Part shown: one piece after another, positions 1 to 64,000 of the stretch
How the letters are laid out: each line of letters begins with the position of its first letter
Numbering within the stretch: position 1 is the first letter of the stretch
NCBI GenBank assembly: GCA_021018995.1
Contig: CM037584.1
Location: 171,076,317-171,140,316, forward strand
DNA length: 64,000 bases
From: Chloranthus sessilifolius
Taxonomy: Eukaryota; Streptophyta; Magnoliopsida; Chloranthales; Chloranthaceae
Reading direction: 5' to 3'
Position numbers and translations under genes: made by a program
Notes under the pieces: generated by a model
Told to the model about the DNA's origin: nothing
Database searches by the model: none
The model's input: only the letters and a program-made list of their open reading frames with translations

Positions 1-51
1 CCTCTTAAGTCAGATATTGCAAGAGAAAAGACAAGCATTCACGGGCTCGCC

Positions 52-221
52 CATGGTTCAAGATTTCGGCCGAAATGTTTCGGTTTCGTTCCCCACCGAA
101 ACTGAAACGATAACATATAATTTCGGTAACATATAATTTCGGTTCCCTATGTAGTTTTCAGCCGAAATTTCGGTTTCGGACCAGCCCGAAACCAAAACAA
201 AACCCGAATTTTTGATCCTTG
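52..221. mobile_element. A-family (TTTCGG-word) hAT-type MITE
   Basis: Ends CATGGTTCAAGATTTCGG and (reverse) CAAGGATCAAAAATTCG. Flanked by a perfect 8-bp duplication, GGCTCGCC (44-51, 222-229). The body repeats TTTCGG, CCGAAA and CCGAAAC in both orientations. 170 bp, no coding. Confidence 0.85.
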
Positions 222-479
222 GGCTCGCCCCTACATGAACTTATTTAACCGTAAAGAATAAAAAGTATTGGAGAATAAGATGTTAATTGAAACGAAGAGA
301 TCTACAAATTTTAAAAGGTTTAGCATATCAAAACTATCTTAACTATTATAGTGAGATGAGGCAGAATATATATATATTTTTATCTTCTTTCTCGCTCCTT
401 TGGAATAAGAATTCCCGTCTTTTTATCTAACTCCTTTATTTCCTTTTCCATTTCTCATTTTTTTACTGAACTACAATAA

Positions 480-660
480 AACCCTCTATATTCCGATCTT
501 TACCTCCTTCCGAAGCAACTTTAATTGTGGAAAACCTCTTTTGAGCATTTCCGGGTGGATTCAAAGAGGAACACCACTCTTTAACCAAACTATCAAATTC
601 CTCATTTTGCAGCCACACCATCAAATTTGAACGGGGTGAGTCCCTATTGACTCTTCTGTG
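480..660 (-). pseudogene. LINE-1 endonuclease-end remnant
   Basis: The minus-strand reading RSNLMVWLQNEEFDSLVKEW and following residues resembles the segment after the endonuclease of plant L1 elements (phenylalanine/tryptophan-rich, 'LVKEWW..S'). A short fragment only; the neighbouring E-type MITE starts at 671. Confidence 0.45.
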
Positions 661-670
661 AACTTTCAAC

Positions 671-1025
671 CATAGTAACAAAGTCGGGAGGCGGTTATAA
701 ATTGGCAAGGGTCTAAGTCGGAAAAAAACGGTCAAACTAGAAAAAAATCAGAGAAATTCAAAAATCCCAAAAAATATATCATAACATATTTCAAGTTATA
801 AATAATGGTTTTAATGAATAAAATAGTGCAAAATAGGAAAAACCTAAATTTCTTTTATGAACAAAATGAACCAAAATAGTACAAAACCTAAAGGCTTTTT
901 TCCATTTTAAGTATAAGTGAAAAAATGAAAAAATAAAATAAAATCAGACAACATTGCCAATTAATTGGCCGAGTCGCGACTTGGGCGATTAATCAGTGAT
1001 AAAGTAGGGGACTTTTGTGACTATG
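671..1025. mobile_element. E-family (AATCGG-word) hAT-type MITE
   Basis: Ends CATAGTAACAAAGTCGGG and (reverse) CATAGTCACAAAAGTCCCC. The body has GATTAATC and CGACTTGG words and a stretch that is the reverse complement of part of 31884-32284, the other copy. The flanking 8-mers CTTTCAAC/CTTAAACT match poorly. Confidence 0.7.
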
Positions 1026-1439
1026 CTTAAACTACTGGAACATGGTCAGAAACTGACCCAGGGAGTGCGGTGAGTAGTAGATTGGAGTAACATTGCTCCA
1101 CTACTAATTACAAGCAAACCGGTCTGATCGACATAGATTTGGAATCCCGACAACTTGTCCAAGGGAATATTACTACGATCATAACGATTTCCAATAATTT
1201 GCATCTCATCATAAAATTTCTAAACTTACTCATATTGAATCCATTCTACATCCCTCATTCTTTTCTCACAAAATCTTCCTTTCTACTTCCCTCATTCTTC
1301 GCATCTCAAAATCATAGTGTTAAAATGTCCGCTTATGTATCAAGGGGCATCCAATTTTTTGGCTCATTTGGTCCATAAACCACGAAGGGAACTGATAGTG
1401 TAGCTTTCTAGGAGTTGAGTGTAACCAGATCATGTGCAT

Positions 1440-2330
1440 CATGTTTGTATGATACAGGATAAAAGTTGTATAAGTTAAGGGTTGTACTGTACAAGGTCTA
1501 TTAAGCAAAGGAGGTAGACTTACCCTCATCAAGTCCACTCTCTCCTCTTTACCTATATACTACCTTTCCATGTTCAAAGCACTCGTTAAGGTCACTAGAT
1601 AGCTCGAAGCCATTATTAGGAGCTTCGTGTGGAACAAAGGCGATGAGTAAAAGAACCTCCACCTCATCAATTGGGAGGTGTGTTGTTTTCGAAGGGGACT
1701 TACGGATAAAGAAGATTGAGCCAATGAATATCGCCCTGTTGGGGAAATGGATCAGGCCGATGGGGTTGCAAAGTGAGCATCAGAAACTGTGGTGGCAAGT
1801 TGTTAGCAATAAGTAGGGGGAGGACGCTAATGGGTGGAGACCTATTGTAAAAGCAAAGAAGGGATCGGGATGGTGGAAAGGGGTGGCATCTGTCAGTAAT
1901 TTTTTTGGTCGTCAAGACCTTTTCAGCTGGGGCCTTGGGAGATAAAATCAAGTTCTGGTCAGATGTGTGGATTGGGAATAGACTTCTAATGGAGCAGTTT
2001 CCTATGGTCTATAAGATTACTCCTTTTCTGGGTCTACCTAGAAACCTGTGACCAACTGCTAGAAAATTAGTGTGGGGTTAGATTTGATGGGATTAAAGGG
2101 GATTTTTGGAGCATTATGGCTGTCATGTGGGCCATTTGGCTAGAAAGAAACGAGAGAATTTTTTGAAGGAAGTGTTGTCCTGTTCTCAGTATTTTGAGAT
2201 TTGCCAGAGACCTTGATGTGCAATGGGTCAGTCTTTTGGTCAATAAGATCAAGAGGGAGGGCAAGAAACTCTATGAAGGAATGGGAAAACCTGTGCCTTG
2301 AGTAGCCTTTTTTCGAAACATTTATTATAA
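1440..2330 (+). pseudogene. LINE-1 3' remnant (end of reverse transcriptase ORF)
   Basis: Plus-strand pieces read [20 protein letters not shown] and MFKALVKVT, then NIALLGKW, WWQVVANK, and later AVMWAIWLERNERIF near 2110-2165. These are the thumb, connection and C-terminal motifs of plant L1 ORF2. It is interrupted by stops and a deletion of the middle (around 2040-2060), and it ends in a T/A-rich tail near 2330. Confidence 0.75.
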
Positions 2331-2890
2331 TTTTTTTAATATAATAAGATCATCCAAACGACAGGAAATGAAGCACATGGATGAGAATGTTTAGCAGCTG
2401 ATGTTGTGTGGTGCAAGACAGTTGAAATGTTTAGTTGTTTAGATGATTTTTCAGATATATTTAATGATTAATGCTTCATAGCAATTGCATATTTGCATTA
2501 TATATTACTATATTGATGCCATTGTTGCATGATTTTTTTACATTTATGTTTGATAAATTGTCTCTAATTTATTAAAAATTTATATTTCTTGTAATTAAAA
2601 AAATTAATCAAGAGGCAAATGCCTCCCCCCTCACTACCTCTAACACTAAGCCCTATGCCTTTTCCTTTTATTACATTGGTGTAAATATAATGTTGAGCAC
2701 ATTTATGGCAATATTTTGCACATAAACCTAGTTCTAAGGCTTGTTACCCCCCCTGAATCCCAACCCAATAAAAAAAAGATGGTAAAAAAGGAAAAAAGAA
2801 AAGGGGTTTCAAGAAGTCAATCAAACAATACACAAATTCAGAAAGACTCTAACATAAACATTCAAAATGGTGATGTTATTTGCATAGATG

Positions 2891-3183
2891 CATAGTCACC
2901 AAATTCTCCGAATTTTTTAAAATTTGCAAGTAATTAGCGAATTTGAGGCTCTGAGAATTATTCACAAATTTTTCTAAAATTTGTGTTTTTAAATAATAGC
3001 GTAGTTTGCGAATAATTCATATTTTTTTCAATAAATCGTGTTTTTTAAATATTTTTCATACTTTTAAATCTTCTTTTAATTATTTATTTACTTTTTTTCT
3101 TCAATTTTTCTCCGAATATTTCCCGAACTTGCCAGTTTTTTTTTCGAATTCTAACCTTGCCGAACCCCAACTTGGTGACTATG
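2891..3183. mobile_element. D-family (ATTCGG/AATTCG-word) hAT-type MITE
   Basis: Ends CATAGTCACCAAATT and (reverse) CATAGTCACCAAGTT. Flanks CATAGATG/CAGAGATG (7 of 8). The interior is made of AATTTGCGAAT-like words. 293 bp. Confidence 0.8.
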
Positions 3184-3557
3184 CAGAGATGCACTACGAA
3201 ACCACAGTTTAGCTGTTTATAAATATCATTCAATAGAAATCTAAATGACATTGGACAAAATCATTAGCAAGTGTTGCCTCCCACAACGACATTCTACATA
3301 TTTATATATATACTGTAGCTCCACGTTATCCAATGGCTAGAATATTACTATGTGCTAGCAAGCTAAACCAAAAAAAATTGAAGATTGGAGTTGTATGAGA
3401 AAAAAAGCAGTTGATATAGTCAAAGGCATTAGTGCTACAAGACTAGACTCTTCTTCGATCATGAACATAATCAGGGCACCTACTGCTTCAGCATGAATAA
3501 CAGTTGTCAGCTTGTCTATAGCAGGATACTATACAAACAATATTGCAATAGAAAGTT

Positions 3558-3949
3558 GGGTACCTCTATTCGCGCCTACTAAGTTATTGAGGGTGCTACT
3601 GCACAAAACGGTTGATTACTTTGAATCAGACAATGGAGATCGTTGTTCGTCACAATCTTCCACACGATGGATCTTGAAATCATGGGCGTGTCATCAGACG
3701 TTCCCAAAAAAGTGAACCTAAAATCATGTTTGAGTGTGATGTGTGCCATGTGATTTTAGGGCCAACTTTTTTGAATGTGCACCCCATGGAATAAAAAACT
3801 GACCGTCTGATGGCACACCCATGATCTCAAGATCCATAATAGTGTAGGAAGATTGGGATGAAAAATGATCCCCATCGTCTGATTCAATGCAGTCAACGGT
3901 TTTGGGCGGTCGGCGCCCTCAGTAATTCGATAGGCACGAAGACGTACCC
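3558..3949. mobile_element. Foldback MITE with 9-bp target duplication (Mutator-like)
   Basis: Perfect 9-bp duplication TAGAAAGTT (3549-3557, 3950-3958). Ends GGGTAC/GTACCC, and the two halves are imperfect reverse complements over about 150 bp (the GAATCAGAC.ATGGAGATC arm and its inverse). The 9-bp duplication points to Mutator-type mobilisation. Relatives at 48.74, 49.84 and 50.64 kb. Confidence 0.8.
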
Positions 3950-4041
3950 TAGAAAGTTGGCGATCAACTAATTAATTTCCACAACAATATTCCACTTAGG
4001 CGGTCATCATTCTTACTGAGGGTGAAGGTCGAAGCTATTAC

Positions 4042-4222
4042 CTGTCATATAAATGAGCAGCTTCTTCTTGTGACCCAACAGTCCCCAAGTGGATCTGTTT
4101 CTTATCAACTTTAATTGCAGCCTGCCATTTCATATTTTTGAAATAGACACCTCTCATTAAGCATGGTTCTTGGTCATCAAAAAGCTTTCTCCTGTGTCGC
4201 TTTCTACGTTTCATTTCTTTCC
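4042..4222 (-). CDS. Soloist: Soloist coding exon 4 (basic region and most of the AP2 domain)
   Basis: 181 nt between acceptor TACTTTTAG and donor GACAG|GTAATAG. It encodes the basic run, then DDQEPCLMRGVYFKNMKWQA and the following AP2 strands to LGTVGSQEEAAHLYDR. The donor splits the Arg codon before the expected Ala-Ala of the AP2 helix, as expected when the domain continues in another exon. A MITE (3558-3949) ends 93 bp beyond the donor. Confidence 0.9.
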
Positions 4223-7200
4223 CTAAAAGTAGAAGTACCAAATCTTAAAATACATTCAAGATAAATTCAATATTACCAAAGCTTACAGAAATGGTTGTGG
4301 AACTTCCGTTTTCCAAGCAACTTCAAAAACAGGTACACAGAGAAAAGACTATAGGATTAAGACACACTTTACCCACTGATGACTATGATAACCGCTGATA
4401 AAGTTTTCCATAATAATGGTTAAAAGATGCATTTGTTTATTTGTTCTCTTTCTTTTTCTGATCGGTTTTTGTTTATTTGTTCTTAATTTCTTTAAGAAGG
4501 CTTATTTATTACTTTTCTAACAGACTAAAGCATTTTCATTATAAAAAAATTTAGGCAAAACACCCTCATTCATCAATCACGGATCTAACCTAATGGTCGT
4601 TCTATGACCAGCTTTTTAGAGCACGGATTTGTTAGAAAAGCAACTAGGCTTGAAGCTAATCTGAATAGGATCCGTAGTTGTTTGTCAGGTTCGACTATCC
4701 ATAAACTCTTTATAAATAGATTAAACATTGGAAATGGAAAAAAAATATATAAAAAAATAAACTGTGCAAACTTGCTTCCAATCTGGCGACCGCTCGTGCA
4801 CAGACATCTGTGATCATGTGCTTGCCGAGGCAAGGGCGGTGCGTCACTTTCATTACCCACTCGCATGGAGGAGAAACAATGAAGTATAGAGAGGCGACTT
4901 AAAAGGAGAGAATTCATACATAAAGCAGCCAAAAGTTGGGAAGGCTAGTATAGACAGGTTTGCATATCCTCCTCTCTACAGGTGTGAAACCTGAGTGGGG
5001 ACTGGTTTTTTTGTAGTGTGTAGACCAGAGAAATTACTTATGATTTTTGGTCTGTTATCGGATCCATTTTTAAGAAGGCCAAGAACTTGAATTAAACTAG
5101 TTTCTAAACAGTGTATATGATATTGTAAAGACCTGAGGAATGTGAACTGTTATTACAGGTGTCGCTAACTGATTTTTTTATTTCAAGATCTGATAGAGAA
5201 TATAAAAGTGTTAAGGGTTATCTTACTCTTTAGGAAAGGGTGAATGATAAGATCCATTAGAATTTTGTTGGGAAATATCTGTAATGACAAACGTGTTAGA
5301 AACCAGTAATCTGCAATAACAGGCAAAATTTCTCAAGTCTGTATGCTACCAGATTCACAATTCCAAAAACAAAAATCAACTTCCCAACCTTCTTAAAAAC
5401 GGGTTTGATAACATACCAAAAAATCATATGAAATTTCTCTAGCCTATACACTATCAAAAAGAGGTCCCTACTGATATTTAGCACCTGAAGAGAGGGGATA
5501 TGCAAGCCCGTAACAACAGACCAAATTTCTCAGGTATGCAAAAAATGATTTAAAATTCAAAATACTTCTCAGCTCTGTACATTCATCCTCCTCCTCATCA
5601 CCATCATCGTCATCATCATTGTCATCATCATCGTCGTCGTCATCATTATCTGCAAGTCCTATTTATCCCCTCGTTTTTGTTCGGCGCTAAGCTTTCCATA
5701 ACACCACAATCCTTCATGGCACATCTCACTTACTTCCCTCCAGGTCTTCATTGGTCTTCCTCTTCTACTTCCTTGTGCTTGTAACATCTCAAAAATCGTA
5801 AGTTCTAAAAACATTTGGAAAATTCATGAATTACTTGAAAGATTTACTAGGTGACATTGAGATGATGCGATAATAATTCAATTCTCACCAATACCACCAT
5901 CATCAACAACCCCACAACGTGAGGAAGAATATAAGGGAGTAGGATCCCAAAAGTGTATTAAGGATTGTGATGAACACATTCTGTCCAATGATAGGAATGT
6001 CAGTATAATCCAAGATCTGCATGATGAAATAGAGGAGCTAAAAAGCATAAAGCTTCTGTTTGAATACAACCTATTGCATCACGATCTCTGTCTTCTCGAT
6101 GATCCTACAAGTTGTCTGAGTACAAAAGTGAACACTTTATTGATATTGATCGAGGAGGAGCAATGCCCTATTTACCACCTGAATTATTCTACATAATATA
6201 GGCAGGGATCTTGTTCCGGTTCTTATCATTCCTCTAGTGTTGCTTGTTTAGCTTTGGGCAAACACGCTTGTCAATTCTCTAATCCATCTGAATTTGAGAA
6301 GGCTATAGGAAGTGTCTGTTAAGGAAGGACTTTTCTATCAAGTCTCTTTTGCTCATCTTTGCCCATATACACCCGAAGTGGATGCACAGTGATGTCCTCA
6401 TTGAGTAGTTTTCCCATTGTTTTAACTGTGCGATGGGGCTAGCTTGCTTCAATCACAATGTCGAGACAAAACCTTCAACTGGAAGATACTATTTTGACGA
6501 TTTCTTATCCCACTCATTTGGGTAGCGTTTACTTGCTTTAACCAGCTGCAAGCAGCCACCAAAAGTAAAAATTCGGTATCAGCGGTCATATTAGACGCTC
6601 TAGAGCATGGTTGTCAATCTCTTACGATACACGAGATGATACGCGATATGATACTATAGAAAATGATACGTATCTATGATGTGTATCTTTTTATAACGGT
6701 ATCTTACGATACGTTACGATCCACGATACAAACGATACATGTTATTTCCGATTATAACTAGGTTTTTATTTAAAAACATTATCACTTATCTATCCCAACT
6801 TCACCTACAAAATATTTTAAAAAAAGTACGATAAAAATAATGAAAGAAGAGGAAGATGTCTATGAGAAGGAAGAAAAAAAAGAAAAAAATCATATTTAAC
6901 TGCTAACGAAGATGTTGGCGTCAATATTGGGTATAGAGATGAAGAATGTAGACATGGCTTTCTTTTTTTTTTAATTTTGGGATTCAAAACTGTAATGTGA
7001 AGAAACAAGTACAAAATTTCTATTGTGCAAGTTCGAAATTGAAAAACAAATAATATAGATATATATATATATACAAGTATACAATGCACACTCATACCAC
7101 ACTTATACTTCTGCAGTAATAAAGTTTCCTTTGGTATAGTGGAAAATTGAACAGTTTATGATTGTGACTGGATTTTCATCTCCACCTTATACATCAATCC

Positions 7201-10200
7201 AATGAAATGTTATGTTCCATTTATTGGATTTAAATTCTAGTTTCTAGCGTGACAAATGATGGAGCGAGTGTCTTTGAGATTGTTATACATATATGCATGC
7301 TATTTTTTTATTTTTAGAGTCTTTATATATACTTATATATATTTCATAAGATACACGTTTCGATAGGATACGCGATACAAAAATACTTAATTACGATACA
7401 CGATACGATACATGATTTGACAACCTTGCTCTAGAGTACCATTGTCGTTGATGCGCATCAGAGATATGGCATGATTTTTTGTTTAATTGAAAAAATCTGA
7501 AAAAAAATTCCTGAACTTTAATGTATGAACTTGTATTTTGATCTATATAAACTTACCGATGTAATTTATGTACTTATAATATTATAACTTTATAACGTTA
7601 TACCTGATAAAGTTATAGATACTATATAACTTTATGCTATAAGCCATATTAGCTTATTAAGTGCTTACTTAGAACTTTAATTTCAAGGGCTTCAGCATAG
7701 AAAAAAAAAAGACTGGGGCTTTTGTTCAGTAGAAAACACCAAGAAGAAGAGAAGAAGGAAGGATCGACATTTGGTCTATCACAGCAGGTATATGCATTTT
7801 TTTTCAAAACAAAACGTGATTTCACTTCTTTTTTCCAATTTTCTTCTTCTTGTAACCATTTTTTAACCCTAAAACAAGTGATTTCACAGTTTTTTTCCCT
7901 AAAACAAGTCTAGCATGTGCCTAGGTGTGCCTTACTTTCAAATATACCTTAGTTTCAATGTATGAACTTGTATTTTTATCTATATAAACTTAGCGATGTA
8001 ATTTATATAGCTATAATATTATAAACTTTATAACTTTATCCCTGATAAATTTCAAGGGCTTTAGTATAGAAAAAAAAAAGACGGCGGCTTTTGTTAAGCT
8101 GAAAAGACCAAGAAGAAGAGAAGGAGAAAGGGTCAACACTTGGCCTATCACAGCAGGTATGTGCATTTTTTTCTTTTGAAACAAAACGTGATTTCATTTT
8201 TTTTTTTCCCATTTTTCTTCTCTTGTAACCATTTTCCCCCCTAAAACAAGTGATTTCACCGTTTTTTTCTCCTCTTTTTCTAATTCCTGTTGCAGCCTGC
8301 AACCTTCTATTTTCTTTTTTTTTTCGAGGACCGGGACTCAGGGAAAGAGCAAGATCAGAGCCACATGGCACCCAAACACAAGTTTGGGTGCCACAGCCGG
8401 AGCAAGGTCGAATTGCCAAAGACTTTGGCGCATGGTCGATCCACAATCTTTCAAAAAATAAAAAATAGCATTGTCCCCAGTTTATCACAGAGTGGTCAAT
8501 GGTTTAAAAAATGAATGATGAAACACTTCAAATTCACCATTCATTTAACACCGTTAGATCGAGGGTGTACTAATTAGAAATGTAGAATACAATGATGTGG
8601 AGCATTCTTTTTAACTATAACTAATTATAATATATTTATAATTAAAATAAAAATGCGACTAGAAAAAATAAAAGGCCGTGTGCCTTAACACCTAGGCCAC
8701 AGGGAACTTGGCACCTCAGCTGTGCCTCACAGCTTTGACTACACCATAAATGACCTAGGCAAATATTAACATAGAAGTAGAATTTAGGCCTTGGCAAATG
8801 GAATTGAACTTGCCTCCAAGTATTGAATGCCTATTGTGGTGGAATCAGATTCCAAAAGTGGTTGTTGATACTTTTCAAAAAAAAAGAAAAGTGGTTGTTG
8901 ATGCTCTAGAAGGGAAGAGTTTTGCTTGGAAGGTGAACAAATGGGTAAGGAAGAGCAAAGCAGTCCTAGATTCTATGCAATGGAACCCATCTCACACTTT
9001 TAGTGAATCTAATGCCACAGCTGATCAACCAGACAATGAATTCTCTTATCCCCAAAATTTTTAATAAATCGAAGGAGCTCCCTCAAGCAGTACGTTTGAA
9101 ATTCGTAAGACCAATCATCTATATTCCCATCTTTCATATTCAGATAGATCTACGAGAGGAACTTTTGTGTCTTTGTTGTAACCTTCCTATTATTTATTTT
9201 AATGAATTTTTTGCTTAATAAGCCAAAAAAAAGTTCACATACATGTAATTACATACTATTGTACATAAATAATCACTACAGTAAGGTGTAATTAATAATT
9301 CACTGGTAAAAAGTGAACAATTTAATAAATTGAGTATTTTTATTACATAATACACAAAATGCAATGATAAACTTATAAACTGAATGATTGAGCATGATGA
9401 TGAATTAAAGTCTCTCCAACAAAACATCAACCAAGCCCCTAAACTCTTTTCTTTAGGCTACATGTTTTCAAACCGAAAAGGAGTCGGAACTTTTTGGTCA
9501 TGCGCACTAACGAATAGGAATGGGATCCGACACCAGTCTAGCCAAGCCCTTCAAGCAAGCATTATGAAAAAGAGCATCCCATGTTACCGAACAAAGAAAA
9601 TGATCAAGGTGGCATAAGATCGGATCATCCTAGATATGAGACCAACTAAAGTAACCGTTAGAGATAATATATTAAGTATGGTGTGCGTTAGAGTTGTAGG
9701 CAATATATTAATCCCATATTGGTTAGGAATGGAAATATATTAATGTAAGCAATACATTGCTTCTATTGAAATAGTCTCTTGTTTGCCTCTATATAAAGGG
9801 CAATCACATGTAATTTGATTATCTTGAGTAGAAGCAATGTAGTCTATTAGTGTTATTGTGCTCTCTCTGTCTCTCTCTCTCTTCTTCTCTTCTTCTCTTC
9901 TCTCTCTAATATACCTTAAATAGGTATTTATTCTCTTTAGTTTTTAGGTTATTTATGTCTACATGGTATCAAAGCCTCCCTTGGGCTAGTTTTTTTGCTA
10001 CATTTGTATCTCTTAGGGCATTAGGTTATTATTGCTAGTTTTACTTTTCATGTTTCCTGCACCATTGCTATTTTCATTTTGTAGTTGTTTGTCCTGCTGG
10101 AGCATCCATTGATTTAATGGGTTTCAACATCTTGATGTATATTTTCTGCAGCAGTCACGTGGAATCCTATTACAGCAACATCATTATTTTTACCTATGTT

Positions 10201-11231
10201 CTCTCACACGTTCAGGTCGATTGTGTTTAAAGATGTGTGTTCTCAACAATTTTCCTGTTTTTGTGGTTGTCATCTTCATCCCAACAACAACAATTTCATC
10301 TTAGCATCTTGTTTTTCAACATAGTTTCTCAGCAGAATCTTTGTATCATGTTTACTTGCAAGAACAACTACATCTTATCTTTCATTTCTTAGCTTTGCTT
10401 TGATAAATCTGTTGCATGTTGTTCTTCCTGGTCAAACCATCAAATCCCTCTAAACAACGTTTATTTTTTCTCAGGCATTTCATCAAACAGGTTCTGTACA
10501 CCTTGTTGTCATATAAGCCTAAAGCTTCCTCTATTCATTATTTAAAATAAAAATAGAGAGATAGAGAAAGAAAGAGACTAGAAGATGGGTTTGCAAACGT
10601 TTTGTTGCCTTATCAAATCCTTGGGTGCATCCTCAACATGTTGCTCACCACCCACGTAGATTAAAAGCAATTCATGACTTCATATCTGCTCTGTCAACAT
10701 TTCTATATTGGGTGAAAACTCACTCAAGGTCAGATTGACAAGAGAAAGTGGGCTTATAAGAGATACCAGGCCTAAAGAAGAGAGAAACGTCTTTTCAGCT
10801 TAAGGCAAGTTCCTTACTCTGCAAGCCTTTGCATATGGATGCATCTTTTGGCTGACACGAATCCCTTGGATTGGAAGTGCACTTATATTTTGGGACTTTG
10901 TTTGTTGGGTCTTGTTGGGTACGTAGTGGTATTACCAAGTTTACTGCTTCAGTTTGCATAGAATCTATCTTGTTGCTGTCTTTTGTCTCCTTCTATTCTT
11001 GCTGCTACTCCTACCCTAATTGATGATACTATCGTGAGATCAGGGAGCCCATGGATAATACCTTGAAATCCGTGTTTGCTTGAAATTTGTGAAGGTGCTA
11101 CCTAGAGACTTGTTGTTGTGTATTGTTTCTGGCATGGTTTTAAAATACGGAAACTCGACTCGACTCAAAAATCATCTGAGTAGAGTCAATTCAGAAAATC
11201 GGTCCGACTTGACTCGCTCCGACTCGGGTTA

Positions 11232-11280
<49 letters not shown>

Positions 11281-14200
11281 TATATTTTCTTCTTCTTTCT
11301 TTCTATCCTTTTTTATTCTTTCTTTGCTTTATTTTTTGCTTCTTTCTTTCTTTGCTTTCTTTCCTTATTTCCTTCTTTTTCTTTTCCTTTCTTTCTCCCG
11401 TACTTTCTTCCTTCTTTCTTCTTTCTGCTTTCTTCTTCTTTCTTTCTTTCTTTTTCTTCTTCTTCTTCCTCTTTCTTCTTCTTCTTCTTCTTCTTCTTCT
11501 TCTTTCTTCTTTCTTCTTAGGTCACTAAAGTCGACTCGGCAAGTCGACAAACTCGGCCGAGCTTTCGAGGCAACTCGGCGAGTTGACCGAGTCTCAGCCC
11601 AAATCGAGTCAATAGCCGAGTCGACCCAAAACTAGTTGAGTCGAGTCGACTCGCTTGAGTTCCGAGTCGACTCGGCGAGTTTTAAAACAGTGATCAAAGG
11701 TGCTGCCTTATGATTCATATTATTGTGCTTTGTGACCTGTGCAGCTTTGAACTACGTGAAGATCAATGTTGATGATGTATACAAATCTATGATGTTGCCT
11801 ACTCCATGAAGTTGAGGCCTCAAGATTCATGGTGAAGATTCGTGATATTACTGCCTGAAAATTTGTATTTATTGCTTCAAAATTCATGTCTACAACTCTC
11901 GACATACACATGCGATTGGATATTGCTCATTTCTTTGAGATCTGTGCCTCTCCCCCTCCATTTCTTTTATTTGTATGTGTGTGATGATGTGACAATTTTT
12001 TACGCTTGTTGTCCCTTCTAGTATTTGATGATGAGGCTTTTATTGCTATGCAGCCTTTTATCGGCCTTATGACCTTTGTCACTACTGTGATATGTAACCT
12101 TTTTTATCTACCTTATAGTCTTATATTTGCTTTATTAATATTAGGGGGAGATGGTTCAGAGTCCTTGTAATTGGCAACTTGAGCGTCATTCTCATTGATG
12201 CTCAACTTGAGGGGGAGTGTTGGAGATAATATATTAAGTATGGTTTGTGTTACAGTTGTAGGTAATATTAATCCCATATTGGTTAGGACTGGAAATAGTG
12301 TCTTGTTTACCTATATATAAAGGGCAATCACATGTAGCTTGATTATCTTGAATAGAAGCAACGTAGTCCATTACTGTTATTTATGTCTACATGGTATCAG
12401 AGCCTCCCCTGGGCTAGTTTTTTTGCTACATTTGTATCTTGTAGTGCATTAGGTTATTATTATTAGTTTTACATTTCATGTTTCCTGCATCATTGCTATT
12501 TTCATTTTGTAGTTGTTTGTTCTGCTAGAGCATCCATTAATTTAATGTGCTTCAACATCTTGAGGGATATTTTTTGCAACAGTCACGTGGAATCTTGTTA
12601 CAGCAACATCATTATTTTTACCTCTGTTCTCTCACATGTTCATGTCGATTGTGTTTAAAGATGTGTTCTCAACAATTTTCCTATTTTTGTGGTTGTCATC
12701 TTCATCCCAACAACAATAGTTTCATCTTAGCATCTTGTTTTTCAGCATTGTTTCTCAGCAGAATCTTTGTATCATGTTTACTTGCAAGAACAACTGCATC
12801 TTATCTCTCATTTCTTAGCTTTGCTTTGATACATCCGCTGCATGTTGTTCTTCCTGGTCAAACCATCAAATCCCTCTAAACAACGTTTATTTTTTCTCGG
12901 GCATTTCATCAATAAGATTCTGTACACCTTGTTTTCATATAAGCCTATAGCTTCCTCCATTATTCTTTATTTAAAATAAAAATAGAGAGATGGAGAAAAA
13001 AAGTGACATGAAGATGGGTTTGCAAAAGCTTTTTTTGCCTTATCAAATCCTTGGGTACATCCTCAACATGTTGCTCACCACCCACGTAGATTAAAAGCAA
13101 TTCATGACTTCATATCTGCTCTGTCAACATTTCAATATTGGGTGAAAACTCACTCAAGGTCAGATTAATGAGAGAAAGTGGGGTTGTAAGAGATATACTA
13201 AGCTTAAAGAAGAGAGATAAGCATTTTCAGCATAAGGCAAGTTCCTTGCACTGCAAGCAAATGCATATGGATGTATTTTTTGGCTGATACGAATCCCTTG
13301 GATTGGAAGTGCACTTATATTTGGGGACTTTGTTTGTTGGGTCTTTTTGCGTACATAGCGGCACTGGCAAGCTCACTGCTTCAGTTTGCTTAGAATCTAT
13401 CTTGCTGCTATCTTTTGTCTCCTTTTGTTCTTGTTGCTACTCCTACTCTAGTTGATGATACTACCATGAGATCCGGGAACCTATGGATAATACTTTGAAA
13501 TCCGTATTTGCTTGAAATTTGTTAACGTGCTACCTAGAGACTTGTTGTTGTGTACTGTTTCTGGTGCTACCTTAAGATCCATATTATTGTGCTTTGTGAC
13601 CTGTGCAACTTTGAACTACATGAAGATTACTGTTGATGATGCATCAAAATCAGTGATGTTGCCTACTCCATGAGGTTGAGGCCTCAAGATTCATGCTGAA
13701 GATTCGTGATATTGCTGCTTGAAAATTTGTATTTATTGCCTCAAAATTCATGTCTACAGCTCCCGACATACACTTGCGATGGGACGTTGCTCATTTCTCT
13801 GAGATCCGTCTCTCCCCCTCCATTGCCAATTTATATTTGTATGTGTGATGATGTGACACAGGTTTTAACGCCTGCTGTCCCTCCTAGTATTTGATGATGA
13901 GGCCTTTGCTGCTATGCAACCTTTTATCGGCCTTATGGCCTTTGTCGCTACTATGATATATAACCTTTTTTATCTACCTTATGGTTTTATATTTGCTTTA
14001 TTAATATTAGGGGGAGATGGTTCAGAGTTTTTATAATTGGCAACTTGAGCATCATTCTCATTGATACTCAATTTGAGGGGGAGTGATGGAGATAATATAT
14101 TAAATATGGTGTGTGTTAGAGTTGTAGGCAATATATTAATCCCATATTGGTTAGGAATGGAAATAGTGTCTTGTTTGCCTCTATATAAAGGGCAATCACA

Positions 14201-17200
14201 TGTAACTTGATTATCTTGAATAAAAGCAATGTAGTCCATTAGTGTTATCGTGCTCTCTCTGTCTCTCTCTCTCACTTCTTCTCTTCTCTCTTATAAACCT
14301 TAAATGAGTATTTATCCTCTTTAGTTTTTAGGTTATTTACGTCTACATGGTATCAAAGCCTTCCCCTGGGCTAGTTTTTTTGCTACATTTGTATCTCTTA
14401 GTGCATTAGGTTATTATTGTTAGTTTTACTTTTCATGTTTCCTGGATTATTGCTAGTTTCATTTTGTAGTTGTTTGTTCTACTGGAGCATCCATTGATTT
14501 AATGTGTTTCAACATCTCGATGTACATTTTCTGCAGCAGTCATGTGGAATCCTGTTACAGCAACATCATTATTTTTACCTCTATTCTCTCACATGTTCAG
14601 GTTGATTGTGTTTAAAGATATGTGTTCTCAACAATTTTTCTGTTTTTGTGGTTATCATCTTCATCCCAACAACAACAGTTTCATCTTAGCATCTTGTTTT
14701 TCAACATTATTTCTCAGCAAAATCTTTGTATCATGTTTACTTGCAAGAACAACTGCATCTTATCTCTCATTTCTTAGCTTTGATACATCCGTTGCATGGT
14801 GTTCTTCCTGGTCAAACCATCAAATCCCTCCCAACAACATTTATTTTTTATCAAGCATTTCATCAATCAGGTTCTGTACACCTTGTTTTCATAAAAGCCT
14901 ATAGCTTCCTCCTTTATTCTTTATTTAAAATAAAAATAGAGAGATGGAGAAAGAAAGAGACTAGAAGATGGGTTTGCAAAAGTTTTTCTGCCTTATCAAA
15001 TCCTTGGGTGCATCCTCAACATGTTGCTCACCATCCACGTAGATTAAAAGCAATTCATGACTTCATATCTGCTCTGTCAACATTTCTATATTGGGTGAAA
15101 ATTCACTCAAGGTCAGATTGACGAGAGAAAGTGGGGTTGTAAGAGATATACCAGGCCTAAAGAAGAGGGATATGTCTTTTCAGCTTAAGGCAAGTTCCTT
15201 GCTCTGCAAGCCTTTGCATATGGATGTATCTTTTGGCTGACACGAATCCCTTGGATTGGATTTGAAGTGCATTTATATTTGGGGCCTTTGTTTGCTGGGT
15301 CTTGTTGGGTACATAGCGGTACTACCAAGCTTACAGCTTCAGTTTGCTTAGAATCTAACTTGTTGCTGTCTTTTGTCTCCTTTTGTTCTTGCTGCTACTC
15401 CTACTCTAGTTGATGATACTACCTTGAGATCAGGGAACCCATGGATAATACCTTGGAATCCATGTTTACTTGAAATTTGTGAAGGAGCTACCTAGAGACT
15501 TGTTGTTGTTAACTGTTTCTGGTGCTGCCTTAAGATCCATATTATTGTGCTTTGTAACCTGTGTGAACTCCGTGAAGATCGCTGTTAATGATGCATCAAA
15601 ATTTGTGATGTTGCCTACTCCATGAAGTTGAGGCCTCAAGATTCATGCTGAAGATTCGTGATATTGCTGCCTGAAAATTTGTATTTATTGCCTCAAAATT
15701 CATGTCTGCAGCTCCCGACATACACATGCGATTGAATGTTGCTCATTTCTCTGAAATCCGTCTCTCCCCCTCCATTTCTTTTATTTACCAATTTATATTT
15801 GTATGTGTGATGATGTGACAAAGAGTTTTTTACGCCTGCTGTCCCTCCTAGTATTTGATGATAAGGCCTTTGCTGATATGTAGTCTTTAATCGGCCTTAT
15901 GGCCTTTGTCACTACTGTGATATGTAACCTTTTTTATCTACCTTATGGTTTTATATTTGCTTTATTAATATTAAGGGGAGATGGTTCAGAGTCCTTGTAA
16001 TTGGCAACTTGAGCATCATTCTCATTGATGCTCAACTTGAGGAGTGTTGGAGATAATATATTAAGTATGGTGTGTGTTAGAGTTATAGGCAATATATTAT
16101 TCTCATATTGGTTAGGAATGGAAATAGTGTCTTGTTTGCCTCTATATAAAGGATCATCACATGTAACTTGATTATTTTGAATAGAAGCAATGTAGTCCAT
16201 TAGTGTTATTGTGCTCTCTCTGTCTTTCCCTTCTTCTCCTCTCTCTAATAAACCTTAAATGGGTATATCTCCTCTTTAGTTTTTAGATTATTTATGTCTA
16301 CAGTAACAACTTCCCATAGGAATGTCCATAAGCCAACATTCTTCAATAAAATCCGTTAATCGTCTCATGTCCACCTTATCAAGGTTCCCACCATTATTTA
16401 AGTGCATATTTGATTATATTTATTACTTTAGCTCCTAAAATTAGAAGAGTCCATTATTGAAAACTATTGGTAAGTATTTGAGTTTGAGGTCTTCGCTTTG
16501 ACCTTCAATGACTTGATTTTAGGGTTAGGGTTGTAGGAGGGAGAGAAGAAGAAGAGAGATGATAGAGTTAGAGAATAGAATGGTCCAATTAGGGTTGAAG
16601 GGAACACCAACTAGCCTATATACTATTAATATCAAAATACTATATAGCCACCACATATTAACACACACCCCCAAATACACACCAATACTCCCCCTGAAGT
16701 TGGTGCATAGATATCGATCATGCCCAGGTTGACAATAACATCTTGAAGAAAAGAAGGATGAAGAGCTTTTGTAAAAACATCTGCCAATTGCTGAGAAGAT
16801 GTGATCTTTGAAGTCTCGCACATAAAATGAATATCAACTTCAACATGTTTGGTTCGCTCATGAAGAACCGAGTTTGTCGCAATATCAATAGCCGCCTGGT
16901 TATCACAATGAAGAGGCATAGGAAGAGATGGAGGAAAACCAAGCTCAATAAGCAGAGAGCGTAACCAAAGAAGCTCGCAAGTCCCATGAGCCATCACTCT
17001 GTACTCAGATTCAGCACTAAACTTGGATACAACGTCCTACTTACTTTTCGATACCATAAGGTTGCCACCAAGGAAGGTACAGTATCCAGAGGTGGATCGA
17101 TGATCAGTAGGAGCTCCAACGTAATCAACATCGGTGTCGCAACTAAGATGAAGATGACCAGTATCACCATAGAAGAGACCACGACTAGGGGAGGCCTCAA

Positions 17201-20200
17201 TGTAGCGAAGAATTCGATAAATTGCGGCCATATAAGGAACCCTGGAAGAATGCATAAATTGAGCCACCAAAGAAACGACAAATGTCAGGTCAGGTCATGT
17301 GTTGGTAACGTAGATAAGCCTTCCAACAAGCCTCTGACACTCAGAGGGATTAGGCAAAAGATCTCCAAAATGAGTATGAAGGTAATGTTTAGGATTCATG
17401 GGAGATTTAGTTGGCTTACATCCAAGCATGCTAGTGTCCCTGAGTAACTCAAGAGAATACCGTCTCTGAAATAGAGAAATGCCTCGATCGGATCTCCCAA
17501 TCTCAATGCCCAAGGCGCAAATATTTCACATCGAAGGCTTTATGCAGACCAGCCTTCACATGAGCTATAAATGCAACATCATCACCTGTGATGATGATAT
17601 CAACATAGATGAGCAGAATCGTACGAAGCCTAGTAGAACTAGTGTGAATGAAACAAATATGATTGCAATGACATCTCGTGAATCCCATGGTGAGAACAAC
17701 GGTACTGAAGTGATGGAACCGGGCCCTAGGAGATTGCTTCAACCCATAGATGGACTTCAGAAGTTGACATTCTTTCCCTGAATACTCCCCCTTACGTTGA
17801 TAGCCAGGAGGCGGTGACATATAGATTTCCTCTTCCAAGTACTCGTGAAGAAATGCGGTCTTCACATCTAGCTGATAGAGAGGCCAATAATGGTGTGCAA
17901 CAAGAGGAATGAGAACACAAATGTAGACACAAAAAAGTTGTCTTTCTTTTTTTATTATAAATAAATTATACAAACATATATGTTAGGTTTTTAATCTTTT
18001 TAACTATGGATATACAGATATAGATTTGTATTATAGACACAAATAGCTTGTCATTTTTTTTGAATAAATGATACAAACCTAAATGTTAGGTATTTAATCT
18101 TTTTAAATTATATATAGATATGGATTTGTATTGTAGACAAGATTTGTCTCTTTTTTTTTGGATGAAGTAAAAAATAAAAATAAAAAGATAAACAGAAGCC
18201 CACGCAAGAAACCACAAAGGAATTATCTCTGGAGAATACACAAAAGATTTGTGTCTTCTTTTTGGATAAATTAATATATAAAGAAAAAGAGAAGAAAAGG
18301 ACACAAAAAGATTTGTCTTCGGAGAAGACACAAAAAAATTGTCTCTTTTTCAGAAGAAATGACCCACGCAAGGATGCCCATGCGTGGGTCTCCTTCATCT
18401 TTTTATTTTCTCTTTCACTTTCTCTCTCCCTATTTTCTCTCTTTCTTGTCTCTCTTTTTTCTCCCCTTCTTTCTCTCTCATGGCCACGCATGGACCCCCC
18501 TACGTGGGTCATCTCTCTTTCTCTTTTCTTTCTTTCTTTCTTTCTCTCTCATGGCCACACCAAGGATCAAAAATTCGGATTTCGTTTCGGTGGGGACCCA
18601 AAACCGAAATTTTGGACCGAAATTTCAGCCTAAATTTTGAATTTCGGCCAAAAACTTGCTACAATGCCGAAAACTACAGCGTTTTTGAGTTTTCGTTTCG
18701 GTTTCGGTGGGGACCGAAACAGAAACATTTCGGCCAAAGTCTTCAGATTTCGTCTGAAATTTTGAACCATGGCCCGCACAGGGGACCCCCTACGTGGGTC
18801 CTCTCTTTTCTTTCTCTTCCTTCTCTCTCATGGCCCATGCAAGGGACCCCTACATGGGTCCTCTCTCTTTCTTTCTTTCTCTCGTCTATCTCCTCCAAGG
18901 GCCCATGAAGGAGACCCCCTGCATGGGTTCCTTCCATTTTTCCTTCTTTTTCTCTCTCCTCCAAGAGCCCACATAGGGGACCCCTGCGTGGGTCCCCTCC
19001 CTCTTTATTTTCTTCTTTCTCTCTGTCTCTCTCTCCTTTCTCTCTCATGACCCACGCAGGGGAACCCCTACGCGGGTCCCCTCTCTCTTCATGACCCACG
19101 CAAGGGCCCATCCTGCACTGATCCTTCAATCTTTTCTCTATCTTAGAGACCCCCACGTCTCTCTTATTTTAATTGATCAATAAAAAATAAACCCTCATGG
19201 GGCTTATCCATGAACTTTGAATTTGCACTGTGGATTTATTCCGGAGCGCGGTTGACCATCATATTTAACTTCTGCGGTCAACCAATAATTAGAAGCCGGC
19301 CCCTCGGCATCTAGGTTCGAATTCTAAGTCAAATCACTTCTACTTTGACTTCTTCTCCCTCTTTTCTTCTTAAGGTAAACTTAGATTTATATGGGCCTGC
19401 TTAGGGTCCATGGCTAAGTTATTTCTCTTCGGCCTCGTCCGGGACTATGTGTCCTATGATAGGTCCATGCCCATCCTTTATGCCAAGGTTATAAATCCGG
19501 CACTATCTGGGCCTATTATAGGCCCATGCCCGCAACCCTTACATAGATGGGATATACATAGGACTATATGGGCCCACGGACCTATGCCTAAAACCCTTAT
19601 ACGTATGGGTTGCATTTATCAACATAAAGTTGATCCTTCACATAAATTGGGTTGCAATTATAGAACCAAAGAAAACTTTAGTCGTGAATACCCCATCTTG
19701 ACCACGATTGACTTCGGCCATCCATCGCATATCGCGATCGCAATCAACATAATTTACAACATTTTTCTATACACAATTACAGTCATCGGATTATCGGGTT
19801 TATGCCATACTTGAAATTGGAATGTCAAATCCAACGATGGATGCGCTGATTTTTGGTCAAACGATCATAACGCGATCCAACGGTGGATTTATCATATCTT
19901 GACCGAATCTTAGGATATTGATCAGATCCAACTATGGATGCGTTGAATTTGGTCAAACGATCATGATACAAGATTGTAACGCGATTCAACAGTGGATTTA
20001 TCATACTTTGACCAAATCTTAGGATATTGGTCAAATCCAACGATGAATGCGTTGACTTTTGCTCAAACGAGAAAGCTATAAGATCGTAACATGATCCAAC
20101 GGTGGATTTATCATATATTGACCAAATTTCATGGTGAATTCGTCTAACTACACTAGAATATGATCAAAATTCTCAATGAATTCCAAGGAATTCAATAACT

Positions 20201-23200
20201 TTGATTCAGGAGCAGACATATGATCTAATTAATCCTTTAACATGGATCCGATATTTGAGTTTATTTTCGAAACTCAACACCAAGAATTCGTACGAAGACT
20301 TATTCACGAAATTTTGGCCCCGTTGCTCACCCATCACAATCGAATGGAGTTAACTTTTGATTGAGAGGAACGCGTACATTCTATCCACTCTTTGAAGTCC
20401 AACGGATTTCGGAAGTCGAAAACACTTGTTGACCGGACAAAGACGGATTTATTTATTTGTTTATTTCAGAAATGTAATTAGGTTTCTTTATTTAGTAGCT
20501 TTTAATCAGAGGTATACATTTTGATGTAATTACGAGGAATCGACTGCGATACCCGGAAGTGTAAAGTCCATTTCAATACCCGCTCCTAGCGAGGGAAAAT
20601 TTGTTATGATTGATTTGTGATAGATTTATATTCTATGCAAATTTGTTGTTTACAACGAATAGATGTAAGCTTCGCAAGGAGCAAATGTAGCTGTATAATC
20701 CAAGCCGTGAACTTGAGTATACCCTTTTGCAACCAACCAACTTGATTTTAGGGTTAGGGTTGTAGGAGAGAGAAAAGAAGCAGGAGAAGAAAAAGAAGAG
20801 AGATGATAGAGTTAGAGAATAGAATGGTTTAATTAGGATTGAATGGACGCCAACTAGCCTATATACTAATGATATCAAAATACTATATACACACCGCATA
20901 TTAACACACACACCAGTACACGCCAATACAATGTGCATTGATCTCTCCTGGTAGTACCTAATTTTTCCATCTTATTGAGCAAATGGCAGATATAGAGGAC
21001 GCGATGCTTAAGAAGTCTTCCTCTTTTGTTCAACTCTCTCTGACTGACATATACGTTGCTATCAATTCAAGTTTTAAGAGTCGATCTTTGAGGAGTTTTT
21101 TCTTTAAAACTTTGAAGGACGACCTGTCCAATGGAGAAAATGGCAAACAATAGAGAAAATGGAATGAATTAACATTTGACCTGTCCAATGGAGAAATTAT
21201 TTCTGGGCTATTGCAAATAGCACAGAAATATCACACATGGGCCTGGTTTTCTCACGAGTCACACAATGTCCAGAAATATACCAACATCAGTAAACTTCAA
21301 TGTTACAATTCAGCCCTTGTAATCATAAAATATTTGGCATCCATGTAAAAAAACTTGGACCATCTCAGGAACTAGCTTAGAGATGTAGGAAACTGTCATA
21401 TAAATCTTGTGTTTTTTAGGAAAGTATATCCTTCATGGATCAAAATTTCGGCCAAAATTTCGGTTTCAGTCCCCAGTGAAACGAAATCCGATTTTTTGAT
21501 CCTTGATATCCTTCTATGTTTGAGTTATTGGAAGACAACATATACAATATAAATTAATCTTGTAATGTTTGGAAAACGACAAGGATGATATTAACAGGTT
21601 TATAGAAATCAAAGATTGAATTAATGTTTTTTATGGAGATTGTCGGAAAACTGTATATTCTATCTCATGATTATGATATCAAACTTAGAAATATAAGCCT
21701 TAATTTTTTGGTTGCTACAATACGTGATTAAGATATGTATTTTAAAAGCATAGCCAGTTTAACTCAAAAAAACTGGTGGGCCATTTCCTAGTTGGGTCTG
21801 AATTTTAACACTAGTACATATTATATATAAAGAAGTATCGATAGTAAATTTCAGATAAAACCAGATAGAATATTTATTCATGGGATGGTGACACACCTGA
21901 AATTGGCTGATTATGCCCTTCTTTAGATGAGCTAGAACCAGACACGTTTGAAGATCCAGGGCATGATTCCGAGAGATTTATCTACAAAGAATCAAATAAA
22001 GATCAACAGTGATAGAGGTATACAACAGACTAGTGACGGTGAACAAAATAGAGATACAGCATATCAAGGTCCAATATGTAACTGATATCAATGCATTAAC
22101 ATGACAAACTGTCATCGCCTTGGAGCTTGGTGGATTGTAAGGGATCAGAAAATAGAAATTTAAATGTCTTTTTTTTCCTCGATTGATAAAACTTTCAAGT
22201 TGTTAATATCCTTACTCTTAAAACTACCTTTTTTTCACAGACTTTTAGAACTAATACTCAGTATTTTGGAAATAAAATCGCGGCAAAAGATCTTAAAAGG
22301 TGTAACCAATGTAATCAAAAAATTGGATCCTATATTGTAAGATTTTTCAAAATATCTTATAAAAAAGGAAATGTAAATATGGCCCAAACAATAATATTCT
22401 GACGTTGTGCCTCAAATTCCAGTAAAATTGTAAGTTGTAACATATCATGATATGTGATGGGGACATCATAATCAAGAACATTGGATTCGGGCCAAGAGAT
22501 TGTCCAGCAGCAAAAGAAAAGGAAAGGGAGCCGGAACGGAAGAGCCGGTAAGAAAAAGAAGAATGTGAAAGTCGTTAAGAGCTCAAATTCGAAGGACTAA
22601 AGAGTTTTCGTCACTTTCTGCGCAACCATCGGAAAAGCGGTCATAAGTCTATCAATATGTGTCGGAATTGTGTGATTATTGTCTTGTTGGAAAACTACTT
22701 CGATAAGCTTTCAAATAAGACCAACTTCACGTTAATCGGACATCATTTGACCCTTCAAAAGTGGCCACGTAATAAAAAACGAGATTTAATTTTTCAGGGC
22801 AAACTTGTCCAAGGTATCAAATATCAGCCGATACCAATACATATTGGTTTTTGGTCAAACCGATATTTATCGGTACCGTATGCCGATACGTCTCGGTTTC
22901 AACTGAGTTTTTGTTTCTTTAAAAAAAAAAAATGGCCGATAAGTATCGGTATCAGCCGATTCGTATCGGCCTCGGGCAAACAAATACCCAAGATCGATAC
23001 CCAATTTGACACCTTGAACTTGTCTTTTAGTATTTATTTATTTTAGGATTTTTTTTTTTGGCCTACTATATAAGGTCTTTATAACTTTGTAATAGGTAGT
23101 TTGATTATTGAATGAAAATTGAGAGCTTGCTTTTGTGCAAACCCTAGAAGAAGAGTTTTTGACCGAATAAACAAATCTTTCGAAACCTAAGGAGTGAGCA

Positions 23201-25320
23201 ATCATTTCTCGTGCGGCTTGATGCAAAGCTGACGTACAACCTTGGTGTTTACCCTTGGTGTGAAGCCTTGGATCTTATCCCTCTCTTTTATCTTTTCTCC
23301 ATTTATTATCTGGTAACATCTTCTCTTGCTTTAATAAAATTCCTAAACCCCAAATCTAAAAATTTACACCTTTTGATTTATCCCTTTTGATTAATTTAAT
23401 CCCTTGAGCCTTCATTTTCCCAAACTTTGAGAAGTCAAGAGACGACACCATAATTGTCGCTTGATGCCCTAAACTGGATCGAAACTCGAATCCTTCATCG
23501 GATCCGTTTTTCTAGATCGGGACAATCAATGCATGTGAGCGCTAAAATTGAATTAACCCAATTGTTTTATTGAATTTATTAAATTAATTTATGTGTTAGA
23601 ATATTTCGACATTTTCATTATTCAATTAAATCCAAGGTTAGTCCCAAACTTGCAAAATTAGGGTTTTAGCGTTCGTCCCGCATCAATATGATACGCAGTA
23701 ATGAATTATACATAACATCCTAACAATCAATTATACGAAAATGGTAGTCTTGAGTATGTGAATACTAGAAATTGTCCTACATTGAGTAGGATGGTTGTAT
23801 GCCTTAGTTAACTGCTCTATATAAGAACCGAAACAATGCAGCTCTCTCTCTCTCTCTCTCTAAGTGAGCGCTCTTGTATTCAGAGCGTTGCTTAAGTAGG
23901 AGTTTCTCGAGCCTCCCGATCCTTCTTTTAGCTATAATCCTTAAATATTTTAGTTTAGATTCATGGTTTACAACATACTGCAAATATGAAGCACCTCGAG
24001 AGAAGTGGTCCAACAACTGGTTGACAACTATAGATATGACACTTACATTAGACAATTTGATGAATAACATTTTTGCCTTTGCAGTATGTTGTGTAGTATA
24101 TTAATCTTTTCTACTTCTCCAGATCGCATTCATGGCTAGACTTTGGGCAAATCATATATAGATGTCATCATAAATATTGTAGAAATTTGAGAAGTTAAAT
24201 AAAATCTATAGGATTTAAACAGAGTAGGAGATATATGATTTAGATTAAAACATGTAAGCAATACGGTGTTAAACTAAATGCATTTCAAATAGTTTGCCCG
24301 AAGGAACCAAGTAAAAATAAAACATATCAATGAAAAGGAAGCAAAACTAGGAGTAATGAGTACATGACTACCTTCTTTAGCTGGCTAAAGTCTAGTGAAG
24401 GCAATGGATGCACAGTAGGAGATTTGGTACTCTGAATAGGATTTTCAGAACCTTTGTCACCACACCTAGGAAGCTGAAACAACAAAGAATTTCTCCCTGA
24501 AAATGCCCATCAAAAGTTCTGAAATTATGAGTTGATTCAAACATAACAAATCTAATAGAAGGAAATAAAATCCAATGAAATCATAATTTACTCATCAAAC
24601 TGAAAGGGGATGATTGATTTGAGTAAGAAAATAGTCATGAAAGAACAATAAACACAATATTTAATAAATATATCCATCACCCCTCTAGTATGGGTCAAAA
24701 GCAGCTCCCCCACTATTGTTCATCTCTTTATTGCTTTTCCCGGTTTTAAAATTATTTACTACTGTGGTTCAAAATCCTGGTTTACTTACTTAACAATCAC
24801 CTGCCAGACCAATATGTGTCAGTGTATTGGCAGATACATTATTCCAATGTATCAGCCGATACATTGAGCCATGTATCGGTCTCGCAATACATTTGGAACG
24901 AGGCTGATCGATCTCGAAATGGTCGGCCTTGAAATGAGGCCGATCGGTCTTGTAACATGGCTGATTGGTCTTGAAACATGGCTGATTGGTCTCGAAACTT
25001 GATCAATCAGTCGCGAAACGAGGCTGATCGGTTTCGTAACGTGGCTGATCATCCAATAATTTGACAATACATTCACTGGGGCAATCCATATCAATGCATT
25101 GACCCAGTCCAGGCCAAAACTGATACAAATCGAACCGTTCGATTTGTATCAGTATCAAACGATATTTTGCACCATATTTACTACCGTTGATCGATGAAAG
25201 TAAATTAGAAACTGGCAAAAAAAATGGAATTTTTTTTTCTTATTTGATATTGAGTTATCTCAAAGATTGAATAATACCAGTACAAAGTCCCAAAAGTTTG
25301 CGTCTCCGTAAGCTCACCAT
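4042..25320 (-). CDS. Soloist: Soloist-type AP2/ERF transcription factor gene (At4g13040-like), four coding exons, 3' end outside window
   Basis: Nuclear DNA-binding protein of the AP2/ERF superfamily; the Arabidopsis relative is the lone member called Soloist. Coding exons on the minus strand: 25320-25278, 24496-24372, 21981-21897, 4222-4042. Phases join exactly: 14 codons plus 1 nt; 2 nt plus 41 codons; 28 codons plus 1 nt; 2 nt plus 59 codons plus 2 nt. Every junction is GT-AG. The protein starts MVSLRRRKLLGLCTGRN, as I remember for this family, has a Ser-rich stretch SGSSSSKEGHNQPIS (about 70-84), a basic nuclear-localisation-like run KRRKRHRRK (89-97), then the AP2 domain from RGVYFKNMKWQAAIK (108) to HLYDR (145). 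The rest of the AP2 domain and the C-terminus were sought in 1-4041 and not found, so they should lie to the left. No coding damage is seen. Family assignment comes from remembered homologues, not from a search. Confidence 0.88.
5580..5775 (-). repeat. CAT-repeat-tailed retroposon 3' end
   Basis: A (CAT/CGT)n run (5590-5650) followed by AT-rich and pyrimidine-rich sequence, like the 3' tails of plant RTE-type LINEs and their SINEs. Similar tails occur at 33727-33775, 34478-34530 and 39100-39165, where a GGTCGGCT/AGCTGACC-like word sits beside the repeat. Family by resemblance only. Confidence 0.35.
5882..6193 (+). other. Open frame of unknown nature in the large intron
   Basis: A frame of about 103 codons without ATG, rich in acidic residues (CDEHILSNDRNVSIIQDLHD and EIEELKSIKLL), ending at a TAA. 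Its composition looks coding, so it may be a decayed exon or transposon fragment. It is antisense to the host gene. I recognise no domain. Confidence 0.2.
6606..7428. mobile_element. W-family (GATACG-word) hAT-type element, 823 bp
   Basis: Ends CATGGTTGTCAAT and (reverse) CAAGGTTGTCAAAT. Perfect 8-bp duplication CTCTAGAG (6598-6605, 7429-7436). Both subterminal regions are arrays of ACGATAC/GATACACG words; the centre is plain AT-rich sequence without a long ORF. Confidence 0.85.
7512..8262. repeat. Direct duplication, two diverged copies
   Basis: About 7512-7908 and 7956-8262 are the same sequence. Each has ATGTATGAACTTGTATTTT, then the A-run with GGCTTTTGTT, an AAGAAGAAGAG block, CTATCACAGCAGGTATRTGC, and AAAACAAGTGATTTCAC. 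They differ by small gaps. No gene in either copy. Confidence 0.75.
8366..8393. repeat. Short perfect hairpin
   Basis: TGGCACCCAAAC and its reverse complement GTTTGGGTGCCA lie almost back to back. Related GGTGCCATGTGG words recur around 33000-33060. Possibly the end of an unrecognised MITE. Confidence 0.4.
8790..9230 (+). pseudogene. LINE remnant: RNase H-like C-terminus and 3' tail
   Basis: The frame from 8798 reads VVVDALEGKSFAWKVNKWVR and then HTFSESNATADQ. This fits the plant RVT_3/RNase H pattern (Asp..Leu..Gly, later 'REAN..AD'). The 3' part has a TTTTGCTTAATAAGCC end and an A-run, as in a LINE 3'UTR. Truncated at the 5' side. Confidence 0.55.
9656..9963 (+). repeat. LTR 1 of the array
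   Basis: 308 bp. Contains TATATAAAGGGCAATCACAT (TATA region), a CT-rich leader and the end TATGTCTACA. The primer site follows at 9964-9976. Confidence 0.85.
11133..11692. mobile_element. F-family (ACTCGG-word) insertion inside the LTR array
   Basis: Ends CATGGTTTTAAAAT and (reverse) CACTGTTTTAAAAC. Both flanks are dense in CGACTCGG/GAGTCGAC words; the centre is a (TA)n run (about 11232-11277) and a 240-bp CTT-rich pyrimidine tract. The two sister internal regions read straight through this point (TTTCTGG|TGCT). Exactly 8 bp (ATCAAAGG) separate the element from the resumed sequence, though they no longer match GTTTCTGG. Confidence 0.8.
12218..12391 (+). repeat. LTR 2 of the array (shortest copy)
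   Basis: 174 bp, starting TGTTGGAGATAATATATTAA after the purine tract. Primer site at 12392-12404 (TGGTATCAGAGCC). Confidence 0.85.
14084..14347 (+). repeat. LTR 3 of the array
   Basis: 264 bp, starting TGATGGAGATAATATATTAA, ending TACGTCTACA. Primer site at 14348-14360. Confidence 0.85.
16045..16302 (+). repeat. LTR 4 of the array
   Basis: 258 bp, starting TGTTGGAGATAATATATTAA, ending TATGTCTACA directly before the right GTAAC target duplication. Confidence 0.85.
18361..19100. repeat. Self-complementary hairpin minisatellite
   Basis: About eight units, each with an inverted pair GACCCACGCA...TGCGTGGGTC around a GGGGACCCC-like centre, separated by CTCT/TTTC-rich spacers. Units start near 18361, 18481, 18771, 18832, 18899, 18966, 19050 and 19093. 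The open frames across it on both strands are by-products of the repeats. Confidence 0.8.
18561..18771. mobile_element. A-family hAT-type MITE inside the minisatellite
   Basis: Ends CAAGGATCAAAAATTCGG and (reverse) CATGGTTCAAAATTTC; TTTCGG/CCGAAA words inside. Flanks GGCCACAC/GCCCGCAC (6 of 8); the surrounding repeat makes this flank match less telling. Confidence 0.7.
19814..20130. repeat. Three tandem units of about 110 bp in the solo LTR
   Basis: Units share ATCCAACGRTGGATGCG, GGTCAAACGATCAT, AACGCGATCCAACGGTGGAT and TTTATCATA, TTGACCAAATCTTAGGATAT. Diverged copies; no coding. Confidence 0.7.
20984..21154 (+). other. Small open frame of unknown meaning
   Basis: ATG to TAG, 56 codons: MADIEDAMLKKSSSFVQLSL and then TDIYVAINSSFKSRSL. 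It lies in the large intron, antisense to the host gene, just right of the copia remnant. No domain recognised; it may be a gene fragment carried by a transposon, or chance. Confidence 0.15.
21434..21505. mobile_element. A-family hAT-type MITE, 72 bp
   Basis: Ends CATGGATCAAAATTTCGG and (reverse) CAAGGATCAAAAAATCGG. Perfect 8-bp duplication ATATCCTT (21426-21433, 21506-21513). One of the smallest copies, almost only its termini. Confidence 0.85.
21897..21981 (-). CDS. Soloist: Soloist coding exon 3 (Ser-rich)
   Basis: 85 nt between acceptor TTCTTTGTAG and donor TTTCAG|GTGTGTC. It encodes INLSESCPGSSNVSGSSSSK and then EGHNQPIS, a Ser-rich linker, and leaves one G that joins the GG of the next exon as Gly. 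The next exon lies 17.7 kb away. Confidence 0.83.
22455..23685. mobile_element. Solo LTR, 1.23 kb
   Basis: Begins TGATGGGGACATC and ends CGTCCCGCATCA, flanked by a perfect 5-bp duplication ATATG (22450-22454, 23686-23690). A TATA-like CTATATAAGG lies near 23074. Carries the B-type MITE 22810-23016. No internal region present; superfamily not decided. Confidence 0.75.
22810..23016. mobile_element. B-family (TATCGG-word) hAT-type MITE
   Basis: Ends CAAGGTATCAAAT and (reverse) CAAGGTGTCAAAT. Perfect 8-bp duplication AACTTGTC (22802-22809, 23017-23024). The body is CCGATAC/GTATCGG words around an A-run. Confidence 0.88.
23740..24110 (+). repeat. LTR-like promoter stretch
   Basis: TTGTCCTACATTGAGTAGGA, then GCTCTATATAAGAACC (TATA), then a (CT)n leader, an arrangement common in plant copia LTRs. 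It also has a 15-bp perfect inverted repeat, ACAACATACTGCAAA (about 23970) and TTTGCAGTATGTTGT (about 24080). Ends not defined. Confidence 0.35.
24372..24496 (-). CDS. Soloist: Soloist coding exon 2
   Basis: 125 nt. The acceptor GCATTTTCAG|GG supplies the two bases needed to finish the codon left by exon 1, giving Gly-Arg-Asn-Ser. A second AG 22 nt downstream (TTGTTTCAG) looks like a good acceptor but would bring a stop, so the upstream one is chosen. The exon ends DFSQLKK at an AAG|GTAGTC donor in phase 0. Confidence 0.85.
24497..25277 (-). other. Soloist intron (781 bp) containing a 414-bp MITE
   Basis: GT-AG intron, more than half made of the hAT-type insertion at 24763-25176, whose right end lies 102 bp from the exon 1 donor. 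The remaining 367 bp would be an ordinary-sized plant intron. Confidence 0.8.
24763..25176. mobile_element. B-like (TGTATCGG/CTGATCGG-word) hAT-type MITE in a Soloist intron
   Basis: Ends TGTGGTTCAAAAT and (reverse) TATGGTGCAAAAT. Perfect duplication TTTACTAC (24755-24762, 25177-25184). The centre has eight or so GGCTGATCGGTCT-like repeats. Confidence 0.85.
25278..25320 (-). CDS. Soloist: Soloist coding exon 1 (start codon)
   Basis: ATG at 25320-25318 opens MVSLRRRKLLGLCT and the exon ends one base into codon 15, at a G|GTATTATT donor. Just upstream is a T-rich tract followed by two possible 3' splice acceptors (exon would begin at 25337 or 25322). The start codon therefore appears to follow a 5'UTR intron. 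Confidence 0.85.
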
Positions 25321-25877
25321 CGCTAATTTTTACTTTCCTAATTAACAACAAAAAAATGGTTAGTGGACGAGCTAAAGTATCTCCAATTCATGATTTATTA
25401 ATAACAAAAAACACAAATGAAAATCGATTAAGCATGATAAATATACAAAGATATTCAGTTCTTGATCATATACTATAATAATGTAGAGAGGAATCAAAGA
25501 GTTAGCAATATACAATCACAAGATCAGCACATATGATATCTTCTAATAGGCACAACCGATAAGAAACAACCATTTACACATACAGTATCTTCTAACAGGG
25601 ACACACACACGTGCACACCCACATGCCTGCATACATGCCCACACACACCCACATAGCATGCATGCACATGGCACGTAGACTCCTTTAAGCCCAGGATAAG
25701 CTACAGCCTTTTGGAACAGAAGGTATAACCACATCAAATGATATGTATCAAGCATTAATCGCTTGTTAATATTAGAATTTCATGAACAATTTATAGTGAC
25801 TGTAAGGGGTACTAGGAAGTATCAACCCGGATACTAGCTTTGAAAATCTAAGTTCGTGATTGCAAGCCTCTCTGAAT

Positions 25878-26165
25878 CATAGTCACCAAGCGGGGTACGG
25901 CAATAATTTGGCAAGGTTAAAATTTGGAAAAATCCGGCAAAATTAGGCCAGGTCGAGGGAAAATTCAGAGAATAAAAAAAAGAATTTATTTAAAAAACTC
26001 TGAATTATTCATGAATTATTCGCCAATTTTCGCGAAGTTCACGAATTTTTAAAAAACATACAGATTTTTTAAACATTCGTGAATAATTCGTGATTATTTC
26101 GTAGAAACTTAAATTTCACAAATTATTTGTGAATCATCAAAAATTCGAAGAATTTGGAGACTATG
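25878..26165. mobile_element. D-family hAT-type MITE
   Basis: Ends CATAGTCACCAAG and (reverse) CATAGTCTCCAAATTC. Flanks CTCTGAAT/CCCTGAAT (7 of 8). Inner words AATTCGTG, TTCGCGAA. Confidence 0.82.
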
Positions 26166-26599
26166 CCCTGAATCATCATATGTTACTCTTCATAAAAGGA
26201 TACATCATGTCAAGTGAAGATTCCTTATTTTGATACTACGGGAGGCTTCAACACTGTACATGTGACTACTATGAAGGAATATTTCCCTCCCATATAAAGG
26301 GTGGGACTTTTCTATGTAGCTTAAAAATTAGAACTTAAAAGTGAACAGAACAATAAAAGATAATTTTTATCAGAAACTTCAAAAGCTTTAACTTTACATT
26401 TTAAAACATATAATCACATGTGAAAATACATTAATTTGCTAAAAGGAACATAGCTATAAGTCATAACAGTTCCATATGCATATAAATTCCTGGAAATGCT
26501 ATATATAACCTTCTTTCTATTAGCTCCATGCCTATGCTCTCACAATCCAGGAGATTTAAATTGGGCCTCATGGAAGGAGGTGGAAGGAACAGAAGGGGA

Positions 26600-27000
26600 G
26601 GAAATATCATTTCTCCGACTTAATTTATATAATATCAAGAAGAGGGAATGTGAGGGCTGATTGTTGGCATGTCCATAGCATTCTTTATTAGTAGGTGTGC
26701 GTGTGTGAGCGTGTGTGTGTGTGTTAGTGTTCTTCATTAGTGGGTATGTAAGTAATAGTGGGTGTGTGAGTATAATATTGTTAAGGTGCATATATACAAA
26801 TGAAAAAAGGGTATGAGATTATTAGCTCATAACTCTAATTTCTGTCTCTCCTCTTCTCTTCTTCTTCCTCTCCAGCCTAACCCTAATTAAACATCACTAT
26901 GTTAGCTTGGTAATAGAGCTGGACCATTTACACATGTTAATCTTGCTGACGTCAACTTCCAGCTGCTGACATCAGCATGATGTCACACTGACGTCAAAGG
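26600..27000 (+). repeat. Copia LTR end and primer-site-like sequence (fragment)
   Basis: A pyrimidine-rich end with CCAGCCTAACCCTAATTAAA, then TGGTAATAGAGCTGG at 26908, close to the initiator-Met primer site. A (GT)n run is at 26696-26730. The following 60 bp hold several TGACGTCA/TGACATCA words. The upstream limit is unclear. Confidence 0.35.
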
Positions 27001-27439
27001 TCAAAATTTTGACATCGAATGGGTAAAAAACCATATGGGTTTTGATCAAAATCTCTTGTATCACTTGTAATTCTGGACTCGTGGATTTGACAAATATAGT
27101 GAGATTCGAAGAGTTTTTGTTAGTGCGCCCTAAAAGTCAAGGGTTTCATGGATCTCGAGGTTTCAAACGTAAAAAGGGATCGGACTTGGATGGATCTACA
27201 CCGGTTTTGTCTAAACAAGAAAGATCTGAGGTTTGTTTTGGATTAAAACTTTTATGAGTTTTTTGCATTCTCATGAATCCACATTTTCAAACCATTTTCA
27301 CAATTTCCGGGTTCCTGAACCCTGTGTGCATTTTTTGGTCAAATTTATTGTGTGGATCTGGACCGGATATCCTATAAGCTTCAACCGGAAGTGGTATGAT
27401 GTGATTTGGATTAGATTTGATCAAGTAATGAAGATTTTT

Positions 27440-27561
27440 GTGCATCGATATCCATTCTTTTCTGAAGATTCATGGACTCCCATTCAATGCTATCATGTAT
27501 GATGCATCGATATCCATTCTTTTATGAAGATTCATGGACTCCCATTCGATGCTATCGTGTA
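27440..27561. repeat. Tandem duplication, two units of about 60 bp
   Basis: GCATCGATATCCATTCTTTT, GAAGATTCATGGACTCCCAT and TGCTATC.TGTATG occur twice in a row with few differences. Confidence 0.8.
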
Positions 27562-27675
27562 TGGTGTTGGGTTGTGACATCTAAGGTTGTAATGTGTATC
27601 ATAACCAGTCATATTGTTGTGTTTGTGGGATGACCAGAAATATTGTTGTGTTCTAGGTGTATCCTTCCATTGTGT

Positions 27676-28905
27676 ACTTGATTTTAATGAGATGGTTTAG
27701 GGTTAGCGTTTGGTAGAGAAGAGAGAGAAGATGGATAAGTTAGGAATAGAATGACTTAATTAGGGTTAGGAAAATCCTACTAGCCTTTATACTAATAATA
27801 GGAATTACAACTCGTACACCCAAAGTTAGTACATTCACACCATAAGTAGCACACATATCTAGACTACTAACAACACACCAATAACTACTGCTCACAAACC
27901 AATACTCTCCTTCAAGCTGGCGCATAGATATCTATCATGTCCAGTTTGACAATAATATCCGGAATGAGCGAAGGACCAAGAGATTTGGTGAAAACTGTTA
28001 AAATAAATATACTTCTAATTTAACAAGGATGATAAACTAAAGGGATAAGAAAGATATGATATACTAATTGAGGGTTTATTCGAGAAAGAAGAAGTAGGAG
28101 AGAAAGCAATGGATACAAAAGACTACATTGTTAATATTGAGATGTAAATGAATTACAAGAGGTGGTCTCCTTATATAGAGGAGCCACTTACATTCTAAAG
28201 ACCCCCCACACATAACCAATGACCCCCACTTACTTTTATGTGGACACTTCCCTCCACACATAACACTATTGCTTCCTACACACCATACATATATTACAAT
28301 CTCCAACAAAAACATTTACTAGTTGTTGAGAAGATGAGACCTTTGGAGTCTCTATGAGGCCTGTATGAATCTTTTCGTGAAGGAAGTGAATGTTTACTTC
28401 AATATGTATGGTTCTCTCATGAAGAACCGAATCTCCAGCAATATCAATGGCAGCTTGGTTGTCGTAGTGAAGAGACATAGGAAGAGATGGACAAAAACCA
28501 AGCTCAGTTATAAGAGGAAGCTAAAGAAGCTCACAAGTCCCATGAGCCATAGCTCTATGATCAGATTCGGCACTTGACTTGGAGACAACATCCCGCTTCT
28601 TACTCTTCCATGCCAGAAGGTTGCCACCAAGGAAGGCACAATACCCTGAAGTAGATCATCGATTAATAGGAGCCCCTACATAGTCAACATCATTGTACCA
28701 TAAAAATAGGCCTCGACCTGGAGAGGCCTTAATATAGCTAAGAATACGATGACAAGCAGCCATATGAGCAGCCTTGGGAGTATGCATAAACTAAACTACC
28801 AAAGAGACTGCAAATGCGAGGTCAAGATGAGTGTTGGTCAGGTAGATAAGCCTTCCAACAAGCCGCTGATGCTCTGAGAAATTAGGAAGAGGATCCCCAA
28901 CAGTA
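27676..28905 (-). mobile_element. Copia LTR-retrotransposon fragment (LTR plus 3' pol)
   Basis: Related to the 16.5-kb copia. LTR about 27676-27904 (ACTTGATTTT...CCAATA on plus), then minus-strand RNase H text (LHYDNQAAIDIAGDSVLHER, HIEVNIHFLHEK) and the integration-proximal pol motif FSEHQRLVGRLIYLTNT near 28830-28890. Broken, one LTR only; split by the solo LTR at 27996-28308. Confidence 0.75.
27996..28308 (-). mobile_element. Solo LTR (313 bp) nested in the copia fragment
   Basis: On minus it begins TGTTGGAGATTGTAATATAT and ends TTAGAAGTATATTTATTTTAACA-like; perfect 5-bp duplication AAAAC (27991-27995, 28309-28313). TATA on minus within TCCTCTATATAAGG. Confidence 0.82.
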
Positions 28906-29017
28906 GCTTTCCTTTCCCTTTTTGATTTTTTTTCAAGTTGTTGTGTGGAAACCTTTAATGCATGGGATGCTGACATCTTTGGGGGTAGGGAAAGGTCTTT
29001 TGAAGTGTGGTTCTGAC

Positions 29018-29414
29018 CAGGGTTACCCAACTCACTAGGTAGGGCTCCGAATCGAGAACCGATTCGCGGTTCGGTTCGCTCAAGATGGGCGAACCGGCCA
29101 GCAACCAGTCTGTTTTTTTTTTCATATAAGTAGAAAAATGCGGCTGAGGGGAATCGAACCCTGCTTAACTACAATCAGCTGTGTACACACTACCAGCGCT
29201 ACACGCTAGTTGTTGTTGTCTAATTTGCAAATATAATTTATATAGTATATATTATGACATTAAATAATCCAACAAATTAACTTAAATTTTAAAAAAAATA
29301 AAAATAAAAATTTAACTCATCCTACCCTAGCGAACCAAATTCGTCCGGGCGTAGTGAATTTCAAATTACGAACCCAAATTCGAACCGAACTAACCAACGA
29401 ATCAGGTAACATTG
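29018..29414. mobile_element. H-family (GTTCGG-word) hAT-type MITE with tRNA-like insert
   Basis: Ends CAGGGTTACC and (reverse) CAATGTTACC. Perfect 8-bp duplication GTTCTGAC (29010-29017, 29415-29422). Words CGGTTCG, CGAACC, CCGAACC near both ends. Its middle (about 29130-29215, minus) is tRNA-like: TAGCGCTGGTAGTG and GGTTCGATTCCCC resemble A and B boxes. Confidence 0.83.
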
Positions 29415-30059
29415 GTTCTGACTGTGGTTATGTGGAAAGGAATGATTGGATTTTTAGGGAAGTGGAGCTCGGTAGTCATTGCGTATGCACAATACTTCGA
29501 TCGCCGTAGATGATACTATCTTGGATCGTTAGGAGGCATTAATGGCTCAGTTGCACTAGTCTTTTGAATCCTTTCCAGCCTCATTACTATATGGGGTTCA
29601 GTTTTTGCATATATTTTGCCATGTTTCTTTCGGTTTTCTTAGCTTTTGGTTTCTGGCTTATGGCTGGTTTCCCCTTGGATAACCCATTAGGATTGCTATC
29701 CCCCGGTAAGGAACTTATTTACCCTTTTCTTGTACTTTCTTGTTATTTTTAATTTAGTCTTATTACTGATAAAATAAAAAATAATAAGATAGAAATAAAC
29801 CTTTCACGTTCTTTTTTCCTTTATATGTGAAATGGACGTTCATCCAATAAGAGTTTTCCATTTACCCCCTCTTTTCCTTGACAAGCCTAAAAAGTAACTT
29901 ACAAAGTTGGTAATTTATATCTAGAGTAACATTTTACTACCATATAATCTAATTTTTTGCTTTCTTCTGCCTCCAAACCTTCACTCTTGGTTTTCCCCCC
30001 ATCCTCTAAAAGCAATGAAACTTCATCACGCTCTAATGCAGCTACATCACCCCTCTTCC

Positions 30060-30584
30060 CAGTGTTACATATCACTTCTACTTTTGGGATTGTTGTCATG
30101 CCGACACTTGGTAGCACTTGGACACTCCTCAACATGACATGACACGTCAAGACGTGCAAAAAATACCACCAAACACCATCAAAGTGTACCTCATTTCGAC
30201 ATAGTAAAATAAGTTGTCATTTTAGGAAAAAATTATATAAAGTTTAGTAAATTGTAAATATAGAATATTTTAAATGAGGGGTGCTTGAAAACCATTTGTA
30301 TAATATAGAATATATTAAGTAGGTGTTTGAAAACCATTTGTATAATATAGAATATTTTAAGTAGGTTTCACTACATACATTATGTATACTTTCCAACTCT
30401 TGATCAAGTAAGTTTCTCAATTAGCTCTCTAAGATTTTCCATCCATTTTATGTTACTATATATATTAACATTTTTACTTTTTATGGCCTGCCACCATATT
30501 GGAATTTTCAGAAATTGACGTGCCAAACACCTATGACACCATGACACTTGGCATTCGTGCCACATGTCTAGCCATTTCATCATC
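30060..30584 (+). mobile_element. L-family hAT-type element (approximate right end)
   Basis: Left end CAGTGTTAC, then TTCTACTTTTGGGAT and a CCGACACTTGG..GCACTTGGACACTC block; right part GTGCCAAACACCTATGACAC, TGACACTTGGCA. Co-linear with 37005-37492 and inverted relative to 35570-36093. Includes an internal 56-bp tandem duplication (about 30285-30360). Confidence 0.65.
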
Positions 30585-30585
30585 C

Positions 30586-30586
<1 letters not shown>

Positions 30587-30625
<39 letters not shown>
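30587..30625. repeat. (CT)n then (CA)n microsatellite
   Basis: A CT run passing directly into a CA run at the right edge of the L-type element. Confidence 0.85.
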
Positions 30626-30628
<3 letters not shown>

Positions 30629-30879
30629 TCACACACACCTCTCTGCTTCAATTTGCTTAAGTCAAACAACACTTTCTAACTTTACGTACCAATAATCTAC
30701 AAAAAAAAAATTTAATCCAAAGCAACAGTATAGCTACAAACATATATAAGAGTTGTCTTAAATTGAATTGCAATAAAACTGGAAATAAACTATAATTCAA
30801 CAGGGCTTAACTAACATTTATTCTCAAAGGATTATATAATAAGGTTGCCTAATACAGGCCGGCTTACCTGAAGGTCGGT

Positions 30880-31052
30880 AATGAGAGTACAATATATACA
30901 CGTTAACCTGAAGCTCAGTTTAGTTCCAAATAAACCTGGTACACAAAATATACAGGTTAACCTTCCATATAAACCTGTTACAAAATATATACAGGTTAGC
31001 CTTGAGCTCAGCTTAATTCTAAATAAGTCTGGACAATATATATGTTACAGGG
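30880..31052. repeat. Tandem repeat, about three diverged units
   Basis: Units share AATATATACA, GGTTAACCTTGAGCTCAG, TTAATTCTAAATAAACCTG. The open frame through it is a by-product. Confidence 0.6.
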
Positions 31053-31683
31053 ATAGAAGTGAAAAGAAAAGTAAAACGTAGAGATAAGTTAGCCACTAAG
31101 GAAAAACTAAGGATATTTCAGAAGTGGATGTTAAGTCCAGGATGCATATGTAATTTTCCCTTTTTTATTTATGTACATTAATGAAATCTATACTTAAAAG
31201 CATAATGGTTGTACACTTGTACTAGAAGTAAAAGTTGGGACATTGGCACTTTATGCATTTCAAAGTTTTTAATTTTCTTATTGCCACTTTTTCGCTATTT
31301 TAAGAGATTGTTTGGATGGCAAATTTTTGGGTGTTCATTGCAAAATTGTATTAAAGAAAAAATTTAATAGTTAAATGATCATTTCGTGCATTTGACTCTA
31401 ATCACGATATTATTTGAAATGTTAACTGAAGCTAGACCTGTTACAAACATCATCACGGAGTTCGGGAATTAATAGGAAAGAAATAAATTCACGAGAAATT
31501 GGGAAACTTTGGGAAAGTTGAAAAAAATCCGAAAAATTGAAGTAGAAAAAATACTAAAATAAATATAGGGGATGAGAATGGGTTTTAAACCTGACATTTT
31601 CAACTTTTCAAATGCTGAGTTTTTTAATTAAAAACCCATTGACATTAACTTGATTTTTTAGAAACAAGGAATAAGAATTCTCA

Positions 31684-31688
<5 letters not shown>

Positions 31689-31742
<54 letters not shown>
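31689..31742. repeat. (TA)n microsatellite
   Basis: Uninterrupted AT dinucleotide run of about 54 bp. Confidence 0.95.
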
Positions 31743-31744
<2 letters not shown>

Positions 31745-31883
31745 TTCCATTGAACATAAATCAACAGTCGAAAATCAACCTTATTTATTTATTTATCTTT
31801 GGATGGCCATTGATCGACTTTGGGAATGCGCACTTAGCACCCGATCCTCAGAGGTGGCTCTGACTCAAGTGAAGTGTCCTGGG

Positions 31884-32284
31884 CAGTCACAAAAGTCTCC
31901 AATTTTTTCAAAAAATCAGAAAAAGTCGGTGACTTGAAGTCATCCCGACTTTATCGCCGATTAATCGGCTAAGTCGCGACTCGGCCGATTAATCGGCAAT
32001 GTTTGTGATGTTGTCAATTTTTTTTTTCTTTTTTTTTTTTACTTCTTAAAGGCGGGGGGGGGGGGGGATGTTTTGTACTATTTTGTTCATAAAAAATCTT
32101 TAGATTTTGCTTGTTTTGCACTATTTTGTTCATTAAAACCATTATTTTTAACTTTCAATATATTATGATATATTGTTTTGAATTTTTGATCCCCCGATTT
32201 TTTCCGATTTTGACGGACTTTGACCTTTTCGCCGATTTTCCCCAACTTAGACCCTTGCCGATTTATTGCCGTTTTGTGACTATG
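31884..32284. mobile_element. E-family (AATCGG-word) hAT-type MITE
   Basis: Ends CAGTCACAAAAGTC and (reverse) CATAGTCACAAAACGG. Perfect 8-bp duplication GTCCTGGG (31876-31883, 32285-32292). Words GCCGATTAATCGGC, GTCGCGACTCGG. Contains a G run (about 32053-32067). Same family as 671-1025 in the other orientation. Confidence 0.87.
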
Positions 32285-32523
32285 GTCCTGGGGTATATTC
32301 GACTATATGGTCCCTAGCCTTATATATATATATAAAGCGTAAGGTGCACCAAGTTGCACCTTCACCATGCACCCAAGTTCCACGGGTAGCAAGGTAGTGT
32401 TGTTTACATCATTTCAAAAAAAATTCAAAACTTCATCTCCACTGTGTGCTTTTTGAGGCTTGAAATCTGGACCATTGAAATTAGTCAATGTTTGACTTTT
32501 ACCTTTCAAAATATATTATAAAA

Positions 32524-32964
32524 GGGATAATAGCTCCTGACTGATATTTAAACACCAAAATGGTGTTTAAATAATCTTACACCATTAAAACTATACTTTT
32601 TATCTCACACCATGGAATTATCATTGTGCCATGTGGCGCACATCTGTGATCAATCTAAATTTGTCCAAGTGGCAATCTATCATTGGAACATTCTCAGTCA
32701 AAAGAAACATGCCTATAAGTGGATGTGAACCATTCGATTGATAAACTTTAATATCAGCCATTAAATCTAAAAACAACAGTTGATATTATAGTCCACAGAT
32801 CGGATGGTTTAAATCTCCCTAAAACACCATTTTTTGGCATGTTGCACTTTAAAATATGATCTATCACTTTGACGGTACAGATAACCCATATCTTAAACCA
32901 TTGATGGTGTAAGATCATTTAAACACCATTTTGGTGTTAAATGACGGACAAGAGAGTGGGGTCC
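32524..32964. mobile_element. P-family MITE with 9-bp target duplication (Mutator-like)
   Basis: Perfect 9-bp duplication ATTATAAAA (32515-32523, 32965-32973). Ends GGGATAATAGCTC and (reverse) GGACCCCACTCTC, followed on both sides by TTTAAACACC..ATGGTGTTTAA. A second copy spans 49266-49702. Around it (32340-32410 and 32990-33105) GCACC.TGCACCCAAG words suggest an older outer element. Confidence 0.8.
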
Positions 32965-33198
32965 ATTATAAAATTGATCTATACAATGCACTTGAGTTCC
33001 ACATGGAACCAAAACAGTGTTTTGGGTGCCATGTGGAGCTCCACTTGAAACTTGGGTGCACAGTGAGCATGCACCATGGGTGCATGCTTCCCTTTTCCAT
33101 ATATATAATTTTCGGTGGAAAACCCTTTTATTGTGCTGTGAAAGGTGGTGAACCATTAAGTGTAGCATTTTCACGCTATACTCAATTGTATATTCCTG

Positions 33199-33306
<108 letters not shown>

Positions 33307-33348
33307 GAACAATTAAAGAAATTGCGTTTTAATTGATTGAGTCACAAT

Positions 33349-33558
33349 CAAGGGTCAAAATATCGGGTATCCGATACGTATCGTCCGAGCTCCAAACCGA
33401 TACGTATCGGACGATACATATCGGAACAGTAACTTACCGGACGATACATTGAATGTATCGTCCGGGCATTTATATGTAAAATGGACGATACGGCATTTGA
33501 ATATACCGTATCGTCCTGGTCCAATACCGATACGTATCGGACGAAATTTTGACCCATG
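33349..33558. mobile_element. C-family (GATACGTATCGG-word) hAT-type MITE
   Basis: Ends CAAGGGTCAAAATATCGG and (reverse) CATGGGTCAAAATTTCG. Perfect 8-bp duplication GTCACAAT (33341-33348, 33559-33566). The second duplicate has the empty site with a single GTCACAAT (34314-34321). The body alternates GATACGTATCGG and CGTCCGG words. Confidence 0.92.
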
Positions 33559-34232
33559 GTCACAATTAAAACACAAGCGGAAATAGTGACTTTTTCAATA
33601 GATTGTAATTAAAATATGAAAATAAGTCCAAGAATTTATTCGCAATTTAAATGCAACTTTTTCCAAAAGTCAGAGAATTTGGTGACTATGAATACAAGCC
33701 TGTTGGCTGCCCAAATTAAGTAGAATCATCGTCATCATCACCACCTTGTCCCATCTATTTTGGGTCGGCTGGTAAATTAAGTAGAAAATTAGATATTAGA
33801 AAAATAGCAAGTATGTGATTATGGAAGGGAATTCATTTTGACACAGCAAACAGTATGTTTTTCTTAACAAGTGCAGTCTATTACTTTATGCAGAAATTTA
33901 CTAAAAAAAATGACCCATGACAAATCTCATAACTACAGGTTTACCCAAATGAATAACAAATAAAGTTATTTTAGGCCAAAAAAGCTACACACGGCTCATG
34001 TGTCATTGAAGTCCTACACGTTCGATTTTATATATATATATAAGGGGCACCATGGGGATCAGGTGTCCCGTGCATACGGTTGATCAATGACCATCCAAAA
34101 ATAAAAAAATAAGGGTTATTTTTCACCATTGTTTTTTGGGTCAAAGGAAAAAAAAAATCAATGTGGAAAATTTTGGGTGGAAACCAATTTTTTTCTGTGA
34201 AATGTGGTGAACCATTAGATATATTCCCGTTT

Positions 34233-34280
<48 letters not shown>

Positions 34281-35569
34281 AGCAATAAAAGAAATTGTGT
34301 TTTAATTGACTAAGTCACAATTAAAACACAAAATTAGTGAGAAAGTGACTTTTTTAATAAATCGTAACTAAACTATGAAAGGAGTCCAAGAATTTATTCG
34401 AAATTTAAATGCAACTTGCTTCAAAAATTAGGAGAATTTGGTGACTAAGAATATGAACATGTTGGCTGGAAAAAATAAGTCGTCATCATCATCATCACAA
34501 CTACCTTATCCCATCTATTTCAGGTCAGAGGCCAAATTAACTAGAATATTAAATATTAGACAAATAGAAAGTATGTGATTATAGAAGGGAGTTTATTTCA
34601 CAAAGCAAATAGTATGTTTTTTTTTAACATGTGCACTCTATTACTTTATTCAAAACTTAACCAAATAACAAAAAAACAGAAAGGAAATGACCCATGACAA
34701 ATCTCATAATTACAGGTTCACCCAAATGAACAACAAATAAAGTTATAGTAGCCCAAAAAAGCTACACACTGCTAATGTGTCACTAGAGTCCAACATGTTA
34801 GCATGTATATATATATATATTTATCTCTATGATTCTGCAGTCCCATGATCATTATAAGTGAAAATGGTCCCTAATTTGGACCTCACTTTTGGCTTGAATT
34901 TTTTCTCTGCCTTAAAAACGAAGTGGCGTTGTAGTTTCACAATGATACTTGGCTCAAAATCAGGGACTATTTTAACTTTAAATGGTCTCAGGACTACTTA
35001 ATATATATGGCCCAAATCAATGGATCAATGCATATTTCAAGAGTCGAAAGTTACTTGGGATTTTTGGCATTCAGGACCTAAACCAATGGATCAATGCATA
35101 CTTTGACAGTAAAACCAAGATCTATTGATGCAAGCATTTTTTTCTCGATCATATCAGCAAAAAAATTTGAAACAAGACCTTTTTTAGCCAAAAATTTCAT
35201 TTTGGCTACTTGAGCCTTTTTTAGTATTCTCTCTTATGGATTTTTTTTAGTTTCCTAGAAAAACATGCAAGATCTGCCAAAGATGCATGTTCAATCAGAC
35301 TGAATAGAATTTAATGATTTGGGTTTTTTTTTTTTACTATTTTCTATTTTTTCTTTTTAACTTTTACCGTTCTCTTTTTATTATTTCAATTATTCATATA
35401 TTGATTCATGTATGTGTAGATGCCGTACTTATGCTAGATGTGCCTAGCATTTATATGCTAAATTGATAAGGGGTGTTTCCATTCCATTTTTTATTTTTTC
35501 TGGTGTTTTCTATTTAAAATGGGAAGTAAATTTGTAATAACTATTATGACTACAAAAGCATGTGTTTAG

Positions 35570-36093
35570 CAGCGTTACCCTGCCACGCGGCATGTGTGCC
35601 AAGTGTCAAGGTGTTACAAGTGTCTAGCATGGAAATTTCAGAAAATTCCAATACGGAGCACGACCTTAAAAAATAGTAATAATTTTAATATATCAGAAAA
35701 TAAACCTGAAGGGATTCCCATAGAGCTAACAGAGAAACCGACTGATAAAAGGATGAAAAGAATGCATACTGTATGTTTATATATTTTACTTAAAATATTC
35801 TATTTAGTGCAAATAGTTGTCAAGAATTCAAGTCTTTTCATTTATAGCTTTCTAACCTCACATATTATACAAATGCTTCTCAAACACCCAAGCCTTTTCA
35901 TTTATAATCTACTAAATCTACACAATCGTTTCCTAAAATGGCAACTCTTTTTACCGTGTTGAAACTAGGCACACTTAGATAGTTTCAGGTAAGTATCTTT
36001 TCGTACGTTTCTAGAAGTGTCGTGTCGTGTTGAGGAGTGTCCAAGTGTCGGCACGGCAGAATTCCCAAAAGTAGAAGTGCCTACGTAAGACTA
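35570..36093 (-). mobile_element. L-family hAT-type element, inverted
   Basis: Flanks GTGTTTAG/GTGGTTAG (7 of 8). Left end CAGCGTTACCCTGCCACG; contains GTGCCAAGTGTCAAGGTG and, at the right, GAGTGTCCAAGTGTCGGCAC and CCCAAAAGTAGAAGTGCC. The open frame across it is a by-product. Confidence 0.7.
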
Positions 36094-37004
36094 GTGGTTA
36101 GGCTAGATCAATGCATGCAGGGTCATAAATGCTTTAATCTGTTTTTTTTTTAAGGTTTCAATTTTTAAATGGATTAATTTTTTTGATCAACTAGATACAA
36201 TTTTGGCATCATTATTGTATTAATGGATGTCCAATCAATGTTTTTACACAATATGGACTCACCACTTACCATAAAGGAAATGTTAACATATCTTATATTT
36301 TTAATATTTTCAAAATCTTTCATAAATCTAATTGTTATTTTTCATAATTTTTTTTATGTTTCCTCAATGTTAATATATTAAAATTTGCAATGCATTGCTA
36401 CGAATTCTTAGATAGTGAGACATTATAATCTTAGGGTCAGGTCTTAACATACTGGAGATTAAATTAGGCCCGAAAGGGATATATCTCAAGTGAAGGAGGG
36501 ATAGATATCTGGTATTGAGCTCAGATCTCACTGGCAATTGACCTCGTTCTTGGGAACTATGACCATACTACCTTCTTCATTAAACTGGTTCTCCGCGGCA
36601 CCCTACATGAACCACCCTTTCGGTTGGAGAACAAATAGATGTAACTCATCTATCCATATAACAGTATTAAAAACTGCTACATAATATAGATACAAAAAAA
36701 TCACATGGAACAACCGCCCTGATCTCGATCAACAAAACCAAAATTCTAATAATAACTCGTCTCTAAAGAGTTCAACAGTTCTTTATAGTGATAACTTATC
36801 TCTAAAGAGTTCGAAGATCCTTTCATGCTACACATTAATGAGACGTGTAGAGGTATCGAAAAATTTCATATCATTGGACTCTCTTCTTTGTGATGAGGAT
36901 GGCTCATGGAAATTTTGCTATTTGCAAACTACAACAGACCTCATTGCAGATTTTATACAAGGTAATTTAGGGCTTCTTATGGAATCACTGGAAAACAAAA
37001 TTAG

Positions 37005-37492
37005 CAGTGTTGCCTAGGCACTTCTACTTTTGGGATTTTTGTTGTGCCGACACTTGTTGGCACTTGGACACTCCTCAACACAGTACAATACTTCTAGACA
37101 TGTATGAAAATACCACATAATACTATCAAAATGTTCCTCGAATTAACTTGATAAAATGAACTATTGTTTCATAAAAATAAAAATAAAAAGACTGTGTAAA
37201 GTTTAGTAACTTAAAAAATAAAAAGCCTGGAGCCTTGAAAACGATTTGTATAATATAGTATACTTCTAGTTAGGTTCATGACATACGTTATGTATCTTTT
37301 CATTACATATCTCAATTGGCAGGATCTCTAAGATTTTCCTCAATTTTTTTGTTTGGTTATAAACGGTTTATTTTTTTTAAATTTACATTTCTTAAGGCCG
37401 TGCGGCCGTATTGGAATCTTTAGAAATTGGCGTGGCAAACATCTATGACACCTTGACACTTGGCACCCGTGTCACGTGTCTGCATAACATTG
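37005..37492 (+). mobile_element. L-family hAT-type element
   Basis: Ends CAGTGTTGCCTAGGCAC and (reverse) CAATGTTATGCAGACACG. Flanks AAAATTAG/CAAATTAG (7 of 8). GACACTTG..GGCAC words at both ends; AT-rich centre. 488 bp. Confidence 0.75.
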
Positions 37493-38610
37493 CAAATTAG
37501 TGCTCCAAGCATGCAATATTGCATTGGACGACCTTTAAATCTCAACTAACCAAAATTCTATTCCTTATATATGATAGTTATCCAAGGGTCGAGCATCATG
37601 GTATTATCCCCAAACTTCCCTCCATTAATTTCAAAAAACCTCATGAATTCTATTCTTGCACAAAGGAATGAGCAAAAGCTTTTGCCCCCCACCTTCGCCA
37701 ATCTAACCTTGAAATGAAGATCCCCTAACAACTTTGAGAAGTTGCAAAAAGATGGTGAACAAGCTTAAAGGGAAGCCACAAAGGGAGTTCGACCGAGGTC
37801 CGCTTGCTAACACTCCCTTTACAACTGCAATCAATGTCTTCCTTTCGTTTGAGTATGATCTCTCTTCTATTTGTTTATTTCAACCCCATAAGTTCTTGGA
37901 ACCCCATACACTGTCTTTGTTAACTCCTCTTTACCAAGGATTTGTTTTCTCTACCTTCTTCACTCGCATCCCACACTTAGATTTCAACTTTTTGCAACTA
38001 TCACAAGGACTCCTAAAAGAAAAGTTATGGTGATTGATTTACAGTTTGACGTTGAACAAAGGCATTTTCCTTCTCTCCATCGTTCCTAGCACTCTTCCAA
38101 ACATGAGACATTCCCGATACTATTTAAACAATAAAACCGTTTAATCACCATCTAGAACTCGAACATATAGATCATCGGCCCTAAACTGCCTCTGAGCCCA
38201 TAGTTGATGGTGGACCACTCCCCATCAATTTCATTCTTTTCCTTATCATCCTCGATCGCCAGTTCTTCTCTATCTTCATGCATAAGAAGATCTAGCCTTC
38301 AACCGATTCCTTCCATTGCTTGGCCCAACTGATTGAATCATTGAGTGATTTCTTTCTACATTTCCATGACTGCCAATAATGTGTGTAGCATGGTCTCTTT
38401 CATGCAAGAGAGTAGAAGGCATAAAGATGATCACAAGCAGAGTAGCAAGAAGTAAACCAAAAATAGATAAATGGATATCACAAAAACAAAACTATTAGAA
38501 ATTGTGGATAAGAGGTTAGCATGAAAAAAGAGGGTACTATCCTTAAATTATCTAGTAAAGCATTTTCCCCTAACAAATTCTAAGAAAAAAAACATCACCC
38601 TTCCCATTTT

Positions 38611-38901
38611 TTGCAAAACCAATGTAGTGAAGCAAAGCCTAACCTGAAGATGGTGTCTTTTGATCATATGGCGTTATGGAGGACTCTCGAAAAGCTCATC
38701 CCCAAAAAGATCATTTTCAAAGAGTTGAATCCTATCTATTTTGAAATTTTCAACACCAGCCAAAATCTGATATCAGCCAAAATCCGATATCAACCAAAAT
38801 CCGCCTTGTGGCTAAACGATGACGATATTGAAAATCAACACCACGAGGTCTCCATTTCCATCATTATCGGAGAAGATATATTCACTTCAAAGTTCTATTG
38901 A
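38611..38901 (+). other. Unrecognised open frame, 96 codons
   Basis: Reads MVSFDHMALWRTLEKLIPKK and then YFEIFNTSQNLISAKIRYQP. The residue mix looks coding rather than random, and it follows another open stretch at 37734-38033. I recognise no family. It may be a relic inside the 5'UTR intron. Confidence 0.2.
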
Positions 38902-39487
38902 TCCTCTATGGTTCGATATTATGCTTATTCATGCAGCTTTTACACTGGAATATCGAAGTGTTGGACCAAGCAACACGTATCGCAAATCATAAACCATATG
39001 CAAAAGAACGAATGTCACAAATCACAATGCTCCTAGGCATTTCGTCATATCTCTCTCTCTTGTTCTAAATTTCTAATTCATCACTTTTTCAAGTAAGTAG
39101 AGCTCCCAGAGCTGACCCCAAATAGATGGCATAAGGCTATGATGATGATGATGATGGCATTTTCAAGTAAATGTCCAATTAAAACCCCATCACATCACAT
39201 AAACTTCATTTAAAATTACTCAAAATCACCCCCACTCCCTTTTCAAATCCCACTCCTTGGCGCAGCATCAAAACTATCCAACAACGGACTTGGAATCTCA
39301 AATGCTCAAAAAATATTATGTCAGTATCAATACTTGACAATCATATGTACTTTTAGGATAAAATTTGACCATCACCCAAATCTCCAAACAATTTTCTAAA
39401 TTCAAATATCATATAAAATACATAAATGTTGTAAAGAATCCCAACATAACGACTCAATCAGATATACATCCACAGCATGGACAAGCT

Positions 39488-39643
39488 GCATGGAACTTCA
39501 CCAACGACACAGGCCGATGGGGGCACAAAGGCCCCTACCGCAGGTCGGTAAACAGGCGACAGCGCACAAGTGCCACTTCTTTAGCTTGGATTCTGACTTA
39601 GAGGCGTTCGGTCATAATCTGGCTTACGATAGCTTCGCGAATT
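39488..39643 (-). pseudogene. Decayed 25S rRNA 3'-end fragment
   Basis: Minus strand reads CGCGAAGCTA..GT, then GATTATGACCGAACGCCTCT, AAGTCAGAATCC, CCGACCTGCGGTAGGGGCCT, CCCCCAT.GGCC and TGTGTCGTTGG. These are landmarks of the last 170 or so bases of plant 25S rRNA in the right order, with many C-to-T type changes. No other rDNA is nearby. Direct repeats of about 25 bp (ATAAATGTTGTAAA.AATCCC) lie on both sides (39422-39445, 39664-39688). Confidence 0.85.
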
Positions 39644-39894
39644 TAGAGATCATAAAAGACAGATAAATGTTGTAAAAAAATCCCAAAAAATACGATATCA
39701 TGTACACAAAACAATACAAATATAAACCACGTAAAACTAATCCATACCCATGTCATGGAATTCTACAAAATTTCCTTTCACATCAATGTCAAACTCATTC
39801 TAAGTTGCAGGGCATTAAACTCTGAACGAATTTGATATTATCACTAGCTCAACATTGTTTAGAAATCAACCCGAAAACACACATAAAGATCATT

Positions 39895-40060
39895 CAACAC
39901 AATTCAAACCACCCAAAAAGAAACACAAATCCACAGACTACACAGTACCCTTTATTTCAAAATCCCCAAAACACAGAATCAACAATACAATTCAAACCAC
40001 AAAACAAGAAACACAAATCCACAAACTAAACAGGTTTTCGTACTTACAAAATCCCAAAAC
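39895..40060. repeat. Short imperfect tandem duplication
   Basis: AATTCAAACCAC, AGAAACACAAATCCACA.ACTA and AAAATCCC.AAAACA occur twice within 165 bp, just inside the inferred intron next to the 5'UTR exon. Confidence 0.55.
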
Positions 40061-40188
40061 AACAACAGATACCCAGAAAGTCAAATGAGTCAGGAACACC
40101 AAAACCAAAGAGAAACCTAACATAGAGATTCAAGTATATGAGCTTAGCAAGCAAGCAAAACCAACCCATGAAGAGACTGTATTGATAC

Positions 40189-40308
40189 CTGGGGCCCAAG
40201 AAGGCCGTGCTGGAGGTGGTAGGAGGGTAATAAAACGAGAAAATCAGGGGAACGGTGCTAATCTGGTGGATAAAAGTGTAGAAAGAGAAAACAGAGAGGT
40301 TGGCTTCC

Positions 40309-40343
<35 letters not shown>

Positions 40344-40368
40344 TCCCTGCGCTTGTGGCTTTCTGTAG
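40189..40368 (-). other. Soloist: Probable non-coding 5'UTR exon of the Soloist gene
   Basis: On the minus strand a GC-richer, GA-microsatellite-bearing segment runs from about 30 bp below a TATA box to a good donor, GGGCCCCAG|GTATCAA, at 40189/40188. No open frame of note starts in it. The next recognisable minus-strand exon is the Soloist start exon 14.9 kb away, which itself sits behind a splice acceptor. The link between the two is inference; it could instead be the first exon of an unrecognised gene. Confidence 0.5.
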
Positions 40369-40392
40369 AGGTTGAAGGGTGGGGAACGTATG

Positions 40393-40400
40393 ATTTTATA
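40393..40400 (-). promoter_or_regulatory. TATA box of the probable Soloist promoter
   Basis: TATAAAAT on the minus strand, followed about 30 bp later by the GA-rich segment taken as the 5'UTR exon. A 162-bp MITE (40585-40746) lies about 185 bp upstream of it. Confidence 0.5.
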
Positions 40401-40584
40401 TTTTTTCTAGTCCAGGCTTTTTCTTCCGGGAATACCCCCAGATTCTCTTGTAATATCATAAATACCGATGGATTCTCCTAGATTCCTTTGACGGCAAGGG
40501 ATTGTATAATTACCGTACTACCCTTGACTACATTTCTTGAGTTGGCCTTAGGTACCAAATCGATGCACCTATAGCAGTCCACAG

Positions 40585-40746
40585 CAAGATCAAAATTTCG
40601 GGTAGGATTTCAGTTTCGGGCACACTGAAATTTTGGCTGAAATCCGAAATTTTACACTCTATACAAAATCAGACCAAATTTTTTGGATTCGGTTTCGCTT
40701 TGGCCTGCTCGAAATTGAAACATTTCAGCCAAAATTTTGATTCATG
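40585..40746. mobile_element. A-family hAT-type MITE upstream of the Soloist promoter
   Basis: Ends CAAGATCAAAATTTCGGG and (reverse) CATGAATCAAAATTTTGG. Flanks GTCCACAG/ATCTACAC (5 of 8), so an older copy. TTTCGG words partly changed to TTTTGG/TTTCAG. Confidence 0.72.
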
Positions 40747-40749
40747 ATC

Positions 40750-42260
40750 TACACATCAATCTCCTCCACTGAAAGGGTCAAACATTGGGATTCACTCGGA
40801 TATTTATGAGCATTCAAATCAATGAAAGTAAGTTTTTGATATCTTACTTTCGAAGTTTCAAAAAAAGAGTGTATTATATGAAACACAAGTTTTGTATAGA
40901 CAAAGTACAGGCGGCTGACATGTCGTGATGCAATTGAGTGCAAGTACAGTGCAGCTTGTAACGTCAGATGCCTGTATTTTGCCTGCATAAAACTTGCCTG
41001 CCAATTTCTCTTGAAAAATATTTGCACCTTCCAAAGTTGGCATTGAGTCGTTCACCGACTTTGCGAATGGGTGGGTGCCTAACACCAACCTTCGTACAGG
41101 CTACAATTACAAACCCCACTGAAATGGGTTTGACTTACCTACGGCACAGCTATTTGGAAGCTTTCATGGGTTTCAATGCCCACAAAATCCGTGGAGACAG
41201 ATTTTTATGGGGTTGGTGACCAAAGGCTGGGATGAACGGTCAAAGGAGACCAAGAGCAAGTTTTTGCTACCAAATCTCACGGATTTTAAGGTTCTGACAA
41301 ATTGTGGCAAATGACTTTTCCATAAGATTCTTATAACATCGACAATAGGTAAAGAGTACCTTTAAATACTACAAAATTTGTTTATGAAAAACCTTTCCAT
41401 TGCACAACAGTTTTTCCTAATTTTGTACTCCTTTTTTCTAAAATTAATGAGTTTGTTCCATTCACACACCAACTTATTCTATTTGCACACCATTTTAGTT
41501 TTTGTTGATTTTATTATAGTGTGTTGGGGAAGAAAGAGTGGTGTGCTCCTAGCATCTCTTATTAGAAACATTAACCAAATATTATGGTGTGCATGGGTAA
41601 TCTCCTTCCGCCAACTTTGGAAAATACACAAATATTATTGATTCCCAAGTCAATGAAAACCAAAGCTGTGCTTCCACTGATTTGAGTGTCCATGCATATT
41701 TCCATCTCCAATGGTTTGATGATTTTGGCTGCCATGATCTGCTCTAGGTTTACGAATCGGGTATCTAATAGTGTAGAAAAAATGGTAATAAAAAAATACA
41801 CACAATAAGCAAAGTGCAAATTTAAAATTTATGTGGTTCGGCAATTTGCCTATATCCAAGGGTAATGTTAAGCTTTTTTACCATTCTGTAAAAACTAAGG
41901 TTACAAATCTCTCAGATCTTATCTTACTCAATGCAGAAATTGAGTTTCTTTTAATATAACTATGATCTATAATTAGAGTTTATATCTAATATAAAGCATA
42001 ACCGTCCAATATATAATATGACGAAAATACCTTCAATAACTCTAGAAAAAATTGTCTCGGGGGCTCCGGCCTTGTACCCCCGGAGACCACCAAAGAGCTC
42101 AAATGTGGAGCTCAACCTGCACAGTTGTGGTTAGGTGTACAGTCCAACCTGTTGATTAATATCGTCAACAGAATTCAGGGTACAATATTAACAAATAAAA
42201 ACTGATTGGATATTTAATGGTCTAACTTGGTATTATTTATTTCTATCAACTGATAATTAT
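40750..42260. other. Upstream intergenic DNA, little recognisable
   Basis: AT-rich. GGGTGGGTGCCTAACACC near 41068 and TTTATGTGGTTCGGCAATTT near 41830 are words often met in plant LTRs, but no LTR ends or duplications could be set. No supported gene. Confidence 0.4.
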
Positions 42261-42265
42261 ATATA

Positions 42266-42425
42266 AGGACAGTGTTATACATTGGACAATTTCTATAGAC
42301 AATTTTGCAAGCAGGTTATATGGCGCAATGTGATTGACTGCATGCATAGTGGGGCCCAACCACTACAACCAATCACGTTGCACCACATAAGTTGTCTGCA
42401 ATATTCTCTATCAATTTTTCCATTG
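42266..42425. mobile_element. M-family foldback MITE
   Basis: Inverted arms GGACAATTTCTATAGACAAT and ATTCTCTATCAATTTTTCC, with a nearly palindromic middle TATGGCGCAATGTGATTG...CAATCACGTTGCACCACATA. Related to 62549-62722. Target duplication not resolved. Confidence 0.6.
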
Positions 42426-42429
42426 TTTA

Positions 42430-42705
42430 TAACTTAGAGTTCGTATTACAAACCGTGGTGACTAGGTCATCAGTGCGTTCATAGTGCATGAGGCCGTTGG
42501 TATTACCCATATTACGTATATTGTAATGGGTCAACAAATAATCACATAGTTTTGTAGTATTGTATGTACGAGATGCTGGGAGGGGTGGACAAGACACAAA
42601 CGTAACCTCTGATTTTTTAGAGGCAAAAATTTTGCCCTCCGGACTCAAACCTCAAGCTGACATCTTCACGCTTGATAGCAACGCTTTTTACCATTGCACT
42701 AAGTA
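42430..42705 (-). repeat. tRNA-related SINE-like sequence
   Basis: On minus, CTTAGTGCAATGGTAAAAAG followed by AGGTTTGAGTCCGGAGG has the spacing and shape of pol III A and B boxes, as at the head of plant tRNA-derived SINEs. The remainder (to 42430) is unique here. No target duplication identified. Confidence 0.5.
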
Positions 42706-43046
42706 ATGGCCCTTTAATAATCTTGATTAAATATATGTATTTTTTTTAAATCTTGATTAAATATTTCTAAAGCCTTTATGTTATGATTACTTTGGTTTTT
42801 ATTTTTAATAATCAAAATATGATCATTTAAGTCAATTGTTGAGATCTGAAGTTGATTGTTTAAGATTAAAGTCTAATGTGCTGCCTAACTCTATGTCCTC
42901 TTAAATGGCTTGCTTCGTTGATTGAATTTACCCTCACAAGTTGCATCTTTAGGTTATTTTGTTACAGATCAGAAATTCAAAAGAATGGGCAGAAAATATC
43001 CACCAAATAGATTAAGAAAAGAGAAAGGATAAATTAAATAAGAGCT

Positions 43047-43071
43047 TTTTTTTTTTTTTTTTTTTTTTTAA
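43047..43071. repeat. Poly-T run
   Basis: About 25 T in a row, possibly the reverse of a retroposon A-tail. The surrounding 42.75-44.8 kb shows no gene or clear element; CTT-rich stretches at 43190-43215 and 43340 give spurious open frames. Confidence 0.7.
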
Positions 43072-45139
43072 GTGCCTTTATCTGCACCCATCAAATCTTG
43101 AAAACACCCACCTTCATTTGCACTCATTAATTATTTGGAAAATCTTGAAAAGCACTCACTTAGATCATTTGGAAAAGTACCCCAACGTCTTTTTCTTCTT
43201 CTTCTTCTCTTCTCTTAGATCCGGCAAGTTGAGATGATGCCGATGGCTTTTACTTTGTTCTTCCCTCTGATAAGTCACATCATCGAAGACAATAATTTCT
43301 TCTTTCTTAGCTTCAGCAAGTTGTAAAGTTGACGACTTCTTCTTTTTCTTTCTTAAATCCGGCAAGCAACAATAGCGACAACATCTTTTGGAGAATTTTT
43401 TTTTTGTTTCAAGAAGGTTTCATGTGAGTTTTAAGAAAGGAGATTTCAAGAAAGTTTTAAGACGATTTCAAGAGGGATTAAGGAGGGTGGGTTCAAGAGG
43501 GGAGAGTCTAATTTGAGTTTCATTCATTGGATTTCTTCATGGGTAGGTTGTACTACTCCCTTGAGCTAAGGAAAAAGAAGAATATGTTAGTGCCCTTCAA
43601 GAAGAGGATGTGGATCCACTTAAGTAAGAATATGTGGGTGCTCTTAAAGATTCTAAACAAGGTGCACATCAATAAAGTTTAAAAAGAGGGTTTTTTTTCG
43701 TGGGCCTTTCAGAAAATAGGACTCTTTTTTAAAAGTTTCAGCTCATTATATTGATACAAAAAGTTTTATGAAAACAAGATTGACACGGTTTTTAGAGTTT
43801 CTAAAAAGATATTCAATACTTAAAATTACCCAAACACCCTTTTCTCTTCCTTCTCTCATTTTCTTCTCTTATTTTGCTTTGCTCATAAATCATAAGAGGC
43901 CATTAACGGAGGCCAGAACAATAATGTTGTTCATCAATGAAATGTTCGAGCAAACCCTCTTCAATAAAATGTCAGGGCCCTCGACTTGATAATAGATAAA
44001 AGAGAAAGAGAACCATTGGGATTGTATATTATGAAGTTTGTTGAAGAGATGTTGTGCCTAATGGGTGGTTGTGATCCATTTTAAGGCCCAATAACGACGA
44101 TAGTCGAGATCCACAAAAAATATTATACATAATTTTTCTTTATTATTTTTTTATGGAGCTCAATTCTCTTTTTTGAATAGATTTGTTTCCTCCCTCATTT
44201 GGGATATTTGAAAAAGAGGAGGGCATTGTAGTAATTTTATGTTCATATTATGTTTTTTTTATTTGACACCTCAAAACAAGCCAAAACGATCTCTAACGGG
44301 TCATGTTTCTCTAAATTTGCAATTTTTTCATTTGCACGAGTACATGTAGGTGCATTTCAAGAATCGATGGGTTCAAATAAAGCAAAATTAGTTCATCAAA
44401 TATGTAGAGGATAACCCTTATGTTTAACTATGAATTGCTCCCTTGCGTCCAACATGATTGCTACCTAATTATAGACAAGTATGGCTTAAGACGTATAACT
44501 CGGTTTCTCGGTTTCTCGGTTTCTTTGCCATATTTTGACTTTTGAGGTGGATTTGCCAAATCAAATCTTACCCTTGAGTCAACATCAATTCAAATGTGCT
44601 CATAGTAATAGGGACATTGTTAAATGAGGATAAATTTATCGACGATAAAATGCTGACAGCGGATGTCGCGCCTTGCAATTGGTGCACGTTGGTGGAGTCA
44701 GTTATCAGCCTCAATATATTTATCTTTCATTTATAATTTTCCTGTTAATATTTAACCTAATAAATTTGTCTTGCATTTATAATTTTCCTATTAATATTTA
44801 ACCTATTTGATATTAAGTTTGTTAGATAATAATAAAAAAATCACTCATGACTAGGGCTCTCAATGGGCCGAATTCTCAAAATTTTCAGCCTTGCCCTAAT
44901 TTGAGTTACGATGTGCTTAGCCCAAGCTCGGTTCCTATCGAGTCAGGCCGGGATTAAGCATTTTTCCGAAAAAAAATTTGACTATTTTTTTCTAAAAAAA
45001 TTTGGTTGGACTATTTTTGGGGGCTATTTTTCTTATATAATTTGATTGGATTGTTTTTTTTCTGATAAAAGTTTGAAGAAGATTAAAATTTTAATTAAAA
45101 AATTATATTAACATTATAGAGGCTTACGCACATCCTTTT

Positions 45140-46080
45140 ATTCAAATATCTTATTTTAGTGGGAGGCAAAGAAGTGTTTGTCGACCCAACCGGCCTGTGA
45201 CAGGGCCAATATTCAAGCTTGTAGCATGGTGCTTGGGGCACGACATGTGGTGCCAGGAGGGCACGCGCCATGAGGCCAAGTGGGCTTGGCGACACGGTTG
45301 CATGTGAGTAGAACGCGGGAGCGACACGGACGCGACACAACCAAGGTGGGCTAACGATGCAGGAGGCGTTGCGGTATGTCAAATTAATAGGTTTGAGGTT
45401 CTCCTGCCATTCGGGTCGAATGACTGTTTTACCCTTCTATGTGGGAGAGAAGCTGGAGAGTTGCCTTCCACCCACACAGGGCCTTGCGTCGCCAGAGGGC
45501 GCGCAAGTGTCTCCTAAGCCTGAAAGGGTGAGCCTAGGATGTCGACGCAGCGATGCCGTATGGCACCCAAGGGAGGTTAATGTATGGCTCCGGACTACGC
45601 GTCGCGGTGCATACGGCTGGACAACCTCGCGAGAAGAACAACAACGTTGTGTGGGACTCAGTTGAGCACGATAGCATGTGAACCAAGGATGAATGAGTGC
45701 TAGTAATTTGGAATATACACGAAGGCAGGCTGTGTGGGACTCAGTTGAGCACGCGAGCGCGAGGCGCAAGGCTGTGGGCTTGGTTCGGTATGTGAGCACG
45801 ACATGACGGCATGGGGAGCTGCATGCCAAGACTGTTGCGAAGCGAGGTACTAGTGCAGTGCACAGGGTGAAGCTTGAGTAGGCCAAGTTTAGCACAGTGG
45901 TGCAAACGAGCGTGTCGTAAGGGGCACGATAAGCTGGGTGATAGGTCATGAAACAGAGGTAACTACGTGAAGGACGCCCATGTGTATTGTTGATATCGGA
46001 ATGGTTGACTTAGCCTTGACGGCGTTAAATGGCGCAGGGGACTGAGGTTGCGGAAGTGTGACTCCGTGACAGGCTGCCGA
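45140..46080. other. GC-rich block inside the I-family element
   Basis: Markedly higher G+C than the flanks, with GTGTGGGACTCAGTTGAGCA repeated at about 45650 and 45730. Open frames on both strands reach 170 codons, but residue content (Arg, Thr, Ser, Cys runs) gives no family. It may be captured DNA or long GC-rich filler. Confidence 0.4.
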
Positions 46081-46139
46081 GGTTTTGCGCCTATATTGGC
46101 GTGTGCAAGAGAGAGAGAGAGAGAGAGACGGAAGGAGGC

Positions 46140-48194
46140 TATAACATCCTGAAAATTTTGACTTTAGAGAGTAAACCTTGGGATGCGTGCCCACCTGGTT
46201 ACTTATGCGATCAAGTGATAGTCAACTTGAGAGAAAACCAAACTAAATGAATTACCTGAAAAGGGTTGATTTTCTGTCAAAATCGATTAATTGATTTAGA
46301 AATCGATTAATCGATTTTTGACAAAAAGTAAATCTGAGAACTACAGTACGAAACTGATTAATCGAATTAAATTTTGATTAATCGATTTTTGGGTTCGATT
46401 AATCGATTTCAAATCGATTAATCGACTGGGCACTGCCAGTGGCTAAAAAAGTTTGTTTTTTTAGAAAACCGATTAATCAATTTTGTGGTCAATTAATCAA
46501 TTTTGGAATTTCGATTAATCGATTTTGGGGTCGATTAATCGATTTTGACTATGTTTGCCGACACTGCTTCGATATTTCGACCGTAAATTTTTACTCCGAA
46601 CTCTGATTGACGTAATTCTTATGCCGTTGGAAAGAGGACAATGAACTCTATAACTGTTGTGATTTAATCATTTTGTGAATCCAAATATTTAAAGGTCAAA
46701 CTTTAGGAGAAAAATTACGTCAAACTCTATTTTAGCATGAACTAGTCCATTTCTATCTCGTTTTTTGATAAACACTTAAATAAGTTTAGATTTTAGTGAG
46801 TAGAGTTAATTTTTGATGCATCATGGTGTATTTGTGATGTAGATTGAGGGCATGAAATCGTCAATAAGGACTGTGGTGTCGTTTTGAACGGCTCCATGCG
46901 TGAGGTTGGAAACGCCTTGAACATGTATTTAAATAGCAAGAGCATATATGTAGTGATATAAAAATGAGTACTTATGCATCAAGAATATGAATCTTAAGTG
47001 TGTATGTGTGTGAACACAAAGTAAAGTAAATAAGTATGTGACGTCCCCAGGGGATGTGAATGTGATAAAAGCATCTATGTGATGCATTGAGTTGGACATC
47101 CCAGGGATGTATGTAAAAATGTAAAGCAAAGTGAATTGGATTAATAAGGTCTATTCTACTATAATTAGCACAATTACACGATGAATAACTATATATTGTG
47201 CACTTTTGATATTTAAGGTTTGGAGAATATCCCACCGACGTGACGGGATACCCACGACTGACTCAACAGAATATCCGTGATCAATACGGCGGCCAATCCG
47301 TATACCAGTTGCACATCCTAGGGATATATATATGAGACTTAAACCACGTCGCCTATGAGAAAGAAACCTGGGTAATATTGAATGAATGAAAAAGAATATG
47401 AAAATTGTCTGTTTAGATGACGATGAAAGGTATTCCATCGGATGCCCGATGTTATAGTAAATCGGGAAATATTTAAGCTATGATTTAAGTCTTTAGGCCA
47501 AGTCATTATTTTATATGAGCAAGTTGAGAACAAATGAACACATGTAAAATAATAGTAACATTCAGTGCATCTTTTCAGTCATTTAAATTATTTTCCAGTT
47601 AATTCATTGATACATCATGCTGCTAAATATCATAGAATATATGTGAGAGATTAACTTATATGTTCATTTAGTTATTTCCCTATTGAGCTAGGATGTAGCT
47701 CACCCTTTAGACTATATGTCGCAGGTCTTATACTTACAGCTGCTACTACTTCGGGAGGCGTAGATATGGAGGATTCGGATTACGTACATAGAGAGGAATT
47801 GGAGCCCCCTCCTCAGGACTTCTTCTATGAGATCCGTGCGTACTTTGATATAGTTTTGAGAAAGTACTGTGCGGCTTGGTATAGCAAGCCATTTTTGAGA
47901 AAATGTAATTAAACCAGGATACATTCTTTTGGCGAACCATCCAGGGTAGCTGTTGTATCGCCACTGATGGTTCGGGTGAGTTCTTTTGCTCATGCGTTGG
48001 CATAAGACTAAAACCATCTTTTGAGTTATTCTTTTTTATGATTATATATATAGAATTGGTGATTTAGATTAATTTAGTTCTTATGCTTTCTTGTTGCTTG
48101 GTTATACCAATGTTTCGTGTAGGCTTATGGGGCACAACCTTGAGGGTCGTACTGATGACATGAGTTTCGGAGTGTCAAAATTCGAATTGTCACA
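46140..48194. mobile_element. Solo LTR, 2.05 kb, probably gypsy
   Basis: Begins TATAACATCCTGAAAATTTT and ends GTGTCAAAATTCGAATTGTCACA-like; perfect 5-bp duplication GAGGC (46135-46139, 48195-48199). Long LTRs with these mirror-like ends and a GAGCTAGGATGTAGCTCACC block are typical of gypsy elements in plants. Has a CGATTAATCGATTT word array at 46255-46555. Confidence 0.78.
46255..46555. repeat. CGATTAATCGATTT word array
   Basis: About a dozen near-copies of the self-complementary CGATTAATCG embedded in TTTTGG/AAATCG context within the solo LTR. Confidence 0.85.
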
Positions 48195-48742
48195 GAGGCA
48201 GAGAGGGTGTTGTCCATTTGTGCGTCTCTGTGAGCCTGTGGCGCTGACGATAGAGTGAGAGAGATTGAGATTAAGGATATAAGAGAGAGGGCGTAGGTAA
48301 TATAGTTCTTAAGAGAGTAGAGATAGACTTGAGAACCCTAACTTAAACCCCTATTTATTGAATGAATTTGCATGCGCCTTTTTTACTTAAATGCCCCTAA
48401 GTTTAAACTGTTTAATAAGTTTAATCTCAGGGCATTTAAATAAATTATATTTAATTAAAAGAATTTTTTTTATAACTTTAAAAGGATATATATATCTCCA
48501 GGCCGAGTGTTGGAACACTCAATTCAAGCTCGGCCCGGATTGATCCTGATTATAACATGTTTAACTCGGTCCGGATATCGGGCCGGATTTGCTTGATAGA
48601 AAGTATAACTTTTTTCGGGCCGTGCGTAAGTCAAAATCTGGGTTGGCCCGACCCATTGAGAGCCCTATTCATGACCCAGCTTTCTCTTTTAACAAAAAAA
48701 CTAATCTCTTAATAATTTATTCAAAATAAAAAAAAAATGAGG

Positions 48743-49130
48743 ATACCTCTATTAGCACCAACGTTTTCTCTGAAAGAACCCACGTTGAAAAACCATTGAT
48801 TGCTTCGAATCAGGCGATAGAGATCGTTTTTCACCCCGATCTTCCTCAGAAGGACTCTTGAGTTCATTTATCACCTATCAGACGGTCAATTTTTGTAATT
48901 GACATGTCAGCACTCCCCAAAAAATGCCCTTTAAATCCTATGACACACATCATGCTCAAACATGATTTTAGAGACATTTTGGAAAGATTTATGACATGTG
49001 ACATAAAAATCTGATCGTAAAATAGGTAAGAAATGATCTCAAGGTCCATTGAGTGAAAGATGTGACCTTTGTGGAATACGCTCTCCATCATCTGATCCGA
49101 AGCAACCGATGAGATCTCCCTAATTTTCTT
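48743..49130. mobile_element. Relative of the 9-bp-TSD foldback MITE (degenerate)
   Basis: Left end GGATACCTCTATTAGCACC, arm GAATCAGGCGATAGAGATCG and inverse ATCATCTGATCCGAAGCAAC. Same arm text as 3558-3949. The right terminus is not definable. Confidence 0.55.
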
Positions 49131-49265
49131 TTTCAAAATTTACACTGACAAGTTTAGAATGACCTTTGTCATTTAAAATTGCCAGATGGAAAAATCACAA
49201 AATCAGCTTACCTATTAGTTGCAAACGAGAAGTTTGCACTTACACATGGTTTAAATTTAAAACAA

Positions 49266-49702
49266 GGGATAATAGCTCTCACCGACATTTAAACAATAAA
49301 TGGTGTTTTCATAATTAAAATGTCACTTTTTATCTTATATAATTAAAGTGTGATTTGTCATTGTGTCAAGTGGCATATATCCATGATTAATCTATATTTT
49401 TTAAGTAGCAATCCATTGTTGGAATATTTCCCAGCCAAAAGATCATACTTATAAGTGGATGTAAACCATCTGATCAGTAAATTTTAATATCAATCATAAA
49501 ATTTAAGAACAACCGTTGCTATTAGACTGCACAAATCGGATGATTCAAAACTCCCAAAAAGTGTGGTTGTTTTACCCATTCCTCTTCAATTGATGATATA
49601 TCACTTTGATGATATGTATTTCTAAGATCATAAGCCAATAGATGGTGTAACATCTATTAAACACCATTTGATGCTTAAATGACGGTCAGCATGGTCGGTC
49701 CC
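49266..49702. mobile_element. P-family MITE, second copy
   Basis: Starts GGGATAATAGCTCTCACCGA and ends CATGGTCGGTCCC, co-linear with 32524-32964 through the AAGTGGATGTAAACCATC block. 9-bp flanks match poorly, so it is older. Confidence 0.65.
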
Positions 49703-49836
49703 TTTCACAGGGCACAGCTCTGCCAAATACCATATTTGTTTTAAATTGTGTGCAAGGACCAACTTCTAGTGTGCAAGCAGTGGACCACCATCTGATGCTT
49801 GGCAAGGGCATAGTTATCGGCTGTGAGTACCTTTAA

Positions 49837-50228
49837 ATCCACCCACCAAATCTTTGAGTTCACCCACGTTGAAATACATTGACAACATTGAATCAGACGA
49901 TGGAGATTGTTTATCATCCCAATATTTCACACGATGGATCTTGAGATCATGGGCATACCATCAGACCATCAATTTTTTTATTTCATGTGGTGCACACCCC
50001 AAAAAGTGACCTTAAAATCAATTTTGACCTTGCACGTGATGTTAAGGTCACTTTTTTGAGATTTGTGCCATATGAAATAAAACAATGACGGTTTGATGGT
50101 ATGCCCATGATCTCAAGATCCATAGTATTAAAGATTGAAGGATAAACGATCTCGAACATCTGATTCAACGCAATTAATATTATTCAGCGTGAGTAAACTC
50201 AAAGATTCGATGGGTGGATTTAAAGGTA
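49837..50228. mobile_element. Foldback MITE with long inverted ends
   Basis: Ends AGTACCTTTAAATCCACCCA and its inverse GGGTGGATTTAAAGGTACT. The arms continue (GAATCAGACGATGGAGAT, CATGATCTCAAGATCCAT) to a central GTCACTTTTTTGAGAT/AAAAAGTGACCTTAAA palindrome. Target duplication not found. Confidence 0.7.
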
Positions 50229-50243
50229 CTTGACTATTCCTAT

Positions 50244-50423
50244 CAAGGTATTAAAAACCAATCGATACCGATACATCTCGGTGTCGGTCGATACGGGCCC
50301 GTATCGTCTGATGCGTCTCAGTTTTGACTGAGACTTTTATTTTTTATAAATTGGCTGATCCATATCAGTATCGCCCAATTCGTATCGGCCTCGGACAAAC
50401 CGATACCCGCTTTTGATACCTTG
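50244..50423. mobile_element. B-family hAT-type MITE
   Basis: Ends CAAGGTATTAAAA and (reverse) CAAGGTATCAAAA. TTCCTA occurs at both flanks but offset. Words CGATACC, GTATCG, GTATCGGCC. Sits 15 bp right of the foldback MITE. Confidence 0.75.
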
Positions 50424-50644
50424 TTCCTACAACAAACTACCCATGAAGCCTCCTATAGTCCTATATCCATTGCCGATTCTCGTCTGCCCTCTCACTTAAT
50501 AAGCTCTAAAAAACCTAGTTAGCCTGCTGAGCAGAGCCGGAAGAATTTGTGGGCTACCGAAATTCTTAAATAAAAAGTTAAAAATCGCTCAAGTTAGAAA
50601 AATAAAAAAAATTTGCCTCTGCTCATTTAAAAAGGGTAATGTTA

Positions 50645-51262
50645 GTGACACACCATTTTTTGTTACTGCCAAACCATTTAAGAAAAGTAAAATGTTGGCT
50701 GCCCTGAATCAGATGACCTACTAGTTTTTGTCCTACTCCACAAAATAGCAAGATCATAGGGATACCATCAAACGGTTAGATGTTGATTTCTCGTGACATA
50801 TATCCCAAAAAGTGAACGTATGCTATGACCACATTCATTTGTTGGGATGTGTGCCATGTGGAATCAACATCTGACCGTTTGATGGAAGGCCCATGATCTC
50901 AAAATATATTGTGTGGAAGATTGAGACGAAAACTATCTCCAATACCCTTTTTTGTCTCAATCTTCCACAAAATAGATCTTGAGCTCATGAGCCATCAGAT
51001 GGAGATGATGATTCCATATGACGCACATCCCCAAAGGTGAACATGAACCACATTTGATGGTATGTAATGTCGTGATCACATTCACCTTTTGAGATGTGTG
51101 CCACATGAAATCAAATATTTGACCGTCTCATGATAGGCTCATGATCTCAATATCTATTTTATGTGCAAGATTGAGACGAAAAATGATTTCTATCATCCTA
51201 TTCAAAGCAATTAGCTGATTTTTTTTGCTTTGTTCAAGTGAGATGATTTTAATATAAAATGG
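50645..51262. mobile_element. Compound foldback MITE (two inverted units)
   Basis: Ends ATGTTAGTGACACACCATTT and (reverse) ATGTTATTACCACACCATTT. Inside are two successive inverted-repeat units, each with GATCTTGA(G)..TCATG, GACCGTTTGATGG-like and GTGTGCCA.ATG blocks related to 3558-3949. Confidence 0.6.
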
Positions 51263-51375
51263 TGTGGTAATAACATAAGTAAAAAAATTTGCTTTTGTAA
51301 TATGGAAACTAATTATTGCTCATCTCTCCATTGAATGCCATATAACTAGGAAAGTAGATATTTAGAAGTACCATC

Positions 51376-51548
51376 TAAGGATCAAAATTTCAGCCAAAAT
51401 GACCAAAATTTTGGTCCAAATTATTGGTTTCGGTCCTCACCGAAATGATAATTTGGACCGAAATTTCGGTCATATTTTGTATGGGATTCAAATTATCGGC
51501 CGAAATTTTGGCCAAATTATCGATTATTGGCCAATATTTTGATCCTTG
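51376..51548. mobile_element. A-family hAT-type MITE
   Basis: Ends TAAGGATCAAAATTTC and (reverse) CAAGGATCAAAATATTGG. Perfect 8-bp duplication GTACCATC (51368-51375, 51549-51556). TTTCGG and TTATCGG words. Confidence 0.86.
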
Positions 51549-51679
51549 GTACCATCAATGGCATAGATCTTGTGTTTAATTTCTTAGATTATTTCTGACG
51601 TTACTTGACGGCTAGGATTGCAACGAGATTTGGTGGAGAACGTGTGGAGCACAATTTACTTTTGGGGTAATTGCATTGC

Positions 51680-51942
51680 TAGAGTTGTAGGTGGGCCGGG
51701 ACAACCTGACGGGTCAAGAGTTCGGACCCTTTAGGTTGAAACTTCCGAGTTCCGACCCATTTATTAAACGGGATGGGTTCAGGTTGAGGTTCTTTTAGCT
51801 GAACCCAACTCCCTCTTTCGTTTGCCCAACTCGAGAATTTGATACATGGGGCAGATCAGGTTCGGGTTGATGGGTCATTTGGTTGCAGTTGGTGTTTGGG
51901 TTGAACTCAACCCGGCCCAAACACGACTCGATTGCACCCCTA
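51680..51942. mobile_element. GGGCCGGG-word hAT-like MITE (J)
   Basis: Ends TAGAGTTGTAGGTGGGCCGG and (reverse) TAGGGGTGCAATCGAGTCG, then GGGCCGGG in both. Words GGGTTCGG, GGGTTG, CAACCCGG inside. No target duplication preserved. Confidence 0.6.
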
Positions 51943-52049
51943 TGACCTTATGCACTGTGTTTCTTTTCTGATTTTGTATGAAGCCCCCAGGTTTTATCTC
52001 ACGTGCGAAACAATGCTTTAAAACAACAGAAATGGCGTCTCTTCTTTGC

Positions 52050-52260
52050 AACATATCAAGTATCGGCCCATACTGATACGGATTGGTTTTTTGGCCAACC
52101 GATACATATCATCTCCGATACGTAATTTGTATCTGATTCGGTATCAGCCGATAAATCTATTATTATAATTTTTTTTAAAGGGCCAATGATATGTATCGGC
52201 TAATTTATTTCCATTCTTCATGGACCGATACTTGAAACTGATACCCGAGTTGACACCATG
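52050..52260. mobile_element. B-family hAT-type MITE
   Basis: Ends CAACATATCAAGTATCGG and (reverse) CATGGTGTCAACTCGGG. Perfect 8-bp duplication CTTCTTTG (52042-52049, 52261-52268). Words CCGATAC, GTATCGGC. Confidence 0.87.
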
Positions 52261-52321
52261 CTTCTTTGGTTAACTGTGCATTAAATTATGACCATAATAT
52301 AAAGGGGAAGGGGGTCCCTAG

Positions 52322-52510
52322 CATAGTCATCAAGTCGGGGTTGGTAAATTATTCGCCAAGAGTATAAATTTGTATTTTGGGAAAAAATTGATAAACCACT
52401 AAAATTAGGAAAGATTTTGGAATTTGGGAATTGTTTGATGAAGGAAAAATTCGGCAAACTGGGAAAAAAATTAGAAAATTTTTAAAAAATTATCAAAATA
52501 AAATATTATA
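52322..52510. mobile_element. D-family hAT-type MITE, left part only
   Basis: Left end CATAGTCATCAAGTCGGGG and ATTCGCC/AATTCGGC words, fading into AT-rich sequence. No right terminus or duplication found. Confidence 0.5.
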
Positions 52511-52690
52511 TAATGAGTTAAAAGTAGGAAATTTTAGTCTTGAGATGGAGCGTAGAGATGGTTCATTCCGTAACCGTTTAAATTACATTCCATGATACCT
52601 TTATTTTTCACCCGGGTTTCCTTTAACTTAATATCTTCGTCTTAGGATCAAAGTCACGTGAAAATCAAAAGTATTGTTTGATGGTAGTCC

Positions 52691-53110
52691 TAAGGCTCTC
52701 AATGGACCACGCTGGACCAAAAAAAGTGATACTTTTTATCAAGCCGGCCTGATATTTAAATTGGCTAAATATGTTGCAACCTGAATTAATCTGGGCCGAG
52801 CTTGGGTTGAGTGTTCTAATACTTTGCCTGAATATATATATATATAGGCAAAGGCCAAGTATTAGAACCATTGTGTAACAAACTAAACTAAAATATTTGA
52901 ATAAAAGTATGTACTTGAGCTTTTATATTATTAGTATAATTATTTAATTAAAATTTTAAATTTTTAACCTTCTTCAAACTTTTATTAGAAAAAAAACAGT
53001 TCATGGCCAACTAAATTTTATTAGAAAAAATAGTCAAACTAAATTTTATTATAAAAAAATAGTCGAAAAAATACCCAAGCCCAACCCAAATTTTATTTAT
53101 TTAATAATAA
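52691..53110. mobile_element. I-family derivative, one terminus
   Basis: Left end TAAGGCTCTCAATGG as in the 3.8-kb I element, then CGGGC words in GGGCCGAGCTTGGGTTGAGTG and a stretch (about 52860-53000) that is the reverse complement of 45070-45150 of that element. Suggests internal deletion or inversion; right terminus not seen. Confidence 0.55.
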
Positions 53111-53934
53111 TAATAATATTATTATTATTATTTTATTTAATCTATAGGGTGTATATACATTCCGAGTCCACCAAGATCCTAAATCCGGGTGAAAATTTTT
53201 CTAAGAATGATCAGTGACTTATTTAACAGTCTATGCATTTCTCTAATCAGGGATTCGACTACACTCCCATGATATGCCCGAGTTCTACCACTATGGTCTC
53301 TCTCTATTATTTCAATCTCTGTCATGTACTTGACATTTTCAAAATCGCACTCCAAATCTAAAGTCATTAACATTTTTTTTTTGTATTATGTTGATTATCT
53401 ATGCATTCAATGAATGGACAACGGATTTGAAATTCATCTTTCTTCCCCAAATCGAATTCACATTCATTTGAAAAGGTTATGTCTTCCTTATCAGGTACGG
53501 TAAGGGTGTCATTTTTTACCTCTTCCGACTCAATTTGATTCTTAAATTTCTCTACAACATCAGAATCGTTCCATTCCATTTCCTCTTCTCTTCGCACTAT
53601 CTCAACGCTTGTTGTGTCATTCTCAAACGTAGTAACCAATTGGTCCTCCTCACATTTCTGAACAAAATCATAGGAGTCCTCTTGAAGATGTTCTTCATTC
53701 CTATTGATATCAATAAGGGACTCCTTTATTTTATTTTTAATTTACAACTGTTTGGCCACCTAACTAAGTTGAGATTGTAACTTAGAAATTCTTTGAGTTA
53801 TGATATGCACCAAACTTTTTAAATATTCCAAGGAGTAAGAAGAATTTTAGGTTGGTTCATATAATTCTGTATCTTGAAAGTATTGAGTTTACTATAAATA
53901 CTCATAAGGAAAGTTATTAAGGTAAGAACTTTGA

Positions 53935-54165
53935 TTATCGTTAGGCATCATATCACACATTAAAAGTTGATTAAACCTACACATGCCATTAGGTTGACTT
54001 TGCCAATAACTTTGATCAGAATAAGGCATCATATTACACATTAGAGGTTGATTAAACTCACACATGCTATTGGGTTAACTCTGTCATTAACTTTGATTAG
54101 AGTAAGACATTATATCACACATTGGAGGTTGATTAAATACCCATATGTCATTGGATTGACTCTGC
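53935..54165 (-). repeat. Threefold tandem repeat in the gag-like region
   Basis: Three units of about 76 bp, each with CACATTA.AGGTTGATTAAA, CATTGG.TTGACT and AACTTTGATCAGA. Unit length differs slightly between copies. Confidence 0.7.
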
Positions 54166-54329
54166 CAGTCATGGGTGCTGCAAACAAGATTAGGGTTGAC
54201 TTGTTCAAGGTAATAATTTGGGTTGTCCAAGGGACACATAAGTGTAATGTGTATTAGATTTTCATAAATAGCACATGATTCTAGATTGAATCCATGCATT
54301 GACATAATTTTACTGATAAAATAATTTAT

Positions 54330-55300
54330 TTATTTATTTTATTTTTTTCAGAATTGATTTATCGAATGGTTCACTCGATCGATCGAAAAATTCGAAATTC
54401 AAGATTTTGAAATATTTAATTTTAAAATTTTGAATTTTTTTTCTTCAAATCGATTGATCAACAACACACATCGATTGATTGATTTTTATTTTTATTTTTT
54501 GAATTTAAAATTTTGAATTTTAAAATTTAAAATTTTGAATTTTTTGATTTCTTTTTTCCAAATTTCAAATTTTAAATTTAGACTTTTAAATTTTGAATTT
54601 TGATTTCCAACTCTCAAATTTTTAAGATTTGAAATTTTGAATTTGAAATTATTTTTTTATTTTTATTTTTAATTTTTTGTTTCAAATTTGAAATTCAAAT
54701 TTCAAAATTTAAATTTTAAGTCTCGACTTTTCGAATTTAAAATTTTGAAATTTCAAATATTAAAATTTTGAATTTTTTTTTTTTTTTTTTTTTCAAATTT
54801 GAAATTCCAATTTCAAATTTAAAATTTCGAACTTCAAATTTTAAGTTTCAAATTTTAATTTTTTTTTTTTTGAATTTCAAAATTTGAGTTTCAAATTTCA
54901 AATTCAATGATTTTAAAGATTTATAAGATTTGTAAAGATTTTAAAGATTTCTAAAGATTTCTAAGATTTGAAAGATTACTAAAGAATGAAAGATTTCTAA
55001 AGATTTTTAACTTTTGAGTTTCAAATTTTGAATTTTGAATTTTGAATTTTGAATTTCAAATTTTAAGATATTGACTTTTAAATTTCGAATTTTGAATTTT
55101 AAATTTGAAAATTTGAAGATTTTTAAATTTGAAATTTTTTCTCTCCCTTTTTTTTTTAAATTTCCAAATTTCAAAATTTCAAAATTTTGAATTTTTTAAT
55201 TTGAAATTTTGAATTTTAAATTTCGACAACTCAAATTATGTAGGAGGTTTTTTTTTTTTTTTTTTTTTTTTTGAAGAGTCGATGAATCGATCAGGAAGGT
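54330..55300. repeat. Low-complexity AATTTTGAATTTCAAA leader
   Basis: Nearly 1 kb of permuted AAATTTGAAA, TTTGAATTT and AAATTTCAAA words, with small ATCGATTGATC islands at both ends (54365-54485 and 55270-55310). It lies between the primer site and the gag-like region of the gypsy fragment. Confidence 0.85.
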
Positions 55301-56879
55301 CAATCGATCGAGATTAAAGAATTTTAAGTTTTTCGATTTTTTTTTTTTTTAGTTTTAAAACTAGAAAAAAATATCGATTTAAACCTATAGAATTTCCTAA
55401 AAATTGTGAATTTTCTACGCCTAATTCCCGACAACGGCGCCAAAAACTTATTGAGATTTTTTAAATGAGTTTTAAACTCGCAAGCGCACGAATTGAGATG
55501 TAACTAGTGAGTGCAGAGTACGAGATCGTTCTTACGAGGATTAGCCAAAAAATTTAAAAGAGAAAATAACAATTTACTAAAAGAACTACCATATATCTAA
55601 CACAATATTTTAACTAGTTTATGATGCTAAGAGTTTAATGGATAAGATAAAAATTAAGTAATAAAATGAAATTTAAACAGATATTAAAAAGGCGAGGATT
55701 ATGATATTAAATCGTAGGTTTATCATTTACGCAATACAGATTTATGGATTGAGATATGAGATTATCATAGGTAGCGCTACATGCAAGTACTAAGCCCAAG
55801 CACACATTGCCGATCTAAGATCGTAGATATGTATGATTTACACCCCATGAATGTATGATTAACATCTATACCTTAGATAATAATCAAAATTTGATCCTTA
55901 GATAAATTTCACATTACAGATCTGAGGTCGTGGAAATGTATGATTAACATCTCATGAATATATGATTAACATCCATACCTTAGATAACAATCAGAATTTA
56001 CCCTGAGATGGGCAAGAGCAGTATAAAAGAAGATTAGAGTAAAATAATCATTGCAGATCCAAGATTATTGAGCGTGATTAACATCCACATCTTAGATAGT
56101 AATCGAATATTAATGCAATTAAAAATCAGGCATCAATGGCAAGATAATATCTCAATCATAGATCTATGTTATAATAAATGAATACCTTGAATGTGGTTCA
56201 TTAGATCCCCACCTTAAAAAAGATTTAGTTATGTATGATTAAGTTAACTAAAAATATGATTGAAATGAAAACACAGAATAACATTAAAATATCGTAATAA
56301 ACGATCCACGAAAATCCACGAAGCTTTAATCCAACACGTATAATCCTTTTTTGAATGCAGAAATTAAACTAATCTAAAAAATTAAACTTAAAAATCTAAG
56401 GAACAATACTTAAAAGGAAAATCTAGAGAGAAATTAAAAACTCAAAAAAAATAAAACTCAGAAGATCCTAGCTCCCCAATTTGATCAATTGAGTCTGTTG
56501 CTCGATCCATCGATTTTTTCAGATTACAAAGCCTCAATATTTACTTTGAACTTGGATTGAGGCGATTCTTATGATGTTGGAAAAAAGACAACGAGCTCTA
56601 CAACTTTGGTGAAATAGTAATTTCACAAATATGATATTTTAAAAGTCAAAATTGACCTGCAAGTCGAGATAAGTTCTAGATGATCCAAGGTTGTATGGAT
56701 TTGACGTTTTTTTCTGAACTCTTGAACTATTTTATACTCAACTTATCTCCAGATTTGTAAATCACTAAAATTATACAAAACATATTAAATAATTTTCATC
56801 GGCTGGCTAAATATAGGTTTTAGGGTGTGAAAAATGATCATATTTCACACCTCATCACAAACTGAAAACCAAGGGTCTC

Positions 56880-57196
56880 AAATCGGACCGAACCGCACCG
56901 AAAACTGATTGAAACTGAACCGAACCCCAGTTCAGTTCGGTTCGGTATAGGGTGATAAAAAATGAAAATCATGAGGGTATGATGAGTAAACCAAAAAAAC
57001 TGAAAAAACACGTTAAAAAATTATTAAAAGTAGGTAAAATACCCACACCAAATCGAACAGTGGTTTCGGTGTCGGTTTCAAAAAAAAAAAAAAAATACCA
57101 AACTGAACCAAATGGGTTTCGATGTGGGGGGTATCGAACTGAAGACTGAAAAAATTAGTTTCGATTCGATTTTGTACACCGAATCTGCATCCCTAA
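56880..57196. mobile_element. G-family (GTTCGG-word) hAT-like MITE
   Basis: Ends CAAGGGTCTCAAATCGG and (reverse) TTAGGGATGCAGATTCGG. Both subterminal parts are rich in CGGTTCGG, CCGAACC, GGTTTCGG. An A-run lies centrally. Abuts the gypsy LTR end. Target duplication not evident. Confidence 0.65.
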
Positions 57197-57396
57197 TTAT
57201 AGATCATTTGAACATCATTCTTGGTGCTACAGCAGAACACAAAATCCGGGTTGGGAAAAGAGGAACATGAAATGGGCAGTTTGGGCATTTGATCAGATAA
57301 GGACGTTTATTATGGTCAAGTATTAGGTTTGGATACTGAGGGTATATGAGTCATTTTGCATCATTGAACTTTTTGCGCTTCCACCGTGGTGGATGG

Positions 57397-57421
57397 AGAG
57401 AGAGAGAGAGAGAGAGAGAGA
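57397..57421. repeat. (GA)n microsatellite
   Basis: About 12 GA units. The flanking 57.2-58.3 kb has TAGGCCCGTTTTGGCGTGC (57649) and an inverted ATGCCAAACACACCCCTA (57733), perhaps a 100-bp MITE. Otherwise nothing recognised. Confidence 0.8.
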
Positions 57422-58382
57422 AAAGCCTAACGCATCAAGCACCGACGAAACTCTGATAGGACGAGTAGAGCCACGTCAGAGTCACCACAAGTCCAAGCAA
57501 TTTATATACCATGTTGCCTAGCAATATAGAAGATGGTAGTGCCCCATCTCTAACCACTGATGATGTATGTTCAGAATGATCGAAACCGTTTAATTAATCT
57601 TCCTATTTTGGATGGGTGATATTCTTAGACTTTGGGGACTTCCTATAGATTTAGGCCCGTTTTGGCGTGCACGCATTCATCAGCTCCAGGCGGGAGCGTG
57701 CTGCAAGAGCTGCCTGAGGGAGCAAGGAGCACATGCCAAACACACCCCTAGGAACTTGTGCAGAATAAGCCACGGCTCATTGAAGACTCGTGCGTGGCAA
57801 TGAGCCGACTCTTGTCAGCTCTTTAATTCCCAAAAGAACTCGCAAACGAAGGAAAAGATCAAAAAATGTAAACGCTACCTTATAAGTCAACAACTCAGGT
57901 TCAGAGTGATTCTATACTCTCGAACGAGTCCTTAGAAAATGTACAAATATTTTTAAGGTCAAATAAGTTAAAAGGTCAAAAATATAACTTTGCATATTTA
58001 AATTCTCGTAAATAGTTGTGTATCTCTTGAGGCTGAGTAATTTAGCAGAAGGAAATTGACCCAAGCACTTTTAGAAGTGCTCGGGTCTGGCACCTATTAC
58101 AAACCCATTAAAATTATAGATATTTAAGCGGGTTATGTCTCTCTGTCCTAAGATTTCAAGGCATGGTACAGTAAAGAGGTGGACCATCTTATGAAAAGGT
58201 CCTCATACTCGAAAATAAGAGGGGGCCCTTATAGATGCTTGTCGAGCAAAAGATCAAATATAAAATAGTGGTTGACAATTAATTTGACGGTCCAATTAAA
58301 AGGTCATATGCACCAAATAATTAATGGTTGCGAAGAAAGAGAGTAAATATTATGTTAGGTGTTGCTCAACTACCGTCAAGAG

Positions 58383-58629
58383 CAAGGATCAAAATTTTGG
58401 GGATCGGATACGTATCGTTTGAGCTCAAAATCGATACGTATTGGACGATACATAACGAAATAGTAAAATATTGGATGATACGTATCGGAATAGTAAAATA
58501 TCAATATATCGTCCAGGCTTATACATACAAAATGGCGATTCGGTACATTAAATGTATCGTATCGTCTAAGTCTAATACCAATACGTATCGTCCGATACGT
58601 ATCGGTATCGAGCAAAATTTTGACCCATT
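58383..58629. mobile_element. C-family hAT-type MITE
   Basis: Ends CAAGGATCAAAATTTTGG and (reverse) AATGGGTCAAAATTTTG. Flanks GTCAAGAG/GTCAGGAG (7 of 8). GATACGTATCGG, CGTCCGATACG words. Confidence 0.82.
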
Positions 58630-58662
58630 GTCAGGAGTTGGTTTTAGTGCAGCTGTGCAAGG

Positions 58663-58795
58663 CAAGGATCAAAATAGTGGATTTCGTTTCAATTTCGGTC
58701 ATGATTGAAACTAAAATTTTGAATGAAATTTTCCCTTTAATACATTTTAGAACTGAAATTTAAGTTCTCGATTTCAGCCGAAATTTTGATCCATG
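58663..58795. mobile_element. A-family hAT-type MITE
   Basis: Ends CAAGGATCAAAATAGTGG and (reverse) CATGGATCAAAATTTCGG. Flanks GTGCAAGG/GTGCAGGT (6 of 8). Only 33 bp from the C-type copy. Confidence 0.72.
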
Positions 58796-59589
58796 GTGCA
58801 GGTGCAATGACTATATCTAACCAGATTGAATTGGATTTCGAATTCAACAACATCTGTAACCTTTGGATGTGAAAGAATCTTGACTTTTATGTTTTTCACT
58901 TTTTATAGGATGATATGCATTCAAAATTATAATGAGTTATAATATTAGTGAAAAATACTTTCTCAGTAGAATATTGAAATTTTAAATTTATTTTTAGGCA
59001 ATATACATCAAGGTGTCAAACTCGGACTTAGTCTATCGAGGACCAATACGTACCGATTAATACTAATGTAAAATATTAGTGATGGACACCTAATTGTATC
59101 GATTAATACTAATGTTAAATATTAGTGATGGACACCTAATTTGTATTAAAGTAAGCTTGGATTTTTAGACATTGGATTATAAGGTTGACTCTTTGAGGTC
59201 TTGGTAAGCTTCTAGAGCTTTTGAAAAAGCTGACTACCACGAATGAAGTGGGGGTCAGCGTGTGCCATATTTTCATGACTTCATAACCTTTGTGATTGGC
59301 CCAATTTGTTTTTGTCGAGATTCACCCACGACAACTCACTTTTATAACATTTTTATCAATTTTAAGATTTTTTATTTTTATTTATTTATTTATTTTTCAG
59401 CATGAAATTTGAACTCCTGACTTCAACGCCACATGCCTGTCAATAATGGTGCAAAAAAAAAAAAATCGTGAAAATTGACCAAAAATCGAGCCTTACGAAC
59501 TGGCTCAAACCCGATTGAAAATAGAGACCGAATGGATTCGGCCCGATTCGATTTTGGTTTTGGCACCCAAAAATAAAAAATCTTCTAGG

Positions 59590-59857
59590 CATAGTGCCAA
59601 ATTTCGCCGAAATTCGGCAAAATTTCGCGAAATGGGGGTCAAACGAAAATTTTGGGAAAATTTCGGTTTTCGGTATTTTTCGGTAAATTTCAATATTTTT
59701 CGGTAAATTTTTTAAAAATATTTTTAAAAATATTAAATATATATTTTTAATCCCCGAAACTTTCCCGAAATTTTTCCAAAAAGTATCGAAATCAATCCGA
59801 AATGTACCAAAAGGACCTCCCATCGAAAAATTCCCAAAAACAAAATTTGTCACTATG
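59590..59857. mobile_element. D-family hAT-type MITE
   Basis: Ends CATAGTGCCAAATTTCGCC and (reverse) CATAGTGACAAATTTTG. Perfect 8-bp duplication CTTCTAGG (59582-59589, 59858-59865). AATTTCGG, TTCGGTAAATTT words. It sits inside an older CGGTTCGG-word element spanning about 59490-60105. Confidence 0.86.
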
Positions 59858-60554
59858 CTTCTAGGTAAGGTGAGTAAGCTGAAAAAAAATTAAAAAAACA
59901 AACAAATTAAAAAAATAAAGAAAAACCAAAAATTAAAAATCGAACTAACTAAAACCGAATTTGGATTGGTTCGGTTCAATTTCCGTTTGGGGGTTGAAAA
60001 GTTCGATTAACCGAAACATTTCAGTTAGGGTCCGATTTTGTAAAAACCAACCCGAAAACCAGAATTTCGGTTGCGGTTGGGTTTGATTAACTGCACCCCT
60101 ACTCAGGGACTTAATCCCCGAAGCAAAAATCCAATCCAAGCATTTTAATTAGAACCTATCTTAACCAAAAAATCAAGCCTATAACTTTATAAGGCTGCGT
60201 TTGGAAATGTGGATTTGGATTTGGATCTCCAAAATCCAAATCCACAGTTTGATTCCCCATTTTTGTGTTTGAATTTAGATTTGGTAAATCCACCGGAATT
60301 TAGAAATCAATGACTATATTGTAAAAACGTGGATTTGTAAATGACACCTCTTAGGCGTTATTTGAAAATCCAAATCTTACACCAACATATAATTGGTTAT
60401 ATTTAGTGAATAAAAAATTGTTACCCAGTGTTATCATAGGTACGATTCGACCTGATACCGAAACCGACCCGTACCGATAGTACCCAACCCGAATTAAAAA
60501 GAATTGAATTGGGATGAACCGGTGTTATCATAGGTACGATTCGACCTAGTACCG

Positions 60555-60775
60555 AAACTGACCCGAACCGATGGTACCTAACCCGAATTAAACCGAACTG
60601 AATCGGGCTGAACCGGTAGTAAATGGACCGAATTGAATAGGTACCAGACCAAACCAGACTCGACCCGAACCGATGGTACCTAACTCGAATTAAACCGAAC
60701 TGAATCGGGCTGAACCGGTAGTAAATGGACCGAATTGAATGGGTACCAGACCAAACCAGACTCGACCCAACCCGA
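60555..60775. repeat. Tandem duplication of about 107 bp
   Basis: ACCCGAACCGATGGTACCTA, AACCGAACTGAATCGGGCTG, AACCGGTAGTAAATGGACCG and CAGACCAAACCAGACTCGAC occur twice nearly unchanged, so this is a young duplication. Confidence 0.85.
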
Positions 60776-60845
60776 ACTGACCCAATCCAAGTTTAATTAG
60801 TTTCTGGAACGGCTAAAAAATTAGCTATTAGGCTGCAACAACTAG

Positions 60846-61305
60846 TTTATGGTCGTTGTAGCCCACCTTTGTATAGTGCACTTTAGGTGCAACTAGAAAA
60901 TTATTAGTTGCACTCATTAAAATTTTTTTTTTTTTGCTTTTTGTTTCTATCTATGCAGCCCACCTTTGTGCAGTGCACATGAGTGCAACTAGGGAATTTC
61001 TAATTGCACCCTTTTTGGTTTTTTTTTAAAAGTTTTTTTTATCTCTTTTTGCAGCTCACCTTTGTACGGTACACCTTAGGTGTAACCAAGAAATTGCTAG
61101 TTGCATCCGTTTTCCCTCTATTTTTATTTTTATTTTTGCAGCCCACCTTTGTAGATCACATCTTGGGTGCAACTAGAAAATTGCTAGTTACATCCATTTT
61201 CGATTTTCCCCTATTAATTTTTTTGTTCTGTTTTTGCAGCCCACCTTTGTAAATGCACTTTAGGTGCAATCAAAAAATTTTTGGTTACACCCATTTTCAT
61301 TTTTT
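60846..61305. repeat. Minisatellite, five units of 85-105 bp
   Basis: Each unit has GCAGCCCACCTTTGTA, TGCACTTTAGGTGCAACTAG, AAAATTGCTAGTTGCA and CCATTTT plus a T-rich spacer. Part of each unit is palindromic (GGTGCAACTAG...CTAGTTGCACC). Confidence 0.88.
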
Positions 61306-61840
61306 TTTCTCTTGAACCCAAACCTAACCGAACTGAACACCGAAAAATTCGGTTTCAGTTCGGGAACGGTTTATGCGTTAGAGGAATTTGGTGTACCGAA
61401 TCCAATACTTATATATTTCAGTTTAGTTTCGATTTGTGGTGTACCAATCCGAAAACCAAAAAAATCGGATTCGGTTCAATTCAGTATACTGAATTTGCAT
61501 CTCTACCTATATAAAATGAAGGAAACCAATGAAATATAAATTCTTTTTATAAAAACAGATAGTCAAATGAAGTATCTATAAATCCTTGGGCCAAATCTTA
61601 AGGTAATACTTAAGCATCCAAACAAGAAATTTGCAAATCTAAATATTTTAAATTCTAAATTTGAAATGCTTGAATTTGAATTACTTGAATTTAAAATCCT
61701 CAAATCTAAATCTACGTTCTCAAACGCAGCCTAAGAGCTTTGAAATCATCTGACTGGTATGCTTTAGAATTAATCAGTGAAAAAAATATTCACAACAGTC
61801 CGTATTAGCATTCATAAATTGGATGGGTCAAATCCTCCAA

Positions 61841-62127
61841 GAGCATCTCCAGCAAGGATAACTTAATTTCAATAGTTAAAACTGTTATTAAAAGAATAGC
61901 TAAAGCTCTCTTTTAATTATATTTTATTAATAACAAATGGAGTAAAATTTGCTAAAGCTCTCTTTTAATTATATTTAACAAATGGAGTAAAATTTGTTAT
62001 TAATAGCAGTGAAGAGGGACTCGCCAAAAATGGCGAATCTGCTGGACCCAGAATCTAGCTCTTCAATTGCCAAAATTGAGATTTTGCTGCGTTTTTGTAC
62101 TTATAGAGAATCTGATGCAGATGCTCT
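61841..62127. mobile_element. MITE with GAGCATCTCCAGCA ends (possibly Harbinger-like)
   Basis: Ends GAGCATCTCCAGCA and (reverse) GAGCATCTGCATCA, flanked by CAA/TAA, compatible with a 3-bp TAA duplication. Contains a 65-bp internal tandem duplication (GCTAAAGCTCTCTTTTAATT twice). Confidence 0.55.
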
Positions 62128-62233
62128 AATGATTATAATCTACCTTTGATGTGGGTTAGATGCATTGCATTGGTAAAGTAAAATGCCATTGTGCTACAAA
62201 TTGGGGTCGCCAAGCCATATTATTGAAGGACAC

Positions 62234-62534
62234 CAAGGTATCAAAAATCAGTCGATACCGGTACATATCGGCGATACATATTAATTTTTCAGTAAGGCAA
62301 TATGTATGGATTTTTTAGTAAAGCGATAGTATCGGTATCCCAATTTGGGTATCAGATACCGTATCTGCCAATACGTATCGGGTATCTGCCGATAGGTCTC
62401 GGTTTCAATTGAGACATTGAGTTTTTTTTTTTATTTTTTTAAAAATAGGCCAATATATCTGTATTGGTATTGGCCAAGTTGTATTGGTCTTGGAAAAACC
62501 GATATCCGAGACCGATATCGATTTTGATACCTTG
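62234..62534. mobile_element. B-family hAT-type MITE
   Basis: Ends CAAGGTATCAAAAATC and (reverse) CAAGGTATCAAAATCG. Words GATACC, TATCGG, CCGATA. Flanking 8-mers do not match; instead ACAC/GTGT extends the inverted repeat by four bases. Confidence 0.75.
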
Positions 62535-62548
62535 GTGTTATATAATCG

Positions 62549-62722
62549 CCAATTTTTGGTAGATAATTTTGCAAACACTTATGTGGCGTGATGAAATTGC
62601 CTGTACAAATAGTGGGGCCGAAACATTTCAGCCAATTACGTCACGCCACAAAAGTTGTCTGCAATGCAGCCAATTAAGTCACACCACATTAGTTGTCTGC
62701 AAAATTGTCTACTAAAAATTAT
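62549..62722. mobile_element. M-family foldback MITE, second copy
   Basis: Arms TTTTTGGTAGATAATTTTGC and GCAAAATTGTCTACTAAAAA; middle ATGTGGCGTGATGAAATTG with TACGTCACGCCACA. The right arm module TTGTCTGCAA..GCCAATTAAGTCAC is duplicated. Confidence 0.65.
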
Positions 62723-62772
62723 TCACCGTTTATATTTTTTCGATTTTGTTTTGATTTCTTGGTCCGGGTAAG

Positions 62773-62963
62773 CATAGTCACCAAGTCGGGGTTTGACAAT
62801 GATTCGGCGAAGTTAAACTTCGGAAAAATTCGGCTAAATTTGAGAACATTCACGATTTTTTACAAATTGGCCGAAATTTTAAAAAAATTGTAAATAATTC
62901 GGGATTAATTTGTAGAGTCCAAAATTCACAAATTATTCATAAAAATTTAAGGAGACACCCATG
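62773..62963. mobile_element. D-family hAT-type MITE
   Basis: Left end CATAGTCACCAAGTCGGGG. Right end CATGGGTGTCTCC in reverse. Flanks CGGGTAAG/CTGGTAAG (7 of 8). ATTCGGC words. Confidence 0.75.
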
Positions 62964-63539
62964 CTGGTAAGTAGGAGTGTCTTGTTATGGGTGAAGTTGT
63001 TCTCGATCGACGGTACGTAGTAACATTTCAGGAGACACCCATCATCTGGATGGTTAAGACCAACCGATGTGCTATGATGCAAACAAAGATTGTACTATGG
63101 TAGTTTGTAGTGTTATTTTGAAAACGGGATATTGACTCTCATGACTGCCTTTAAATAGATTATTTTGTTTCTGTGCACGTATTTTAAGTGTCATGTTATC
63201 ATTGACACCTTTTTAAAGGGAAAAAATACACTTATTAGATGATTTTAATTATTCAATTAGTACATTTTAATTTCAATCAGTAACAGAATATAAACAATCA
63301 TCCATTTTTAGAGTGTATAGATCATATGATTCTGTTGATAAAATTTAGTATTAATAATGGTTTCGAGGTATGTAACTCACTACGCTGTCTTAAAAGATAA
63401 TAGATGTCCTCACTCTGTTGAATAAATAAAGATGTATTAAAGTTTTCAAGGAATCTGCCTTCAAAATACAACAAAGCTCGGTCTTGTTAAGAATCATATG
63501 TTCTTTTTAAAATTGCATTTTTTAGAGAAAGAACCTGTT

Positions 63540-64000
63540 ACACAGATTTTCTAATATATAAAAAGATTCATAAAAATTAAGAACATAAGAAGAAGAGAAA
63601 TGTATGTTATTATTTCTATTGTGTCTTGTATGTCTTGTATTGTTCTAATAAAGATCTCATCTCTATTTATAGAGGAAATTATTTTTGTGTCTTTTAAGAT
63701 AGCGTAAAAAATAAATTGATTTCACTTGTGTCTTTAGATAAAAGATAAATCGATTTCACTTGTGTCTTTTCAGGGAGTTGTATCTTTTTAGATAACAGTA
63801 AAAAGATAAGTCGATTTCACTTGTGACTTATTATATTTACAGTGAAGAGATACAAGATTTGTGTCTTTTCAATTAACGGTAAAAAAGATAAATCAAAATA
63901 TGAAAAAACATTTCTTTAGAGAAAAAACATTTCTTTAGAGAAAAAATGATTTTTTCAAATTTGTCATTGAATTATTATCAATATATAAAATTTATAAACT
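63540..64000 (-). repeat. LTR-like promoter end at the window edge
   Basis: On minus, CTATAAATAG (about 63662-63673) followed by GAACAATACAAGACATACAA looks like an LTR core promoter. To its right, GATAAATCGATTTCACTTGT with TGTCTTTT repeats about four times (63690-63830), like enhancer repeats. Truncated by the edge; family not named. Confidence 0.35.

Follow-up and report, generated by a model that had tools for sequence, protein, structure and literature searches.

In this study, short hAT-type elements inserted with 8-bp target site duplications (TSDs) were identified in the window, the whole stretch of 64,000 nucleotides analysed, and ungapped empty sites of two relatives elsewhere in the genome, at 17 and 11 other loci, confirm the insertion. 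In hATs with TAGGG ends of the same genome, including two ends within the window, short words are confined to the element ends and paired with the transposase lineage. We propose that a non-autonomous hAT probably bears the same word as the lineage by which it is moved, the words probably being sites for the BED domain of that lineage's transposase. The window elements would be non-autonomous hAT transposons (MITEs) together with hAT ends, and transposase supplied in trans would excise and reinsert the MITEs, duplicating 8 bp. The N-terminal BED zinc finger would find its sites in the word arrays, with a distinct word for every transposase lineage around a common TCG(G) core and MITEs bearing the word of whichever lineage mobilises them, and differences in binding would isolate families. 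The CAWGG/CATAG families may obey the same rule.

The preliminary description of the window named eleven perfect 8-bp duplications, and all 11 8-mers were found paired, flanking inverted termini; together with the empty sites they bear out its claim of hAT-type insertion. Inside these TSDs the inverted termini match at 7 to 13 of 14 positions without gaps, most elements having CA...TG tips; the exceptions are 51376-51548, with TA at one tip, and 24763-25176, with TG/TA, and the weakest match of the set, at 31884-32284, has a 2-base gap offset. A strict de novo scan of the window (terminal inverted repeats, TIRs, within 2 of 12 and TSDs within 1 of 8) yielded 9 pairs, against 0, 0, 1, 0 and 1 in five Markov sequences, and a looser scan 11 elements, against 0, 0, 3, 0, 1, 2, 2, 1, 0 and 0 in ten; together they recovered 7 of the 11 perfect-TSD elements. 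Two of the nine strict pairs, 24542-27240 and 25456-27430, look like chance. The seven further duplications said to have one mismatch fared unevenly, two being recovered by the scans (2891-3183 and 25878-26165) and the others not, and two-mismatch TSDs were found by the scans at 18561-18771 and 58663-58795. Among 40 terminus pairs from the window and the loci, which include mispairings, 11 have at least 6 of 8 TSD bases; the same level is reached in 0 of 120 pairs read out of register and in roughly 1% when partners are swapped. The TIRs, short and tipped CA/TA...TG/TA (one tip of 24763-25176 being TG), are a hAT trait, and sizes of 72-414 bp, with 6606-7428 (823 bp) as the exception, are those of MITEs. 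Maize Ac/Ds likewise have 8-bp TSDs, and word-rich non-autonomous hATs are known in Repbase as SIMPLEHAT. No match was obtained by tblastn of five hAT transposase queries against the window, and an Rfam scan of it at gathering thresholds returned nothing.

Several window elements carry TTTCGG: 52..221, with 10 copies in both orientations, CATGG/CAAGG TIRs and TSD GGCTCGCC (8/8); 18561..18771, with nine copies, termini CAAGGATCAAAA/CATGGTTCAAAA and a 6/8 TSD; 51376..51548, where it makes up 5 of 6 clustered sites between TAAGGATCAAAA/CAAGGATCAAAA and TSD GTACCATC (8/8); and the CATAGTG-ended 59590..59857 (words TTTCGG/ATTTCG, TSD CTTCTAGG, 8/8), which shares 88% identity across 268 bp with a nested copy in locus L022, one for which empty sites exist. 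TATCGG occurs in 22810..23016 (seven copies, CAAGGTATCAAA/CAAGGTGTCAAA, TSD AACTTGTC, 8/8), in 33349..33558 together with GTATCG (CAAGGGTCAAAA/CATGGGTCAAAA, TSD GTCACAAT, 8/8), in 52049..52260 (6 of 8 clustered sites, TSD CTTCTTTG, 8/8) and in the CAAGGTATCAAAA-ended 62234..62534, where no TSD was seen (AAGGACAC/GTGTTATA). AATCGG accounts for 8 of 11 clustered TCGG sites in the CATAGTCACAAA-type element 31884..32284 (TSD GTCCTGGG, 8/8), and ACTCGG for 7 of 8 in the cluster at 11536..11675. Mixed TCGG words fill the 414-bp element 24763..25176, which has degraded tips and TSD TTTACTAC (8/8). The CATAGTCACCAA-ended MITEs 2891..3183 (TSD CATAGATG/CAGAGATG, 7/8) and 25878..26165 (7/8) carry weak words of ATTCG type and words of TTCGTGA type, respectively. 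The remaining elements are 6606..7428 (CATGGTTGTCAA/CAAGGTTGTCAA, TSD CTCTAGAG, 8/8), the 397-bp 29018..29414 (CAGGGTTACC/CAATGTTACC, TSD GTTCTGAC, 8/8), the 72-bp MITE 21434..21505 (CATGGATCAAAA/CAAGGATCAAAA, TSD ATATCCTT, 8/8) and the MITE 58663..58795 (CAAGGATCAAAA/CATGGATCAAAA, TSD 6/8).

TCGG/CCGA forms 24 tight clusters in the window, against 0-2 in 20 Markov sequences. The word test took in 11 window elements; for the perfect-TSD elements at 24763, 31884, 51376 and 52049, left out of it, clusters were counted. The claim that all words end in TCGG did not hold: TCGG is at least about double what shuffling predicts in 8 of the 11, and is not the enriched core in 25878-26165 (0 copies), 6606-7428 (one copy in 823 bp, the commonest CG word being GTATCG/TATCGT) and 29018-29414 (4 against 2.7 expected, CG word GGTTCG). 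TCG is the better common core, and bases differ on both sides of it, contrary to the suggestion that specificity changed by the bases before a fixed core. That each body consists of one short word is strongly true of 52-221, 22810-23016 and 33349-33558 only, where, out of 200 dinucleotide shuffles, 1, 0 and 0, respectively, attained the count of the commonest hexamer; in the last element GTATCG (11) leads TATCGG (7). The other tested elements do not fit the description strongly, the count being reached in 37, 62 and 96 of 200 shuffles at 18561, 21434 and 58663, and the commonest hexamer being A/T-only at 2891, 6606, 25878, 29018 and 59590. Several TSD-bearing elements thus have no dominant word, which counts against our explanation. 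The spacing of the words hints at steps of 10-11 bp in a small sample.

The pairing of words with transposases was found in TAGGG-ended hATs, which encode the BED, RNase-H and hAT dimerisation transposase expected of hAT relatives. Four of them (L039, L041, L043 and L044) are TIR-bounded, transposase-bearing and flanked by perfect 8-bp TSDs; PF05699 and PF14372 are present in L039, L043 and L044 and at the L041 place. The BED domain (PF02892) is matched in L044 only, a Pfam BED search in L039 and L043 giving no match, and there the finger is presumed from the arrangement of Cys and His residues; querying the PDB by sequence with the BED segment of L044 returned nothing at E up to 1. The lineage hexamers crowd into the terminal 350 bp and hardly occur inside: counts in the first 350 bp, the last 350 bp and the interior are 7/8/0 for GCTCGG in L039, 10/3/0 for TCGGGC in L041, 4/7/0 for TCGGGC in L044, and 10/7/0 for TCGGTT and 14/4/2 for TTCGGT in L043. 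The bare TCGG core has 7 to 21 copies inside the same four elements. Three word lineages, GCTCGGCT, TCGGGC and TTCGGTT, were distinguished on the transposase tree, on which the word changes 3 times compared with a shuffled mean of 14.3 (none of 200 shuffles gave so low a count; labels were available for 31 of the 36 loci), with word sets that came from four elements themselves on the tree. With no word preset, enrichment ranked the lineage word first among hexamers in 17 of the 30 loci, within the top three in 21 and outside them in 9; the misfit of L022 was traced to its nested MITE. These results and the terminal counts uphold, for TAGGG-ended hATs, the predicted pairing of words with transposase lineages. 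The TIRs and the presumed BED helix also differ from lineage to lineage. Words of TTCGGTT type are found twice on separate branches (L021/23/35/43 and L029/42), and since copies within a lineage share their ends by descent, no more than about three or four pairings of word and lineage are independent. Because different lineages have different words around a TCG core, the words have the look of docking sites particular to each lineage. Two minus-strand ends in the window are of this TAGGG type and homologous to TTCGGTT-lineage ends, namely 56946..57195 (TAGGGATGCAGATTCGGTGTAC..., 250 bp compared) and the old end 61318..61505 (TAGAGATGCAAATTCAG...), whose identity with L043, L021 and L023 ends is about 70-72%.

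Genome-wide, the CAWGG terminus CAWGGNTCAAAA is followed by TCGG within 30 bases in 43,318 matches (18,322 + 24,996), a count for the CAWGG family in which some termini are included more than once, against 133 (68 + 65) when the pattern is reversed. Tiny elements of hAT kind, many bearing arrays of a short word, abound in this large, plant-like genome. A CAWGG terminus lying upstream of the BED match C1:1250292, at a distance of 1.78 kb, was considered as a sign of a partner transposase, but may be a nested MITE only, because in L051 the same terminus type belongs to a MITE that sits within a DUF659-type exon and matches of this type without TSD occur in L054, L058 and L066. Arrays of AGATCTAC, ACATGTG and AACTAAA near BED/DUF659 transposase genes were at first candidates for words other than TCG and were not counted; the sequence examined does not reach the ends of those elements, and in 6 of 9 AGATCT loci a splice-donor-like GGTACGT lies no more than about 60 bp ahead of the start of the array, so these arrays are read as probably intronic and not as subterminal words.

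It could be argued that the words are relics of descent and replication slippage, each lineage having inherited its particular ends, slippage having lengthened the arrays, and the transposase reading TIRs only. Gene-downstream ends within a lineage are indeed plain homologues (z 70-162), part of the word spacing is regular, the window is rich in short tandem repeats, and certain maize Ds1 elements are mobile without the hexamer, according to the account of them in PMC3260210. However, within a single element either end has words in both orientations although the two ends barely align with each other (z 4.5-8.1), the words are absent or nearly so from the 4-kb interior, and the TCG(G) core is common to mostly non-homologous ends of different lineages, all of which makes this origin unlikely. 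That chance or ordinary low-complexity sequence makes up the clusters, with no mobile elements at all, is scarcely credible: twelve 4-mers with at least two G/C out-cluster TCGG, some of them microsatellite-like, but the TSD and TIR controls and the 43,318 against 133 matches oppose it, and the empty sites already refute it for two families.

For the CAWGG/CATAG families alone, and compatibly with lineage words elsewhere, one or a few transposases might read a TCG core loosely, so that TTTCGG, TATCGG, TCTCGG and AATCGG reflect drift and not separate specificities. Among the matches listed, one TIR directly precedes TTTCGG, TATCGG, TCTCGG, AATCGG, ACTCGG or ATTCGG in different copies, and no CAWGG-bounded transposase for these families was found among the loci examined. 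On the other hand, of 12 stretches, picked for their words, 10 show a consistent pair of bases ahead of TCGG (0.71-1.0), and words do track transposase lineage in the TAGGG hATs; we regard drift as a serious but not the favoured possibility. Returning to lineage-specific words, we offer tentatively that this one genome holds a hAT series in which BED recognition helix and subterminal word changed together around a fixed TCG core, so that tens of thousands of MITE termini may record past specificities, usable to read the BED code and family isolation. If true, the link between zinc-finger residue and DNA word becomes statistically testable, and the history of cross-mobilisation would be readable from non-autonomous copies.

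That hAT transposases bind their own short subterminal motif is already known from single elements in different species; the present genome is a rich further example, with lineages of different words side by side and MITEs with such words. As in maize Ac/Ds, short TIRs are combined with subterminal hexamer repeats, of which AAACGG is bound by the Ac transposase, and Ds1 elements have only the TIR and a few hexamers in common with Ac; the same source describes an excision band in none of seven named Ds-l3/Ds-l4 elements, though such elements mostly carry hexamers (PMC3260210). Where Ac has its one hexamer, the present genome has at least three words, and the word dominates some MITE bodies. Short, element-specific subterminal motifs bound by the transposase are also described for Herves (CGATTCAT) and Tag1 (TGACCC/AAACCC) (PMC3143072) and for Hermes with its BED domain (PMC10368747), but these are single elements of different species whose motifs have no common TCGG core. 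BED-type domains of hATs prefer diverse motifs, mostly with CGG, and for four hAT proteins the motifs agree with their own subterminal regions; CGG is not obligatory as a core, since some of these proteins favour AT-rich or GCGC motifs, as described by Yellan et al. 2021 (PMC8097297). Their proteins, as presented there, are mostly animal host proteins and hAT-19-type elements studied in vitro, whereas here the comparison is among plant-like hATs of a single genome and uses only the anatomy of the elements.

The set of hAT-type MITEs in this genome is real and large. All 11 perfect 8-bp duplications claimed in the preliminary description are present with inverted termini inside each, and a de novo scan recovered 9 TIR/TSD pairs (two of them chance-like) vs 0-1 in five Markov sequences, while a second scan of the window recovered 11 pairs vs 0-3 in ten Markov sequences. 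The hAT target preference is nTnnnnAn, and among the 11 perfect TSDs, T was read at position 2 in 9 and A at position 7 in 4. Over the window and the loci sampled elsewhere in the genome, flanks sharing at least 6 of 8 bases were found at 11 of 40 terminus pairs in register, vs none of 120 out of register. In the 2.17-Gb assembly searched (32 contigs; window at C1:171076317-171140316), the CAWGGNTCAAAA terminus followed by TCGG within 30 bases gave 43,318 matches vs 133 for the reversed pattern, the true terminus count being somewhat lower because one terminus may match several times.

The best proof of insertion comes from empty sites of elements outside the window. At L051, a TATCGG MITE with a perfect TSD (2482-2698) interrupts a DUF659-type transposase exon; the joined site is spanned ungapped by 17 other loci. 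At L022, the empty site of a CATAGTG-ended TTTCGG MITE (942-1209; TSD 7/8) is spanned by 11 other loci, and window 59590-59857 shares 88% identity with this MITE across all 268 bp. Six of the eight loci examined for empty sites held no TSD-bounded element and therefore allowed no such test. The terminus type of the L051 MITE was also matched in three more DUF659-type loci (L054, L058 and L066), which may reflect a nesting preference. The window itself had no match to any of five hAT transposase queries (tblastn, E 0.001); a copia-type reverse transcriptase fragment (PF07727) lies at 17503-17973.

TCGG/CCGA clusters numbered 24 in the window vs 0-2 in 20 Markov sequences. Twelve 4-mers containing two or more G/C out-cluster TCGG, several of them commoner or microsatellite-like; among 4-mers that hold CpG, ATCG (27), TCGG (24) and TTCG (20) stand ahead of the next (9). 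When 11 window elements, designated by start position, were tested, one word dominated in three (52, 22810 and 33349), and TCGG exceeded twice its expectation in five more (2891, 18561, 21434, 58663 and 59590), in which the top hexamer was A/T-only or matched by many shuffles. The remaining three (6606, 25878 and 29018) had no such enrichment, so that TCGG does not hold as a universal core, and the common core is better described as TCG. Among the matches listed, the CAWGG.TCAAAA terminus runs directly into TTTCGG, TATCGG, TCTCGG, AATCGG, ACTCGG or ATTCGG, depending on the copy. A CCGAACC-word-rich tandem repeat (60428-60772; unit 94-102 bp) has no recognised termini. AATCGATTAATCGATT-type tandem arrays shared by window 46280-46548 and transposase loci L033, L040 and L065 are not bounded by recognised termini.

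The hAT dimerisation domain gave 4130 first-look candidates genome-wide, 150 of which were scored. Four of six fetched loci proved to be hAT elements with a transposase gene, TIRs and a perfect 8-bp TSD, namely L039 (1176-5775), L041 (1604-6369), L043 (845-5725) and L044 (746-5643); L040 and L042 had a single end each and no TIR/TSD pair. Dimerisation and RNase-H domains were found by Pfam in L039, L043 and L044, and both also match at L041; Pfam recognised a BED finger in L044 only, with no BED match for L039 and L043, whose fingers were assigned by reading the Cys/His pattern. In the four TIR-bounded elements, lineage hexamers are confined to the ends, lying within the terminal 350 bp on both sides and scarcely internally, while bare TCGG also occurs internally 7-21 times. 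With the TCGG copies of each element aligned, the most frequent flanks are GC|TCGG|CTC in L039, |TCGG|GC(T/C) with a weak front in L041 and L044, and GT|TCGG|TTT in L043; change therefore falls on both sides of the core, and not only before it as had been proposed.

Words were counted, up to 1500 bp downstream, at 36 loci (30 top-ranked for PF05699 and the six more fetched), using three word sets taken from the TIR-bounded elements. A label was assigned to 31 loci (none to L009, L011, L019, L033 and L034), and on the domain tree the labels required 3 changes vs a shuffled mean of 14.3, with 0 of 200 shuffles as low. The TCGGGC label (14 loci) forms one branch (97/95), the GCTCGG label (10 loci) lies within one clade of 12 (99/98), and the TTCGGT label (7 loci) is found in four loci that form a clade (100/100), in the pair L029/L042 (100/97) and in L022, which belongs to the GCTCGG clade and owes its label to the nested TTTCGG MITE. 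With no preset word, the lineage word was the top enriched hexamer in 17 of these 30 top-ranked PF05699 loci and among the top three in 21, the exceptions being L009, L011, L017, L019, L022, L023, L024, L027 and L033. Since copies within a clade are related, the independent word-lineage pairs are a handful, not 31. The central idea that words pair with transposase clades is supported for the lineages reached and may extend to the commonest MITE families. In L009 and L011 the dimerisation domain sits in a long open frame (681 and 687 aa) and no word array lies close by; both look like host-adopted transposase genes. Downstream of the transposase, TCGGGC-lineage loci (L018, L020, L024-L026, L030, L031, L036 and L038) have a further array, made up of AAGACC and/or ACAGGT/AACCTG words and located for the most part between gene and TCGGGC array.

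In a scan for a TAGGG-like end followed by a TCGG array, TIRs differed in step with lineage: 8 of 12 GCTCGG-clade loci had TAGGGCTGCAACCGAGC-type ends, 11 of 15 TCGGGC-clade loci TAGGGCTGTCAACGGGCC-type ends, all four TTCGGT-clade loci TAGGGATGCAGGTTCGGT-type ends, and L042 a TAGGGGTGTAATCGGG end. Pairwise comparisons of ends from different lineages mostly revealed no homology above shuffles; modest scores were obtained for L018 with L016 and with L042 (z 4.7 each), for one L043 end with the L039 5' end (z 3.2), and for window 52-221 with L042 (z 5.8) and with TTCGGTT-lineage ends (z 2.9-4.6). The score was z 14.7 between the ends of L042 and L043, both of TTCGGTT type. Window ends 57195 and 61505 reached z 11.5-34.3 against the gene-downstream ends of L043, L035 and L021, all of the TTCGGTT lineage, vs only 2.2-3.2 against the other L043 end, tying two window pieces to this sampled transposase lineage. 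The TTCGGTT-type word is common to two separate transposase lineages (L042 1006-1153 and the L043 ends), which either inherited it from a common ancestor or acquired it independently.

Cut-and-paste hAT transposition is the best supported mechanism, in which a BED finger would dock on the word array, each transposase lineage reading its own word and putatively using many sites cooperatively, so that transposase families might be isolated from one another. Earlier reports describe Ac transposase binding to AAACGG hexamers, with three copies needed at the Ac 5' end, together with some Ds1 elements moving without them and tested Ds-l3/Ds-l4 elements that failed to move though most of that class hold hexamers (PMC3260210); Herves binding to CGATTCAT, and Tag1 transposase affinity differing between TGACCC and AAACCC (PMC3143072); and diverse motifs of hAT-derived CGG-binding proteins, mostly with CGG and some GCGC or AT-rich, those of four hAT proteins matching their own subterminal regions (PMC8097297). 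In the literature partially covered, we found no paper comparing the subterminal words of different hAT lineages within a single plant genome, which is weak evidence that none exists. Hermes contacts bases through S66, N67 and R70, just ahead of zinc ligand H71 (PMC10368747). The matching residues are TTTLKRH in L039 (where a stop lies between them and the first finger half), TSHLKRH in L040 and L044, as well as L045 and L053, and TSGLRGH in L043; these differences are consistent with changed specificity, the residue sets being far too few for a test.

Other arrays accompany BED/DUF659-type transposase loci. AGATCTAC arrays, mostly spaced at 21 bp, lie upstream of the BED exon in L047, L048, L052, L060, L061, L062, L067, L069 and L071, starting at most about 60 bp past a splice-donor-like GGTACGT in six of these nine, and in related loci ACATGTG or AACTAAA arrays replace them despite nearly identical BED fingers.
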